Below, in pieces: positions 1 through 52,698 of a stretch of DNA of 52,698 bases (its first letter is position 1; the number at the start of each line of letters is the position of its first letter). The stretch comes from an uncultured Croceicoccus sp. (GTDB lineage: Bacteria; Pseudomonadota; Alphaproteobacteria; Sphingomonadales; Sphingomonadaceae), in NCBI RefSeq assembly GCF_947496385.1, contig NZ_CANMCP010000013.1:1-52698 (forward strand). The letters run 5' to 3'. A program made the translations under genes and the position numbers. The notes below the pieces were generated by a model, which saw only the letters and a list, made by a program, of their open reading frames with translations, was not told the origin of the DNA and did not search any database.

Positions 1-76
1 CATAAAACGCGCGCTCCGCGGCAAAATCGCTGGTGCCGTATCCGACATAGCGAATCTCGGTAACACGGGCGGTCAT
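1..76 (-). CDS. VOC (glyoxalase-fold) family protein, N-terminal fragment
   Basis: Only the first 25 codons are inside the window; the gene runs off the left edge. The visible start is MTARVTEIRYVGYGTSDF, followed by AAERAFY. A leading beta strand, then a 'GTSDF..ERAFY' turn and helix, is typical of the first beta-alpha-beta module of VOC proteins such as extradiol dioxygenases and glyoxalases. The ATG at 76-74 is preceded by AGAGAGGA on the minus strand, a good ribosome binding site. An operator of the window-wide family lies about 190 bp upstream (266-285), so the gene probably belongs to the glycoside regulon, perhaps acting on the aglycone. The family call rests on a short segment and is moderate. 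Confidence 0.55.
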   Translation of the reverse strand, partial: MTARVTEIRYVGYGTSDFAAERAFY

Positions 77-265
77 GGGCAATTCCTCTCTGCGGGGGGC
101 GCGGCGAACGGGGTCGTCGCGCGTGCCAGGGGTTCAAACTATCGCCGCATCGCGAGGACACGACGGCAATGTATAGGAGGGAATGGGAAGCAACGGACGG
201 GGTGTGGCACCGGATCGATCCGGTCCTTCCCCTCGCCGTTCAAAGCCCCTTTCCCCCGTCATATT

Positions 266-285
266 ATTAGAATGTGATTTCTAAT
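266..285. promoter_or_regulatory. Operator site 1 of the TTAGAA-N6-TTCTAA family (best copy)
   Basis: The site ATTAGAA-tgtgat-TTCTAAT is a perfect inverted repeat with 7-bp arms and a 6-bp spacer. It is the most symmetrical of about ten related sites in the window and defines the consensus. It sits upstream of the VOC gene on the minus strand, directly after the relic of a DHA2 transporter. A TetR-type repressor (42274-42969) is the likely binder; this is inference. Confidence 0.7.
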
Positions 286-309
286 TAAAGAACCGCCAAG
301 CGTCAATGC

Positions 310-910
310 CGCGCGCCGTGACGCTTTGCAAAAATCTCGGCCGAATTATCAGGGCGCATGTCACGCGAAAGGAATGCCAGGGCAATCGCGATCTTGGCGG
401 GCGCCGGCCCCACCGATCTCGCCTTCGTTCTGTCTCCGCCAACCGAATAATAGGCCGTACCGACGACGGCGATGCCGAGCAGCCGGGCGGTTTTTCCCGG
501 AGGATGGCAGAAGACGTGGAACGAGGACCCCGATGCCGACCATCACCCCTGCGCCGAAAGGAATAAGGACAAGAACAGTCTGAAGCGCACTCAGCCACAC
601 CCCCTGCTGTTGCTAGATGGCAAAAACGAGCAGGCATCCCATGCCGGCCATGGCGAAGCAGATTGCCGAGGGTACGCCCCCGCGGAACGTCTGGATGTCG
701 CAAAATGCAGGCTCGATAATGGCGTGGGAGCTCTATGCCCGGCCCCGCCGCGCGCGATCACAGCCAGAGACGACAATCGCAGATGACGCGATTTTTGCGT
801 ACCACGAAAGCGCCCAATACGCCGGGCTACGGGGCATTGAACAGCCCGCCGAAGCCCGCGGCGAAGATCAACGCGCCGACCGGATCGATGCGCAGATCGT
901 CAATCCTGAC
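310..910 (-). pseudogene. Decayed DHA2-family MFS transporter (paralogue of the intact gene at 28273-29745)
   Basis: Minus-strand reading in shifting frames recovers blocks of the intact transporter at 28273-29745. Near 835-905 one reads DPVGALIFAAGFGGL (intact: DPAGALIFASGFGGL). Near 630-700 one reads FRGGVPSAICFAMAGMGCLL. Near 535-600 one reads QQQGVWLSALQTVLVLIPF, then GAGVMVGIGVLVPRLLP (intact: SAGVMVGIGLLVPRLLP). These blocks are separated by stop codons (for example TAG just before QQQG) and frameshifts, and both ends of the protein are missing. It lies after the GMC gene, just as the intact paralogue neighbours the dead GMC copy of the second cluster. No product is expected. Confidence 0.8.
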
Positions 911-936
911 GCGCGAACAGCTGCATGCCCGAGAAC

Positions 937-970
937 CAGGGCCGCCGATCCCCACGAACCGGCGGCCCTG
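937..970. terminator. Hairpin between the MFS relic and the GMC gene
   Basis: Positions 937-947 and 960-970 form a perfect 11-bp GC-rich stem with a 12-nt loop, just after the GMC stop codon on the minus strand. The T-rich tail (TGTTTTAT) is on the plus side, so intrinsic termination is better supported for plus-strand transcripts. For the minus-strand operon it may act as a 3' stabilising hairpin. Confidence 0.5.
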
Positions 971-974
971 TGTT

Positions 975-2669
975 TTATATCAGGCCCTGCTTCAAAAGTC
1001 CGACCGCGTGGTCCGCCGCACGCGCAGTCAGCGCCATGTAGGTCAGCGAGGGATTCTGACACGCGGACGAGCTCATCTGCGCGCCGTCGGTCACGAACAG
1101 GTTGGGGATATCGTGCGCCTGGCTGAAACGGTTGAGCACGCTTGTCGCCGGATCCCAGCCCATGCGCGCCCCGCCCATTTCGTGGATCGCGCTTCCGCCC
1201 GCACCCGGACGGTCGAATCCCATGACGACATGCCCGCCCGCCTGGGTGAGCATCTGTGCCGCATCCTCTTTCGCCTGCGCGAGCGCGGCAAGCTCTTCCG
1301 CACCGAACGCAAAGTCGATCTTGAGCTGCGGAATGCCATGCGCATCGGTCTGCGTGGGGTGGAGCGTCAACCGGTTCGTCGCGCGCGGCACGCAATCCGC
1401 AAACGCCACCAGCACGACCTGCCACGGCCCGGGCGGTTGCAGCGATTCCTTGTACGCCGTGCCCACCCCGGCCTCGCGCTTGCCCCGGGTCCAGCCCGAT
1501 TGCAGCGCGCCGCCCTGATACGAGTAACCGCGGGTGTGGCCCACCCCGTCCATGTCGTCCATGTTGCGATACCGTGCGATCACCACGCCCGTCGGACGGT
1601 TGCCGAAGGTCGTCACGTTCTCGAACCCCGGCATGATCGCCATCGCCGAAAGCGTGCTGGCGTGGTCCATGATATGCGTGCCGAGAACTCCGCTCGAATT
1701 GGCGAGACCGTTCGGCATCGCCTCGTTCGCGGAATTGAGCATCAGGTGAACCGAGTTGAAGCTCCCGGCGTTGAGGAACACCATGCGCGCCGTGGCGCTC
1801 GTCCGGGTGCCATCCTTGCGATTGACCCAGCGCACGCCGGTCACGCGGCCCCGCGCCGCATCGTAATCGACGCGTTCGACCACCGCATCGGTGACGAGCG
1901 TAAGATTGCCGGTCGCCTGCGCCGCGGGCAGCGTGCTCGACTGCGTGGAGAAATACGCGCCATAGGAGCATCCGCGCGCGCAGATCGAACGCGCCTGACA
2001 CTGTCCCCGACCATTGATCGGCCGGGTGAGATTTGCGGTACGCCCGATGGTGAGCACGCGGTCGGACCAGCGCGAACGGATACGCTCGCGCGCGGCCTGC
2101 TCCACCGGGTTCAGATCCCACGGAGGCAGGAACTTGCCGTCGGGCAATTGCGGCAAGCCTTCCGCCGCGCCGGACACGCCGATGAATTCCTCCGCCTTGT
2201 CGTACCACGGGGCGAGATCGGCATAGCGCAACGGCCAGTCGGTGCCATTCCCGTCACGCTTGTTCGCGCCGAAATCGTAATCGGACCAGCGATAGCTCTG
2301 CCGCCCCCAGGTCAGCGAACGGCCACCGAGGTTATAGCTTCGGAACCAGTTGAAGTCGGTCGAGGCGCCCGTTTGATAGGGATTTTCGCGGTCGTTCACG
2401 AAGTGGTTTTCGGTGTATTCCGTGAAATGCCGGTTCAGCATCTGCACCGGGTGGTCGCGCGCCCACCGCTCGGCATCGCCGCTTCCGCGAAACGGCATTT
2501 CCCACGGCGTCTTCATCTCGGTTTCATAGCCGGTCTGGTGCGGGATGTCCTGCCCGCGCTCCAGCATCAACACCTTCAGCCCCGCCTCGGTCAGCTCCTT
2601 CGCCGCCCAGCCACCCGAAATTCCCGAGCCGACGACGATCGCGTCGAATTGCATGGCTTCACTCATCAT
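975..2669 (-). CDS. GMC-family FAD oxidoreductase, probable glycoside/sugar C3-dehydrogenase catalytic subunit
   Basis: This 564-residue protein has an N-terminal FAD-binding motif (VVGSGISG, about residues 12-19) and a C-terminal GMC domain with HEMGGARMG (His496) and QNPSL (Asn539), the usual catalytic pair. A cysteine cluster, CQARSICARGC (Cys224, 230, 234), resembles the [3Fe-4S] site of bacterial FAD glucose dehydrogenases. Its ATG overlaps the stop of the upstream gene by ATGA (2666-2669), so the two are translationally coupled. That partner resembles gluconate 2-dehydrogenase subunit 3, the exported chaperone-like subunit of such enzymes. Known relatives oxidise sugars or glycosides, often at C3, and pass electrons to a cytochrome; no cytochrome gene is present here. 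The exact substrate is not readable. Confidence 0.85.
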   Translation of the reverse strand: MMSEAMQFDAIVVGSGISGGWAAKELTEAGLKVLMLERGQDIPHQTGYETEMKTPWEMPFRGSGDAERWARDHPVQMLNRHFTEYTENHFVNDRENPYQTGASTDFNWFRSYNLGGRSLTWGRQSYRWSDYDFGANKRDGNGTDWPLRYADLAPWYDKAEEFIGVSGAAEGLPQLPDGKFLPPWDLNPVEQAARERIRSRWSDRVLTIGRTANLTRPINGRGQCQARSICARGCSYGAYFSTQSSTLPAAQATGNLTLVTDAVVERVDYDAARGRVTGVRWVNRKDGTRTSATARMVFLNAGSFNSVHLMLNSANEAMPNGLANSSGVLGTHIMDHASTLSAMAIMPGFENVTTFGNRPTGVVIARYRNMDDMDGVGHTRGYSYQGGALQSGWTRGKREAGVGTAYKESLQPPGPWQVVLVAFADCVPRATNRLTLHPTQTDAHGIPQLKIDFAFGAEELAALAQAKEDAAQMLTQAGGHVVMGFDRPGAGGSAIHEMGGARMGWDPATSVLNRFSQAHDIPNLFVTDGAQMSSSACQNPSLTYMALTARAADHAVGLLKQGLI

Positions 2670-3307
2670 CCAAACTCCACCGCAGTCCAGTCACTCGACC
2701 AGCTGCGCGTATCGGGGCCCATGGGAAGGGAAGAATCGTAGCGTCCCGGCACCAGCTCAAAACGCAACTCCTCCGATCCGCCGACCTGCGATGTGTAATA
2801 TCCGGTCAGGATCAACCCCTTCACCTTGCGCCAGGGATGCGTATCGTTCCCCTCGGCAAAGGCTTCCTTGTCGAGCTCGGTCAGGATGCGGATATGGTCG
2901 CGCGGCGAGCGGCGGACAAAATCGCCGTTCGCCCGGCGATCCAGCTCGTGCTCGAGCCAGCTCACGTAACGCAGGCTGCCGTCGCGCCGGCGATATTCCG
3001 GAAACGCCCACGGCATTTCGGCCGATCCCGCCGGTTCGCGCGTCCCGTCCAGCCCGTGCGCGAGCGCCAGGATAACGAAATCGCCGGTGCCGACCTCGCC
3101 CGCACCGGCCGTGTCCGTGCGGGGGAGCACGGCCTGGCTGACCTGCGTCATCATCGTGCGCTGACGCTCCGAAGGCGCGTCTTTCTCATCCAGGTCGGAC
3201 AATGAGACGGCGGCCACCGGAACCCCGATCGCGAGCGCGAGCAATGCCGCCCCGCCGAGAAAATCGCGACGGTCCCAGCCCGTCTTCTGCGTGCTCGTAT
3301 CAGTCAA
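2666..3307 (-). CDS. Gluconate 2-dehydrogenase subunit 3 family protein, Tat signal
   Basis: A 213-residue protein that starts with a twin-arginine motif (DRRDFLGG, residues 13-20) and a hydrophobic stretch to about residue 37. The rest, with PEYRRRDGSLRYVSWLEHE and RSPRDHIRILTELD, fits the gluconate 2-dehydrogenase subunit 3 family. In known complexes this small subunit carries the Tat signal and takes the folded FAD subunit to the periplasm. Its stop overlaps the start of the GMC gene, and its start overlaps the upstream isomerase by 8 bp, so the three are one operon. Assignment to the GMC partner follows from context. Confidence 0.8.
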   Translation of the reverse strand: MTDTSTQKTGWDRRDFLGGAALLALAIGVPVAAVSLSDLDEKDAPSERQRTMMTQVSQAVLPRTDTAGAGEVGTGDFVILALAHGLDGTREPAGSAEMPWAFPEYRRRDGSLRYVSWLEHELDRRANGDFVRRSPRDHIRILTELDKEAFAEGNDTHPWRKVKGLILTGYYTSQVGGSEELRFELVPGRYDSSLPMGPDTRSWSSDWTAVEFG

Positions 3308-4355
3308 TTCCCATGATCCGCTTGTTCAGGTCGCGATCCGCGCCGCCCTTGGCGAAATCGTCGAACGCATGCTCGGTGACCCGGATGATATGGTCGCGGA
3401 TGAAAGGCGCACCCTCTGCCGCACCCTGCTCCGGATGTTTGAGCGCGCATTCCCATTCGAGCACGGCCCAGCCATCGAAATCGTTCTCCGCCATCTTGGA
3501 GAAGATCGCCTTGAAATCGACTTGCCCGTCGCCGAGCGAACGGAACCGTCCCGCCCGGTCGACCCAGCTTTGATAGCCGCCATAGACACCCTGCCGCCCG
3601 GTCGGATTGAATTCGGCGTCCTTCACGTGGAAGCACCGGATCCGCTCGCGGTAGATGTCGATGAAATCGAGATAGTCGAGCTGCTGCAGCACGAAATGGC
3701 TCGGATCGTAGAGGATGTTTGCGCGCGAATGGCCTCCTACACGGTCGAGGAACATCTCGAACGTGATCCCGTCGTGCAGATCCTCGCCCGGATGGATTTC
3801 ATAGGCGACATCGACACCGTGCTCGTCAAAATGGTCGAGAATGGGGCGCCAGCGACGCGCCAGCTCCTCGAACGCATCCTCGACAAGGCCGGCGGGACGC
3901 TGCGGCCAGGGATAGAGATAGGGCCACGCCAGCGCGCCGGAAAAGGTCGCATGCCGGTCCAGCCCGAGCCGCTGGCTCACCACGGCGGCTTTCTTGACCT
4001 GATCGACGGCCCATTCCTGCCGCGCCTTGGGATTGCCGCGCACGTGCTCGGCGGCAAAACCGTCGAATGCCGCGTCATAGGCGGGATGCACCGCGACGAG
4101 CTGTCCTTGAAGATGCGTCGACAATTCGGTGATCGACAGGCCGTGCTGCTTCACCGTGCCCGCGATTTCGTCGCAATAATCCTTGCTTTCCGCCGCCTTG
4201 TCGAGGTCGAACAGCCGGGTTTCGAACGTGGGGATCTGCACCCCTTCGTAACCGAGGCCGGCCGCCCATTCGCAAATGGTGTCGAGCGAATTGAACGGCG
4301 CTGCGTCGCCCGCGAACTGCGCGAGGAAGATCGCCGGTCCCTTGATCGTTTTCAT
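3300..4355 (-). CDS. Sugar phosphate isomerase/epimerase family TIM-barrel protein
   Basis: A 351-residue AP-endonuclease-2-fold protein without a signal peptide. Visible blocks are GYEGVQIPTFETRLFD (about residues 35-50), VDVAYEIHPGEDLHDG (metal-ligand region, middle), NILYDPSHFVLQQLDY, RIRCFHVKDAEF and DGWAVLEWECALKHPE near the C terminus. The Glu, Asp and His residues at strand ends match the divalent-metal site of the family. Relatives in glycoside clusters isomerise, epimerise or cleave 3-keto sugars. It follows the Gfo/Idh/MocA gene after a 15-bp gap, and its 3' end overlaps the Tat-subunit gene. A role on 3-keto glycosides made by the GMC enzyme is an inference. Confidence 0.8.
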   Translation of the reverse strand: MKTIKGPAIFLAQFAGDAAPFNSLDTICEWAAGLGYEGVQIPTFETRLFDLDKAAESKDYCDEIAGTVKQHGLSITELSTHLQGQLVAVHPAYDAAFDGFAAEHVRGNPKARQEWAVDQVKKAAVVSQRLGLDRHATFSGALAWPYLYPWPQRPAGLVEDAFEELARRWRPILDHFDEHGVDVAYEIHPGEDLHDGITFEMFLDRVGGHSRANILYDPSHFVLQQLDYLDFIDIYRERIRCFHVKDAEFNPTGRQGVYGGYQSWVDRAGRFRSLGDGQVDFKAIFSKMAENDFDGWAVLEWECALKHPEQGAAEGAPFIRDHIIRVTEHAFDDFAKGGADRDLNKRIMGID

Positions 4356-4370
4356 GATGTCGTGTCCATT

Positions 4371-5486
4371 TCAGTCCGTGAGTTTCGCCCAGCCCGCACT
4401 CGCCGCGTTGGCGCGCACGCAGGTGTCGATGAATTGCATCGACCGCAGCCCATCCTCCAGCCCCGGCAGGAACGGAGCCTCTCCGCCGCGCAGGATCGTC
4501 GCGAAATCGCGGTAGAGATTGGCGAAGGATTCCAGATAGCCTTCGGGATGTCCGCCGGGAATCCGCGTCAGCCGCGTCGCTTCGGCGCCGAGCGTGGGGT
4601 CGCCCGCGCGCAACAGCTGCGTCGTCCCGTCGAGCTTGTGAAACAGGACGCTGTTCGGCGTTTCCTGATGCCAGACCATGCCGCCCGCCTCCCCGTAAAC
4701 GCGGATGCGCAGGCCGTTGAGCTCGCCGACCTCGATCTGGCTGGCGAGCAGCACGCCGCGCATCCCGCCTTCGAGGCGCAGAAGCACGGTGCAATCGTCA
4801 TCGAGCGCCCGGCCCGGAACCACCGCACCGAGATCGGGAAGAACCTCGGTCACCGCGCGGCCCGTCACGAATTCGGCGAGGTTGAACGCATGCACGCCAA
4901 TATCGCCGATGCACCCGCCGGCCCCCGCCTTGTCGGGATCGACCCGCCACTCGGCCTGCTTTCCCGTGGCCTCTCCGGCCAGCCACCCTTGCGGATATTC
5001 GACGACGACCTTCCTCAGCGCGCCGAGCGCGCCGGCGGCGATCCGCTCCCGCATCTCGCGGACCAGCGGATAGCCGGTGTAGGTGAAGGTCAGGCCATAG
5101 GGCAGCCCCGCATCGCGCACGGTTTCGGCCAGTTCGCGCGCCTCTGCCAGCGTGGCGGTCATCGGCTTGTCGCTCATGACCGGTATGCCGGCGCGCAGCG
5201 CCGCGCGCGCGGAGGGGAGATGGTTGTGATTGGGCGTCACGATCGACACGAAATCGATACCGTCGGCGCGCGCCTTTTCGGCGGCGAGCATGGTTTCAAG
5301 ATCGGGATAGCCGCGCGCGGGGTCGATGCCGTAGGTTTCGGCGGCCTCGCGGCTGCGGCCCGCATCGCTCGAAAAGGCGCCGGCGACCAGCTCGATCTCG
5401 CGGTCGAGTTCCGCCGCGATGCGGTGAACCGGGCCGATGAAGGCACCCGGCCCGCCACCTACCATGCCCATTCTGAGGCGTGTCAC
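4371..5486 (-). CDS. Gfo/Idh/MocA family NAD(P)-dependent sugar oxidoreductase
   Basis: I place the start at GTG 5486-5484, giving 371 residues (MTRLRMGMVGGGPG...). A GGGAGAG ribosome binding site precedes it at proper spacing. The ATG at 5507 would put the start directly against the operator at 5509-5526 with no ribosome site. The Rossmann motif MVGGGPGAF is at the N terminus. The catalytic DKPM lysine lies near residue 107, and GGCIGDIGVHAFN (Asp and His near residues 195 and 199) marks the sugar-binding half. Members of this family oxidise or reduce sugar ring hydroxyls; in glycoside operons they often interconvert 3-keto sugars. First gene of the 5486-to-975 operon. Confidence 0.85.
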   Translation of the reverse strand: MTRLRMGMVGGGPGAFIGPVHRIAAELDREIELVAGAFSSDAGRSREAAETYGIDPARGYPDLETMLAAEKARADGIDFVSIVTPNHNHLPSARAALRAGIPVMSDKPMTATLAEARELAETVRDAGLPYGLTFTYTGYPLVREMRERIAAGALGALRKVVVEYPQGWLAGEATGKQAEWRVDPDKAGAGGCIGDIGVHAFNLAEFVTGRAVTEVLPDLGAVVPGRALDDDCTVLLRLEGGMRGVLLASQIEVGELNGLRIRVYGEAGGMVWHQETPNSVLFHKLDGTTQLLRAGDPTLGAEATRLTRIPGGHPEGYLESFANLYRDFATILRGGEAPFLPGLEDGLRSMQFIDTCVRANAASAGWAKLTD

Positions 5487-5508
5487 TGAAATGCTCTCCC
5501 ATCCCATT

Positions 5509-5526
5509 TTGTAATGGCAGTTCTAT
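5509..5526. promoter_or_regulatory. Operator site 2, upstream of the Gfo/Idh/MocA operon
   Basis: TTGTAA-tggcag-TTCTAT matches the shared consensus TTAGAA-N6-TTCTAA at 10 of 12 arm positions. It lies 23 bp upstream of the GTG start of the oxidoreductase gene, so a bound repressor would sit on the transcription start region of the operon. Confidence 0.6.
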
Positions 5527-5633
5527 TTTGAATGCTGGGCAAAGGCAACCCCTGCCGCGCGGGGCGCGCACGCACGGTCGCGACCGCCCCGCACGGAAAC
5601 GCGCGCGGGTATCGCGGCCCGGAAAATGCATGA

Positions 5634-5659
5634 GGGGCGAAGCCGCAAGGCCCCGCCCC
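5634..5659 (-). terminator. Probable terminator of the GH3 gene
   Basis: Just after the GH3 stop (minus strand) there is an 11-bp GC-rich stem with two mismatches and a GCAA loop (634-644 pairs with 649-659). A short ATTTTCC tract follows on the minus strand. The hairpin separates GH3 from the next operon, which has its own operator. Confidence 0.45.
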
Positions 5660-5673
5660 CATGTCCGTTCCGG

Positions 5674-8061
5674 TCAGAGTCCCGGCGGCAATGCGCCGAT
5701 GTCGAGTGTCAGCGAAATGCCGTCGTCTTCTGCGTGACGCGCCACGCGAACCTTGCATTCGCCCTCGGGATAGCGCCAGCCATCGTCCTGCCACGATGCG
5801 AAGGCACGGCGCGTCAGCGGCACGGTCACCCGCCCTTCCTCACCGGGGTCGAGCATGATCTTGGCAAAACCGACCAATGCGGTCTCGGGCGCATCCCTGT
5901 AGACCTGGACGACCTCGCTGCCCGCGCGGTCGTGCGTGTTGGACAGACGCAGCGAGAGACCGCCATCCTCCGCCCGCGCATCGTGCCAGTCGAAGCGGGC
6001 ATAGCCCTGCCCCGCGCCGAGCGTGTGGCGCGCCCGCTTGCCCGCGCCGATGATGCCGCGATAGCCGACCCGCGTGCCGTCGTCATAGGCGAGCTTGCCA
6101 TCCGCGTCCGGCTGGAGCCCGAGCGCGGGATAATCCGCCTCGCTCTGCGCGATGGAGACGGGCATCCGGCCGCCCGGCTCGACATCGCCGGCCAGCACCG
6201 CGGCGATTGCATCGGCGAACCCTTCGCCCGGATACCACACGGCAAGATGGGCCGCGGCCCCGTCTTCCCAGCTCGCATCATAGGCATGGCCGACATTGGC
6301 GATGACCACCGTGCGCGGATTGGCCGCCGACACCCGCTCGATCAGCCGGAGCTGCAATTCGGGCAGCAGCGTATCCTTGCGGTCCTTGCTTTCGACCGAG
6401 CTGTCGGAGGTTTCGCCCACGAACAGGAACACCGTATCGGCCCGCGCCGCGGTGTCCTCCGCCTCGCTCAGCATTTGCTCCACGCTGCCCGGTTCGCGGA
6501 CGCCATACCAAAGCCCGTGGACGCGCGCGGCCTCGAACGGGAATTCGACGACGATTTCGACCGACTGCCCCTTTGTCAGGGTGACCGACGTGCTCTCGCT
6601 GTCCCCGGATTTCAGCACGCCCATCGTGTCGCCCGGCGGCGTTTCGGTGGTCGCCACGATTTCCTCGCCATCGACGAACATCCGGGCCTTGCCCGTCGCG
6701 CCGAGGTGGAACGCGTGCGCCCCGTCCTTCGCCGCGCGATAGATACCCGATGCGCGGATCGACCCGCCATTGGCGAAATCGGCCTGATCGTGCATGCCGG
6801 TGAACCAGACCAGCGAATTGGTATCGCGCGTTTCCCGGGTCATCGGCGTGCCGCTGCAATCGGACGACGCGAAATATTCGAGCGTCATGCCGCTCGTGCA
6901 GCCGTCGCCGATATCCTGCGCCGGGCTGACCGCCATGAACGGCAGGCGCGGCGCCGGATCGACACCGGGTGCGAACAGGACGGTAGCGTCCTTTTCATAC
7001 CGCGCACGGACCGTCTGCTCGGGCGTGGGGAGATCGGGCCGGACCGAAATCTTGGCAAAGGTGCCGCCCTGGAAACAGGGGGCGGCCGCATTCGGGCCGA
7101 TGATCGCGACGGTCCCGGCCTTCGCGGGGGCGAGCGGGAGGATATCGCCCTCGTTCTTGAGCAGGACGAAACCCGCCGCCGCCGCCTCGGCGAGAAGGCT
7201 ACGCGCCTCGGCATCGGTATAGGGGCGCGATTTTGCCCCCGTCGCATTTTTCGCGAGGCCGGCGACACGCGCGGCGGCATCGTCGACGCGCGATTGCGGC
7301 ACGTCGCCTGCGGCCACGGCCTCCGCCGCCTTCGGCCCGAGAAAGCGGAACGGGCCCGGCATCTCCAGATCGAGACCGGCGTTGAGCGTCGGCGCGGTCG
7401 AATGCGTCCCGAACCAGTCCGACATGATCGCCCCGCGGTAATTCCAGTCGCCCTTCACGATCTCGGTCATGACGTGATATTGTTCGGCGCAATAATCGCC
7501 GTTCACCCGGTTATAGGCGGCCAGCATCCCGAAACAGCCCGCATCGGCGGCATATTCGAACGGCAGCAGGTAGATTTCGCGCAAGGTGCGTTCATCGATC
7601 TGAATATCGACGGTGTCGCGCGCGGTCTCGCTATCGTTGCAGACCAGATGCTTGGCGACGGATGCGGTCCCGGTGGACTGCAACCCCGCGATCCAGCAGC
7701 CGCCGAGAATGCCGGTCAACAGCGGATCCTCGGAGAAATATTCGAACGCCCGCCCGGCAAGCGGGCTGCGCGCGAGGTTGATATTGGGGGCGAGCACCGC
7801 ATCGACCTCGCGCTCGACCGCTTCCTGCCCGACCAGCGCGCCGATGCGACGGACAAGATCACGGTCCCAGCTCGCGCCTAGCAAGGTGGCGCACGGGCTG
7901 AGCCGGGCAATATCACGCTCGTCCACCTTGCCGCTGGCGATGCCCATCGGGCCATCGCTCATCGCGAAGGCTACGATGTCGGCAGACGGCACCGCAACGC
8001 TCGACCACATCGTACCGCCGGCGGTGAGCGCGGCGGCATCTTCGAGTTTCAGATCAACCAT
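5674..8061 (-). CDS. GH3 family beta-glucosidase with PA14 insertion, cytoplasmic
   Basis: A 795-residue glycoside hydrolase family 3 enzyme. The (beta/alpha)8 domain carries the substrate motif AKHLVCND (Lys137, His138) and the nucleophile in AIMSDWFGTHS (Asp215). The second domain begins near residue 300 (GFVLLKNEGDILPL). A PA14-type insertion runs from about residue 395 to 535 (TLEYFASSDCSG ... ARMFVDGEEIV), and a fibronectin-III-like C-terminal domain follows (GSEVVQVYRD, DPGEEGRVTVPLT). PA14-containing GH3 enzymes are usually exo-acting beta-glucosidases with broad aglycone range. No signal peptide is visible, so glycosides must be imported first. The nearest operator is 404 bp upstream (8465-8482). 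A decayed piece of a related gene lies at 32190-32560. Confidence 0.92.
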   Translation of the reverse strand: MVDLKLEDAAALTAGGTMWSSVAVPSADIVAFAMSDGPMGIASGKVDERDIARLSPCATLLGASWDRDLVRRIGALVGQEAVEREVDAVLAPNINLARSPLAGRAFEYFSEDPLLTGILGGCWIAGLQSTGTASVAKHLVCNDSETARDTVDIQIDERTLREIYLLPFEYAADAGCFGMLAAYNRVNGDYCAEQYHVMTEIVKGDWNYRGAIMSDWFGTHSTAPTLNAGLDLEMPGPFRFLGPKAAEAVAAGDVPQSRVDDAAARVAGLAKNATGAKSRPYTDAEARSLLAEAAAAGFVLLKNEGDILPLAPAKAGTVAIIGPNAAAPCFQGGTFAKISVRPDLPTPEQTVRARYEKDATVLFAPGVDPAPRLPFMAVSPAQDIGDGCTSGMTLEYFASSDCSGTPMTRETRDTNSLVWFTGMHDQADFANGGSIRASGIYRAAKDGAHAFHLGATGKARMFVDGEEIVATTETPPGDTMGVLKSGDSESTSVTLTKGQSVEIVVEFPFEAARVHGLWYGVREPGSVEQMLSEAEDTAARADTVFLFVGETSDSSVESKDRKDTLLPELQLRLIERVSAANPRTVVIANVGHAYDASWEDGAAAHLAVWYPGEGFADAIAAVLAGDVEPGGRMPVSIAQSEADYPALGLQPDADGKLAYDDGTRVGYRGIIGAGKRARHTLGAGQGYARFDWHDARAEDGGLSLRLSNTHDRAGSEVVQVYRDAPETALVGFAKIMLDPGEEGRVTVPLTRRAFASWQDDGWRYPEGECKVRVARHAEDDGISLTLDIGALPPGL

Positions 8062-8464
8062 GTCGCGCTAAGGCTCCCATTACGTGTTGTTTGGTGTCCG
8101 TGGCCGTACGCACGAACGGAGGGTAGGACGCGCATTTGCACGCCGAAATTCATCGCAGGCTTCCCCGCCATCGACGCCGCCGTTGATGGGCGCGATGGTC
8201 GCCGCCGTCTCACCAAGGTTCCGGCGATCGGGATGGACCGGGTCCATTTCATCGATGTCGAGGACGGCATTTTCGAACAGGATGTCGATACGCGAAAGCA
8301 GGCGGCAGGGTCCATTTCACCCGCAAAGGTTTCATGCCGACAGGAATGACGGCTCACGCCCCGCTCGATCGCCATCGTTCACCCTCCCCGCGCGCCATGC
8401 GCAATGGCCGCGCTGTGTGCCGCATCGGAAACCTTGCGTGCACCGCGCATGCCACCATTCTTAA
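8062..8464. other. 400-bp leader or relic between operator 3 and the GH3 start
   Basis: No gene with recognisable family motifs was found. On the minus strand one frame stays open for about 70 codons (roughly 8100-8310) and reads ILFENAVLDIDEMDPVHP and NLGETAATIAPINGGVDGGE, which looks protein-like but matches no family I know and has no clear start. It could be a remnant of a gene deleted between the promoter and GH3, or a long untranslated leader. Confidence 0.35.
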
Positions 8465-8482
8465 TTAGAATTGGCATTCTAT
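8465..8482. promoter_or_regulatory. Operator site 3, upstream of the GH3 transcription unit
   Basis: TTAGAA-ttggca-TTCTAT matches 11 of 12 arm positions of the consensus. Its spacer begins TTGGC, as in site 4. It lies between the TonB-receptor stop and the GH3 gene, so GH3 is probably transcribed from here rather than only by read-through from the receptor. Confidence 0.7.
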
Positions 8483-8570
8483 ATAAAATTGACGGGCGGT
8501 CAAGCTGGCCACCGTCCGCCGTCCGGCAAAACCGGACGTCAGACAGCGTGCCATCGCGCCCCGCACGCAG

Positions 8571-8601
8571 ACGCGCGCCCTCCAGAAAGGAGCGCGCGCG
8601 T
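8571..8601 (-). terminator. Hairpin downstream of the TonB receptor
   Basis: A 13-bp stem with one mismatch (8571-8583 with 8589-8601) and a 5-nt loop lies about 80 bp after the receptor stop on the minus strand. No strong T tract follows, so this may be a weak terminator or an mRNA-stabilising element. Confidence 0.4.
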
Positions 8602-8679
8602 TGCAATCTCACGAAGGGTCGAAGCGGCTCCGATTGCCCTCGCAATGCCGCCTGCCCGAAGGAAGGCGACCTTCTGCGA

Positions 8680-11004
8680 TCAGAATTCGACGCCGACCCG
8701 CACGCCATAGGTGCGCGGTGCACCGAAGGTGAGGTTGAAATTGTCGTCAGGCCCGGCCGAAACGAACGAGGCATAGGCCAGCGGCTGCGCGTCTTCCAGA
8801 TTGCGCACGAAACCCTGAATGCTCCACATCTCGCTGTCCGGCTGATACTTCAGGCTGAGATCGGTCTGCGTGAAGGCGTCCTGCTTGCTCGACCGGTAAT
8901 TGAAGATGTCGAGGAAATAGGCGCTCTTGAAGCGGGAGAACGCGCTGGCCGTAACCGTGCCCGACGTGCCCAGATCGAAGATGTGGTCGTAGCCCAGCGT
9001 GATCGTCACGTCCGGCGATTGCGGCAGGGTATTGCCGGCGAGGTTCGGCGGCGAGACGCCCGGACCGGGGTCGAGATCGGCAAGACCGTTATTGCCCGGA
9101 TTGACCGTGTCCAGGACCGCGTAGGAGGCGAGCAGCTCGTCATATTGTGCGTTCAGATAGTTGAACGACGCGCTGAAGAAATCACGCGGGCTAAGCTCGA
9201 AGCTGCCTTCGACCTCGATGCCCCAGATGGTCGCGGCACCGGCGTTGAAGACCCGCTGACCCACGCTCGGATCGAGAAGGACGGCGGTCTGCAAATCCTT
9301 GTAGTCGTAGTAAAAGCCAGCGGCATTGATGGTATGCTCGCCGACCGGGCCGAGCCCAAGCTTCGCACCGGCTTCGTAGGCGGTGTTGGTTTCCGGTGCA
9401 TACTGCCCGACGCTGTCGAAGCCGCCAGCCTTGTAGCCGGTCGAAACCTTCGCATAGAGCAGCGTGTCCAGATTGGGCTTGTAGTTCACGCCCGCCAGCC
9501 AGGTCAGCTTCTCGTTGTCCTGCTTCAGGTCGATGATCGACGGCGGCGGACCTTCGGGAGCGACAGGCCCGGTGTTGAAGCGGAAACCATAATTGCCGTA
9601 AACGCCGTCGCGCCGGTCGATGGTGTAGCGCAGGCCGCCCACGACCGTGATCTGATCGGTCACGGCATATTCGGCCTGACCGAAACCGGCGTAGCTCTTC
9701 GACGTGGCATCACGGGTGAACGAGTTGATGAAGCTGCCGTTGGGCGCGATGAACGGGCTGAACAGACCGCGAGCCAGACTCAGCTCTTCCCTGTAGAAGA
9801 ACACGCCGCCCTGATAGGTCAATGCGCCGGTTTCGCCGCCCACGCGCAATTCGTGGCTCTGCGTTTCGGTCCGGTTGCCGAATTCGAAGAAGACATAGTT
9901 CGGCAGCGAAAGGTCGGCATCCTGATCCGTCCGGCGATACCCGCCCAGATAGGTCAGCGTCGCACCGCCAAGGTCATATTCGACGTTCGCGCGCGCCGCG
10001 TAGCTGTCCTGCTTATTCTCATTGAGCGGGATCTGCGGGAGCGGGCCGTCATAGTTGGAACGGTCACCGAACGCGTCCTGAACCTCGGTGCGCGTGGGGA
10101 TGCATTGCCCGCCCGGAATCAGCGGCGCGGCATCTTCGAAACCGTTCTGCGAACAATCGGCGCCCGGCCCGTTGCCCGGCGCGTTGAAATCGAAGGACGC
10201 GAAGGCCGGCACGATGTTCCGATTGCGGACATATTCGCCCGACACGTCAATGGTCAGACGATCGGTCGGCAGGATGCTCAACGTGGCGCGCGCACCCAGA
10301 TTGTCGGCCGTACCGCTGCGGACGCGGTCATTGCCTGCAGCCGCCCGGTTCGGGTGGAAGAAATAGCCGTCACGCTTGTTGTAAAGACCCGAGACGCGCA
10401 GCCCGGCAATCTCGCCGAGCGGAAGATCCACGCCGCCCTCGACCTTCACATGGTTGTAATTGCCATAGGTGGCGTTGACGTCGGCGCCGAATTCGGTCCC
10501 CGCCTTGCGCGTGATGAAATTGATCGCGCCGCCGGTCGCGTTGCGGCCATAAAGCGTGCCCTGCGGCCCGCGCAGGACCTCGATCCGCTCAATGTCGAAC
10601 AGGGCGAGGTTCAGCACGTTGGGACGGTTGATATACTCACCGTCGATGTTGATCGCGACGGACTGATCCTGCGCTTCGTCGTTCGAATTGGTGCCGACGC
10701 CGCGGACCGCGACGCGGGTGTTGTTCGCGTCCTGCGTGATGTTGAGGACCGGCGCGATGCGAGTCAGATCCTGAAAATCGGTGATGCCGGCATCCTCGAT
10801 CGCGTCGTCGCCGAAGACGTCGATCGCGATGGGAACGTCCTGCACGTTCTGCGAACGATTCTGCGCCGTCACGATGATCACATTGGCGTCAACGCCGGGA
10901 TCGGACTCGGCACCAGGAATCGCATCCTGAGCCAGTGCCGGGCCTGCCACAGCAAACAGCGCACAGCCGCTCATGAGGGTACGATTGACCCGTGAAATTC
11001 GCAT
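8680..11004 (-). CDS. TonB-dependent outer-membrane receptor, glycoside cluster
   Basis: A 774-residue receptor with a signal peptide ending near GPALAQDA. The plug domain follows, with VPIAIDVFGDDAIEDAGITD, RVAVRGVGTN, ERIEVLRGPQGTLYGRNATG and GGAINFIT. A 22-strand barrel runs to a C-terminal aromatic residue (YGVRVGVEF), as required for outer-membrane insertion. No TonB box is obvious. The start ATG has GGGAGAG five bases upstream, and operator 4 is 45 bp upstream. A decayed close paralogue is at 39021-41010; the two share long blocks such as NGFEDAAPLIPGGQCIP versus NGFVDAAPLIPDCQCIP. The ligand is probably the glycoside degraded by the neighbouring enzymes; this is inferred from context only. 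Confidence 0.92.
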   Translation of the reverse strand: MRISRVNRTLMSGCALFAVAGPALAQDAIPGAESDPGVDANVIIVTAQNRSQNVQDVPIAIDVFGDDAIEDAGITDFQDLTRIAPVLNITQDANNTRVAVRGVGTNSNDEAQDQSVAINIDGEYINRPNVLNLALFDIERIEVLRGPQGTLYGRNATGGAINFITRKAGTEFGADVNATYGNYNHVKVEGGVDLPLGEIAGLRVSGLYNKRDGYFFHPNRAAAGNDRVRSGTADNLGARATLSILPTDRLTIDVSGEYVRNRNIVPAFASFDFNAPGNGPGADCSQNGFEDAAPLIPGGQCIPTRTEVQDAFGDRSNYDGPLPQIPLNENKQDSYAARANVEYDLGGATLTYLGGYRRTDQDADLSLPNYVFFEFGNRTETQSHELRVGGETGALTYQGGVFFYREELSLARGLFSPFIAPNGSFINSFTRDATSKSYAGFGQAEYAVTDQITVVGGLRYTIDRRDGVYGNYGFRFNTGPVAPEGPPPSIIDLKQDNEKLTWLAGVNYKPNLDTLLYAKVSTGYKAGGFDSVGQYAPETNTAYEAGAKLGLGPVGEHTINAAGFYYDYKDLQTAVLLDPSVGQRVFNAGAATIWGIEVEGSFELSPRDFFSASFNYLNAQYDELLASYAVLDTVNPGNNGLADLDPGPGVSPPNLAGNTLPQSPDVTITLGYDHIFDLGTSGTVTASAFSRFKSAYFLDIFNYRSSKQDAFTQTDLSLKYQPDSEMWSIQGFVRNLEDAQPLAYASFVSAGPDDNFNLTFGAPRTYGVRVGVEF

Positions 11005-11048
11005 TTATACTCTCCCAGAAACAACCGCCATTGGCGGGTAACCATTAA

Positions 11049-11066
11049 TTAGAATTGGCCTTCTAG
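11049..11066. promoter_or_regulatory. Operator site 4, upstream of the TonB receptor
   Basis: TTAGAA-ttggcc-TTCTAG matches 11 of 12 arm positions. It lies 45 bp before the receptor start codon, the typical distance in this family of sites. Confidence 0.7.
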
Positions 11067-11083
11067 TTATAGTTTACGGATTG

Positions 11084-11662
11084 TCAATCCATCCGGCTGA
11101 GGCCGACGCAACCAATGGCGAGCTGCTTGGCCATCGCGTCGAATTGCGCCGCAATCTGCGGGTCGCTGACGCTTCCGTCCTCGGCAAAAGGCTTCTGTTC
11201 GATCGAATTGATCGCGATTCCCATCGGCGTCGGCCAGCCCCGCATTGCGTGGATGATTCCCCGCAGCGCGGCGAGCGTCACCCCGCCCGCCTGCCAACCC
11301 GCCGCGGACACGAGCAGCCCGACGGGGCGCCCGTCGAAATAAGGCCGCTCATCCTCCCGCAGATCCTCCAGCAGGTCGATCGCGTTCTTGATCAGCCCCG
11401 AAACGCCGCCGTGATAGCTTGGCGAGGCGATGACGATGCCGTCGGCCCGCCGGACCGCCTCGACCAGTTCCTTTTCCCCCTCGGTCCGCTCCGGCTGATA
11501 AGGATCGAAATGGGGCAGCGCCGCAAGGCGTTCGCCTCCGAACAGTTCGACATGCGCCCCGTGCGAGGCACAGATGTCGAGCACCGAACTCACGAGGAGT
11601 TCAGTGCTCGAACGGGGGCGCTGCGTTCCGCCGATGCCGACGATACGCGGCTGACGCGCCAT
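11084..11662 (-). CDS. NAD(P)H-dependent FMN reductase (flavodoxin fold)
   Basis: A 192-residue NADPH-dependent FMN reductase. The start MARQPRIVGIGGTQRPRSST gives the phosphate-binding loop (GGTQRPRSST), and SPSYHGGVSGLIKNAIDLL (residues 81-99) is the characteristic flavin-contacting motif. The ATG at 11662 overlaps the stop of the upstream luciferase-like monooxygenase by TAATG, so the two are translationally coupled. This pairing is the classical two-component flavin monooxygenase arrangement, in which the reductase supplies FMNH2. A longer in-frame extension upstream would lie inside the monooxygenase gene and is not credible. A decayed copy lies at 41085-41640. Confidence 0.85.
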   Translation of the reverse strand: MARQPRIVGIGGTQRPRSSTELLVSSVLDICASHGAHVELFGGERLAALPHFDPYQPERTEGEKELVEAVRRADGIVIASPSYHGGVSGLIKNAIDLLEDLREDERPYFDGRPVGLLVSAAGWQAGGVTLAALRGIIHAMRGWPTPMGIAINSIEQKPFAEDGSVSDPQIAAQFDAMAKQLAIGCVGLSRMD

Positions 11663-12759
11663 TATTTCAGCTCCGGCATGACGCGCGTCGACAACAGGTC
11701 GAGCGTCTGGTTGCCGAGGCGCAGCTTCTCCTCCGTCAGCGGGCCGGTCAGCGTTCCGCAGAGGATGTTGCCGATGCCGAGATCGCGATAGGGACGCAGA
11801 TGCTCCACCACCGTTTCGGGCGAGCCATACAGGCACCACGTCCCGATCCAGTCCTCGGTCAGGGCGTTGGGGGTGCGGTCGGTCTTCTTGTTCGCATCGT
11901 CGCTTTCGGCGCGCGCGTTGAATTCCGCCTCGCGTTCGATCGCATCCTGATATGCGCGCAGGATGACCTCGAGTTCCTCGCGGGCCTGCTCGTCCGTCTC
12001 GGCGACGTGAACGCACTGATACGTGTGGGTGGTCCAGCCCAGCGCGCGGTTGATCGTCGCCTTGTCATGACCCGAAGAGGTCAGGATATCCTTGTAGGCG
12101 GTGAAATATTTGTGAACATGCTTGAACGGTTCGGTGCCGCCGATCTGCGGCGGCGTGAACGCCGGAATGAACGCCGGCCAGCCGTTTTCGCCGGCGCGGC
12201 GCGTGCTCGCCTCCTTCATGGCGACGGGCATGAGCGGGGCGTGCCCCTTGGTATAGGCGATCGGCGCGATGCGTTGCAGCACGCGGCCACGATGCGGGCC
12301 GTTTTCGAATTCGATCGCCGGGTCGTTCATCTCCTTGGCCCAGAGCTGCTCGGCAATCTCGAGATTGCGATCGGAGACGTCCTTCGATTCGGCGTAATTG
12401 ACGCCGAGACCTATCATTTCCTCCGGCGTGGTGCCGCTGCCGACACCGACCAGCAGCTTCCCGTCGGTCAGCTGATCGAGGATATTGATACGCTCGGCCA
12501 GGCGGACGGGGTGATGCAGGGGCACCGACACGACCGAGAAACCGAAGTGCATGTCCGGCATCTGCGCGGCGAGATAGGCAGCAAAGATGAAGCTGTCGCT
12601 CGCGATCGGCATGTAGCCGTTGAAATGGTGATCAGGCATGAAAATCGCGTCGAAGCCGCAATCGCGGGCCTTCAATGCGTGCTTTTCCAGATCCTTGATA
12701 AGCTTTCGGTCGTCTTCCGGCCGCATCGCGCGCGCATTCAGAAATACGGAGAACCGCAT
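11662..12759 (-). CDS. LLM-class (luciferase-like) flavin-dependent monooxygenase
   Basis: A 365-residue bacterial-luciferase-like protein. Visible blocks are GFDAIFMPDHHFNGYMPIAS (residues 34-53), MPDMHFGFSVVSVPLHHPVR, LTDGKLLVGVGSGTTPEEM and, near the end, IGTWCLYGSPETVVEHLR; all are typical of the LLM TIM barrel. I start at ATG 12759 because GGAAAGGATGGGAG precedes it and the shared operator lies 48 bp upstream. Upstream codons of the same frame run through the operator. With the coupled FMN reductase it should insert oxygen into an aglycone or other small organic substrate. The decayed paralogue at 41661-42200 has the same 48-bp spacing to its operator. Confidence 0.87.
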   Translation of the reverse strand: MRFSVFLNARAMRPEDDRKLIKDLEKHALKARDCGFDAIFMPDHHFNGYMPIASDSFIFAAYLAAQMPDMHFGFSVVSVPLHHPVRLAERINILDQLTDGKLLVGVGSGTTPEEMIGLGVNYAESKDVSDRNLEIAEQLWAKEMNDPAIEFENGPHRGRVLQRIAPIAYTKGHAPLMPVAMKEASTRRAGENGWPAFIPAFTPPQIGGTEPFKHVHKYFTAYKDILTSSGHDKATINRALGWTTHTYQCVHVAETDEQAREELEVILRAYQDAIEREAEFNARAESDDANKKTDRTPNALTEDWIGTWCLYGSPETVVEHLRPYRDLGIGNILCGTLTGPLTEEKLRLGNQTLDLLSTRVMPELK

Positions 12760-12806
12760 GCTCCCATCCTTTCCCATAAAAATTATAACGGCTCCATCAA
12801 CCCGAA

Positions 12807-12824
12807 TTAGAATTGAGGTTCTTA
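12807..12824. promoter_or_regulatory. Operator site 5, upstream of the LLM/FMN-reductase pair
   Basis: TTAGAA-ttgagg-TTCTTA matches 11 of 12 arm positions and lies 48 bp upstream of the monooxygenase start. The surrounding 60 bp can be aligned with the promoter region at 42220-42280 in the second cluster. Confidence 0.65.
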
Positions 12825-13313
12825 TTCCTTTGATGCTTTTGTTGCGCATGTCAACCCGGCGCCCCGGTTCCGGTATGGAGAAAATTGCCTCGCTGGCGGA
12901 ACGCGGCGCGCCGTGCAGGGCGCCCATGGCGCGAAGCCGAAATCGAGCCGGAGCGTTGAGAAAGCAGCGCCGATTTCGCCGCTTCGGGCGTACGCGCGCG
13001 GACGACGTAACGGCCGGATTGATCTGCTTCTATTTGCGAAAGCGTTGGCCGCCGGGTTCTACCCCAGGATCGGGGAATCGCGCGCGTCGGCAATCGGTGC
13101 CGAGCCGCGCACCCTTCCCTCATCGGCGCGACCGGGCGAGCGCCGCGAGAGTGCCGCGCGGCCTATCGCGATCGTATGAGCAGGCTCGCGCGCATGCTGC
13201 ACGCCATGGTGGGATAGCGCACGCGGCGACGCATCGCGTTGCCGGGTGGCAAGGCCTGCGTCCCGCTCAACGATCCGGAGCGAAGGGCGGCGCGCCGAAC
13301 GCCGCCGCCATGC
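12825..13313. other. Intergenic region, no recognisable gene
   Basis: About 490 bp between the LLM promoter and the APC permease stop. The equivalent place in the second cluster holds the TetR gene (42274-42969), but no TetR motif can be read here in any frame. A 7-bp GC stem (13286-13292 with 13300-13306) just after the permease stop may help terminate that gene. Confidence 0.4.
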
Positions 13314-14900
13314 TTACGATTCGTGCCCTTCGTCCGCGCCGGGAAGATGCGGGGCCATATCGGCATATTCGGTTTCATGCGTCTCGATCACGCCGCGGCC
13401 GACCGCACTGCGCCTGCGGCTGTACCCGAAATACAGGAACAGCCCGATCACCGACCATACCGGCAGAACCAGCATGGCCTCCGACGGAAGATTGATGAAC
13501 AGGAACGCGCAGCCCGCGATCGTCGCCGGGCCGATGAGCCAGAGCGCCGGCACACGGAAATGCCGGTGCCGTTCGGGGTCGCTGCGACGCAGCATCATCA
13601 CCGCCACCGCCACCATCAAAAACGCGTAAAGCGTGCCCGCGTTCGCAATATCGGCAAGCGCGCCAACCGGGAAAAATGCGGAGCCCACGGCGACAATGAC
13701 GCCGGTAATCGCCGTCACGACATAGGGCGTGTTCCAGCGCGGATGCACCCTGGACAAGACCTCGGGCAGCAATCCGTCACGGCTCATCACGAAGAAGATG
13801 CGCGTCTGCGCGAACAGCAGCACGAGGATCACCGACGGCAGCGCGAGGAACGCCGCAATACCCAGCATGTTGCCCACGCCCGAAAACCCGATTTGCCGCA
13901 GGACATGGGCGAGCGCCTCGTCCGAACAGACAAGCGCGGCGGCGTGTTGCGGCAGCGCGCATTGACGGGCCAGCTCCTCGGACCCTGCGGGGAACGGGAT
14001 GCCGCCCGGCCCCATGATCGGCTGTCCGCCGATGGTGCCGATCGCGCCCGCGGCCACCAGGATGTAGAACACGGTACAGAACAGCAGCGACCCGACCAGC
14101 CCGATCGGTACGTTGCGCTGCGGATTGCGGGTTTCCTCGGCCGCGGTGGAAACCGCGTCGAACCCGACATAGGCGAAGAAGATCGTCGCCGCCGCGCCGA
14201 CCGCGCCGACGCCCGAACCGCCCGGCCCCAACAACCCCGCCGGCAGGAACGGGTTGAACCGGTCGACATTGAATTCGGGGCTGGTGAACGTAAGCGCGAT
14301 GAAAATGGTGAGCGCCGTCACCTTGATCGCGACCAGCACGGCATTGACGCGCGCACTCTCGCTCGTGCCGAGCATCAGCAGGCCCGTGATGAGCAGCGCG
14401 ATGAACATGGCGGGCAGGTTGATGAATCCCCCCGGCTCCCCGCCCAGCGCCAGCGGCCCCGCCGCCAGCCATTGCGGCAGATGTATTCCGAAAAACTCGT
14501 TCAGGATCGTCCCGCTGAAATAGCCGGACCATCCGACCGACACCGCCGATGCGGCAATCGCATATTCGAGGATTAGCGCCCACCCCACGGTCCAGGCCAG
14601 CAATTCGCCCACCGTCGCATAGGAATAAGTGTAGGCCGATCCCGCGACCGGGATCATCGCGGCAATTTCGGCATAGCAGAGCGCGGCAACCACGCAGACG
14701 AGCCCGGCAATCACGAAAGCCAGCATCAGCCCCGGCCCCGCTTTCTGCGCGCCGGCGGCGGTGAGCACGAAAATGCCCGTGCCGATGATGCAGCCGATCC
14801 CGAACAACATGAGCTGTATCGGGCCGAGCGTGCGTTTTAACGATTTCTTCTGAGCCGTCGCGAGAATAGCGTCGAGCGGCTTTACCCTGTCGAATAGCAT
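13314..14900 (-). CDS. APC-family amino acid permease
   Basis: A 528-residue integral membrane protein with about 12 to 14 hydrophobic segments. The first contains the APC signature IGCIIGTGIFVLTAAGAQKA, followed by PVAGSAYTYSYATVGELLAW; FFAYVGFDAVSTAAEETRNP is the conserved TM6 region. This pattern fits cationic amino acid transporter-type APC proteins that import amino acids with protons. The start ATG 14900 is chosen because the preceding codons are low-quality and a GGGAG lies 11 bases upstream. It is a single gene with no operator of the shared family, so it is probably not part of the glycoside regulon. Confidence 0.88.
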   Translation of the reverse strand: MLFDRVKPLDAILATAQKKSLKRTLGPIQLMLFGIGCIIGTGIFVLTAAGAQKAGPGLMLAFVIAGLVCVVAALCYAEIAAMIPVAGSAYTYSYATVGELLAWTVGWALILEYAIAASAVSVGWSGYFSGTILNEFFGIHLPQWLAAGPLALGGEPGGFINLPAMFIALLITGLLMLGTSESARVNAVLVAIKVTALTIFIALTFTSPEFNVDRFNPFLPAGLLGPGGSGVGAVGAAATIFFAYVGFDAVSTAAEETRNPQRNVPIGLVGSLLFCTVFYILVAAGAIGTIGGQPIMGPGGIPFPAGSEELARQCALPQHAAALVCSDEALAHVLRQIGFSGVGNMLGIAAFLALPSVILVLLFAQTRIFFVMSRDGLLPEVLSRVHPRWNTPYVVTAITGVIVAVGSAFFPVGALADIANAGTLYAFLMVAVAVMMLRRSDPERHRHFRVPALWLIGPATIAGCAFLFINLPSEAMLVLPVWSVIGLFLYFGYSRRRSAVGRGVIETHETEYADMAPHLPGADEGHES

Positions 14901-15185
14901 CGGGTCTTGAACTCCCAGGCCCGCAGCGAAACATCTCCGCCCTGCCAGCCTGCATCGCGCCTGTTTACCCGGTTTTCGAACCGCGACAATCGCAAAAAAC
15001 GCGGCGCGCACGCTTCGCCTGAAATGACGCGGCGCGGACTTCGGCGGGCGCGGCAACGGGACCGCGCGCGACGCCCCCTGCCCTGCACGAAATCTGCACG
15101 ACATGGACACAGCTTGCCCATTGCTTTCGCACGCCGGCCCACATCCGGCGCGGGCATGAAAAGGGCGAACAGACGGAGACAGCCC

Positions 15186-16730
15186 ATGCCCATTTCCCGC
15201 GCCGTGCCGCAATCCGCGCGGTTTCGCTTCCTTGCAAAGCTGGCGATGGCGGCCATTCTGCTCGCATTGTCCGATGCGGTGTTTTTCGGATATCGCGGCG
15301 GCTCCGTCATGGGCGCTTTCGCGCTCGTCTGGCTTTTGTGCGTGGCGGTGTCGCAACCGTCCGCGCGGCGATCGCGCGCAGGCAGGATCGGCATCGCGGC
15401 GGCGTTCTTATATGCGCTCGTCCTGATCCTCGATCCGGGGGTGCTGGCGGTGCTGCTGTTCCTGACCGCGATAGGCAGCGTTGCGTTGCTTGCGCGCCAT
15501 GATTTCGATCATGCCGGATACTGGTTCGTGCGGCTCTGCATCCTTGCGGCATTGGCGCCGTTTCGCGTGGCGATCGATCTTGCCCATGCGATGCGGCTTC
15601 TGCCACGCGATGGCACGCGCACACGTTCCATCGCCCTGCATGTCGCGATGCCGTTCGCCGGGGGCGCGATCTTCCTCCTGCTGTTCGCAAGCGCCAATCC
15701 CGTGATCGGCGATGTCTTCGCCGCCGCCATGCCGGACATGGAGCTCTTCGTCCTGCACGGGGTCCTGTTGCTCGTGACGTTGTGCCTTGTCTGGCCCTCG
15801 TTGCGGCCGCGCACGGTGCGCATGTCGGAACGGATGCGATTGTCGCGCGATGCCGCGTTCGACGCGCCGGTGACCGCGATGCTGCTCACGCTCGGCGTGT
15901 TCAATGCCGTCTTCATGGTGGAAAACACGCTCGATCTCGTCTTCCTGTGGAGCGGCGCAGCCTTGCCCGACGGGGTTACGCTGGCCGATTATGCACATCG
16001 CGGCGCCTATACACTCATTCTGACGGCGCTTCTGGCGGGGGGATTCGTGCTTTTCGCGCTGCGCCCCGGCTCGCCGGCGGCGGCGAATGGCGGCGTGCGT
16101 GCGCTCCTGCTCGCCTTCGTGGCGCAGAACATCCTGCTCGTCGCGTCCAGCATGCTGCGCCTCGTCGATTATATCGAGGCCTATTCCCTCACCGTGCTGC
16201 GCATCGCGGCGCTCGCCTGGATGGTAAGCGTCGCCATCGGGCTCGTGCTCATCTGCTGGCGCTTGATGGCCGGGCGGTCGGCGGGTTGGCTCATCAATGC
16301 GAACGCGCTCGTTCTGATGGGCATGCTGAGCCTTTTCGGGATCGTCGATGCGGGTGCGGTTGCGGCGGCATGGAACGTTCGCCACGCCCGCGATGGCAAT
16401 GCGCTCGATCTCTGCTACCTCGAATCTCTGGGCACATCGTCGCTTATCCCGCTGATAGAATTGCGAATTGCGTCGGTGAGCCCCGTGACGCAGGATCGCG
16501 CCGCCCAGCTGAGCGAACGGATCCATGCCGACCTCCGCGCATCGCAATCCCACTGGCAGGGGTGGAGCGTGACCGGCGCGCGCCGTCTTGAAAAGGCCGA
16601 TCGCATGCTCCGTGACGCGCCGAAATCGCCCGGTCGGAAGTGGGATGGACGCGCATGCGACGGAGCGCCCATGGCGTCCGATGCGAGCGCGGCGCGCGGC
16701 GAAGGATTGACGGGCGTGAAAAAGCCGTGA
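15186..16730 (+). CDS. DUF4173/DUF4153-type multi-spanning membrane protein
   Basis: A 514-residue protein with about ten hydrophobic helices and a short soluble tail. The block VENTLDLVFLWSGAALPDGVTLADYAHRGAYTLILTALLA matches my recollection of the DUF4173 family: '..F..N.lDl.yLw.g..lP.g.t.a.Y.HrG.y.Li'. No biochemical function is established for the family. I place the start at ATG 15186 after GGAGACAG; more upstream codons are arginine-rich and look non-coding. Its stop overlaps a possible GTG start of the response regulator (GTGA at 16727-16730), so it is probably co-transcribed with the two-component system and may sense or modify the same envelope signal. Confidence 0.7.
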   Translation: MPISRAVPQSARFRFLAKLAMAAILLALSDAVFFGYRGGSVMGAFALVWLLCVAVSQPSARRSRAGRIGIAAAFLYALVLILDPGVLAVLLFLTAIGSVALLARHDFDHAGYWFVRLCILAALAPFRVAIDLAHAMRLLPRDGTRTRSIALHVAMPFAGGAIFLLLFASANPVIGDVFAAAMPDMELFVLHGVLLLVTLCLVWPSLRPRTVRMSERMRLSRDAAFDAPVTAMLLTLGVFNAVFMVENTLDLVFLWSGAALPDGVTLADYAHRGAYTLILTALLAGGFVLFALRPGSPAAANGGVRALLLAFVAQNILLVASSMLRLVDYIEAYSLTVLRIAALAWMVSVAIGLVLICWRLMAGRSAGWLINANALVLMGMLSLFGIVDAGAVAAAWNVRHARDGNALDLCYLESLGTSSLIPLIELRIASVSPVTQDRAAQLSERIHADLRASQSHWQGWSVTGARRLEKADRMLRDAPKSPGRKWDGRACDGAPMASDASAARGEGLTGVKKP

Positions 16731-16741
16731 TCCTGTCCCCC

Positions 16742-17449
16742 ATGCCGCGCCGGATCCTCATTGTCGACGACGACCCCCATATTCGCCAGTTGCTCGGCTT
16801 CGCGCTCGGCAAGTCGGGGCTCGACACGATCGAGGCGGAGGATGGGGAGGCTGCGCTTGCCGCCGTCGCCGCCCGCGCCCCCGATCTTGTCATCCTGGAC
16901 ATCAACATGCCGCGCATGGACGGGCTGGAAACGTGCCGACGCCTGCGCGCGCAAAGCGATGTGCCGATCCTGTTCCTGTCATCCCGTGACGAGGAGATCG
17001 ATCGCGTGATCGGCATCGAAATGGGCGCCGACGACTACGTGGTAAAGCCGTTTTCCCCGCGCGAAGTAACCGCGCGGGTGCAGGCGATCCTGCGCCGCGG
17101 CGCGACGCGCGGACCGGGCGGCGAATGCGCCGGCGGACGTATAGTGCACAACAGCCTTTCCATCGATGGCGAAGGCTGGCGCGCGGCGTGGGACGGTACG
17201 GACGTGCCGCTCACCGTGACGGAATTCGCGACATTGCGCACGCTCGCCTCGGCACCGGGCCGGGTGTTCAGCCGCGACGCGATCATCGACCACGTGCACG
17301 GCCCGGGCTTTGCCGTCACCGACCGCACCATCGACAGCCATATCCGCAATTTGCGCGCCAAATTCGCGGCGGTGGGCGCCACGACGCTGATCGAAACGCG
17401 GGCCGGCATCGGCTATACGCTCGGCCCCTGCACCGCCGCCGATGACTGA
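16742..17449 (+). CDS. OmpR/PhoB-family response regulator
   Basis: A 235-residue two-domain regulator. The receiver has the acidic pocket VDDDP (residues 8-12), the phospho-acceptor Asp53 in VILDINMPRMDG, and Lys102 in YVVKPFSP. The C-terminal winged helix (about residues 130-230) includes LTVTEFATLRTLAS, GRVFSRDAIIDHV and TIDSHIRNLRAKF. The ATG at 16742 gives a normal N terminus; a GTG at 16727 overlapping the upstream stop is an alternative that adds five residues. It is followed 21 bp later by its histidine kinase. Confidence 0.92.
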   Translation: MPRRILIVDDDPHIRQLLGFALGKSGLDTIEAEDGEAALAAVAARAPDLVILDINMPRMDGLETCRRLRAQSDVPILFLSSRDEEIDRVIGIEMGADDYVVKPFSPREVTARVQAILRRGATRGPGGECAGGRIVHNSLSIDGEGWRAAWDGTDVPLTVTEFATLRTLASAPGRVFSRDAIIDHVHGPGFAVTDRTIDSHIRNLRAKFAAVGATTLIETRAGIGYTLGPCTAADD

Positions 17450-17470
17450 CGACCGAAGCATGCGGACATC

Positions 17471-19036
17471 ATGACCGGGGCAGGAGCGGGCATCAGACCG
17501 TGGATCAGGGCGCACTGGCCACGCCTGCGCCTGCGCACCATCGTGTTCGCCACGCTGTTCATCGTGGCCGCGCTCCCCGGAATTGCGGCGATGTTCCTGC
17601 GCGTCTACGAAAACACGCTGGTTCGTCAGACCGAGGGCGAGCTTGTCGCGCAGGGCGCCGCCCTCGCCGCGATTGCCGCCGCGGACTGGCCCGGCGCGCC
17701 ACCGCCCCGCACCGCGCGCACAGGCTTTCGCCCGGAACCGCCACGCATCGACCTGAGCCGCAGCGCGGTCCTGCCCGAGCGCCCGGTGCCGGTCCCAGCC
17801 GCCCCTGCGGACAAGTCGGCAACGATGGTGGCGACGGCGCTCGCACCCGTGTTTGCGCAGACCAACAGCGTCACCCTCGCGGCCATTCTCCTCCTCGACA
17901 GCCAAGGCCGGATTGCCGGGCCGGGTGCAGGCGCAAGCCTTGCCGCCCTGCCCGAGGTACGCGCCGCATTGAACGGCCGGCCCGCCACGGTGCTGCGCCG
18001 CGCGCGCGCCGATCGCGCCGCCTATCGCCTCGAATGGCTGTCGCGCGCCGCGGCCGTGCGCCTGCATCATGCCCGGCCCGTGGTGGTGGACGGGCGCGTC
18101 GTCGGCGTGCTGCTCCTGTCGCGGCAGGCGCGCAATCTGTTTCGCGGGCTTTACGCCGATCGGGGGAAGATCGCGCTCGGCGTGGCTGCGATCCTCGCCC
18201 TGCTCATCGTGTTGAGCGGCGTGCTGTCACGCGCGATCGTCCGCCCGGTGGAGGCGCTTGGCCGCGCGACGCGTGCGCTCGGCACCGCGGAAGGGTCGAT
18301 CCCTGAACCGCCCCGCACCGCCGCGGTCGAGATCCAGGGGCTCTATACCGATTTTGCGCGCATGGCCGATGCGATCGAGCGACGCTCGCGCTACCTGCGC
18401 GATTTCGCCCATGCGGTCAGTCACGAGTTCAAGACGCCGCTGTCCGGTATCCGCGGCGCGCTCGAAATCCTGTCCGACCATGGCGATGACATGTCGCCGG
18501 ACGAACGCGCGCGCTTCCTCGCCAATGCGGATGCCGATGCCGCCCGGCTCACCCTGCTCGCGACGCGCCTGCTCGAACTCGCGCGCGCCGATCTCGGCAC
18601 CGGCGGATCGGGCGACACCGGCGACCTGCGCGACGTGCTGCTGCGCCTGTCCGATGCGCAGAATCGTAAGGCGTTCACCGTCGCGGTCGACTGCGAGCCC
18701 GGCCTGCCCCCCGTCGCGATGGCCGAAGCCTCCCTCGACGCGGTGATCAGCGCACTCATCGAAAACAGCAGGCAGGCCGGCGCCATTTCCATCGCGTTCC
18801 GTGCCGGGGTCGAGAGCGGCGCCGCACACCTGATCGCGCAGGATGACGGCCCCGGCATTCCCGACGCGGATCGGGATCGCGTGTTCGAGCCGTTCTTCAC
18901 CACACGCCGGACATCGGGCGGGAGCGGGCTCGGCCTTCCCATCGTGCGGTCGCTGATCGAGGCAGCGGGCGGAACGCTCACGCTCATGGAGAGTGCGGAC
19001 GGCGCGTGTTTTCGCATCGTCCTTCCGCTCGCCTGA
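17471..19036 (+). CDS. Membrane sensor histidine kinase
   Basis: A 521-residue kinase. The first transmembrane helix spans about residues 22-44; the sensor region (about 45-233) is rich in Ala and Pro; the second helix spans about 234-256 and leads into a HAMP linker (SRAIVRPVEALGRATRAL). The HisKA motif FAHAVSHEFKTPLSGIRGAL places the phospho-histidine at His318. The ATPase domain has an N box (ALIENSRQAG), G1 (DDGPGIPDADRDRVFEPFF) and G2 (GGSGLGLPIV). The partner is the response regulator directly upstream. The signal is unknown; the sensor region could be a periplasmic double-Cache or 4-helix type. Confidence 0.92.
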   Translation: MTGAGAGIRPWIRAHWPRLRLRTIVFATLFIVAALPGIAAMFLRVYENTLVRQTEGELVAQGAALAAIAAADWPGAPPPRTARTGFRPEPPRIDLSRSAVLPERPVPVPAAPADKSATMVATALAPVFAQTNSVTLAAILLLDSQGRIAGPGAGASLAALPEVRAALNGRPATVLRRARADRAAYRLEWLSRAAAVRLHHARPVVVDGRVVGVLLLSRQARNLFRGLYADRGKIALGVAAILALLIVLSGVLSRAIVRPVEALGRATRALGTAEGSIPEPPRTAAVEIQGLYTDFARMADAIERRSRYLRDFAHAVSHEFKTPLSGIRGALEILSDHGDDMSPDERARFLANADADAARLTLLATRLLELARADLGTGGSGDTGDLRDVLLRLSDAQNRKAFTVAVDCEPGLPPVAMAEASLDAVISALIENSRQAGAISIAFRAGVESGAAHLIAQDDGPGIPDADRDRVFEPFFTTRRTSGGSGLGLPIVRSLIEAAGGTLTLMESADGACFRIVLPLA

Positions 19037-19114
19037 CGCCGTTTCGCCGAAATCGGCCGGATAATTGCACGACGACCGCTGTCGCCACGCATCGGACCGG
19101 TTGCCCCGCGGCGC

Positions 19115-20872
19115 CTATTCCGTGATCGCGGGCGGTGCGGACGCGCTGCGCCCGTTATCCGCGTGCAGGTCGCCCTTCGCGATCTGATTGGCGAGCCATT
19201 GACGATCGTTCTCGCGGAATTTCGCCTCCAGCGTGTCGATCTCGCTTTCGTTGACCGCGACGCAGTCCAGCGCGGCGCGCGCCATGGCAATCGCGGATTC
19301 GCGCACCTCCCGCACGAGAAAACGATAGCGCGGCGGCGAAAGCGCCATGACCGAGCGGCGATCGAAGGCACGGACCATTACGGCGGCATCGGGAAACGCA
19401 TCCCCGACCGAGGCGAGGAACTCCGACGACAGCTGATTTCCGTCGATGCAGAAACAGATGAGCGAAGCCTCCGCCGCGCCGGCCTGTCGCAGCACGTCCA
19501 TCCGCAAGCCGTCGCCGTAATGCACGCGCGTGCCAAATTCGTCCGCAACGTCGATCTGGTCGACCTTGCGATCGATGAGCGAGATGCGGATGCCGGCCAG
19601 CGTCAGGATCTGCCCCACCGTCTGTCCGAACCGTCCATAGCCGATGATCAGCGCCGAGGCCCCGTCCGGCTGCGGCCCTTCGCGCGTGCGCGTGTCGCCG
19701 GGCCCGGACCGGATGCGCCGCGTCACCATCATGAGGAACGGCGTGGTCGCCATGCTGAGCGTGACGATGGCGCCGAACAGGCTGTTGGTTTCGGCATCGA
19801 TAATGCCGCCGGTGAACGCCTGCGTGAATAGGACGAAGCCGAACTCGCCCCCCTGGCTGAGCAAGAGGCCCAGCGCCAGCGCCGCCCGCCAGCCCATGCG
19901 CAGCAGCATGCCCAGCCCGAAGATCACCGCCGTCTTGACCGCGACGAGCGCCGCCGCCATGCCGATCACGAAGGCCGGTTCGCGCGCAATCGCCGACAGG
20001 TCGAGCATCATGCCCACCGACAAAAAGAACAGGCCGAGGAGGATCGAGCGGAACGGTTCGATATCCGCCTCCAGCTCGTGCCGGTAGGGCGTATCGGCCA
20101 GCATGACCCCCGCGATAAACGCGCCAAGTGCGGTGGAAAGACCGATGCTCTCCATCAATGCGGCGGATGCAACCACGGTGAACAGGCCGGCGACGACGAA
20201 CATCTCCCGCTCGCCCAGCCTCCCGATGAGACCGAACAGCGGGCGCAGGAGAAACCGCCCGGCCAGCACCAGCCCCCCAATCGCGCCGACGGTCTGTGCC
20301 GCGAGAACCCATCCGCCCGGCCCCGTATCCTCGCCGCCCGTCACGGACAGCGCAGTCACGATCGTGATTAGCGGAATGATCGAGAGATCCTGAAACAGCA
20401 GGATGGAAAAGGCGCGCTCCCCGAACGGCGTGCGTAACCGGCCCGAGCTTTGCAGCATGGGAAGCACCTGCGCCGTGGAGGACAGGCCGAGGGGAAGACC
20501 GATCGCCAGCGCCGCGGCCAGCGGAAAGGCCGCCGCGAGCCAGATCACCGCCACCATGGCCAGCCCGCATAACGCCACCTGCGCCAGGCCGAGACCGAAA
20601 ATGGCGCTTTTCAGCCGCCATAACCGCCGCGGTTCCAGTTCCAGCCCCACGATGAACAGCAGCAGGACGATACCGAATTCGGCGAACCCGATCATGTCCG
20701 CGCCGTCGCCGCCGGCAAGCCCGGTCACCTGCGGCCCGACGACCGCACCCGCCACGAGATAGCCCAGCGTCGCGCCAAGGCCGAGTTTGCGAAAGACGAG
20801 CACGCACACCAGCGCCGCGGCCAGCAATACCAGCATCTGCCCGATCAGCGAGCCGCCGCCCTCATGCCCCAT
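19115..20872 (-). CDS. CPA2-family Kef-type K+/H+ antiporter with RCK (TrkA-N) domain
   Basis: A 585-residue protein. The first 390 residues carry about 12 transmembrane helices with the CPA2 motifs LGYLVAGAVVGPQVTG, GIVLLLFIVGLELEP, LPLGLSSTAQVLPML and LFFLSVGMMLDL. A TrkA-N domain follows (ALIIGYGRFGQTVGQILTLA), binding NAD(H) or related nucleotide, and then a short tail. Relatives such as KefB and KefC export potassium in exchange for protons under electrophile stress. The gene converges with the histidine kinase with only 78 bp between stops. No KefF/KefG partner is next to it. Confidence 0.9.
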   Translation of the reverse strand: MGHEGGGSLIGQMLVLLAAALVCVLVFRKLGLGATLGYLVAGAVVGPQVTGLAGGDGADMIGFAEFGIVLLLFIVGLELEPRRLWRLKSAIFGLGLAQVALCGLAMVAVIWLAAAFPLAAALAIGLPLGLSSTAQVLPMLQSSGRLRTPFGERAFSILLFQDLSIIPLITIVTALSVTGGEDTGPGGWVLAAQTVGAIGGLVLAGRFLLRPLFGLIGRLGEREMFVVAGLFTVVASAALMESIGLSTALGAFIAGVMLADTPYRHELEADIEPFRSILLGLFFLSVGMMLDLSAIAREPAFVIGMAAALVAVKTAVIFGLGMLLRMGWRAALALGLLLSQGGEFGFVLFTQAFTGGIIDAETNSLFGAIVTLSMATTPFLMMVTRRIRSGPGDTRTREGPQPDGASALIIGYGRFGQTVGQILTLAGIRISLIDRKVDQIDVADEFGTRVHYGDGLRMDVLRQAGAAEASLICFCIDGNQLSSEFLASVGDAFPDAAVMVRAFDRRSVMALSPPRYRFLVREVRESAIAMARAALDCVAVNESEIDTLEAKFRENDRQWLANQIAKGDLHADNGRSASAPPAITE

Positions 20873-21046
20873 GTCGCCATTTCCCCAATTGCGCGCATCG
20901 CCGGCACGCCTTCGCGCCGATCCGTCCGCACGGAAAGGTACCCTTTGGTTGCTATCCCGCGCGCGGTCAACGCACGAAGGCGATCACCCCGCCGATTGCC
21001 CGGCACCGTCGTGACGCCCGTCCATACCGGGCTCTCGATCCATGCG

Positions 21047-21622
21047 TCAGGAAAGCGACTTCGTCATCTCGATAATCGGGACGTCGCCATCGTGAAACCG
21101 GCGAATTTCGGTGTAGCCGCACAGCCGGTAAAGCGCCTCCCCGCCGAGCGTCGCGCCAAGGGTCGTGGATGCAAAGCCATGGGCTCGGGCGGCGCTTTCG
21201 CTGGCGTGCAGGATGGCGCGTGCGACGCCGCGGCGCGTATGCGCAGGGCTCGTGTACATCGCGCGGATCCGGGCCGGTTCGCTTTTGGGACACAGCCGCC
21301 GCGCGTCGCGCCCCGTGCTGCCGTCGCCGCCGTAATGGGTCGCGCGAAAGCTCCATCCGCCGCAGCCGATGATCGTTCCGCCATCCACCGCCACGAAATA
21401 GGTGCCATCCTCGATCAGCTGCGTGTCGAGCGACATGAACCTGTGGCTCGATCGTACCTGCTCCGGGGTCAGGACATCCGGCAGCAATTTATCCACGCAG
21501 CGCCGGATCAGGATGCGAAGATCGGCGGCGTCATCCATCACCGCCGGGCGAAGCGCGAAGGCGCGCGTGCCGGCGGGGGCGGAACCGTCCGAAACGGCCC
21601 CGCCCCGCACCTGGCTCTTCAT
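21047..21622 (-). CDS. GNAT-family N-acetyltransferase
   Basis: A 191-residue GNAT protein. The acetyl-CoA loop is seen in RIRAMYTSPAHTRRGVAR (R-x-x-G-x-A type), preceded by the beta-bulge region FVAVDGGTIIGCGGW and followed by GGEALYRLCGYTE. Its ATG overlaps the stop of the RidA gene by ATGA (21619-21622), so the two are translationally coupled. The substrate is unknown; the pairing with an imine hydrolase and an amine oxidase suggests an amine or amino compound. Confidence 0.82.
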   Translation of the reverse strand: MKSQVRGGAVSDGSAPAGTRAFALRPAVMDDAADLRILIRRCVDKLLPDVLTPEQVRSSHRFMSLDTQLIEDGTYFVAVDGGTIIGCGGWSFRATHYGGDGSTGRDARRLCPKSEPARIRAMYTSPAHTRRGVARAILHASESAARAHGFASTTLGATLGGEALYRLCGYTEIRRFHDGDVPIIEMTKSLS

Positions 21623-22179
21623 TTTGCGGCCACGACCTCAAGTTCGACGAGGAATTGCGGTGCCGCGAGCGCGGCGACCTGCACCGTGGAGCGGGCGAGC
21701 GTGTTGGGATTGTCCGCCGTATTGAAAAACTGGCGAAATCCTTCGTTGAAACCTGCGAAATCCATCGCGTCCTGCCCTTCGGGTGCGGCGACGAAGGCGG
21801 TCATCTTGATGACGTCGCTCATCGTGTAGCCGTGTTCGGCGAGGATCGCGGCGATCTTGTTCAGCGTGCTGATCGTCTGCGTCTTCGTGTCCCCGTAATC
21901 GGCTGCGGTGATCTCGGACCGGTCCTTCGCCTGTACCGCCTGCTCGTCGATCGGCGATGCGAGTTGCCCCGAAAGGTAGAGCATTTCCGTGCCGGGCCGG
22001 ACCGTCACCGCCTGAAGGATGAGGCCGGGCGTGCTGCCGGTGTGGCGTTCGATCGCGGCGGGCTCTTCGCCGCCCGGCGGCGTGTCGGCGTGACCGGGAT
22101 GGGCGTGCGCCTGTCCCGACATGCCGAGCAGGATCGAAAGTGCCAGAATTGCGGGCCTGAAATGCGGTACGATCATCAT
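21619..22179 (-). CDS. Exported RidA/YjgF-family imine deaminase
   Basis: A 186-residue protein with a clear signal peptide (ILALSILLGMSGQAHA, residues 11-26) and a His/Pro-rich linker before a RidA domain (about residues 50-186). The family's key arginine is present in LARSTVQVAAL (Arg163), and the acidic residue in FLVELEVVA is kept. RidA enzymes hydrolyse reactive enamines and imines, usually in the cytoplasm; an exported one is less common. ATGATG at 22179-22174 follows GGAGA. It lies between a TonB receptor and the GNAT gene, with a Tat-exported flavin amine oxidase upstream that would make imines in the periplasm. Confidence 0.82.
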   Translation of the reverse strand: MMIVPHFRPAILALSILLGMSGQAHAHPGHADTPPGGEEPAAIERHTGSTPGLILQAVTVRPGTEMLYLSGQLASPIDEQAVQAKDRSEITAADYGDTKTQTISTLNKIAAILAEHGYTMSDVIKMTAFVAAPEGQDAMDFAGFNEGFRQFFNTADNPNTLARSTVQVAALAAPQFLVELEVVAAK

Positions 22180-22248
22180 TCGTCTCCATATGCGAAGCGG
22201 TGCGAGCACGCACCGCTCCTGTTTATTCCATAAGGCGTCAGCCCGGCG

Positions 22249-24882
22249 TCACAGATCCATGCCGACCCGGACATACCAGAAACCGCCCAGGTAGCCGAGC
22301 GGCGAAGCATCGTTGTAAAGCCGGCCGCTCGCCTGCGCCCCGGTGGCGGGATAAATATTGCGCAGTTCGCGATCGGGATAGTTGTCGAACAGGTTCTCCG
22401 CGCCGACAGCGATGCGGAAACGGTCCTGCAAGGTGATCCCGGCCTCCAGGTCAAAGCTCAGCTCCGCGCCGAAACTCTGCGTCGTGAGGTCGGGCGTGCC
22501 GGCGGGCGGCGGCACGGCGTTATAGGACGTATACTCACCGTAATAATTGAGCCGCCCGGTCACATAGACCGCGTCATAGGTCCAGTTGGTCGACAGGACG
22601 CCGCGAAAATCCGGGGTCAGCCCCTCGATATTGGCGGCGCGCTGCCCGCTGATCGCCTCGGGCCGGGAGATGCCGGTGACCTCGGTATTGTTGTAATTGA
22701 CCGCGAGCGAGCTGTTGAAGGTGCCGAACCCGGTCATCGCCCGGTGGGTGAGTACCGCGTCGACACCCTGCGTGCGGGTTTCGAAACCATTGGTGAAATA
22801 GTTCACCTGGCCCAGATCGAAGGCATTCGCGACGCCCAGTGCAGAGAGGGCAGCCTGGTCCGCCGCGCTGACCTGGAACGGGGAGGTGATGGCGATGCGG
22901 TCCCGCACCTCGATATTGTAATAGTCGAGCGTGAAGGTCAGCGTCGGCATTGGCGTCAGTACGACGCCGCCCGAAAAGCTCGTCGATTTTTCAGGGCTCA
23001 GCGGCTGGGACCCGAAATATTCGCCCGTCACGCTCCCCGGTGTGACCGTCGCGGTGGCGACAGGAACGGTGCTGCCATTGGGGAAGCCTGTCTGCACGTT
23101 GGAGGTGAAGGATTGCCCCGGTGTCGGCGCGCGGAACCCGGTGCTCGCCGCGCCGCGCAGGGCGATCGCATCGGAGAATGCGTAGCGCGCGCTGATCTTG
23201 CCATTTACGGTGTCGCCGAAATCGCTGAAATGATCGTAGCGTCCCGCCACGCCCAGCGTGAAGGCCTCCACGATATCGGCCTCCACGTCGACATAGGCGG
23301 AGTAGCTGTTGCGCGAGCCGTCCGCGACCGAGTCCGGGCCATACCCCGGAAAGCCGTTGGCGCCCACGCCCGCCGTCGCCTGAAAGCGGGTGCCGTCGGC
23401 GCGCTGCACCGTCTGCGTCGCATAGGGGCCGATGGCGTAGGATTCCGGATCGCCCAGCCCGACCTTGTAAGTCTCGCGCCGGAATTCGAGGCCGCCCGCG
23501 ATATTGAGCGCGCTCGCAAATCCGACTTCGAGCGGATAGCTCACATCCAGGTTGAAATTGGTCTCCTGCTGCGTCAGCGACCCGAGATAGAACTCGGTCG
23601 GCGACGTCGGGCCGAGCGAGGGGTTCAGCGTCTCGTTCATGGTATAGCGGATGCGATCCTGTCCGGTTGCCGCGCTGAGGTCGAACAGCATCCCGAAATC
23701 GGTTTCGCCGCGCACGCCGATCACGCCGTAGACATCCTCGTTCGTGCTCATGAACAGGGGTACGAAGCCATCGGGGAAGAACGCGCTGGCCTCGAACGTG
23801 GCGCCGCCGGCGTCGTAGACCGGCGCACCGCCCGCGGTCAGCAGGCCCGGAATGGGATCGAGATAGATCGTGCCCACCGATTTTCCGAACGTCTGGTCCG
23901 GGCGTTGCGGTTGCCCGGGAAACGGCACCGCGCCCGGCACGGTCACTGCCACGGGCCGGCGATAGTTGAAGTCGACCTCGGAATCGGCATAGCCGTAATT
24001 GCCGAAGAAATAGAGCTCGTTCATATCGCCGAACGGCACCGCGGAATTGACCACCACGCGATAGGCGTCCTGCTCCGGTTGGCCGTAGCGCGTCGGCGGA
24101 AAGGGCACGTCGATGCCCATTGCGCGAAGGGCCGCCGAATCCGGCCGGTCGATCGCGCGGTTGAAAAGCGACTGGTCCACGTATTCGCCGGAGATATTCA
24201 GGAACCCCTCGCCCAGCGCAAGGCCGATATTGCCCGAAATCTGGATGTCCTCGCCATCGCCTTCGTAGCTTTGTCCGTAACGCGCGTTGAGCTCGATCCC
24301 GTCGGCATCCTGCCGCAGGCCGAGATTGATGACGCCCGCGATCGCATCCGAACCATATTGCGCCGCCGCCCCGTCGCGCAGCACCTCGACCCGGCCCAGC
24401 GCGACCGAGGGGATCTGCGACAAATCCGGACCTTGCGAGCCGGTCGACAGATCGTCGCCCGCCACCTGCACCAGCGCGCTCCTGTGCATGCGCTTCCCGT
24501 TGATCAGCACGAGGATTTGGTCTGGCGGAAGGCCGCGCAGGGTCGGCGGCCTCACGAATGCGGTACCGTCCGCACCGGCGTTGCGTTGCTGATTGAACGA
24601 GGGGACGAGGTTCTTGATGATCGTCTGAAGATTGGGGCTGGGCTGCGTCGCCAGATCCTGCGCGGTGAAGACATCGACCGGGACCGCGGATTCGGTGACG
24701 GTGCGGTCGGTGCGCCGCGTGCCGGTGACGATGATCTGCTCGCTGGCCAGGCTTTCGTCGAACTCAGCATTGTCGGTCGTACGGTCCGAAACGATGGGTG
24801 AAGCGTCCTGCGCGGCCACCGGCCCTGCAATCGAAAGAGCCACCGCAAGCGCGGCGAGCGATACCAATGATGCGTTAGTCAT
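22249..24882 (-). CDS. TonB-dependent outer-membrane receptor, amine-oxidase unit
   Basis: An 877-residue receptor with a signal peptide ending at GPVAAQDA. The plug contains EQIIVTGTRRTDRTVTESA, PTLRGLPPDQILVLINGKR, IPSVALGRVEVLRDGAAAQY and GSDAIAGVINL. The barrel ends with LGGFWYVRVGMDL. The GDDLSTGSQGPDLSQIP stretch and the large size match sphingomonad receptors of the BtuB/FecA-like plug class. The receptor is unlike the one at 8680-11004 and lacks the shared operator. Instead a perfect palindrome (24898-24910) is placed just upstream of its ribosome binding site (AGGGGAAG). The ligand is unknown. Confidence 0.9.
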   Translation of the reverse strand: MTNASLVSLAALAVALSIAGPVAAQDASPIVSDRTTDNAEFDESLASEQIIVTGTRRTDRTVTESAVPVDVFTAQDLATQPSPNLQTIIKNLVPSFNQQRNAGADGTAFVRPPTLRGLPPDQILVLINGKRMHRSALVQVAGDDLSTGSQGPDLSQIPSVALGRVEVLRDGAAAQYGSDAIAGVINLGLRQDADGIELNARYGQSYEGDGEDIQISGNIGLALGEGFLNISGEYVDQSLFNRAIDRPDSAALRAMGIDVPFPPTRYGQPEQDAYRVVVNSAVPFGDMNELYFFGNYGYADSEVDFNYRRPVAVTVPGAVPFPGQPQRPDQTFGKSVGTIYLDPIPGLLTAGGAPVYDAGGATFEASAFFPDGFVPLFMSTNEDVYGVIGVRGETDFGMLFDLSAATGQDRIRYTMNETLNPSLGPTSPTEFYLGSLTQQETNFNLDVSYPLEVGFASALNIAGGLEFRRETYKVGLGDPESYAIGPYATQTVQRADGTRFQATAGVGANGFPGYGPDSVADGSRNSYSAYVDVEADIVEAFTLGVAGRYDHFSDFGDTVNGKISARYAFSDAIALRGAASTGFRAPTPGQSFTSNVQTGFPNGSTVPVATATVTPGSVTGEYFGSQPLSPEKSTSFSGGVVLTPMPTLTFTLDYYNIEVRDRIAITSPFQVSAADQAALSALGVANAFDLGQVNYFTNGFETRTQGVDAVLTHRAMTGFGTFNSSLAVNYNNTEVTGISRPEAISGQRAANIEGLTPDFRGVLSTNWTYDAVYVTGRLNYYGEYTSYNAVPPPAGTPDLTTQSFGAELSFDLEAGITLQDRFRIAVGAENLFDNYPDRELRNIYPATGAQASGRLYNDASPLGYLGGFWYVRVGMDL

Positions 24883-24897
24883 TCAGCTTCCCCTGTT

Positions 24898-24910
24898 GGT
24901 TGTTACAACC
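24898..24910. promoter_or_regulatory. Palindrome upstream of the second TonB receptor
   Basis: GGTTGT-T-ACAACC is a perfect 13-bp inverted repeat, 16-28 bp upstream of the receptor start and next to its ribosome site. It could be an operator for a regulator not encoded in the window or a 5' mRNA hairpin. Only one copy was noticed. Confidence 0.35.
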
Positions 24911-25045
24911 TTCCGGGCAAACCCCCCCGTTTTCGCGCTCCTCCGCACGATACCCATGCGAAGCGCGATCATCCTTTTTCGAAACGAGTCCTGAGAAACG
25001 AGATATCCGTCGGCAGGACCGGACGTTGTGCCCGGCCCGCCGTAT

Positions 25046-26629
25046 TCAGGCCGCCTGCCGCCCTTCGAGCCGCACGCGCTCCGCCAGTTTCGTCACTTGC
25101 ATGCGGGCGGACTGGATGCCGCCTTCCTGCCAGCCGGGCGTCTGGCTGAGATGGGCGCCGGCGAAATAGATCTGCCCGGCCGGCTCCTGCAGCAGGGCAT
25201 AGGCGGGCAGGTCGATATGCCCCTCCTGCCCTCCGCTCGCCATGCCCGCCCCCCAATCGGGCCAGGGACCGAGCGAAAAGGGCGCCTTGTTCCAGTTGAT
25301 GACGGCCGGGTTCGACAGCTTGGACGATTGTCCGGGATGCGCCCGTTCGACCGCGGCGCGCGATGCCTCGATCTGCGCGCTGAGCGGAAGCTTTGCGAAT
25401 TCCTCGGCCACGTCGCCGGAATTGTAGCAGCCCAGAAGCATGCCCCGATCCGCGAACAGGTCGCCGGAGGGATACCAGATCAGCGCGGTCGGCGCCCCGA
25501 CGAACGATATGCCGCCGTAGATCTGGTCATCTTCCCAGAAGCGGGGCGCGTCGAACCCCACCTTGTTCGAAAAGCTGTATTGGACGCTGCCGATCGCCTG
25601 CTTGACCGGGCCGGGCAGGTTGCTCTTCGTCTTGGCGAGGACCGGGAGCGGAATGGTGCAGATGACGAAATCCGCCATCAACCGGCGCTGCGCCCCGCTC
25701 ACCCGGTCGCGCATCACCACGCTTGCGCCTGCGCCCGTATTGGCAAGTTCCACCACCTCGGCATTGCGCACGCTCGGTTTCTTGAGCGCGCGGTCCATCG
25801 CGATGTGCATCTGGTCCATGCCGCCCACCGGTTCGAACATGGTCGCCTGCATGTAGAGATTGTCCTCGAACAGGGTCATCGGCAATTGTTCGTTGGACAG
25901 CAACTGGCGCAGCGGCAATGGCGCGCCATGCTCCGAAAACGCCAGTCCCGCGCCGGGCGCCTTGCCGAAGCCCGATCGTTCGGTGCCGATGAACCGGCCC
26001 TGCGCGTCGAGATCGCCGTAACGCGACAGGAACGGCATCAACGCCTCGATGTCGTCCGCGCTCAACGTCTGGTCGAGCGATCCCTGCCGCAGCGCCTTGT
26101 TGAGAAGTTCGGACACGTGCCCGCGCATGTCGTTGATCGCGGTGCGCATGCGGATGCGGCTGCCGTCGGAGCCGACGATGAAGGCCGAACGGCTCGAATT
26201 GACCTCGACCTCCATCGGCACGCCGAATTTCTTCGCATAGCCCAGAAAGCCGGTGTGAAAGCTGGGTATGCGGGCCGGGCCGGCGTTCATGTAAAGCCCG
26301 TCCGCAAAGCAAACAGTCTGCGTTTCCTCGCCGATCATCTCGATCTTCGTGCCGTTGCGGAACGCCCACGCGCGGCCGCCCACCCGGTCGCGCGCCTCCA
26401 GCACGGTGACATCGAAGCCGGCCTGTTCGAGTTCGTGCGCGGCCACCAGCCCGGCAATGCCCGCACCCAGCACGATCACGCTACGCCCCGCGCCCGCCCC
26501 CGGAGGAAGCGCGGTCCAGTCCTGTGCATGGGCGATGCCCGCGATACCCATGGCCTTCATCGCCGCTGCGGTGACGCCGAGCCCGGCCGCCGAGCCGAGC
26601 GTGTTGAGCAACCTACGTCGTGTGATCAT
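25046..26629 (-). CDS. Tat-exported flavin-containing amine oxidase
   Basis: A 527-residue flavoprotein of the monoamine oxidase family. Residues 1-36 are a Tat signal (ITRRRLLNTLGSAAG, cut near IAHAQD). The FAD motif VIVLGAGIAGLVAAHELE and TVLEARDRVGGRAW follow, and the C-terminal FAD contact is visible in PAGQIYFAGAHLSQTPGWQEG and GGIQSA. I start at ATG 26629 after GGGGAAG; the 21 upstream codons lack coding character. Such enzymes oxidise amines or L-amino acids to imines, releasing H2O2. The downstream receptor, exported RidA and GNAT form a plausible functional unit with it. Confidence 0.88.
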   Translation of the reverse strand: MITRRRLLNTLGSAAGLGVTAAAMKAMGIAGIAHAQDWTALPPGAGAGRSVIVLGAGIAGLVAAHELEQAGFDVTVLEARDRVGGRAWAFRNGTKIEMIGEETQTVCFADGLYMNAGPARIPSFHTGFLGYAKKFGVPMEVEVNSSRSAFIVGSDGSRIRMRTAINDMRGHVSELLNKALRQGSLDQTLSADDIEALMPFLSRYGDLDAQGRFIGTERSGFGKAPGAGLAFSEHGAPLPLRQLLSNEQLPMTLFEDNLYMQATMFEPVGGMDQMHIAMDRALKKPSVRNAEVVELANTGAGASVVMRDRVSGAQRRLMADFVICTIPLPVLAKTKSNLPGPVKQAIGSVQYSFSNKVGFDAPRFWEDDQIYGGISFVGAPTALIWYPSGDLFADRGMLLGCYNSGDVAEEFAKLPLSAQIEASRAAVERAHPGQSSKLSNPAVINWNKAPFSLGPWPDWGAGMASGGQEGHIDLPAYALLQEPAGQIYFAGAHLSQTPGWQEGGIQSARMQVTKLAERVRLEGRQAA

Positions 26630-27160
26630 TCGCTTCCCCGAGATGAATGAATGCCGCGGCCCCCTCGCCGCACGCCTTTCAGTCAACCTCACCGGAACGA
26701 GATTAAGGATTCTCCCGAAAACCTTGCAGATGGCAAGGTAAACCGAGGTCCTTGCGCAACAATCTCTTCACCATCGATTCCTGTCAACAAGAATTGAAAC
26801 AATTTGTCATAATGTAAGAAATTTTCTTGTTTTGAAGGGGATTGGCGCCGGGGTACACGCGCGAATAAACGGCGGGACGCAGGCGATAATCCGTGGGCCG
26901 CGGTCATCACCTCGTCGCGAAGATTCGATCGGAGGGAACGCTTGGCCTTGGCGCCTCGCTTTCGGGACCGACAAATGGCTGACCATCCATGCGGCGGGCC
27001 GTCCGTTAGTCGCAAGCCATTGTTTATATTCGGGGTTTTGAGGGGTCGCATGAAACGAGGTGGGCACCACCGAACCCGACCATTCTTTGCAGACGCGACG
27101 CATCCCGACCCGATCTTTCAACCCGGGACACGAAGGCGCACCCCCACAACGACGTCCGGT
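26630..27160. other. Intergenic region, no recognisable gene
   Basis: About 530 bp between the amine oxidase start and the stop of the TonB-like gene. CCTTGC-N5-GCAAGG (26722-26738) is an inverted repeat about 95 bp upstream of the amine oxidase and may be a regulatory site. The AT-rich stretch at 26760-26830 looks like promoter DNA. The remaining open frames have no family motifs. Confidence 0.4.
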
Positions 27161-27769
27161 TCAGCCAGCCGGTTCGGCATCCGCCAGAACGAACGCGACC
27201 GACGCCGGCGCGATGTAAGGCACGGGCACGCCATTCGCCATCCGCGGATTGTGGAAGCCCGCGCGAAGCTCCTCGCAAGCGACCGCGCCGATCCGGGCAC
27301 CTACTTCCGCATTGGTTTCGCATTGCGCAACATGGCCATCCGCGTCGACGAAAATCCGCGCCGCGACACGAAATGGCAGCGTCATGCCCGGCGGGCTTGC
27401 GGCGATTTCAAGAACCATATCGTCGGGAAAAGGCAGCGATTGGTGATGGGAACTCCCGTTCGGGCCAAGGTCGATGCTCAGCTTGAAGAGCCCATAGGAA
27501 CCTGTGCCGTCGGGACCACGAGCCGGTTTTGTCTTACTCCCGATGAGCGCCTTGCACAGCATTTCGCTCGCTTCCGGCGTTCCCCCGATCGACATCGATT
27601 CGCACTCGATCACCTTGCCTTTCGGGTCGGTTAACGCGATTGCTTGCGCCTGTGCGGTGGCCTGCCCATTTTCGTACGAAGCGGGTAATTTTGTGAGAAT
27701 GACTCTGGCCGTATTGGCGGTGATAACCGGCGGCGTCAGGGAAAGGATCAGCGTCAGCAAGGCACTCAT
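27161..27769 (-). CDS. Exported protein with TonB-C-like repeats
   Basis: A 202-residue protein with a signal peptide (SALLTLILSLTPPVITA). I start at ATG 27769 after CGGAGAA. Two similar halves can be seen: an N-terminal one around ALTDPKGKVIECESMSIGG and a C-terminal one around RIFVDADGHVAQCETNAEVG, each with a strand, a GxV turn and a conserved cysteine. This resembles the C-terminal domain of energy-transducing TonB proteins, but there is no membrane anchor or proline-rich spacer. It is probably a periplasmic TonB-C-like protein of unknown role. It is an isolated gene. Confidence 0.6.
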   Translation of the reverse strand: MSALLTLILSLTPPVITANTARVILTKLPASYENGQATAQAQAIALTDPKGKVIECESMSIGGTPEASEMLCKALIGSKTKPARGPDGTGSYGLFKLSIDLGPNGSSHHQSLPFPDDMVLEIAASPPGMTLPFRVAARIFVDADGHVAQCETNAEVGARIGAVACEELRAGFHNPRMANGVPVPYIAPASVAFVLADAEPAG

Positions 27770-27829
27770 GACATTCTCCGAATCGCCAGTCTGTGAAGCC
27801 TGCGAAAGTTCGCTTGCGCTATAGGACAG

Positions 27830-28160
27830 GTCCGGAACTGCAATGTCTTTTCGGCGCGGAGGCAGGGGCGGGATGCCGATGCAGGCCGAGCGCAATGGCG
27901 GCCGAGACGCGATGTGTCGGCGTTGCGGCATGATCGGCCGGCGATACGCTGGCGATATTGGCGCCACGTGAGCTCGGACGACCGGATCGCCTTGCCCTCG
28001 TGGCGACACGGCCCATAGAACTCGCTGGCCGCCTCAATAAAGGACGCGGGCATGCCACATCGAGCGATTGCAGGTACGACGCCCCGACTTGTTCGATAAT
28101 TCCTGCGCGGTGCACCGGCCGTTCGCTATCGCGCTCTAAGATCGTTACCCGATGAACTGC
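27830..28160 (-). pseudogene. Possible relic of a medium-chain sugar/alcohol dehydrogenase
   Basis: The minus strand reads VTILERDSERPVHRAGIIEQ and then VGASYL near 28080-28150. This resembles the cofactor-binding part of glucose-dehydrogenase-like medium-chain dehydrogenases (strand, charged residue, 'a..vGA.y'). Downstream frames drift and contain stops, and no complete domain remains. The identification is weak; it may instead be non-coding DNA. Confidence 0.28.
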
Positions 28161-28272
28161 ACGATCGCGTATGATTGCAGCGGAAAGTCATACCCATGCG
28201 CCCGCCGATTGCAGGGATTTCGAGTTCTCTCACGGGCGTCGTCCCCATCGGTGTCGGATCGCCTGTTCGGGT

Positions 28273-29745
28273 TTAATCCGATGCTTTGCGCAGCGGGGGC
28301 TTGTCCTGCCCGAAAATGTCGGATGGCAGGCGGGAAACGCTGAGCAGAGACAGCGCCACTGCCGCGGCGATCGCAAGACCCGCCGGACCCAGACCGGCAA
28401 GACGCGCGGCTGCCTCCTCGCCCGTCGCGGCAAAATACACCGCTCCGATGATGGCGATGCCCAAGGCACCGCCGATTTGCTGCGCCGTGCGCAAGGTCGC
28501 GCTGGCCGTCCCGGCATTGGCCCGATTGACCTCCGCCAGGACGATCGGGCCGAGCGGCCCCGACATCGTCCCCATGCCCACCCCCGCGAGCGCCAGGCAC
28601 GAAAGCAGGACAATGCCCCCGTCATCGCCGTTCATGATGGCTCGCGTTGCCAGAAATGTACCGACGATCATCGCGGCGCCTCCAAGCAGGGGCAGGGTTT
28701 TCCCGATACGGGGAAGCAGCCTGGGGACCAGCAAACCGATACCGACCATGACGCCGGCGCTGAACGGTATGTGGACGAGCGCGGTTTCGAATGGAGAGAG
28801 GCCAAGCCCCTGTTGCAGCGACACCGACAGGATGAGCAGAAAGCCGATGGACGCGCTGGCGAAGGAGAAGGCGGCGAGTACGCCCCAGCGGAACGTGCCT
28901 ATGTTGAACAAGGCCGGTTCGATAATCGCCGGCTCCCCCCTGCCCCTGCGCGCGCCTGCACGGAACCAGCCGCCAATGATCATGGCCACGCACACCGCGA
29001 AGAGGCCGAGAAGCCAGACAGACCAGCCCGTTTCCGCGCCGGTGATAAGTGCGTAGAGAAGCCCGCCGAAGCCGGATGCGAAGATCAGCGCGCCCGCCGG
29101 ATCGATCCGCAAGCTGGCGCTGGGATCACGCTTGGGCAACACGAACAGGCCCACCAGAATGGCGCCCAGGCCAATCGGAAGATTGATAAGGAAAATCAGC
29201 CGCCAGCCCAATCCGAACAGGTTCCATTCGATCAGGAGACCGCCGATGATGGGACCAAGGATCGCGGCAAGGCCCACGATCACGCCGAAATACGCCAGCT
29301 TCGTGACCCGCTCCAGCGGCGTGTAAAGCACCTGCACGACGGCCATCGTCTGGGGTGCCATCACGGCCCCTGCGGCGCCCTGCACCATGCGGGCGGCAAT
29401 CAGTTGCCCCGGCGTCTGCGCCAGACCGCAAAACAGCGATGCGAGGACGAAACCGGTCGTTCCGACGACGAAAACCCGCGAATAGCCGAACGCATCGCCA
29501 AGCCTTCCCCCCAGAAGCAGAAGCGACCCGAGCGTCAGGAGGTAGCCTGCAACGATCCACTGCATCGCGACAGGCGAGGCCATCAGGCCGTCCCGGATCG
29601 CCGGCAGGGCGGTGTTCACGATGGTCGAATCGCCGACCTCCATCACGAGCGCGGTCAGCACCGTCAGGAATGCGGCCGTCTTGCGCCGATCCGACATTTC
29701 CTCCGGCCCGACGCACATCGCGCTGGCATCTGTGAGTTCGGACAC
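28273..29745 (-). CDS. DHA2-family (14-TM) MFS transporter
   Basis: A 490-residue carrier of the EmrB/QacA type. Motifs are VMEVGDSTIVNTALPAI (TM1), LGGRLGDAFGYSRVFVVG (motif A), ARMVQGAAGAVMAPQTMAVV (motif B) and AAILGPIIGGLLIEW (motif C), followed by helices up to residue 480. I prefer GTG 29745 as start because GGAGGGG lies at ideal distance; an ATG at 29757 would leave no ribosome site. The shared operator at 29791-29808 sits between this gene and the divergent MFS gene. A decayed paralogue is at 310-910. In a catabolic context it could export toxic intermediates or import an aromatic acid. Confidence 0.88.
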   Translation of the reverse strand: MSELTDASAMCVGPEEMSDRRKTAAFLTVLTALVMEVGDSTIVNTALPAIRDGLMASPVAMQWIVAGYLLTLGSLLLLGGRLGDAFGYSRVFVVGTTGFVLASLFCGLAQTPGQLIAARMVQGAAGAVMAPQTMAVVQVLYTPLERVTKLAYFGVIVGLAAILGPIIGGLLIEWNLFGLGWRLIFLINLPIGLGAILVGLFVLPKRDPSASLRIDPAGALIFASGFGGLLYALITGAETGWSVWLLGLFAVCVAMIIGGWFRAGARRGRGEPAIIEPALFNIGTFRWGVLAAFSFASASIGFLLILSVSLQQGLGLSPFETALVHIPFSAGVMVGIGLLVPRLLPRIGKTLPLLGGAAMIVGTFLATRAIMNGDDGGIVLLSCLALAGVGMGTMSGPLGPIVLAEVNRANAGTASATLRTAQQIGGALGIAIIGAVYFAATGEEAAARLAGLGPAGLAIAAAVALSLLSVSRLPSDIFGQDKPPLRKASD

Positions 29746-29790
29746 GCGCCCCTCCATGAGAGGGCATCGCCATGACCTCGACAGCTTAAA

Positions 29791-29808
29791 TTAAAATCAT
29801 GCTTCTAT
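29791..29808. promoter_or_regulatory. Operator site 6, between divergent MFS genes
   Basis: TTAAAA-tcatgc-TTCTAT matches 10 of 12 arm positions. It lies 46 bp upstream of the DHA2 start and 84 bp upstream of the plus-strand MFS start, and could control both. Confidence 0.6.
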
Positions 29809-29891
29809 TACCGCGAAATGATGCTAAACGTCAATCTCCGTCATCCGGACCCGGCATAAGTCAGGGCCACAGTGGCCAAGGGAGAGGTTAT

Positions 29892-31148
29892 TTGGTTTCA
29901 AGCACCGTTCAGCAGCGCCAGCCCGGTATTCCGCAAGGAATAATCGTCATTCTTGCAGGTTTTCTGCCGATCCTCGCCATTGTGTCGATGTTTCCGGCCG
30001 TCGGGGCCATGATTGGCCATTTCGCGCCGATCGATCCCGATGCCGCCACCAAAGTGCCGTCGATGGTCACCGCTCCGGGCCTCGCGATCGCCGTGACGGC
30101 TCTCTTCATGGGCCTGCTCGTCGACCGGTACGGCCGGCGCAAGCTCGTTCTGGTATCGACGTTTTCCTATGGATTCATCGGTGTCATCCCGTTTTTCCTC
30201 GAAGATCTCGACTGGATCTATGCCTCGCGACTGCTGCTGGGCTTTAGCGAGGCCGCAATCCTCACCACGGTCAATACGCTGATCGCCGACTATTGGGCCG
30301 AAGAGGGTCGGCGCCGCTGGCTCACGCTCCAGGGCATGATCGGGCCCGCATTTTCCTCCATCATGATCTTCTTTGCCGGGACGCTCACGGCCTGGCGCTG
30401 GAACGGTATCTTCCTGCTGTACCTGCTCGCCATTCCCATCGCGATCGCGATGTGGCGCTACATGTACGAGCCGGAAAGCGATGCAACGGTCCGCCGCAAC
30501 CTTGGCATGGACGAAACCGGTGAAGGCACTGCGTTCCCCTGGAAAACGATGTTCGAGATTGCGATCCTGACGCTGTTCAGCTCGGCGATCTACTACGTTT
30601 TCATCGTCAATGGCTCTGTCGTGTGGGAAGAACTCGGCGTTACCGATCCCGAGAGCATTGGCCAGATCACAGCGCTTCCGACCCTGTTCATCCTGGTAGG
30701 TGCCGGCCTGTTCTGGCTGCTGGGACGCAAGGGTTTCAGCTTCCGCGTCCAGGTCGCCACGTTCCTGACCCTGCTCGGCGCTGGGCTCGCCTTGATGGGT
30801 TACACCTCCAACTGGCAGGGCATGGTTGCCGGTATGGCGCTGCAGCAAACGGGCGCTGGCATGTCCATCCTGACGCTCATCGCCTGGGCACAGAGCCGCC
30901 TGCCCTTTGCCCATCGCGGACGCGGAATGGGCATCTGGACCGCGACCTTCTTCTTCGGGCAGTTCTCGTCGCCGCTGGCCGTGAGCGCTCTTCGCGGCCA
31001 ACTTGGGTCCATGCAGGCTGCGTTCGCGGCGATGGGGCTCGTGGCGATCGCCGGGGCTGTCATCTTCTTCTTCGCACTGGGCCGCACGCGCGCCGAGGAT
31101 GAAGAACAGCTGGTCGGCGCCGTGGCGAAAGAGGGACCGGTGCCCTGA
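29892..31148 (+). CDS. MFS transporter, UUG start
   Basis: A 418-residue 12-helix major facilitator. Visible motifs are GLLVDRYGRRKLVLVSTF (motif A, cytoplasmic loop 2-3), ASRLLLGFSEAAILTTVNTL (TM4) and RGRGMGIWTATFFFGQFSSP (loop 8-9 and TM10). The start is TTG at 29892: GGAGAGG (29881-29887) lies four bases upstream, and no ATG or GTG has a ribosome site. Upstream in-frame codons to 29799 overlap the operator. A strong intrinsic terminator (31180-31210) ends the unit. Substrate unknown; shared control with the glycoside genes suggests a sugar, acid or aglycone. Confidence 0.85.
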   Translation: MVSSTVQQRQPGIPQGIIVILAGFLPILAIVSMFPAVGAMIGHFAPIDPDAATKVPSMVTAPGLAIAVTALFMGLLVDRYGRRKLVLVSTFSYGFIGVIPFFLEDLDWIYASRLLLGFSEAAILTTVNTLIADYWAEEGRRRWLTLQGMIGPAFSSIMIFFAGTLTAWRWNGIFLLYLLAIPIAIAMWRYMYEPESDATVRRNLGMDETGEGTAFPWKTMFEIAILTLFSSAIYYVFIVNGSVVWEELGVTDPESIGQITALPTLFILVGAGLFWLLGRKGFSFRVQVATFLTLLGAGLALMGYTSNWQGMVAGMALQQTGAGMSILTLIAWAQSRLPFAHRGRGMGIWTATFFFGQFSSPLAVSALRGQLGSMQAAFAAMGLVAIAGAVIFFFALGRTRAEDEEQLVGAVAKEGPVP

Positions 31149-31179
31149 ATCCAGACGATTCAAGTCCGGGAATGCAATG

Positions 31180-31210
31180 GAGGCGCCGGGTCCAACCCGG
31201 CGCCTCTTTT
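31180..31210 (+). terminator. Intrinsic terminator of the MFS gene
   Basis: A perfect 11-bp GC stem (31180-31190 with 31196-31206), a 5-nt loop and TTTT immediately after, 32 bp past the stop codon. This is the clearest rho-independent terminator in the window. Confidence 0.88.
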
Positions 31211-31214
31211 CTAT

Positions 31215-32190
31215 CGGGACACCAAATCGCACGCGAACGCAGACGCCCCACCGTGCGATCGACGGCATGGGCCGTAAACGCCATGCGGGTTGGCGAAGAG
31301 TTCTGTCGGTCGGACGAACTCCTCTGCGCGCCAACGGTCGCGACGCATTGGTGATGCCGTGGGCCTTGCGGGATCATGGCCCATTCGCGCGGCACCGCTT
31401 AATGGGACTGCGGTGCCACCCGACTTAGGCTGATCAAAGCCCATCCGCATTTTCCGCCTGTAAGGTACGACGATTGGGAATGATCCTCGATTCGGATCAC
31501 GAGCACGTCGCCTGCTTTCGTCAGGCCGTTCGGCATCGCCGCGCTTGTTTCATAGGAATATTCCCTCGCCCAGTGCGAGCACCCCATGCATCGCGTACGG
31601 CCATCTTGCGGCTGTATCGGGTTACGCTCCGCTGCATCAAACGGCTAGGCAAAGGAAACGGTCCATCGCGCAATTGCGCCGGCTCCAGTGGCCACTGGCC
31701 AATCCAATGAACGTTTCGCCCCTCGCATACAAAGCCAGGATTTCGTCGTAGCGAATGGGGCCGCTCATGCCATGGCCGTGACGCTTTTTCGCACCGCGAT
31801 CGTGATCGGGCCAACGATAGCTCTGATGTCCCGAGTTCAGCGAACGTCCACCGAGCCTGGAGCAGCCGTTCCGGTCGAGATCGGCACCCGCCCCCTCGCC
31901 GCACAGGTCTCAGCGTCGTTGATGCAATTCCTCCACGCATGCACCGTGAAATGGTGTTTGCGCATCCCGACCTGGTATTCGCTCGCCTACAGCCCCGCAT
32001 TCCCGACACCACCGAACGTCACGCCGCAAGATGCTCTCATCTCCGGTTCCTACCCAGTTGGCGAAGAATACCCGTCCCCGCTCCCGCTCCCGCTCCCGCT
32101 TCAGCAGCAGCACCTTCAGACGGTCCGGAGGTCGTTGGGGATAGGAAAGTTTGCTGCCAACATCGGCATGTCGGGCGAACGCGGGATAAG
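31215..32190 (-). pseudogene. Decayed GMC oxidoreductase (copy of 975-2669)
   Basis: Minus-strand blocks in changing frames match the intact GMC protein. These include LKVLLLK (intact LKVLMLE), EPEMRASCGVTFGGVGNA (ETEMKTPWEMPFRGSGDA), GHQSYRWPDHDRGAKKRHGH (GRQSYRWSDYDFGANKRDGN), AMPNGLTKAGDVL (AMPNGLANSSGVL), ARMGHDPA (ARMGWDPA) and DRQNSSPTRMAFTAHAVDRT (ACQNPSLTYMALTARAADHA). Several stops and frameshifts intervene, and about 150 residues between the MPNG block and ARMG are deleted. A CCCGCT microsatellite has expanded near the N terminus. Its partner subunit gene is not found nearby. Confidence 0.88.
32077..32100. repeat. CCCGCT x4 microsatellite in the GMC relic
   Basis: Four exact tandem copies of the hexamer CCCGCT. 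The intact GMC gene has no such repeat at the corresponding place (after LKVLMLERG), so the array probably arose after the gene died. Confidence 0.8.
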
Positions 32191-32560
32191 CCGTTTTACG
32201 GTACTCGATGGTGACGCGCGCGCGTCAGCCAAGGCCCGCGGTCGCCAGCGAGCCTCGCGGCAATGTCATTAGCGGAGCCGTCCCACGGATACCAGGCCGC
32301 GACATGCGCTGCTGCTACGTCCTCCCCACAGGGATCGTAGGCGTGGCGGACGCCGGTGATTACCAACCTACCTTAATTGGTCCGACAGAGCCGGAACATC
32401 ACGGTCAGTTGTTCTTTCGCAATAAGCAGGCCTTGCTGAGTATTGATCTCTCTACCCAATTGTCCGAAGTTTCGCCGACGACTAGGAAAACGACGTCGGC
32501 TTCCGGAGCAACGTCCTCGCCGTCCCGCAAACTTAATCCGCACTGCCGGGCTAGCGATTG
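32190..32560 (-). pseudogene. Decayed fragment of a GH3 beta-glucosidase
   Basis: Two minus-strand blocks match the C-terminal half of the intact GH3 enzyme at 5674-8061. EADVVFLVVGETSDNWVE (32440-32520) corresponds to RADTVFLFVGETSDSSVE. HAYDPCGEDVAAAHVAAWYP (32260-32350) corresponds to HAYDASWEDGAAAHLAVWYP. A stop codon and frameshift separate them. The catalytic TIM-barrel part is completely absent, so only about 100 of 795 residues remain. Confidence 0.85.
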
Positions 32561-32639
32561 CCGTAGCAAATGCCTCACACGCGAACCGTTTAGTAAAGAA
32601 ATTCGACGCCGCTTTCTGCAGCCTGTCCACTCGTGAGCG

Positions 32640-33750
32640 AAAATGCTGCAAATTCTGCAGAGTTGCCACACTTCGATCACGGTGCAGCGGTATTCAGATC
32701 ATCTTGCTGTCGATCATGGCATCGCACTCCTCCATGCAGTATTGAGGGCGGGAACTTCGCGATCGCAGAGCAGGCGGGCCGGCATCACCTGCTGCCGACG
32801 GACCTGTTCGACGCTGTCGGGGGCCTCGGCGTGCTTGATTCAGCGATGGCCTTCATATTGTGAGTAGATGGAACCGTAGTAGCACCTATTATGCGCACCT
32901 CTACGATCTCGTGATAAGTGGGCGAAGGCTCCCCCTAGTCCTCTGTCAAAAGGTGCAGCTTGCCGCGGATGTTGTAGATGCGGTGCATGTAATCGAGAAT
33001 GCACTTCGGCTCGAAAGCGGCGTTGCGATGCGCCGTTTCGGCCATCTGGATCGCAAGTCGGACCTGCCCATCTGATGCACGTCGAGCATGATGTTCTCCG
33101 CCAAACACATGATCTGGGTTAAGACTTCACGATGGAATCGGCGACAGGCACGGGCACGGCCATGCGCGCCCCCCCTCGCTGTGCCGGCGGAAAGGCGCGC
33201 AGGAACATGCCCCTGTCGGGCAAGAAGCCTAGCGCGTCGCAGCCGCCTTTCTTATAGGTTTCGACGTGGCGGATGATCCATGGATGGGCGAAGTACAAGG
33301 GGCTTGCACGTCGACCAGGATCTTGATGGCCCTCTCCTCCGCATGGGGCGTCGGGCGAAACAGAGCAGAGCGCGCGAATAGATTTGATCTCCAAACCGGC
33401 GCCAAAATTGCTGCGACTCTTCCCGCTGGCGACCTGTTCATCGAACGGCATGATCTGCCTGTTCACACGCTTGGAATCGCGCATGAAATCGCGGCTGAGG
33501 GGTACGCAATCGTACGTCCTGATCAGCCGATGCCAGTTTTCGATAGCGGCATCTTCCACGCCGACTTCAGCCCCAGAGTACCTGCTGGCCGAGGATATCG
33601 AGGCAGTTCGCGCCGAACTCGGCCGATGTCCGGATGCAATCTTCCAGGCTCGTCTTACCCTTAAAGGTCTCGTTCCGATGTCAATAGAGGCTCACGCGCC
33701 GCGTGAGAGCCATCGTCATCCTCCGCGCTTCGCTGGCAAATCGCCGGCCT
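32640..33750 (-). pseudogene. Decayed sugar phosphate isomerase/epimerase
   Basis: The minus strand in shifting frames reads TSLEDCIRTSAEFGANCLDI then LGQQV (N terminus), FYxxHPWIIRH-type YFAHPWIIRHVETYKKGG, LGFLPDRGMFLRAFPP, ILDYMHRIYNIRGKLHLLTED and finally DSVEQVRRQQVMPARLL. These are typical blocks of a TIM-barrel isomerase subfamily different from the three intact or partly similar ones in the window (the 'HPWIIR ... SVEQVRRQQ' type). Stops and at least three frameshifts make it non-functional. It reads away from operator 7 and heads the dead minus-strand operon. Confidence 0.82.
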
Positions 33751-33797
33751 TTTTTCATGAAATGCGTCAACGCCGCTTGCGTTGCCCTTCATTATAA

Positions 33798-33815
33798 TCA
33801 AAACTATAATTCTAT
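33798..33815. promoter_or_regulatory. Operator site 7 (degenerate), DoxX-like / dead isomerase promoter
   Basis: TCAAAA-ctataa-TTCTAT keeps the right arm but only four of six bases of the left arm. It is 58 bp upstream of the DoxX-like gene and faces the isomerase relic on the other side. Confidence 0.4.
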
Positions 33816-33872
33816 AACAATCTGCGCGAGGCCAAGTCTACTTGTGCCGCGACGCGGGAAAGAGGGGTGGAT

Positions 33873-34292
33873 ATGCAAGAGCGAAGCAGAAAAACGAACT
33901 GGAAATCCGTCACGACTTGGGTGACTCTTGCCGCGCTGGTGATACCGATCGGCGGGTTTTCCATTTTTGTCGGATGGAACAAGGCGAATGCCCCGATCGA
34001 GATACTTGCGGAGCATTCTGCCTGGACTTATCATCTTCCGGTCTGGCTGGGTCGGACGGTTGGCTGGTTGGAACTCGTGGCCGCCGCGGTCCTGTTCGCT
34101 GGCTTGCTCATTCCGAAATTCGCGCGGCCGGGCATGTTTGCCGCCATCTGGATCACGCTCAATCACATCGTTGCCGCCATCGTCCATATCATCTTCGCGG
34201 AGTGGCATACGCTCACGCAAAGCGCCATCGTGACCACCTTGTGCGTGATTATGGTCCTGCTGTTTGCACAACGCGTGCGCAGAACCATTTGA
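33873..34292 (+). CDS. DoxX-like small membrane protein
   Basis: A 139-residue protein with four predicted transmembrane helices (about residues 15-33, 60-80, 85-108 and 112-132). The pattern, with RTVGWLELVAAAVLFAGL in helix 2 and ITLNHIVAAIVHIIF in helix 3, fits the DoxX/DoxX-like family. Members are found with thiosulfate oxidation or redox stress systems, but most have no known job. I choose ATG 33873 after AGAGGGG, rather than GTG 33867. The operator-like site lies 58 bp upstream. Confidence 0.65.
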   Translation: MQERSRKTNWKSVTTWVTLAALVIPIGGFSIFVGWNKANAPIEILAEHSAWTYHLPVWLGRTVGWLELVAAAVLFAGLLIPKFARPGMFAAIWITLNHIVAAIVHIIFAEWHTLTQSAIVTTLCVIMVLLFAQRVRRTI

Positions 34293-34402
34293 GCAAACGC
34301 AAACCCGAAGCAATTGTCGCACTACCTGGTCTTACTGCAACAAGCCTGGCTGCACGGATATCGGCCAGGTCGAACGCCGAGACTATCGGTTCCCGGCAAA
34401 AG

Positions 34403-34430
34403 GAAGGGGGTGTCGCGACACGCCCCCTTC
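34403..34430 (-). terminator. Intrinsic terminator of the sulfatase-to-ThuA operon
   Basis: GAAGGGGG pairs with CCCCCTTC around a short loop, 13 bp past the ThuA stop on the minus strand, followed by a CCTTTTG run. It probably also limits plus-strand read-through from the DoxX-like gene. Confidence 0.65.
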
Positions 34431-34443
34431 TCGCCCGAAGCCG

Positions 34444-35442
34444 TCAATCTTCCGTCTGGTATTCTTCCGGAATGTCGTAGGCAGCCGCTTTGTCGTAGGG
34501 CGGGATCGTAACCTCGCCGGTGGCCGCCCATTCGGTACCGCGGACAATGAGCGTCCTCACCCCGTCGAACATCAACGTATCCGGACCGTGGCCGAGCGTG
34601 ATGGAAAATACGCGGCCCTTGCCATAATCCTGAACCCAGACCAGCGGGTTCGCCGCATTCATGCCATCCATCTTCGCGACGTTATCTGCCGAATAGGCTT
34701 CGTAATCGTATTTCGGGCCGGCCAATTCCGGTACGTAATTCTTCATATCGTCGAAACCGGTCGCCAGAACCGTGACGTTCGCGTCCGGCGCGAAACTCAT
34801 GTTCGTGTACATGTCCTCCATGAAGGACCAGACATAGCGCCGTACGCCGCGCGTTATCGGGTGGTCGGCATCGGTCATCCGAACGCGAAAGCCGTCGGGC
34901 GGCGACCGTCGGCTCTGCCCCGGTACCATCGTGGCACCCAGCAAACGCTTGTACTCCGGAATGTCGAAACCCCAGGTGAAACTGGAATGGAAGGCGACGA
35001 GGCCGCCGCCCTGGTCGACGTAATCGTAAAGCGCCTGAAAAGCCTCGGGTGACCAGAGCTTCTGCTCCGCATCGGCGTAATTCCAGCGACTGGCATAGTT
35101 CAGGAAGACGACATCGTACTTCTGCAGCATTTCCAACGTGCCGAATTCGAAATCCTCGACCACCCGGACATCGAACCGGCCCGTGTCCTTCAAATGCGTG
35201 CGAAGGCGGTTGTTCACCCCTGTCCAGTCATGCTCGTACGTGTTCTCCCCCGATATGATCAGCACCTTGAGCAATTCGTCCTGCGGGGTGACCGGGGTGA
35301 CCACGCGCTGGACGGTTTCGGGGGGTGCGTAGGGGACCGCTTCGACCGTGGTGGGTATGTCGGCGACCGGCACCTGCTGCGCCGCGGCAGGACACGCGAT
35401 GGCGACGCTCGCCGCGATCGAGGCGAAAATAGCTGCTTTCAT
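34444..35442 (-). CDS. Exported ThuA-like domain protein
   Basis: A 332-residue protein with a signal peptide (IFASIAASVAIACPAAAQ). The ThuA fold, related to class I glutamine amidotransferases, covers about residues 55-310: VLIISGENTYEHDW, YDVVFLNYASRW, GGGLVAFHSSFTWGF, ITRGVRRYVWSFMEDMYTN, and GKGRVFSITLGHG. ThuA proteins take part in trehalose and glycoside use; in known systems they work with Gfo/Idh oxidoreductases on 3-keto sugars. Its ATG overlaps the stop of the GPH transporter gene (ATGA at 35439-35442), so it is the last gene of a coupled operon. Confidence 0.82.
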   Translation of the reverse strand: MKAAIFASIAASVAIACPAAAQQVPVADIPTTVEAVPYAPPETVQRVVTPVTPQDELLKVLIISGENTYEHDWTGVNNRLRTHLKDTGRFDVRVVEDFEFGTLEMLQKYDVVFLNYASRWNYADAEQKLWSPEAFQALYDYVDQGGGLVAFHSSFTWGFDIPEYKRLLGATMVPGQSRRSPPDGFRVRMTDADHPITRGVRRYVWSFMEDMYTNMSFAPDANVTVLATGFDDMKNYVPELAGPKYDYEAYSADNVAKMDGMNAANPLVWVQDYGKGRVFSITLGHGPDTLMFDGVRTLIVRGTEWAATGEVTIPPYDKAAAYDIPEEYQTED

Positions 35443-36839
35443 TCTGTCTCTCCCTTCAACGGATCGGTCCAGTCCGTCCGGCCCTTCCCGGTTTGCTCTT
35501 TTGTTCGATTGTCCATCGGCCAGAACAGGACCGTGATCGCCTGGATCGCCAGCATCGTCGCGGCGACCCCGTAATAGGCAAAGCGGATGTTCGCGCGCGC
35601 CTCATCCGTGACGCTCGCCGGATCGTATGACGCGAAAGCCAGGACATAAGCGGCGAGCGCGCTGCCGATGGCCATGCCGATTTTCGTCGAAACGCTGATG
35701 CCGGAGGACAGCAGCCCTTCGTAGCGGACGCCGTGCTTGGACTGATGATAATCGACGGATTCAGCCGCCATCGTGAAGATCGCCGTGATCGTGATCGACG
35801 TCGTGATGGAGAACAGGAAATACGGCAGCAGGAGCGGCGGGACGCCCATTCCCGCGATCTGCCAGTCGGTCGCGCTGTCCACCGACGCCATCGCCGCGAA
35901 AAGCGCGAGCGAGACCCCGATGGCTCCGACGCAGCCAGCCTTGATGCCCGTGCGCGCGAGGATCGGCGGCGCTATGAATGCCGCGATAAGCAGGCCGCCC
36001 GACACCATCGGAAGCATGACCGGGATCAGCCAGGGCTTCCCGACGACATCCTTGGCAAAGAATATGGTCAGACCCAGCATCGCTCCGAACCTGATGAAGT
36101 ACAGCAGGCAGAAACAGAAGCAGACCAGCCACGCCCGGTTACGCACCATTTGCACGATGGCCGGCCATACCCGGAAATCGGACACCGACGCATTGTCCTC
36201 GAACCGTTCGCGGCAATTCAGGAACAGCATGGCCAGCGCGACGAGTGCGATCGCCCCGAACAGGATGGTCGTCCACGTGAAGCCCTGCTGAAGGTCATCG
36301 CCCCCAAAAAACGCGACGAGCGGCATTGTCGCGGCCGTGCCCAGAATGACCGAGATCGAAGTGCCGACGGAACGCGCACCACCAAGTTTCATCCGTTCCT
36401 TCGTGTCGAGGGTCATCATCGGCATTAGCGCGGTATACGGAATGGAACCCGCGCTCATCAGGATGCCGAGAAGCTTGAATGTCACGAATGCATAGGCGAG
36501 CTGCAACCCTTGCGAGACGTCCGGAACATGAAATACGGCAATGAAGATCGCCACGTAAGGTATTGCCGTAAAAAGGAAATAAGGCCTGGTGCGGCCCCAC
36601 CGGGTCCGGGTCTTGTCCACCCAGATCCCGAAGAGCGGATCGATGACCGCATCGAGCAATCGCGCGACGAGGAAGATCGTCCCAACGGCCTCCGCCGGCA
36701 GCCGCACGACGTCGGTATAGTAGAACAGCAGGAACGCGCCCGCCATGTTGTACGCGAGGCTGTATCCCAGGTCGCCCCCGCCATAGCTGAAGCGTTCTAG
36801 AAAGCTGAGCTTGCGGCGAGGGGCGGTCGCCTCAACCAT
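35439..36839 (-). CDS. GPH-family (MFS_2) glycoside:cation symporter
   Basis: A 466-residue carrier with about 12 helices. The N terminus, KLSFLERFSYGGGDLGYSLA, and loop motif GIWVDKTRTRWGRTRPYFLF, are typical of the glycoside-pentoside-hexuronide:cation symporter family (compare MelB and XynB-type transporters). The true start is ATG 36839 (MVEATAPRR); the preceding in-frame codons belong to the isomerase gene in another frame. It overlaps the isomerase by 8 bp and ThuA by 4 bp. It should bring imported glycosides or xylosides across the inner membrane after TonB receptor uptake. Confidence 0.87.
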   Translation of the reverse strand: MVEATAPRRKLSFLERFSYGGGDLGYSLAYNMAGAFLLFYYTDVVRLPAEAVGTIFLVARLLDAVIDPLFGIWVDKTRTRWGRTRPYFLFTAIPYVAIFIAVFHVPDVSQGLQLAYAFVTFKLLGILMSAGSIPYTALMPMMTLDTKERMKLGGARSVGTSISVILGTAATMPLVAFFGGDDLQQGFTWTTILFGAIALVALAMLFLNCRERFEDNASVSDFRVWPAIVQMVRNRAWLVCFCFCLLYFIRFGAMLGLTIFFAKDVVGKPWLIPVMLPMVSGGLLIAAFIAPPILARTGIKAGCVGAIGVSLALFAAMASVDSATDWQIAGMGVPPLLLPYFLFSITTSITITAIFTMAAESVDYHQSKHGVRYEGLLSSGISVSTKIGMAIGSALAAYVLAFASYDPASVTDEARANIRFAYYGVAATMLAIQAITVLFWPMDNRTKEQTGKGRTDWTDPLKGETE

Positions 36840-37599
36840 ACATGGCCTCTCTCGCGGCGGCGATGGATTGGTCCATCGGCATGGTCGGCATGTATTCCAG
36901 GCCGAGCGGACCGCGATAGCCCAACTCCTCAAGGTCGGCGACAATCTGCTTCCAGTCGAGATCGCCTGTGCCGGGCTCGTTGCGTCCGGGGGTTCCGGCC
37001 ACCTGCACATGCGCCACGAGGTGCATCCGTCCGGCCAGAACCTCCTTCGGGTCCTCACCCATCACGGCGCTGTGATGAACGTCGTAAATCAGCCTGAGAT
37101 TGGGGCTGTCGACCGCCTCGATAATATCCAGCGCGAGTGGCGTGCTGACGAGGTACATCTGGGCGAAGAGCTGTGTATTCAATGGCTCCAGCACCAGCGT
37201 CACGCCGGCATCCTCCGCCATCTTTGCGGCCCGCTTCAGAACCGAGACGGCATTGGCGAAATGGTCTTCTTCCGAAACGCCCTCGACGCGAAAACCCGAT
37301 GCGATGATCAGCGGCGGCGAGCCGACCTTGCGCGCTTCGGCAATGGTGTCGCTCACAGCCTGCAGCATTTCCTCGTGTTCGGCAGGATCGACGATCGACC
37401 GGCGCGGATCGACGCAGAACCCGGTCAGGGTGACGCCCGTCTCGTTGAGCGCATCGGCGACACCGGCCATGTCCTTGTCCCGCCAGAGGTGGAATTCGGC
37501 GTGATGCAACCCTGCATCCTTCACCGCGCGAATACGGTCGGGAAGACCGGAGCCGGCTTCGGTAAATTGCCATTCAATACATGCAGATAGGTTGGACAT
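36832..37599 (-). CDS. Hydroxypyruvate-isomerase-like TIM-barrel protein
   Basis: A 255-residue protein of the sugar phosphate isomerase/epimerase superfamily, closest in layout to hydroxypyruvate isomerase. Visible blocks are DAGLHHAEFHLWRDKD, TGVTLTGFCVDPRR, AGVTLVLEPLNTQ (metal-binding Glu), LRLIYDVHHSAVMGED (Asp, His), MHLVAHVQVAGTPGRNEPG (His, Gln) and GPLGLEYMPT (second Glu). The metal ligands are intact. The gene begins one base after the sulfatase stop (TGA-A-ATG) and overlaps the transporter, in a tightly coupled operon. The substrate may be a keto-sugar rather than hydroxypyruvate. Confidence 0.8.
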   Translation of the reverse strand: MSNLSACIEWQFTEAGSGLPDRIRAVKDAGLHHAEFHLWRDKDMAGVADALNETGVTLTGFCVDPRRSIVDPAEHEEMLQAVSDTIAEARKVGSPPLIIASGFRVEGVSEEDHFANAVSVLKRAAKMAEDAGVTLVLEPLNTQLFAQMYLVSTPLALDIIEAVDSPNLRLIYDVHHSAVMGEDPKEVLAGRMHLVAHVQVAGTPGRNEPGTGDLDWKQIVADLEELGYRGPLGLEYMPTMPMDQSIAAAREAMYG

Positions 37600-37600
37600 T

Positions 37601-38983
37601 TCATTCTACTCCGAAATGGTCGGCCACTTCGCCGCCGCGAAATCCATGGGTGAACGTGTCGTCTCGGTAAGGGAGCATGCCCGCATTCCAGCGCTCCCAC
37701 CGGGTGCGCAGGTCATTGAAGCGATCGGGCATGCGCGCCTTCAGATTTGCGCGCTCCATCGGGTCGGCGACGATATCGAACAGGAATTCGTTGCCCGCGA
37801 TCGAAAGATACTTGTGCCGCCCGAGGCGCACCGCCTTCTGGTCGAGGTGATTGTAGCGCCAGAACATCGGCCGCTCGTCGAACCCGCCGACCCTGAGATC
37901 CCGGCCGTCGGGCAAGCGATCCTGCGGGAAGCAGGCGCCGCCGGCCGCGGCGAGCATGGCCGACAGGTCCATGGTCATGTGCGGCGTATCCACCACCCGG
38001 CCGCCTCCAAAGACACCCGGCCAGTGAATGATCGTCGGCACGCGGATGCCGCCCTCGAGCAGCTCCGTCTTGCGCCCGGTAAACGGCCAGACATCGGAAA
38101 AGCGCTCTCCGCCATTGTCGCTGGAAAACACGATGATGGTTTCCCGATCCGTGGGGAGCGCGCCGACAGCCTCGACGACTGCGCCGACCTGTTCGTCCAT
38201 GCGCCTGACCATCTCGGCATATGTCGCCATGTTGCCGCCGTCGAAATGGGCGAGCTTGCGGTAGCTTGGATCGGTCGTCAGCCGTTCGGCCTCCACCCTG
38301 TCGTCAGGCGTTTCCCAGGGCCAGTGCGGCGCCGAAAAATGCAGGCTCAGGAAGAACGGCGCGTCGCTGCTGCGCTGTGCATCCACGAATTGCGTGGCGC
38401 GCTGCCCCAGCAGACGCGTGAGATAGCCGTCCTCAGTGATTTCGTGGCCGTTCTCCCACAGCCCTTCGCCGCGCGCATCCTCGTGGCGCAGATAGTCAAT
38501 ACCGCCGCCGCGATAGCCCCAGAAATAATCGTATCCGCTTTTCAACGGGCCATAGTTCGGCAAATTGCCGAGATGCCACTTGCCGATCAGCGCCGTGCGG
38601 TAGCCCGCCTTCCGCAACAGGCCCGGCAGCGTGGGTTCATCCGGCGGCAGACCGGTGTCGCGCGGTCCGATCGGCTCTTCGAGGCCAGCATCCAGCCGAT
38701 ACTGATACCGCGCCGTCATCAGACCAAGCCGCGTGGCCGAACAGACAGGCGAGTTCGCATAGGAATGCGTGAACCGCACGCCCGCGGCGGCAAGCCGGTC
38801 GCAAAATGGCGTCACGTAATCCCGGCGACCGAAGCATGAGAGATCAGCATACCCCAGATCGTCTGCGAGGATGAAAACGATATTGGGTTGGCGTTTGTCC
38901 CCGCCCACCTCTCTTGCCGAAGCGATTCCCGGCAACAGGGACAGCGCCCCTGCTGCGAGCACCTGCCTTCGCGCGACGTTCAT
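37601..38983 (-). CDS. Exported type I sulfatase
   Basis: A 460-residue arylsulfatase-superfamily enzyme. The signal region is RRQVLAAGALSLLPGIASA. The metal-binding start NIVFILADDLGYADLSC (Asp41, Asp42) and the formylglycine site SPVCSATRLGLMTAR (Cys81, C-x-A-x-R type) are intact. GKWHLG, HFSAPHWPW and FSSDNGGER supply the other active-site residues. Maturation needs a formylglycine-generating enzyme, which is not in the window. The ATG 38983 starts a good signal sequence; longer frames run into the dead TonB receptor. It leads the operon that also makes the isomerase, the GPH carrier and ThuA, so sulfated glycosides are a possible substrate. Confidence 0.87.
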   Translation of the reverse strand: MNVARRQVLAAGALSLLPGIASAREVGGDKRQPNIVFILADDLGYADLSCFGRRDYVTPFCDRLAAAGVRFTHSYANSPVCSATRLGLMTARYQYRLDAGLEEPIGPRDTGLPPDEPTLPGLLRKAGYRTALIGKWHLGNLPNYGPLKSGYDYFWGYRGGGIDYLRHEDARGEGLWENGHEITEDGYLTRLLGQRATQFVDAQRSSDAPFFLSLHFSAPHWPWETPDDRVEAERLTTDPSYRKLAHFDGGNMATYAEMVRRMDEQVGAVVEAVGALPTDRETIIVFSSDNGGERFSDVWPFTGRKTELLEGGIRVPTIIHWPGVFGGGRVVDTPHMTMDLSAMLAAAGGACFPQDRLPDGRDLRVGGFDERPMFWRYNHLDQKAVRLGRHKYLSIAGNEFLFDIVADPMERANLKARMPDRFNDLRTRWERWNAGMLPYRDDTFTHGFRGGEVADHFGVE

Positions 38984-39020
38984 CGCAGGGCGGGCTCCCC
39001 GCCGGAAGGAGCGCGCCGCC

Positions 39021-41010
39021 CTATGCATCGCAATTCGTAGCCGACGCGCACGCCATGAGCGCGCGGGGGCGCCGGGGCGCGAAATTGAACCTACCGTCCG
39101 GCCGGGCCGCAACGAAACTGGCGTAGGCGGACGGTTGCGAAGCCCCTCGGTTCCGAGCGAGACCCCGCATGCTACGGTTTTCGAAGGCTGGCTCGTATTT
39201 GAGACCAAGCTCGGTCCGAGAAAAAGAGCCCTGGCTGCTCGACTGTTGATTGAAGATGTCGAGGAAATAGGAGCTCTTGATCCGCGAACGGATGCCGGCC
39301 GAAATGACCCCGCTGTTGCCGATGTCGGATTTTGGGTCGGAACCGGCGGCAATGGTGAGCCGGACAGAGCGCGGAAGCGTGTTTCGAGAAAGATCGGGCT
39401 GAACCACCGCCGGTACCGGGTCCCGATCCGCCAGACCATTATCGCCCGGAGTGACCTCGAACGTACCCTCGACCTCAAGACCGTAGATCGTCGCGTCACC
39501 GGCGTTGAAAATCTGCTGCCCGATAGCCGGGTTCGGCAGAAGGGCCGCCTGCAGGTCGGTGTAGTCATGGTGAAACCAGCGAAAATTCCCGATAGGCTGA
39601 CCACGATCGACAACCGTCGATTTTGCACCCGCTTCATAAGCCGGTTTGGTCGCCGGTTCGTACGGCCCAACGCTGCCGAAACCTCCGGATTTGTAGCCGA
39701 TCGATACCTTGCCGGAGACGAGGGCATCGGCATTGGGTGTGTAATTCATGCCGGCCAGCCAGGGCAGCTGTTCGTTGTCATGTTCCAGATTGACAATCGG
39801 CGACGGGGACGTCGTTGGCGCGACGGGACCGGCAATGAAACGCAATCCGTAGTTTCCAAAAATCCCTTCCCGACGCTCGATCGCGGAGCGGAGACCGCCC
39901 ATGAGCGTCAGCTGATCACTTTGGATACATTCCGCCCGGCGAAAACCGGCGAAGCTGAGCGATTTGGTGGCAGGGGCGAATGCATTGATGAGGCTGGCGT
40001 TGGGCGCGATGAACGGGATGAGACTGCGAAGATTGTCGCCTTTCTCCTGATAGAAGAAGACGCCCGCCTGATAAGTGAATGCACTGTTGACGCCCCCGAT
40101 CCGCAGTTCATGGCCCATCGTGTCGACCGTGTTGTCGAATTCGCGGGAAGCGTCGTCCGATAGCGCGAGATCGGTATCCTGATCCGTGAAGCGATAACCG
40201 CCGAGATCAGTGACTGTCGCTCCACTCCCATCGCATTCGATCTCCCCACGGACCGCATAGCTATCCCGCAGCTTCGGCGTCGGCGGAGTCTGCGGAAGTG
40301 GAATGCACTGGCAGTCCGGGATCAGCGGTGCAGCGTCCACGAAGCCGTTTTTTGTACAATCCGGCCCGGGTTCGCGGCCGGCAACATTGAAGCTGTGCGA
40401 AGCGAAAGCGGGGACGTAGCTCTCGTCGTGCCCATACTCGCGTGAAAGATCGAACGAAAGACCATCGGGCAGCAGCAGCGCAATGGTCGCCCTCACCCCC
40501 CGATTGTCGACGGTCCCACTATGAACCACGTCCGCCCCCTGCAGCGGCGCGGTTGGGTCGGAGGAAAAACCCGTCGCGCGTGTTGTACACCCCCGCGAGG
40601 CGCAACCCGCCAACCCTGCCAAAAGAAATATCGATGCTGGCTTCCAGGTTGCGGGAATGCCAAATGCAGTAGGTCGCGCTGATGGCCCCGCCGAAAGTCG
40701 TACCCGGCTTGCGCACGGCAACCCGGGAATGACTACCGTCTTGCGTGGTCGAAACGGGGGCGACACGGGTAAAATTGCGAAAGGCGGTGATGCCGGCATC
40801 TTCGACGGCTTGGGCACCCACCACATTGATCGCGATCGGCACGTGCTGCACGTTCTCGGCATGATCTCGCGCCGTAATAACGATGGCATTCGTGGGTTCG
40901 GGATCGACCGGCGCGGGCTCGCGCCGCGCAATCTGCGCATGGGCCGGCATGCAAAGCACGGCCAGCGCACTTGCGAAAAAAAGAACGGTTTTGTGATTCT
41001 GAAACTTCAT
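39021..41010 (-). pseudogene. Decayed TonB-dependent receptor (copy of 8680-11004)
   Basis: The N terminus reads correctly in one frame: a signal peptide ending MPAHAQ, then NAIVITARDHAENVQHVPIA and VEDAGITAFRNFTRVAP. The plug core that follows in the intact copy (RGVGTN through GRNATGGAINFITR, about 90 residues) is deleted. The frame then changes, and the barrel continues openly with NGFVDAAPLIPDCQCIP, GGYRFTDQDTDLAL and KSSYFLDIFNQQSSSQGSF. The last residues are again frameshifted, so the essential C-terminal aromatic end is lost. It cannot make a working receptor. It is followed by the intact sulfatase operon, which may use the same promoter. Confidence 0.9.
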
Positions 41011-41050
41011 CAGGATCCTCCCCGTACCCCCGGTTTTTCCGGTAAGCATA

Positions 41051-41068
41051 ATAGAACTAAAGCTCTAG
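41051..41068. promoter_or_regulatory. Operator site 8, upstream of the dead TonB receptor
   Basis: ATAGAA-ctaaag-CTCTAG matches nine of 12 arm positions. It lies 41 bp before the receptor start codon and may still control the intact sulfatase-to-ThuA operon downstream. Confidence 0.5.
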
Positions 41069-41084
41069 TTATAGTTGAGTGATT

Positions 41085-41640
41085 GTCAATGCCTGTCGCC
41101 GGACCGACGTAATCAATTGCGAATTGGCCAGCCATCGCGCCAGGCTGGCCGGCAGCAGGATCGGCCAGAACAGAGCCATAGGAAGCAAAATACGTCGGCT
41201 CGGAGGAATTGATCGCGAACCCCAAAGGTGCATTCCATCCATGTACGGCGCGCAAAGTCGCGACTGTCATCGCGCCGCTATCCTCGAAAATCAGGAAAGC
41301 TGCGGGACAGCCATCGAATGGGAGCCGCCCGTTCTCCCCGCAAATCTTTCGTCGCGTCGATCTTGTTCTTGATGAGGCCGGAGGCGCCGCCGTGATGGCT
41401 TGGTTACGCGGTCAGGATGCCATCGGCTTGGGGGACTGCCTCGACGAAGGCCAGTTCATCGTTGATCCGGTTTCGGGGCCAAGGCTTGTGATGGAGTTGC
41501 GGACATAAATGCTCACCGCCAAAGAGGCGGGTGCGCGCCATGCGATGTACATAGGTCCACGACCGACCTCATCAGCAGTTCGATAGACGAACCGGGCCGC
41601 TGTTTTCCGCCTATTGCGACAATACATGATCGTTGGCTTA
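41085..41640 (-). pseudogene. Decayed NADPH:FMN reductase (copy of 11084-11662)
   Basis: Minus-strand blocks in several frames match the intact reductase: IVAIGGKQRPGSSIELLMRS (intact IVGIGGTQRPRSSTELLVSS), DLCTSHGAH (DICASHGAH), and GAMTVATLRAVHGWNAPLGF then AINSSE near the C terminus (GGVTLAALRGIIHAMRGWPT, AINSIE). The flavin motif SPSYHGGVSG and its surroundings are frameshifted and shortened. Not functional. Confidence 0.87.
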
Positions 41641-41660
41641 TCATCGAAGCTCAGCGCATG

Positions 41661-42200
41661 TCACGTTTCGCAAACAGGACCGATCGTATGACCCCTTGCG
41701 CGCAGATTCTCCTCCATCGGCCGTCCGGTGAGAGTGCCACAGAGGATCTTCCCACTTCCGCGGTTTTCGCAAGACTTCGCCTGCTCCACCACCGGTTCCG
41801 GCGAACCGTACAGGCACCATGTGCAGATCCACTTTTCCGTAAGAGCATCGGAAGTATGCTCCGTTCGCCTGCTGACCTCTTCGCCTTTCGCCCGGGAGGT
41901 CGAATCCTGCAAGGCGCGCAGGATGACCTCAAGTGCCGCACAAATCTGCTCGCCGGTCTGCTCGCTATCTATGCAACGGCAGGTGTCGGTAGTCGAGAAA
42001 GACGCCCGGTCCATCATTGCAGCAAATATGGAGCTCCGGCTACCGACCGGCCTATCACCTTTGACGTGATAGCCGGGCATCAAGATCGGCTCGAACACGC
42101 AATCATGCGCCTTTTTGCGTGCTATTCGACACTTTTCGATCAGTTGCCAATCATCCTCCCGCTGAATTGCGCGTGCCTTCGAGAAAACGGCACACTGCAT
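41661..42200 (-). pseudogene. Internally deleted LLM monooxygenase (copy of 11662-12759)
   Basis: A 179-codon frame is still open, but the middle of the protein is gone. The start MQCAVFSKARAIQREDDWQL aligns with MRFSVFLNARAMRPEDDRKL. The end, with DALTEKWICTWCLYGSPEPV then ENRGSGKILCGTLTG, aligns with the intact C terminus. About 180 residues of the TIM barrel between the two are deleted in frame. The DHHF loop has become GYHVK. No catalytic product is expected, although the frame and the 48-bp spacing to the operator are kept. Confidence 0.88.
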
Positions 42201-42247
42201 CTTCCCGCACCTTGCGCGATTAAATTATAATTTCGGCTCGATACAAA

Positions 42248-42266
42248 TTGGAATTGACGTTTCTAT
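42248..42266. promoter_or_regulatory. Operator site 9, between the LLM relic and the TetR gene
   Basis: TTGGAA and TTCTAT arms match 10 of 12 positions but are separated by seven instead of six bases. It lies 48 bp upstream of the LLM relic and 8 bp before the TetR start codon, so it is placed for autoregulation of the repressor. A weaker half-like TTATAA occurs at 42225-42230. Confidence 0.55.
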
Positions 42267-42273
42267 TCGCTTA

Positions 42274-42969
42274 ATGCTTTCGGAAAAGATGCCAAGCGAA
42301 ACAAACAGTGCTTTTCCTGCGGTTGAAAAACTTCTCGAGGAGGCCATCCGCCGAAAGCCGCGACAGGGGCGCTCACTTGCGTCTTTCGAACGCATGCTGG
42401 AAGCGACTCGAGAACTGATGCTCGAGCGCGGAAGCGAAGACTTCACGCTTCAGGATGTGAGCGATCGCGGAAACGTCTCGATCGGCTCGATCTATCTGCG
42501 GTTTGAAAGCAAGGACCACCTGCTCTACGCAGTCATCGGACAGGAACTTCAGACGGTCGTGGAAACCGAAGCGGCGATGGTGCAGTCGATCGCTGCGGAA
42601 AGTGGCAGTCTCAAGGAGTTTCTGACGAAATATCTGGAGGCCTATATTGCCTTCATGGCCGAGCATTCGGCGATCCTGCGGGCCATCATGCAGCGCGCGG
42701 CGATTGATCCGGTGGTATCCCCATGCGGGAAGGAAGCGTGTCATAAGGCGCTATCGGAAACGGCGGATGTCATTCTGTCCTATCGAAACGAAATCCAGGG
42801 CAACGACCCGCGCGAAAAAGCCGAAGCTGTCCTGCACATGGTCTTCGCATCGGTCGCCCGGCAATTTGGTCTGGGCGCCTCGATCGAAGCGGGTGATCCC
42901 AAGATCTGGAAGAAACTGCGCCCCCAGCTGTCCGACATGGCCTACGCCTACCTGACCTATAAGGATTGA
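42274..42969 (+). CDS. TetR-family transcriptional regulator, candidate master of the shared operator
   Basis: A 231-residue TetR protein. After a charged N-terminal extension (residues 1-33), helices 1-3 include FERMLEATRELMLERGSEDF and the HTH FTLQDVSDRGNVSIGSIYLR followed by FESKDHLLYAV (about residues 57-87). The C-terminal ligand-binding half is helical and ends with AYLTYKD. The start ATG 42274 has no good ribosome site; the message could be leaderless, or ATG 42289 could be used. It is the only TetR gene in the window and operator 9 abuts it, while operators of this class occur across the whole catabolic region. Binding to them is a prediction. Confidence 0.85.
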   Translation: MLSEKMPSETNSAFPAVEKLLEEAIRRKPRQGRSLASFERMLEATRELMLERGSEDFTLQDVSDRGNVSIGSIYLRFESKDHLLYAVIGQELQTVVETEAAMVQSIAAESGSLKEFLTKYLEAYIAFMAEHSAILRAIMQRAAIDPVVSPCGKEACHKALSETADVILSYRNEIQGNDPREKAEAVLHMVFASVARQFGLGASIEAGDPKIWKKLRPQLSDMAYAYLTYKD

Positions 42970-43418
42970 ACCGGTCCCGCGCCGGCGTCTCGAAAACCGG
43001 TTCAGGATCCCGGTCGGGTCCTTCACTCGCAAATTTTCGATCCCGGGGAAGAGGCTCGCCGAATTAGCGCACCGGCCAGGATGGTCGATGCGGCGTGAGG
43101 TACGAGATCGATACGCCACCGCCTGCGCAATCTGTGTATCGTCACTTTGCGGGGAAAAAGAAACGCTCAAAGCATAGCGCCACAGTTGCGAACCCCGACC
43201 GGCGGCGTCATGCCTATTCCATCGACCCTGGCGGCGTCAGCGGGCGAAAGGCAATCGACCAGGCCTTTCGCGCGCAAACGTAGCGCAACACGTCATAGTG
43301 TGCAGGCCAGGACAAGTTCTCGCCCGAGGCCACCGAGGGTTAGCCAGGCCCGAACGACGCTCGCGAGGTCCGGGTCCGACTTTGCCATTTGCAATGTTCG
43401 AACGATCCGGTTCGCTCC
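42970..43418. other. Intergenic region with a possible unidentified relic
   Basis: About 450 bp between the TetR stop and the next gene. The minus strand can be read as SDPDLASVVRAWLTLGGLGR followed by ELVLACTL, then a stop, and RLRAKGLVDCLSPADAARVD. This looks like eroded protein, but I cannot name a family. No strong hairpin or operator was seen. Confidence 0.35.
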
Positions 43419-44342
43419 CTAGTCGTAGATCGGCCGCAACTCATTGTCGAGGTAATGGCGGGTGAGCGCCATCGATGCCAGCAAGTCGGGCGATCCGTCG
43501 TACTCGATCGACATCCAGCCCTTGAACTCGTGCTTCTTCAGCAGGCGATACAGGCCCTTCAGGTCCAGATTTCCAAGGCCCGGCTCCCAGAACCAGCGCT
43601 TGCCGTCATCCGTGATTTCGGGGTCCTGCGCATAGCGTACGCTATCGGGCTGCCCCGCCGATGCAGTGTCCTTGAGGTGGAACGTGCTGATGCGGTCGTG
43701 ATAGTCGTCGTAGAACGTGCAAAGATCCTCGCCCATGATCGCGATCTGCGCCGTGTCGATGCAATAATGGACCAGCTTTGGATCGGTCGATTCAATCAGC
43801 TCCCGGTGGTTCGGCAGATTGATCGCGCAGAAGAATTCGTTGTGCAGGCCGATCTTGATCCCATGATCGGTCGCATATGCACCAATCTCGTTCATGACCT
43901 TGGCGCATTGCTGCACCTCCTCTCGCGAGAGAGGTCCAGTGCCGCAGTAATTCTGCGTCGGGCAGGTGTTCATGTACTGACCGCCGAACTTGGCGATCGT
44001 GTCCACGGCCTCGCGCCCGGAACGAATGGCCTCATCGTAATGCGCCGGATCGTGCGAGGCGTGCGCACCGTGAAACATGCCGATCACCTCGACCCCTCGC
44101 TCCTTCGTGAACGCGGCAAAATCTTCGGCCGATCCGAACAGCGGAACAAGATCCGCCAGGTCCCATGGCGCGATTTCGATCCCGTCGAAGCCCAACGCAG
44201 ACTGATATTTCAGGATCGTGTCCCAATCCGAATAATAGGCCGTATTGGTCTTGTCTTCATAATAGAACTCACGGAAATTATTGATCTGCTTGTAGGGGAT
44301 CGTCTTCCAGTGGCTCATATTTGCGTAGCGGATATTGGGCAT
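43419..44342 (-). CDS. Sugar phosphate isomerase/epimerase family protein (307 aa)
   Basis: A TIM-barrel protein with GFDGIEIAPWDLADLVPLF near the N terminus, IKIGLHNEFFCAINLPNH (metal Glu), KLVHYCIDTAQIAIMGED (Asp and His-like ligand position), RISTFHLKDTASAG (His) and FKGWMSIEYDGSPD (Glu) near the end; the metal site looks complete. The WFWEPGLGNLDLKGLYRLL block and the size are similar to isomerase-like subunits of deglycosylating complexes that act on 3-keto glycosides. It is the second gene of a two-gene operon, 20 bp after the other isomerase. Function beyond the superfamily is inferred. Confidence 0.8.
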   Translation of the reverse strand: MPNIRYANMSHWKTIPYKQINNFREFYYEDKTNTAYYSDWDTILKYQSALGFDGIEIAPWDLADLVPLFGSAEDFAAFTKERGVEVIGMFHGAHASHDPAHYDEAIRSGREAVDTIAKFGGQYMNTCPTQNYCGTGPLSREEVQQCAKVMNEIGAYATDHGIKIGLHNEFFCAINLPNHRELIESTDPKLVHYCIDTAQIAIMGEDLCTFYDDYHDRISTFHLKDTASAGQPDSVRYAQDPEITDDGKRWFWEPGLGNLDLKGLYRLLKKHEFKGWMSIEYDGSPDLLASMALTRHYLDNELRPIYD

Positions 44343-44361
44343 CGCGGAATCTCCGTCCGTC

Positions 44362-45318
44362 TTATATCGACAATGTTTTGAGGAGGGCGCGGGTTCTCAG
44401 CAGGGCGCGGAACGGATCTCTCGTCTGGCGGGCGCTGCATATGACGGGCCCTTTGTAATCCATCCTGTCGAGCAAACCCGTGATCCCGGCCAGATCGACC
44501 GATCCCGTGCCCGGATCGCGGTAAACCTGCGTGGCCTGATCACTGGGAAACTCGGGATTCGGCGTTTTCCAGGTCTCGTCCTTGTCGACGAAATCGGTAT
44601 CGGTGAGGTGCACGGTCCCGATCCGGGTAATGTTGCTTTCGATAAAGCGCGCGGGCGAAATCCCCGCTACGAAAAGGCTCGCCGTATCGACGTCCAGCTT
44701 GACGCTGTCTTGCAGGGCGTCGGCTATGGGAATGATGCGCTCGCCCCCGAACAGGCTCCAGTATTCGTTCCGCAGAACGAGCGTGACACCAAGCTCACCC
44801 GCCTTTTCCGCAAGCGTACCCAGCATCTTGATCGTGCGCTCGGCAAACTCATCCATCCTGTTGTCGATGTCGGGATGGTATTGCGCGACGCGCCCGTAAT
44901 AGGCGGAGGGGCTGATGGCGAGATAGCGTGCGCCCATTTCGGCCGCATGGGAAAGCGCCTGGCTTCCGAAATGGCCCGTCGCGCCGAAGAAGAAGTCGAT
45001 CTGGTCGTTGCGCATGAAGAGGTTGGGATCGAACGTGAGGCCGGTGACTGCCTCGATGCCGTTCTCTTTCAGGAAAGCGCGATAATTGGCCGCGTTTTCG
45101 TATTTTGCATTCACGCAATATTCGTTGAACGGCACACCGGTCCGCCCGCCGAATTGCCACACCGGTTCGTAAGGCATCTCGATCGTCGAGAACCCCGCTG
45201 CGGCGATCAACGGATAGAGTTCTTCCCAGAAATACCGGCTTTCATAGCGGTTCCGGTTGGGTTCCTGGTAATGACGATTGATCAGATCGAGGCTTATCGC
45301 GATCGCTTCGCTATTCAT
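44362..45318 (-). CDS. Sugar phosphate isomerase/epimerase family protein (318 aa)
   Basis: A second TIM-barrel protein. Visible blocks are AAAGFSTIEMPYEPVWQFGG, GVTLVLRNEYWSLFGGE (metal Glu region), SVKLDVDTASLFVAGI (Asp), RIGTVHLTDTDFVDKDE (His) and YKGPVICSARQT. In the last block the usual glutamate is replaced (CSAR), so the metal site may be incomplete. It could therefore be a structural or regulatory partner of the adjacent 307-residue protein. I start at ATG 45318 after GAGGAG. Only a TTAGAA half-site (45462-45467) was noted upstream. Confidence 0.75.
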   Translation of the reverse strand: MNSEAIAISLDLINRHYQEPNRNRYESRYFWEELYPLIAAAGFSTIEMPYEPVWQFGGRTGVPFNEYCVNAKYENAANYRAFLKENGIEAVTGLTFDPNLFMRNDQIDFFFGATGHFGSQALSHAAEMGARYLAISPSAYYGRVAQYHPDIDNRMDEFAERTIKMLGTLAEKAGELGVTLVLRNEYWSLFGGERIIPIADALQDSVKLDVDTASLFVAGISPARFIESNITRIGTVHLTDTDFVDKDETWKTPNPEFPSDQATQVYRDPGTGSVDLAGITGLLDRMDYKGPVICSARQTRDPFRALLRTRALLKTLSI

Positions 45319-45572
45319 ATCGGGGACAGGCTCCTCAGGCGGCCGCATCGAAAAACCGCAGCCTAGGTTCGTCCGCGCGGTTATCGAGCAATCGGGCCGG
45401 CAGGCGGCCGGCCGTAATGCTGATACCGATTACTGTTTTGGTCGGACGAACCCACTCAAATTAGAAGACCCAATCCAATACGGCACGGTCCATCTGCTGT
45501 CAATCTCGGCATGTCCGATCCCGCGAGGCCCGATGGTGCCCGGCATTCGTCGTTTGCGAACGAACGTATTTT

Positions 45573-45590
45573 TTATAATAGCGGTTCTAA
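45573..45590. promoter_or_regulatory. Operator site 10, upstream of the xylulokinase operon
   Basis: TTATAA-tagcgg-TTCTAA matches 11 of 12 arm positions. It is 51 bp upstream of the xylulokinase start, bringing pentose metabolism under the same control as the glycoside genes. Confidence 0.65.
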
Positions 45591-45641
45591 TTATGCCGAA
45601 GTGCGTTTACGTCGAGGCAACGACAGACAAGGTGGGCAAGG

Positions 45642-47084
45642 ATGTTTCTGGGTTTAGATCTCGGCACCTCGGGGGTTAAAGCCGTCATCGTCGACGAAGA
45701 CGGCAAAGCTGTTGCACAGGGTCTTGCTCCCCTGACCGCAAACAGTCCGTACACCGGATGGTCCGAACAGGACCCGTCCGCATGGTGGCACGCCGCGTGC
45801 GACGCCGTTTTGGCCATCGATCCCGAATTTCGCCGGGCTGTCCGGGCGATCGGGTTGAGCGGGCAGATGCACGGAGCGACGTTGATCGATGAAAATCATC
45901 GCGTGCTGCGCCCGGCAATCCTGTGGAACGACGGTCGGAGCGCCGCGATGTGCGCCCGCATCGAGCGTGAGGTACCCCAATCGCGAACGATAACCGGCAA
46001 CATCGCCATGCCGGGTTTTACCGCACCGAAGATCGCCTGGGTGCGCGAGCACGAGCCCGATGTCTTCGCGCACATCCATAAAGTCCTGCTGCCGAAGGAT
46101 TACCTGCGGTTGTGCATGACGGGGGCGATGGCCTCCGACATGTCGGACAGCTCCGGCACGTTGTGGCTCGATGTCGCGAAGCGTGCGTGGTCGGACGAGA
46201 TGCTGGCCGCGACGGGGCTGACCCGGAAAAACATGCCCGACCTGTTCGAAGGCACCGCGCAAAGCGGCGTTCTGCTCGCCGACGTTGCATCGGCATGGGG
46301 CATGGATCGCGTACCCGTCGCGGGCGGCGCCGGCGACAATGCCGCGGGTGCCGTGGGTATTGGTGTCGTCGAAGACGGCGATGCGCTGCTTTCACTCGGC
46401 ACGTCCGGTGTGACCTTTGTCGCGACCAGGGATTTTCGACCAAACCCGGACGGCGCCGTTCATGCCTTCTGCCACTGCCTCCCGGATCAGTGGCATCAGA
46501 TGGCCGTGCACCTTTCGGCAGCGTCGTGCCTGGACTGGGCGGCCCGGTTGCTCAACATTGGCGGGCCGGCGGAACTCATCGCGCTGGCCGAAACGGTTAC
46601 GCCGGGCGCCGGGCCCGAATTGTTCCTGCCCTTCCTGAATGGTGAGCGCACCCCGCACAATAACGAACGGTTGCGGGCCGGCTGGATCGGTTGCGACGGA
46701 TCGACCACCCCTGCCCGTCTCGCGTCCGCCGTGCTGGAAGGCATCGCGTTTGCCCATGCCGACGGGCTGGCTGCCCTGCGCAATGCCGGAACCACGGTTG
46801 ACCGGATGACGGTCATCGGAGGGGGATCGCGCTCGACGCACTGGGGCCGCATTCTGGCGACATCCCTGGATGTGACGCTGGATTATCTTCAGGACGGTGA
46901 ACTTGGACCGTCGATGGGCGCGTCCCGGCTGGCCCGCATGTGCGTGACCGGGGAAAGCCCTGCGACCGTTTGCACCCGGCCTGCGCTCAACGCCACGATC
47001 GAGCCCGATGAGACTCTCCACTCCGCGCTTGGTCAAAAACTCTGGGAGTATCGCCGGATCGTCGGCGTCATGGATACCTTTTAG
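45642..47084 (+). CDS. xylB: Xylulokinase (FGGY kinase)
   Basis: A 480-residue FGGY-family kinase. FLGLDLGTSGVKAVIVDEDG contains Asp6 of the ATP-handling fold; WSEQDPSAWW and GLSGQMHGATLID are xylulokinase hallmarks; VAGGAGDNAAGAVG provides the catalytic Asp232, and SLGTSGVTF the phosphate loop. Length and motifs fit D-xylulose 5-kinase. Xylose isomerase follows after 9 bp, so the pair makes the xylose isomerase pathway, feeding the pentose phosphate pathway. The start follows an AAGGTGGG-like site. Operator 10 lies upstream. Confidence 0.92.
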   Translation: MFLGLDLGTSGVKAVIVDEDGKAVAQGLAPLTANSPYTGWSEQDPSAWWHAACDAVLAIDPEFRRAVRAIGLSGQMHGATLIDENHRVLRPAILWNDGRSAAMCARIEREVPQSRTITGNIAMPGFTAPKIAWVREHEPDVFAHIHKVLLPKDYLRLCMTGAMASDMSDSSGTLWLDVAKRAWSDEMLAATGLTRKNMPDLFEGTAQSGVLLADVASAWGMDRVPVAGGAGDNAAGAVGIGVVEDGDALLSLGTSGVTFVATRDFRPNPDGAVHAFCHCLPDQWHQMAVHLSAASCLDWAARLLNIGGPAELIALAETVTPGAGPELFLPFLNGERTPHNNERLRAGWIGCDGSTTPARLASAVLEGIAFAHADGLAALRNAGTTVDRMTVIGGGSRSTHWGRILATSLDVTLDYLQDGELGPSMGASRLARMCVTGESPATVCTRPALNATIEPDETLHSALGQKLWEYRRIVGVMDTF

Positions 47085-47093
47085 GAGCACATT

Positions 47094-48413
47094 ATGTCTG
47101 CCAGCTATTTCAAAGACTTTGAAACCGTCCAGTTTGAAGGGCGCGATAGCACCAACCCCTTCGCCTATCGCTATTACGACAAGGACCGCGTCGTCCTTGG
47201 CAAGCGGATGGAAGACCACCTGCGCATGGCGGTTTGCGTGTGGCACACGTTCTGCTGGCCCGGCAGCGACGTATTCGGTGCAGGAACCTTCGACAGGCCA
47301 TGGCACCGCGGCGCGAATGACGCCGATGCAGCGCGATCGAAGCGCGAAGCCGCGCTGGCCTTCGTGGAGAAGCTCGACCTGCCGTTCTATTGCTTTCACG
47401 ACGTCGATGTCATGGCCGATGCGGACGGGATCGGCTCTTTCCGCAAAAGCTTCGCCGAAGCGGTCGACCATCTCGAGGAATTGCAGGCGAAGCACGGTCG
47501 CAAACTCCTGTGGGGTACGGCCAATCTGTTCAGCAATCCCCGCTACATGGCGGGCGGAGCAACCAACCCCGATCCCGAGGTCTATGCCTGGGCTGCCAGC
47601 CAGGTGCGCGACTGCTTGGAGGCCACGCATCGCCTGGGCGGCGCGAACTATGTCCTTTGGGGTGGGCGCGAAGGGTACGAGACCATTCTCAACACCGAGA
47701 TCGGCATCGAACTCGACAATTTCGGCCGCTTTCTCAACCTCGTCGTGGATCACAAGCATCGCATCGGCTTTGAAGGAACGATCCTGATCGAGCCCAAGCC
47801 GCACGAACCGACCAAGCATCAGTACGATTTCGATACCCAAAGCGTCTTTGCGTTCCTTCAGCGTTACGGCCTGGAGAACGAGGTCAAAGTGAACATCGAG
47901 GCTAACCATGCGACGCTGGGCGGGCATAGTTTCGAGCACGAGCTGGCGATGGCGCGGACGTTCGGGATCCTCGGGTCGGTCGATGCGAACCGCGGCGATT
48001 ATCAAAATGGCTGGGATACCGACCAATTCCCCAACTCGGTGGAGGAATGGACTCTGGCCATGCTGGAAGTCCTGCGCGCCGGAGGTTTCACGGATGGCGG
48101 ATTCAATTTTGACGCCAAGATCCGCCGCCAGTCCATCGATGCCGAAGACCTGTTTCATGGCCATATCGGCGGCGTCGATACGATCGCGCGCGGATTGCTT
48201 CGCGCGGCGGAACTGATCGAGGACGGTACGCTGGAAGACTTCCGCCGGGACCGGTACGGCGACTGGTCGGGACGTCTTGGGACCATGATCCATGGCACGG
48301 GCACCTCGCTCGCCGATATCGCCGATTACGCGGTAGAGCATGATCTCGACCCACAGCGCCGCTCCGGACGACAGGAATGGTGCGAAAATATCGTGGCAAG
48401 AACCCGTAGCTGA
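47094..48413 (+). CDS. xylA: Xylose isomerase
   Basis: A 439-residue class II xylose isomerase. FYCFHDVDVMADAD holds catalytic His102 and Asp105. ILIEPKPHEPTKHQYDFD contributes metal-1 and -2 glutamates, and KVNIEANHATLGGHSFEHE and DANRGDYQNGWDTDQFP carry further metal ligands. The N-terminal SASYFKDFETVQFEGRDS is the usual start in proteobacterial XylA. It lies 9 bp after xylB with an AGGAGCACATT ribosome site, so both are co-transcribed. It interconverts D-xylose and D-xylulose in the cytoplasm. Confidence 0.95.
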   Translation: MSASYFKDFETVQFEGRDSTNPFAYRYYDKDRVVLGKRMEDHLRMAVCVWHTFCWPGSDVFGAGTFDRPWHRGANDADAARSKREAALAFVEKLDLPFYCFHDVDVMADADGIGSFRKSFAEAVDHLEELQAKHGRKLLWGTANLFSNPRYMAGGATNPDPEVYAWAASQVRDCLEATHRLGGANYVLWGGREGYETILNTEIGIELDNFGRFLNLVVDHKHRIGFEGTILIEPKPHEPTKHQYDFDTQSVFAFLQRYGLENEVKVNIEANHATLGGHSFEHELAMARTFGILGSVDANRGDYQNGWDTDQFPNSVEEWTLAMLEVLRAGGFTDGGFNFDAKIRRQSIDAEDLFHGHIGGVDTIARGLLRAAELIEDGTLEDFRRDRYGDWSGRLGTMIHGTGTSLADIADYAVEHDLDPQRRSGRQEWCENIVARTRS

Positions 48414-48437
48414 CCCTCACGGCGATCTGACTTTGGC

Positions 48438-48465
48438 GGCATCGGCGTTTTTGCGCGCCGATGCC
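48438..48465 (+). terminator. Hairpin after xylA
   Basis: A perfect 10-bp stem (48438-48447 with 48456-48465) with an 8-nt loop that includes TTTTT, 25 bp after the xylA stop. There is no T tract after the stem; it lies between the convergent xylA and GntR genes. Confidence 0.45.
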
Positions 48466-48542
48466 CGGCCACCCCCCGCTGCCACCGGCATCGTCGACTT
48501 CGAATGGTGAGCAGCGGTTGCTGAACCCAAGTTACCCTGCGG

Positions 48543-49199
48543 TCAGTCGAAGCCTTTTTCGATGATCACCTCGGCGATTTTCGCGCGGCTGATCTTTATG
48601 AACTCGCTCGCGTCGTCGACGGACGGTATCGCGGTGTCGAACCGCGTCGCGAGTTCGAAGATGGCCCGGATATCCTCGCGGTGATGGCTGATGGAGTGGA
48701 ATATCCGGTCCATCTGCGCCGAAAGATTGCGGTAGATCAGTTCGAGTGGCGGGTTACGCGTGGCCTCCGCAAGCAGATCGAAGCGTTGCCGCGACATGCT
48801 GATCCAGCTTTCCGGATCGAGCTTCGTCTTCCGGACCGCCCGCGCATGTTCGTTATGGATCGCGTTGAGAGCCTCGATCTGCTCTGGCGTCGCCCTTTCG
48901 TGGGCCAGTCGTATGAGCAACGGGGATACGGCGCTCCACACGGTAAAGAAATCATCCACCGATTTCAGTGTCAGCCCGGCGACGCGATAACCGCGGCGGG
49001 GGATCGTTTCGACGAGCCCATCGTGGTTCAGCCGGTCCAGCGCTTCCCGCACGGGCATCGCCCCGAAACCGATCTCCGCTGATATCTCACGCTCGGTAAA
49101 GGGCATGCGGGGCGGCATTTTCAGCGTCACGATCCGCTCCCGCAGAAGCGCATAGGCCTGATCGGCGAGCGTCTGCTTTCGTTTAGTGCCCTCTGCCAT
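48543..49199 (-). CDS. GntR-family (FadR-type, FCD) transcriptional regulator
   Basis: A 218-residue regulator. The winged helix occupies residues 10-75 (LADQAYALLRERIVTLKMPP, GFGAMPVREALDRLNHDGLV, PRRGYRVAGL). The rest is an all-helical FCD domain. The usual metal-binding 'D..FH' pattern is altered here (SRQRFDLLAEATRN), so the ligand-sensing metal site may be modified. It is divergent from the flavoprotein monooxygenase and GH39-like pair, with a perfect palindrome in the intergenic region (49301-49312). It probably represses that pair and its own gene, with a sugar or sugar acid as inducer. Confidence 0.87.
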   Translation of the reverse strand: MAEGTKRKQTLADQAYALLRERIVTLKMPPRMPFTEREISAEIGFGAMPVREALDRLNHDGLVETIPRRGYRVAGLTLKSVDDFFTVWSAVSPLLIRLAHERATPEQIEALNAIHNEHARAVRKTKLDPESWISMSRQRFDLLAEATRNPPLELIYRNLSAQMDRIFHSISHHREDIRAIFELATRFDTAIPSVDDASEFIKISRAKIAEVIIEKGFD

Positions 49200-49273
49200 G
49201 CAGCAACTCCAGGTCGGCCCGTTATCGAAGCGATCGCCGTTACCGTCGATAAATACCGGCGAGATTGCAACCC

Positions 49274-49312
49274 TTGACCAGGAATAATGCGCGTGTATTG
49301 GTGATATATCAC
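49274..49312 (+). promoter_or_regulatory. Promoter and candidate GntR operator of the monooxygenase / GH39-like operon
   Basis: A -35-like TTGACC (49274-49279) and a -10-like TATTGG (49296-49301) with a 16-bp spacer are followed by the perfect 12-bp palindrome GTGATATATCAC (49301-49312), about 60 bp upstream of the coding start. Position over the transcription start suits repression by the divergently encoded GntR protein. Confidence 0.5.
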
Positions 49313-49372
49313 GAGATGGCGATGCGGGGATTGCCTCGACAGCATCGGCATGAATTTTGGGAAGGAAGCGAA

Positions 49373-50536
49373 ATGTCGAGATCTGACAAGATCCTTGTTG
49401 TCGGTGCGGGTATTGGTGGGCTTTGCGCAGCCGTAGCGCTGGTTCAGAACGGCGCCGAGGTCGATGTCATCGATATCAAGCCCGACAACTCGGTGGCCGG
49501 CGTGGGCTGGGGCCTGCGGACCAATGGGCTTCGCGCCCTGCGCCAGATCGGGCTGCTCGAAGAGACGCTTGCCATGGGCTTCCCGACGCCCCCTCTGACC
49601 TATTACGATAGGAACGGAGACCATGTCGTCGACATTTCCTATGGGCGGAAAGTCGATGGCATGCCGAACAACGTCCAGCTGCCGCGCCTGGAATTCCTCG
49701 AAATGGCGAGCGCCCGCGCGATCGAGCTGGGATGCAATATCATGATGGGCACGACGGCGGTCGACATCCAGCAGGATGACGATGGCGTCACGGTGGAGCT
49801 CAGCAACGGATCCACGCGTCGCTACGACCTCGTGATCGGCTTCGACGGTATCAATTCCCAGATCCGCGGGCACCTGTTCGGGGACAAGTACGTCCCTACT
49901 CCCAGCGGCGGCGTCGCCTGGCGGGCCGCGGTGCCCGCGCCGGAATCTCTCGACGGTGCGCTATTCTGTCACGGTTTCGGCGGGAAAGTCGGCTTCGTAC
50001 CGCTGGTCGGCGGCATGATGTACGTGATCGTCACCCATTTCGAGCCCGGTCGCCCGCGCCACGATCCCGCCGCATTTGCCACGCTGATGCATGAAAGAGC
50101 GCGGCAGATGATGGGCGATTCCGATTTCATGGCGGAGGCGATCGACTCCCTGCAACATGCGACCAACGTGGCTTACACGCCTCTCGATACGGTCATGGTT
50201 CCCTATCCCTGGTACCGGGGCCGGGTCATGATCATGGGCGATGCCGCGCATGCCACGACGCCCTATCTCGGATCGGGCGCCGCCATGGCCATCGAAGACG
50301 GGGTGGTCTTTGCCGAACTCCTTCGCTCCGACGATTCGCTCTACGATATCCAGACCAAATTCATGGCAAGGCGGTACCCCCGCGTGAAAACCGTGTGGGA
50401 TTGGTCGTTGAAGATGATGCACGAGGAATTCGATTCCGAGACGCCCGAAGCGCTCGATCGACGCCTGGACTATCTGGTGAACGAAGAGCCGGCAGCAATC
50501 GATTATATCAACCGCGTTTTGGAAAGTGATTACTGA
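49373..50536 (+). CDS. FAD-dependent monooxygenase (PHBH-type, class A)
   Basis: A 387-residue flavoprotein. ILVVGAGIGGLCAAVAL (residues 7-23) is the FAD Rossmann motif; YDLVIGFDGINSQIR is the DG motif; GRVMIMGDAAHATTPYLGSG is the GD motif that binds the FAD ribityl chain, followed by AAMAIEDGVVFAELL. This fits a single-component hydroxylase or oxidase for aromatic or related substrates. The ATG 49373 has GAAGGAAG upstream; the longer frame from 49265 would cross the promoter and palindrome. Its stop overlaps the start of the GH39-like gene (TGATG at 50534-50538), so the two are translationally coupled. Confidence 0.88.
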   Translation: MSRSDKILVVGAGIGGLCAAVALVQNGAEVDVIDIKPDNSVAGVGWGLRTNGLRALRQIGLLEETLAMGFPTPPLTYYDRNGDHVVDISYGRKVDGMPNNVQLPRLEFLEMASARAIELGCNIMMGTTAVDIQQDDDGVTVELSNGSTRRYDLVIGFDGINSQIRGHLFGDKYVPTPSGGVAWRAAVPAPESLDGALFCHGFGGKVGFVPLVGGMMYVIVTHFEPGRPRHDPAAFATLMHERARQMMGDSDFMAEAIDSLQHATNVAYTPLDTVMVPYPWYRGRVMIMGDAAHATTPYLGSGAAMAIEDGVVFAELLRSDDSLYDIQTKFMARRYPRVKTVWDWSLKMMHEEFDSETPEALDRRLDYLVNEEPAAIDYINRVLESDY

Positions 50537-51993
50537 TGACTTCGAACCCCATTGCAAAGCTGTCCGTCGATGCAGGGCGATCGACCGGCGACATGCGCAA
50601 GCTTCACGGCACGTCGGGCATTCCCGCGCCGGCTCCGGGCACGGAGAGCGTCCCCGACATTCGGGACGTGTGGAAGGACGCGCAGGTAACGCTCGTCCGG
50701 TCATACGATTGGGTTTCGAGGCTGGATACGGTCGACAATCCCAAGAGCCTGTTTCCCGACTGGTCTGCCGATCCCAGCGATCCGGCAAGCTACAACTTCG
50801 CGGCAACAGACACGTGGGTGCGTCAGACGCGCTCGCTGGGCGCGGACATCCTTTTCACGATTGCCAGCGAGATCCCGTTCAACAAGAAGCCGGTCGCCGA
50901 TCTGGAAAAATATGAGCAGGTCGTCGAGCATATCGTCCGCCACTACGTATGCGGATGGGGCGACGGGTTCGAAAAGGCCGTCAGGCATTGGGAATTCGGG
51001 GATCAGCCCGATTTCGGCACCCTGCACTTCTCCGGCACGCCCGATCAATTCTACCAGATGTATGCGGCCGCTGCGCGCGCGGTAAAGCGCGTCGACAAGG
51101 ATATGAAGGTCGGCGGCCCTTGCGTCGCCTTCCCCTTGAATGAAGGCCCGTTCCGCGAAGGATTCCTGGATTTCATCAAGGACCATTCGCTGCCTTTGGA
51201 TTTCCTTTCCTGGATGTGGTACGGCGACAACTCCCGCGACCCGCTCGACTTCCGGACGGTTGCTGCGGAGGTGCGAGCGGTCGCCGACAAGCACGGTTTC
51301 AGCGATGCCGAACTGCTCCTGTCATACTGGAGCATGACGGGCATCCCGACCGCCAAGTTCGAAGATGCCGACAACGCCGCCTTCATCGCGGCCGGGGCGG
51401 TCTATATGCAGGATTCGGACGTCGACAAGGCGATCTTCTTCCGTGCCGATACCGGCGCCGATTTCCATTATAACTTCACCGACCCCGCCGGGATCTTCGA
51501 AGCCGATGGCAGCCAGAACGCGAGGACGGGTGCCTTCCGCTTCGTCGGACGAACACTGGCCACGGCGGACCGCCTCGCCGCAACCGGTGGAGACGAGAAC
51601 GGCTTCGCAGTGCTGGCCGGCCGCACCGCGAACAGCGATGCCGTTCGCATTCTGATCTCCAATTATGCCATACCGGAAGAGTACCTGAAGGCACGGGATC
51701 GTGATGTTTTCAAATTTCAGGTACCGATCGGCACGCATAAGGAGGACATGTCCCTGAACGTTCCTCCCCGCCGGGTTGACGCAAAAAGTGCCGCATATTC
51801 GGGCTATGAACTCGAAGTCAGCGACCTGCCCTGGGGCGATGGCCCGTACCAGGTGGCTCGATATCGAGCGGACCGCAATCACCACGGCGAACTGCTAGGA
51901 TCTGAGCAGGGTGAAGGTGCATCCGTCACCATTCAGGGTGAGCTGCCCGGTTCCGCAGTGGAGCTTGTCGAAATAACACCATTGCAGTCCTGA
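50536..51993 (+). CDS. GH39-like (beta-xylosidase-type) protein lacking both catalytic glutamates
   Basis: A 485-residue protein resembling GH39 xylosidases of sphingomonads: an N-terminal KLHGTSGIPAP start, a TIM barrel with YPDWSADP-like FPDWSADPSDPASYNF, FYQMYAAAARAVKRVDKDMK then VGGP, and a C-terminal beta-sandwich. In GH39 enzymes the acid/base lies in W-E-x-W-N-E-P; here the place reads HWEFGDQPDF (Asp156-Gln157). The nucleophile lies in S/T-E-W-N; here it reads LLSYWSMTG (Tyr264). Both glutamates are thus absent. It has no signal peptide. It may cleave glycosides by another chemistry together with the coupled flavoprotein, bind sugars, or be a regulatory pseudoenzyme. Confidence 0.7.
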   Translation: MTSNPIAKLSVDAGRSTGDMRKLHGTSGIPAPAPGTESVPDIRDVWKDAQVTLVRSYDWVSRLDTVDNPKSLFPDWSADPSDPASYNFAATDTWVRQTRSLGADILFTIASEIPFNKKPVADLEKYEQVVEHIVRHYVCGWGDGFEKAVRHWEFGDQPDFGTLHFSGTPDQFYQMYAAAARAVKRVDKDMKVGGPCVAFPLNEGPFREGFLDFIKDHSLPLDFLSWMWYGDNSRDPLDFRTVAAEVRAVADKHGFSDAELLLSYWSMTGIPTAKFEDADNAAFIAAGAVYMQDSDVDKAIFFRADTGADFHYNFTDPAGIFEADGSQNARTGAFRFVGRTLATADRLAATGGDENGFAVLAGRTANSDAVRILISNYAIPEEYLKARDRDVFKFQVPIGTHKEDMSLNVPPRRVDAKSAAYSGYELEVSDLPWGDGPYQVARYRADRNHHGELLGSEQGEGASVTIQGELPGSAVELVEITPLQS

Positions 51994-52570
51994 GTTTAAG
52001 GTTAGAAAACCGCCACGCCACGAAACGCGAATATAGCCATTTGCGTTTCGTGGTCAGGCTTGTGAGCGGTTGATACGCGCGCTATGGTCGCTCCTTAATC
52101 TGTTCGTTCGGCTGGCTTTACGGGGAGCTTTCTGCCGCGCGCAAACTGCGGTTCGTTTTGCCGGGTGCGCCCATCCCCCGCCGTTGTTCCGGCCACGAGC
52201 TTTTGCCACCCGGTCAGGGCAACGGAACGGCGCGTGTTGTCAGTTTGCCGGTCGACAAGACCCAAGTTCGAGTGTGCCCCGCCGGACTTCTCTAGCGACT
52301 CCACTTGCCGGAAGCGCAGCATCGTTCGGACTCCTCGTCGAAACGCCAGAGATAAATTCTGGGCACGCAAATCCCCTACCCTGCGCTCCGCAATTTGCGA
52401 AGGGTACGATCCTTCTGACAATTCCGAGGGCCGTTCTTTTGGTCGGAGAGCGAAGTTTCAATCCAACAAGCCATCCGTGTTAATCTCGCTGCCGCTCTGG
52501 ATCGGGCGATGATACGGAATGAAGCTTTCAGCATTTCTTAGCGAGCGAAAAGAGAAGATACGCGGCAAGC
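51994..52570. other. Intergenic region without recognisable genes
   Basis: About 580 bp, slightly less GC-rich than the rest. A perfect 11-bp stem (52018-52028 with 52043-52053, 14-nt loop) lies 25 bp after the GH39-like stop and may act as a terminator, although no T run follows. Open frames on both strands (for example 52165-52512, plus) have unusual codon use and no family motif. No tRNA was recognised. Confidence 0.4.
52018..52053 (+). terminator. Hairpin after the GH39-like gene
   Basis: CCACGAAACGC pairs perfectly with GCGTTTCGTGG around a 14-nt loop. It is the only strong structure between the GH39-like stop and the IS fragment. No U tract, so the terminator role is tentative. Confidence 0.4.
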
Positions 52571-52620
52571 CCAAGCTAAGCTGAGCTCAGGAGCGCCATT
52601 CTCGGAGATTTTGGCCATGT

Positions 52621-52698
52621 TTAGGCCTCGTGGACAAAGGGTATCCACAGTTTGACTGAAGCGAGCGCGACGAAGCCGAGGTAGGACTCCTTGGTTTT
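52621..52698 (-). mobile_element. IS5-type transposase, C-terminal fragment at the window edge
   Basis: The last 25 codons of a minus-strand frame read KTKESYLGFVALASVKLWIP then FVHEA and a TAA stop (52623-52621). The 'ESYLGFVALASVKLWI' ending is typical of DDE transposases of the IS5 family. The IS extends to the right outside the window. Its left terminal repeat probably lies in 52575-52615 (AGCGCCATTCTCGGAGA region), but the other end is not visible to confirm it. Confidence 0.65.

Follow-up and report, generated by a model that had tools for sequence, protein, structure and literature searches.

A palindromic operator shared by glycoside-use genes, and its probable TetR-family regulator, in an uncultured Croceicoccus

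EdcR of Caenibius tardaugens is a TetR-family repressor of 17beta-estradiol genes (PMC8700777). It shares with the system described here its regulator type (TetR), a host related to the sphingomonads, a divergent gene arrangement, a link to an aromatic substrate, and a conserved palindrome that overlaps the -10 box together with a weaker site at its own promoter. Its operator, however, is TnnCnnTACnAnTnGTAnnGnnA, compared by eye with TTAGAA-N6-TTCTAA here, and it serves four promoters in one cluster, whereas the sites here lie at many scattered promoters (PMC8700777); because the operators differ, we rejected EdcR as the same system. PheR was rejected too: its footprint differs, and its paper treats it alongside IclR-family regulators. 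Among enzymes, the nearest likeness is to the C-glycoside deglycosidases (Dgp and Dfg of gut bacteria, CGD elsewhere; PMC8563793), since Gfo/Idh, a TIM-barrel alpha subunit, and the beta subunit CGDB occur together in relatives' islands; the difference is that here their neighbors, in islands of sphingomonads, are TonB receptors, oxygenases, and a TetR operator. The accessible text of PMC8563793 has no word starting with "Sphingo" or "TonB", and its sole "regulator" is in a reference title. The Fde and ifc flavonoid clusters (naringenin, isoflavones; PMC11069340) use a flavin monooxygenase and a glyoxalase-family dioxygenase on the A ring, which resembles the LLM with FMN reductase and the VOC protein here; unlike in those clusters, the monooxygenase here is luciferase-like with a separate reductase, and its action on an aglycone is presumed. 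The closest solved structures to the deglycosidase are 8qvc, 8qvd, and 8umc, for which a literature search returned no relevant paper; a paper on puerarin in soil was without regulator terms. A TetR regulon is a known kind of system, and among the literature matches listed we found neither a description of this one nor any operator or transcriptional regulator governing the catabolism of C-glycosides in bacteria.

We analyzed a 52,698-nucleotide stretch of DNA from an uncultured Croceicoccus sp. (the window, taken at its full length). A preliminary description had listed ten inverted repeats related to TTAGAA-N6-TTCTAA, all of which were found; an eleventh, at 45461-45478, had been missed. About eleven promoters in all are fronted by the operator. 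The features are as follows, with G036, G321, and G207 denoting related genomes and L numbers tetR loci of relatives.

1-76, minus: start of a VOC-family (extradiol-type) dioxygenase gene, cut by the contig end; 91% identical over 34 aa to a terminal VOC ORF of contig C7; the intact G036 orthologue is a Glyoxalase/dioxygenase family protein (phmmer 1e-155 to 3b59)
267-284: operator TTAGAATGTGATTTCTAA, VOC dioxygenase promoter; 0 mismatches, matrix rank 2; half-sites identical in G036; a site also precedes VOC in L016, G036, and G321
409-898, minus: remnant of a second DHA2-type MFS gene (tblastn, two pieces, 46-77% to the MFS at 28273-29757)
975-2669, minus: GMC oxidoreductase (Pfam)
2666-3307, minus: gluconate 2-dehydrogenase subunit 3-like protein (Pfam)
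3300-4355, minus: xylose isomerase-like TIM barrel (Pfam)
4371-5471, minus: Gfo/Idh/MocA oxidoreductase (Pfam; start inferred from in-frame starts)
5509-5526: operator TTGTAATGGCAGTTCTAT, Gfo/Idh promoter; 3 mismatches, matrix rank 8; half-sites identical in G036
5674-8061, minus: GH3 glycosidase (Pfam, NCBIfam)
8465-8482: operator TTAGAATTGGCATTCTAT, GH3 side, ~400 bp before the GH3 start; matrix rank 1; identical in G036
8680-11004, minus: TonB-dependent receptor (Pfam)
11049-11066: operator TTAGAATTGGCCTTCTAG, TonB promoter; matrix rank 3; TTGAC (minus strand) 16 bp beyond the operator
11084-12016, minus: FMN reductase ORF (Pfam); domain at residues 123-265, N-terminal part over-extended
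11662-12759, minus: luciferase-like monooxygenase (LLM; Pfam; start inferred from in-frame starts)
12807-12824: operator TTAGAATTGAGGTTCTTA, LLM promoter; matrix rank 4; identical in G036
28273-29757, minus: MFS transporter (Pfam MFS_1), which we take to be of the DHA2 type
29791-29808: operator TTAAAATCATGCTTCTAT between divergent MFS genes; matrix rank 7; identical in G036, equivalent in G321
29892-31148, plus: MFS transporter (Pfam; start inferred from in-frame starts)
31225-32673, minus: remnants of a second GMC (31225-32058) and GH3 (32232-32673) (broken tblastn matches)
32735-33737, minus: broken copy of the C-glycoside deglycosidase alpha subunit (39-56% pieces in overlapping shifted frames), intact in G036
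33798-33815: operator TCAAAACTATAATTCTAT between the broken deglycosidase alpha and DoxX; matrix rank 9; the G036 orthologue has 1 mismatch and lies beside the intact gene
33867-34292, plus: DoxX-like protein (Pfam)
34444-37599, minus: ThuA, MFS_2, and TIM-barrel isomerase genes (Pfam)
37601-39733, minus: sulfatase ORF (Pfam); domain covers residues 283-597
39021-41010, minus: second TonB receptor, frame interrupted near 40600 (two overlapping frames match the first receptor); intact 774-aa orthologue in G036
41051-41068: operator ATAGAACTAAAGCTCTAG, second TonB promoter; matrix rank 5; identical in G036
41103-42284, minus: decayed second FMN reductase and LLM copies (tblastn pieces, 36-47%)
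42248-42266: putative drifted operator between tetR and the decayed LLM; matrix rank 12; compared with relatives' pre-tetR sites
42274-42966, plus: TetR-family regulator, proposed binder of all sites (TetR_N Pfam; fold model; site co-occurrence)
43419-45348, minus: two TIM-barrel sugar isomerase-like genes (Pfam)
45461-45478: additional operator TTAGAAGACCCAATCCAA, isomerase operon side; matrix rank 10; 1 mismatch in the G036 orthologue, and a 2-mismatch site before the orthologous gene pair in G207
45573-45590: operator TTATAATAGCGGTTCTAA, xylB promoter; matrix rank 6; identical in G036
45642-48413, plus: xylulokinase (xylB) and xylose isomerase (xylA) (NCBIfam equivalogs TIGR01312 and TIGR02630, above cut-off)

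TTAGAA-N6-TTCTAA matched the window 15 times with up to three mismatches (shuffle mean = 3.23; 0 of 100 shuffles reached 15), and nine of the ten sites are among these matches, the exception being 42248. Compared with the 59 palindromes obtained by permuting the letters of the half-site, the excess was large at up to one mismatch (5 vs. a mean of 0.017) and at up to two (7 vs. 0.39). At three mismatches the motif no longer stands out, two permuted palindromes exceeding it (17 and 16 vs. 15), and sites 5509, 33798, 41051, and 42248 are therefore not distinguishable by consensus alone; we rejected the treatment of all ten as equals, and regard six as stronger and these four as weak. The position matrix was built from 26 distinct sites at loci of other species only (a site inside a gene, L033:3698, was left out of training and kept in the promoter count), and it placed the ten sites at ranks 1-9 and 12 in the window with scores of 16.6-31.8, the highest score in the reversed window being 12.05. 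The other two of the top 12 are the conserved eleventh site and an overlap of 33798. Both half-sites and the fixed 6-bp spacing are enriched, and half-sites are kept more than flanks (128/132 vs. 1509/1760 positions). The block at 13-28 kb, previously described as free of sites, has zero matches up to three mismatches; the best matrix match there, at 26812, scores 16.5, just under 42248, and is unexplained.

The 6-bp spacer holds for nine of the ten sites. A 7-bp spacer had been read at 42248; we rejected it, since relatives' sites at the same place align by eye without an indel as TTAGAATTGACGTTCTTA, and the window copy reads better as a drifted one. The reported distance of 41-58 bp upstream of most starts is roughly right when in-frame start codons (for 41051, the TonB match) are used: six of the ten sites (5509, 11049, 12807, 33798, 41051, 45573) lie ~38-58 bp from the likely start, with 29791 at 34 bp, 42248 at ~8-23 bp, 267 at ~190 bp, and 8465 at ~400 bp.

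Among the 76 flanks of 38 sites, GTCAA (TTGAC when read on the opposite strand) was seen 22 times at a distance of 14-18 bp from the site, including 11 times at 16 bp, and a single control word had 0 occurrences. The near half of the operator (TAGAAN) falls where a -10 box would be predicted, the TTGAC -35 box being most often 16 bp away, which makes repression likely. We put at about 80% the probability that the palindromes are operators of the TetR protein at 42274-42966 and its paralogue on contig C7, which would block polymerase until released by the substrate. A TetR dimer covering the -10 box would exclude RNA polymerase; a glycoside, aglycone, or 3-keto intermediate, taken up by the TonB receptor and MFS transporters, would bind TetR and remove it from the operator. 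Derepression would then permit uptake and sugar 3-oxidation by GMC or Gfo/Idh proteins (both families are present in the window by Pfam), bond cleavage by the C-glycoside deglycosidase and GH3, and disposal of the sugar by isomerases, ThuA, and xylAB; LLM with FMN reductase and the VOC dioxygenase would attack the aromatic aglycone. TetR probably also regulates itself. An operator is present at the tetR promoter in many relatives, and has drifted in the window (42248). Of the "glycoside regulon" proposed earlier, the glycoside part stands, and we would narrow it to a substrate-derepressed regulon for C- and O-glycosides of aromatic (flavonoid-type) aglycones, with the substrate assigned from gene families alone. 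If so, the operator would mark unknown members of the pathway, such as LLM, DoxX, and ThuA-like proteins, and could supply an inducible promoter with which to sense C-glycosides from plants.

The TetR protein at 42274-42966 is very probably the regulator of these sites, in line with the earlier suggestion, which site-position conservation, genome clustering, and co-occurrence over 397 genomes all favor. It has a TetR_N helix-turn-helix (PF00440, E = 2.8e-10, 40.2 bits vs. a cut-off of 24), and its AlphaFold2 model (pLDDT 90.9) is an all-helical, two-domain fold of nine helices for which Foldseek ranks TetR/AcrR and EthR proteins highest (E from 2e-5); 13 of the 21 helix-turn-helix columns F57-F77 are invariant in 31 sequences. 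Within 400 bp upstream of the tetR start, a site with up to two mismatches is present in 22 of the 40 loci listed as carrying an orthologue (20/36 after removing two duplicates and two short unrelated matches; loci L027 and L028 are near copies), and the 59 permuted palindromes average 0.49 of 40 loci. The best permuted palindrome, GAATTA, was found at 10 loci and overlaps a conserved AATTAGAATT. Matrix matches of at least 16 lie within ~1.5 kb of tetR in 18 of the 21 orthologue loci L040-L060, two of which duplicate training loci, and in 1 of 8 distant TetR loci. The 16 of 36 distinct orthologue loci with no such two-mismatch site just upstream of tetR comprise six with three mismatches, eight (L045-L052) with 4-6, and two (L039, L059) with a palindrome of 5-bp spacer.

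A tetR orthologue is present in 22 of 397 genomes of the family. In these 22, 41 of the 59 strong sites (0-1 mismatch) lie within 25 kb of tetR, where ~1 is expected, and 7 lie >62 kb away or on other contigs (the radii of 25, 45, and 62 kb were chosen after seeing the sites). CGDB is found in 21/22 genomes with tetR and in 3/375 without (Fisher P = 1e-30, the genomes not being independent), and 16 of the 38 CGDB genes in tetR-bearing genomes have a site with 0-1 mismatch within 2 kb. Gene calls in relatives were based on codon usage, some genes being missed or over-extended. G036 conserves sites at orthologous promoters, in G321 the matrix finds six sites, at the promoters of the same genes, and in seven of the eight Novosphingobium loci L031-L038 the Gfo/Idh genes have a site with up to two mismatches at their start. 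In relatives, the operator accompanies a single regulator gene along with genes for degrading sugar-bearing plant compounds. We lean slightly toward regarding this TetR group as a dedicated sphingomonad sensor of aromatic C-glycoside catabolism, in which one repressor and operator would serve everything from uptake through ring attack, the operator decaying with the deglycosidase in two sister species and a divergent clade (G119, L039) keeping the same half-sites with a 5-bp spacer. G119 also departs from the pattern. G312 has tetR, with no site in the surrounding 20 kb, no site of 0-1 mismatch genome-wide, and no CGDB. At least one match of 0-1 mismatch occurs in 123/375 genomes lacking tetR (141/397 less 18); in those rich in matches (G068, 11; G233, 13; G216, 10) a control pattern is equally frequent. 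These counts, like those of CGDB, come from scoring at most the first 7-11 candidates per genome. A few genomes lacking tetR are unexplained, e.g., G004, G074, G098, G313, and G391, with 2 matches vs. 0 for the control.

Across this whole genome, the matches with 0-1 mismatch number six, and all of them fall either in this island or in another on contig C7, which has its own tetR, 63% identical to that at 42274-42966; at this stringency the scan did not give the refuting outcome named earlier, a motif equally frequent at random or inside genes, and the shared regulon stands, though not confined to 45 kb as had been thought. Matches with 2-3 mismatches elsewhere resemble background; the seven with two mismatches outside the islands fall within ORFs 334 codons or longer, weak proof of coding because long ORFs are common on both strands in GC-rich DNA. 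Much of the gene set is double in this genome, with one set decaying. At sites 33798, 41051, and 42248 the genes to one side are decayed, which is not so at 5509. The window has no intact pair of deglycosidase alpha and beta subunits, alpha being broken and CGDB absent; elsewhere in the genome, CGDB genes lie at C20 15236-15571, adjoining an alpha-like ORF, and at C5 4255-4587, and the relatives G036, G321, and G103 carry both subunits intact next to the orthologous sites. This may be an example of an operator decaying along with the gene it once served.

That the palindromes are chance AT-rich promoter elements is hardly credible: TAGAAT does resemble a -10 box, and two control palindromes match more often at three mismatches, but the enrichment of spacing and half-sites, half-site conservation, the cross-species matrix, and clustering with tetR contradict it. 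It is improbable, though less so, that real operators are bound by another regulator, for instance the GntR/FCD protein encoded beside xylAB at 48543-49199. A palindrome by itself names no binding protein, and GntR lies ~3 kb from two sites and has a 95% identical counterpart in G036; a relative of it is, however, absent from the stretches of 23 of 24 relatives (tblastn, 1e-6), G036 being the exception, whereas a TetR relative is present in each of 16 loci and in the G321, G103, G112, G376, G207, and G352 islands, and most orthologue loci have sites near tetR itself, contrary to the GntR reading. GntR as the binder is not supported.

Some TetR proteins activate, and site placement varies, 267 and 8465 being far from start codons. 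An activator or dual role is nevertheless unlikely, given that in many promoters half the operator lies over the expected -10 box, where repressors usually act, as reported for EdcR (PMC8700777). The substrate leaves more room: there is some chance, well short of even, that the regulon serves other glycosylated or aromatic compounds (O-glycosides, saponins, sulfated glycosides) with the deglycosidase as just one member, as the GH3, sulfatase, and xylAB genes of the window, an alpha-L-rhamnosidase-like protein near tetR in L026, and three sulfatases beside tetR in G376 would allow; the near-restriction of CGDB to genomes with tetR argues against it. A LysR gene beside tetR in L026, L029, and L030 was set aside, its best NCBIfam models (BsrA, LeuO) scoring below cut-off; its best match in its own genome (40%) lies on another contig.

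All ten inverted repeats that the preliminary description had claimed as shared operators (TTAGAA-N6-TTCTAA) were found in the window. With up to three mismatches, this palindrome matches the window 15 times (100 shuffles: mean 3.23, maximum 10), and 9/10 claimed sites are among these matches. As controls for the consensus, we used 59 other palindromes built from the same half-site letters. The TTAGAA palindrome was ahead at ≤1 mismatch (5 vs. a control mean of 0.017) and at ≤2 mismatches (7 vs. 0.39), but not at three, where two control palindromes (17 and 16) exceeded its 15 matches; therefore six claimed sites hold on the consensus alone, and four (5509, 33798, 41051, and 42248, named by start coordinate) do not. 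The 6-bp spacer was specifically enriched in the window. A 24-bp position weight matrix, for which 26 distinct sites in loci of other species and none in the window served as the training set, placed the claimed sites at ranks 1-9 and 12; rank 10 is an additional site at 45461, previously overlooked, and rank 11 overlaps site 33798. In the reversed window, the matrix score topped out at 12.05. Rank 13 (score 16.5) is a moderate match, ATGTAAGAAATTTTCTTG, at 26812-26829 in the 13-28 kb block, near an amine oxidase gene; its sequence is unchanged in genome G036, whose TetR is 94% identical to the window TetR.

Pfam and NCBIfam assignments in the window comprise GMC oxidoreductase, gluconate dehydrogenase subunit 3, TIM-barrel isomerases, Gfo/Idh, GH3, TonB receptors, luciferase-like monooxygenase (LLM), FMN reductase, two MFS, DoxX-like, ThuA, MFS_2, sulfatase, TetR, xylulokinase, xylose isomerase, GntR, FAD monooxygenase, and GH39. 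One further reading frame, possibly a short gene or a leader, was noted:

8049-8375, minus strand: 108-codon ORF that separates site 8465 from GH3 and overlaps the start of the latter; without a match in Pfam

A genome-wide motif scan had been proposed, and in the window's own genome (3.34 Mb, 55 contigs, the window being the entire contig C13) the matches at ≤1 mismatch were confined to two islands (6/6): the window holds five of them, and the sixth is close to the end of contig C7. The terminal island of C7 carries a TetR 63% identical to that of the window and two overlapping 2-mismatch sites ahead of a TonB receptor 78% identical to the receptor at 8680-11004, followed by MFS genes and a mismatch-free site ahead of a VOC gene (extradiol-type dioxygenase family) truncated by the contig end. 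The left end of the window lies inside a similar VOC gene. Two VOC-hydrolase copies in G036 are identical over 2070/2070 bases compared, and a repeat of this kind would explain the contig breaks of both the window and C7. The seven two-mismatch matches outside both islands all lie within reading frames of ≥334 codons, a location that is weak proof of coding in GC-rich DNA.

TetR relatives turned up at 16 loci in one genome scan. Erythrobacteraceae and their relatives typically have the order tetR-[site]-LLM-FMN reductase-[site]-TonB; the typical Novosphingobium order is tetR-[site]-Gfo/Idh-isomerase-[site]-TonB. A TetR orthologue (full-length match, ≥36%; the next match falls from 3e-35 to 3e-14) was present in 22/397 family genomes. 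A site with ≤2 mismatches lies just upstream of tetR in 22/40 tabulated loci (20/36 without duplicates and short unrelated matches); permuted palindromes averaged 0.49 over the 40 loci, the best (GAATTA, 10) overlapping the conserved AATTAGAATT. The remaining 16 orthologue loci comprise six with a 3-mismatch site, eight (L045-L052) at 4-6 mismatches, and two whose palindrome has a 5-bp spacer. A single clade contains 7/8 of L045-L052, and a matrix site stands directly past the tetR stop in L045, L046, L047, L049, and L051. Matrix scores ≥16 within ~1.5 kb of tetR occurred in 18/21 orthologue loci (including L042 and L044, duplicates of training loci) vs. 1/8 distant TetR loci. The predicted binder has a confidently modeled TetR fold, and an alignment of 31 sequences shows no variation in 13/21 helix-turn-helix columns (F57-F77). 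In a divergent tetR clade, TTAGAA-N5-TTCTAA, one base shorter in the spacer, occurs near tetR (L115:13926 in G119, 0 mismatches; L039:9733, 1 mismatch), possibly through protein-operator co-evolution.

The 22 tetR-carrying genomes, which are related and hence not independent, hold 59 sites with ≤1 mismatch, spread over 18/22; 41/59 lie ≤25 kb from tetR (~1.1 expected) and 52/59 ≤62 kb (~2.7 expected), both radii having been picked after looking at the sites. At least one such match also occurs in 123/375 genomes lacking tetR, often with a control pattern equally common. Five of the latter (G004, G098, and G313 of one genus, G074, and G391) have two 0-1 mismatch matches each and zero of the control pattern; another regulator may use a similar palindrome there.

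The 38 distinct sites have 76 flanks, in which GTCAA (reverse complement of the -35 word TTGAC) occurred 22 times at 14-18 bp beyond the operator edge, 11 of them at 16 bp, and ten more times at other distances up to 35 bp; one control word had zero occurrences at 14-18 bp. This spacing puts the near half of the operator at the expected -10 hexamer, which favors repression by occlusion, the best-supported reading of these sequences: TetR on its operator would occlude the promoter at the -10 position. EdcR is reported to repress in this way (PMC8700777). Both the ligand and the direction of TetR control we infer. A LysR-type gene, whose product may be a second sensor, adjoins tetR in three relatives (L026:10701-11630, L029:11744-12652, and L030:11702-12610).

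Searching window proteins against the window itself with tblastn revealed a decayed second gene set.

Decayed gene copies in the window
409-898: MFS, broken copy
31225-32058: GMC, broken copy
32232-32673: GH3, broken copy
near 40600: frame shift in the second TonB receptor
41103-42284: FMN reductase and LLM, broken copies

The window also has a broken copy of the C-glycoside deglycosidase alpha subunit at 32735-33737 (pieces at 39-56%); the deglycosidase copies of this genome are on other contigs. In G036, the second TonB receptor and both the alpha and beta (CGDB) deglycosidase subunits are intact, and the alpha-adjacent site carries one mismatch vs. three in the window (33798). Across eleven orthologous sites, window and G036 agree at 128/132 half-site, 60/66 spacer, and 1509/1760 flank positions, with two of the four half-site differences in site 33798. 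G036 also has two similar GH3-TonB-LLM stretches with identical sites (C1, ~4500-11000 and 3339000-3346500), the former with several short or broken ORFs.

CGDB (PF19906) was found in 24/397 genomes, 21/22 with tetR and 3/375 without (Fisher P = 1e-30, uncorrected for relatedness); G312, the sole tetR genome lacking CGDB, lacks the sites as well. In tetR-carrying genomes, 30/38 CGDB genes lie ≤25 kb from tetR, and for 16/38 the distance to a 0-1 mismatch site is at most 2 kb. An intact set in G321 spans ~27 kb: tetR-[site]-LLM-FMN reductase-[site]-TonB-isomerase-MFS_2, DoxX-[site]-alpha-beta-GH3-[site]-Gfo/Idh-isomerase-gluconate 2-dehydrogenase subunit 3-like-GMC, and MFS-[site]-MFS-[site]-VOC-hydrolase, further ORFs, and alpha2-beta2. 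The promoters with sites in the window are those of G321 plus GH3, xylAB, and an isomerase pair, the last again preceded by a 2-mismatch site in G207. The VOC protein is a relative of extradiol dioxygenases, and at locus L024 tetR adjoins genes of the protocatechuate branch, which encode a hydrolase/carboxymuconolactone-decarboxylase fusion, a CoA transferase, and a PcaB-like protein slightly under its cut-off. Hence we infer glycosides of aromatic, flavonoid-like aglycones as substrates. Three sulfatase genes adjoin tetR in G376 (L114:14579-19901), and a site accompanies one or two of these genes, which suggests that some species use sulfated substrates.
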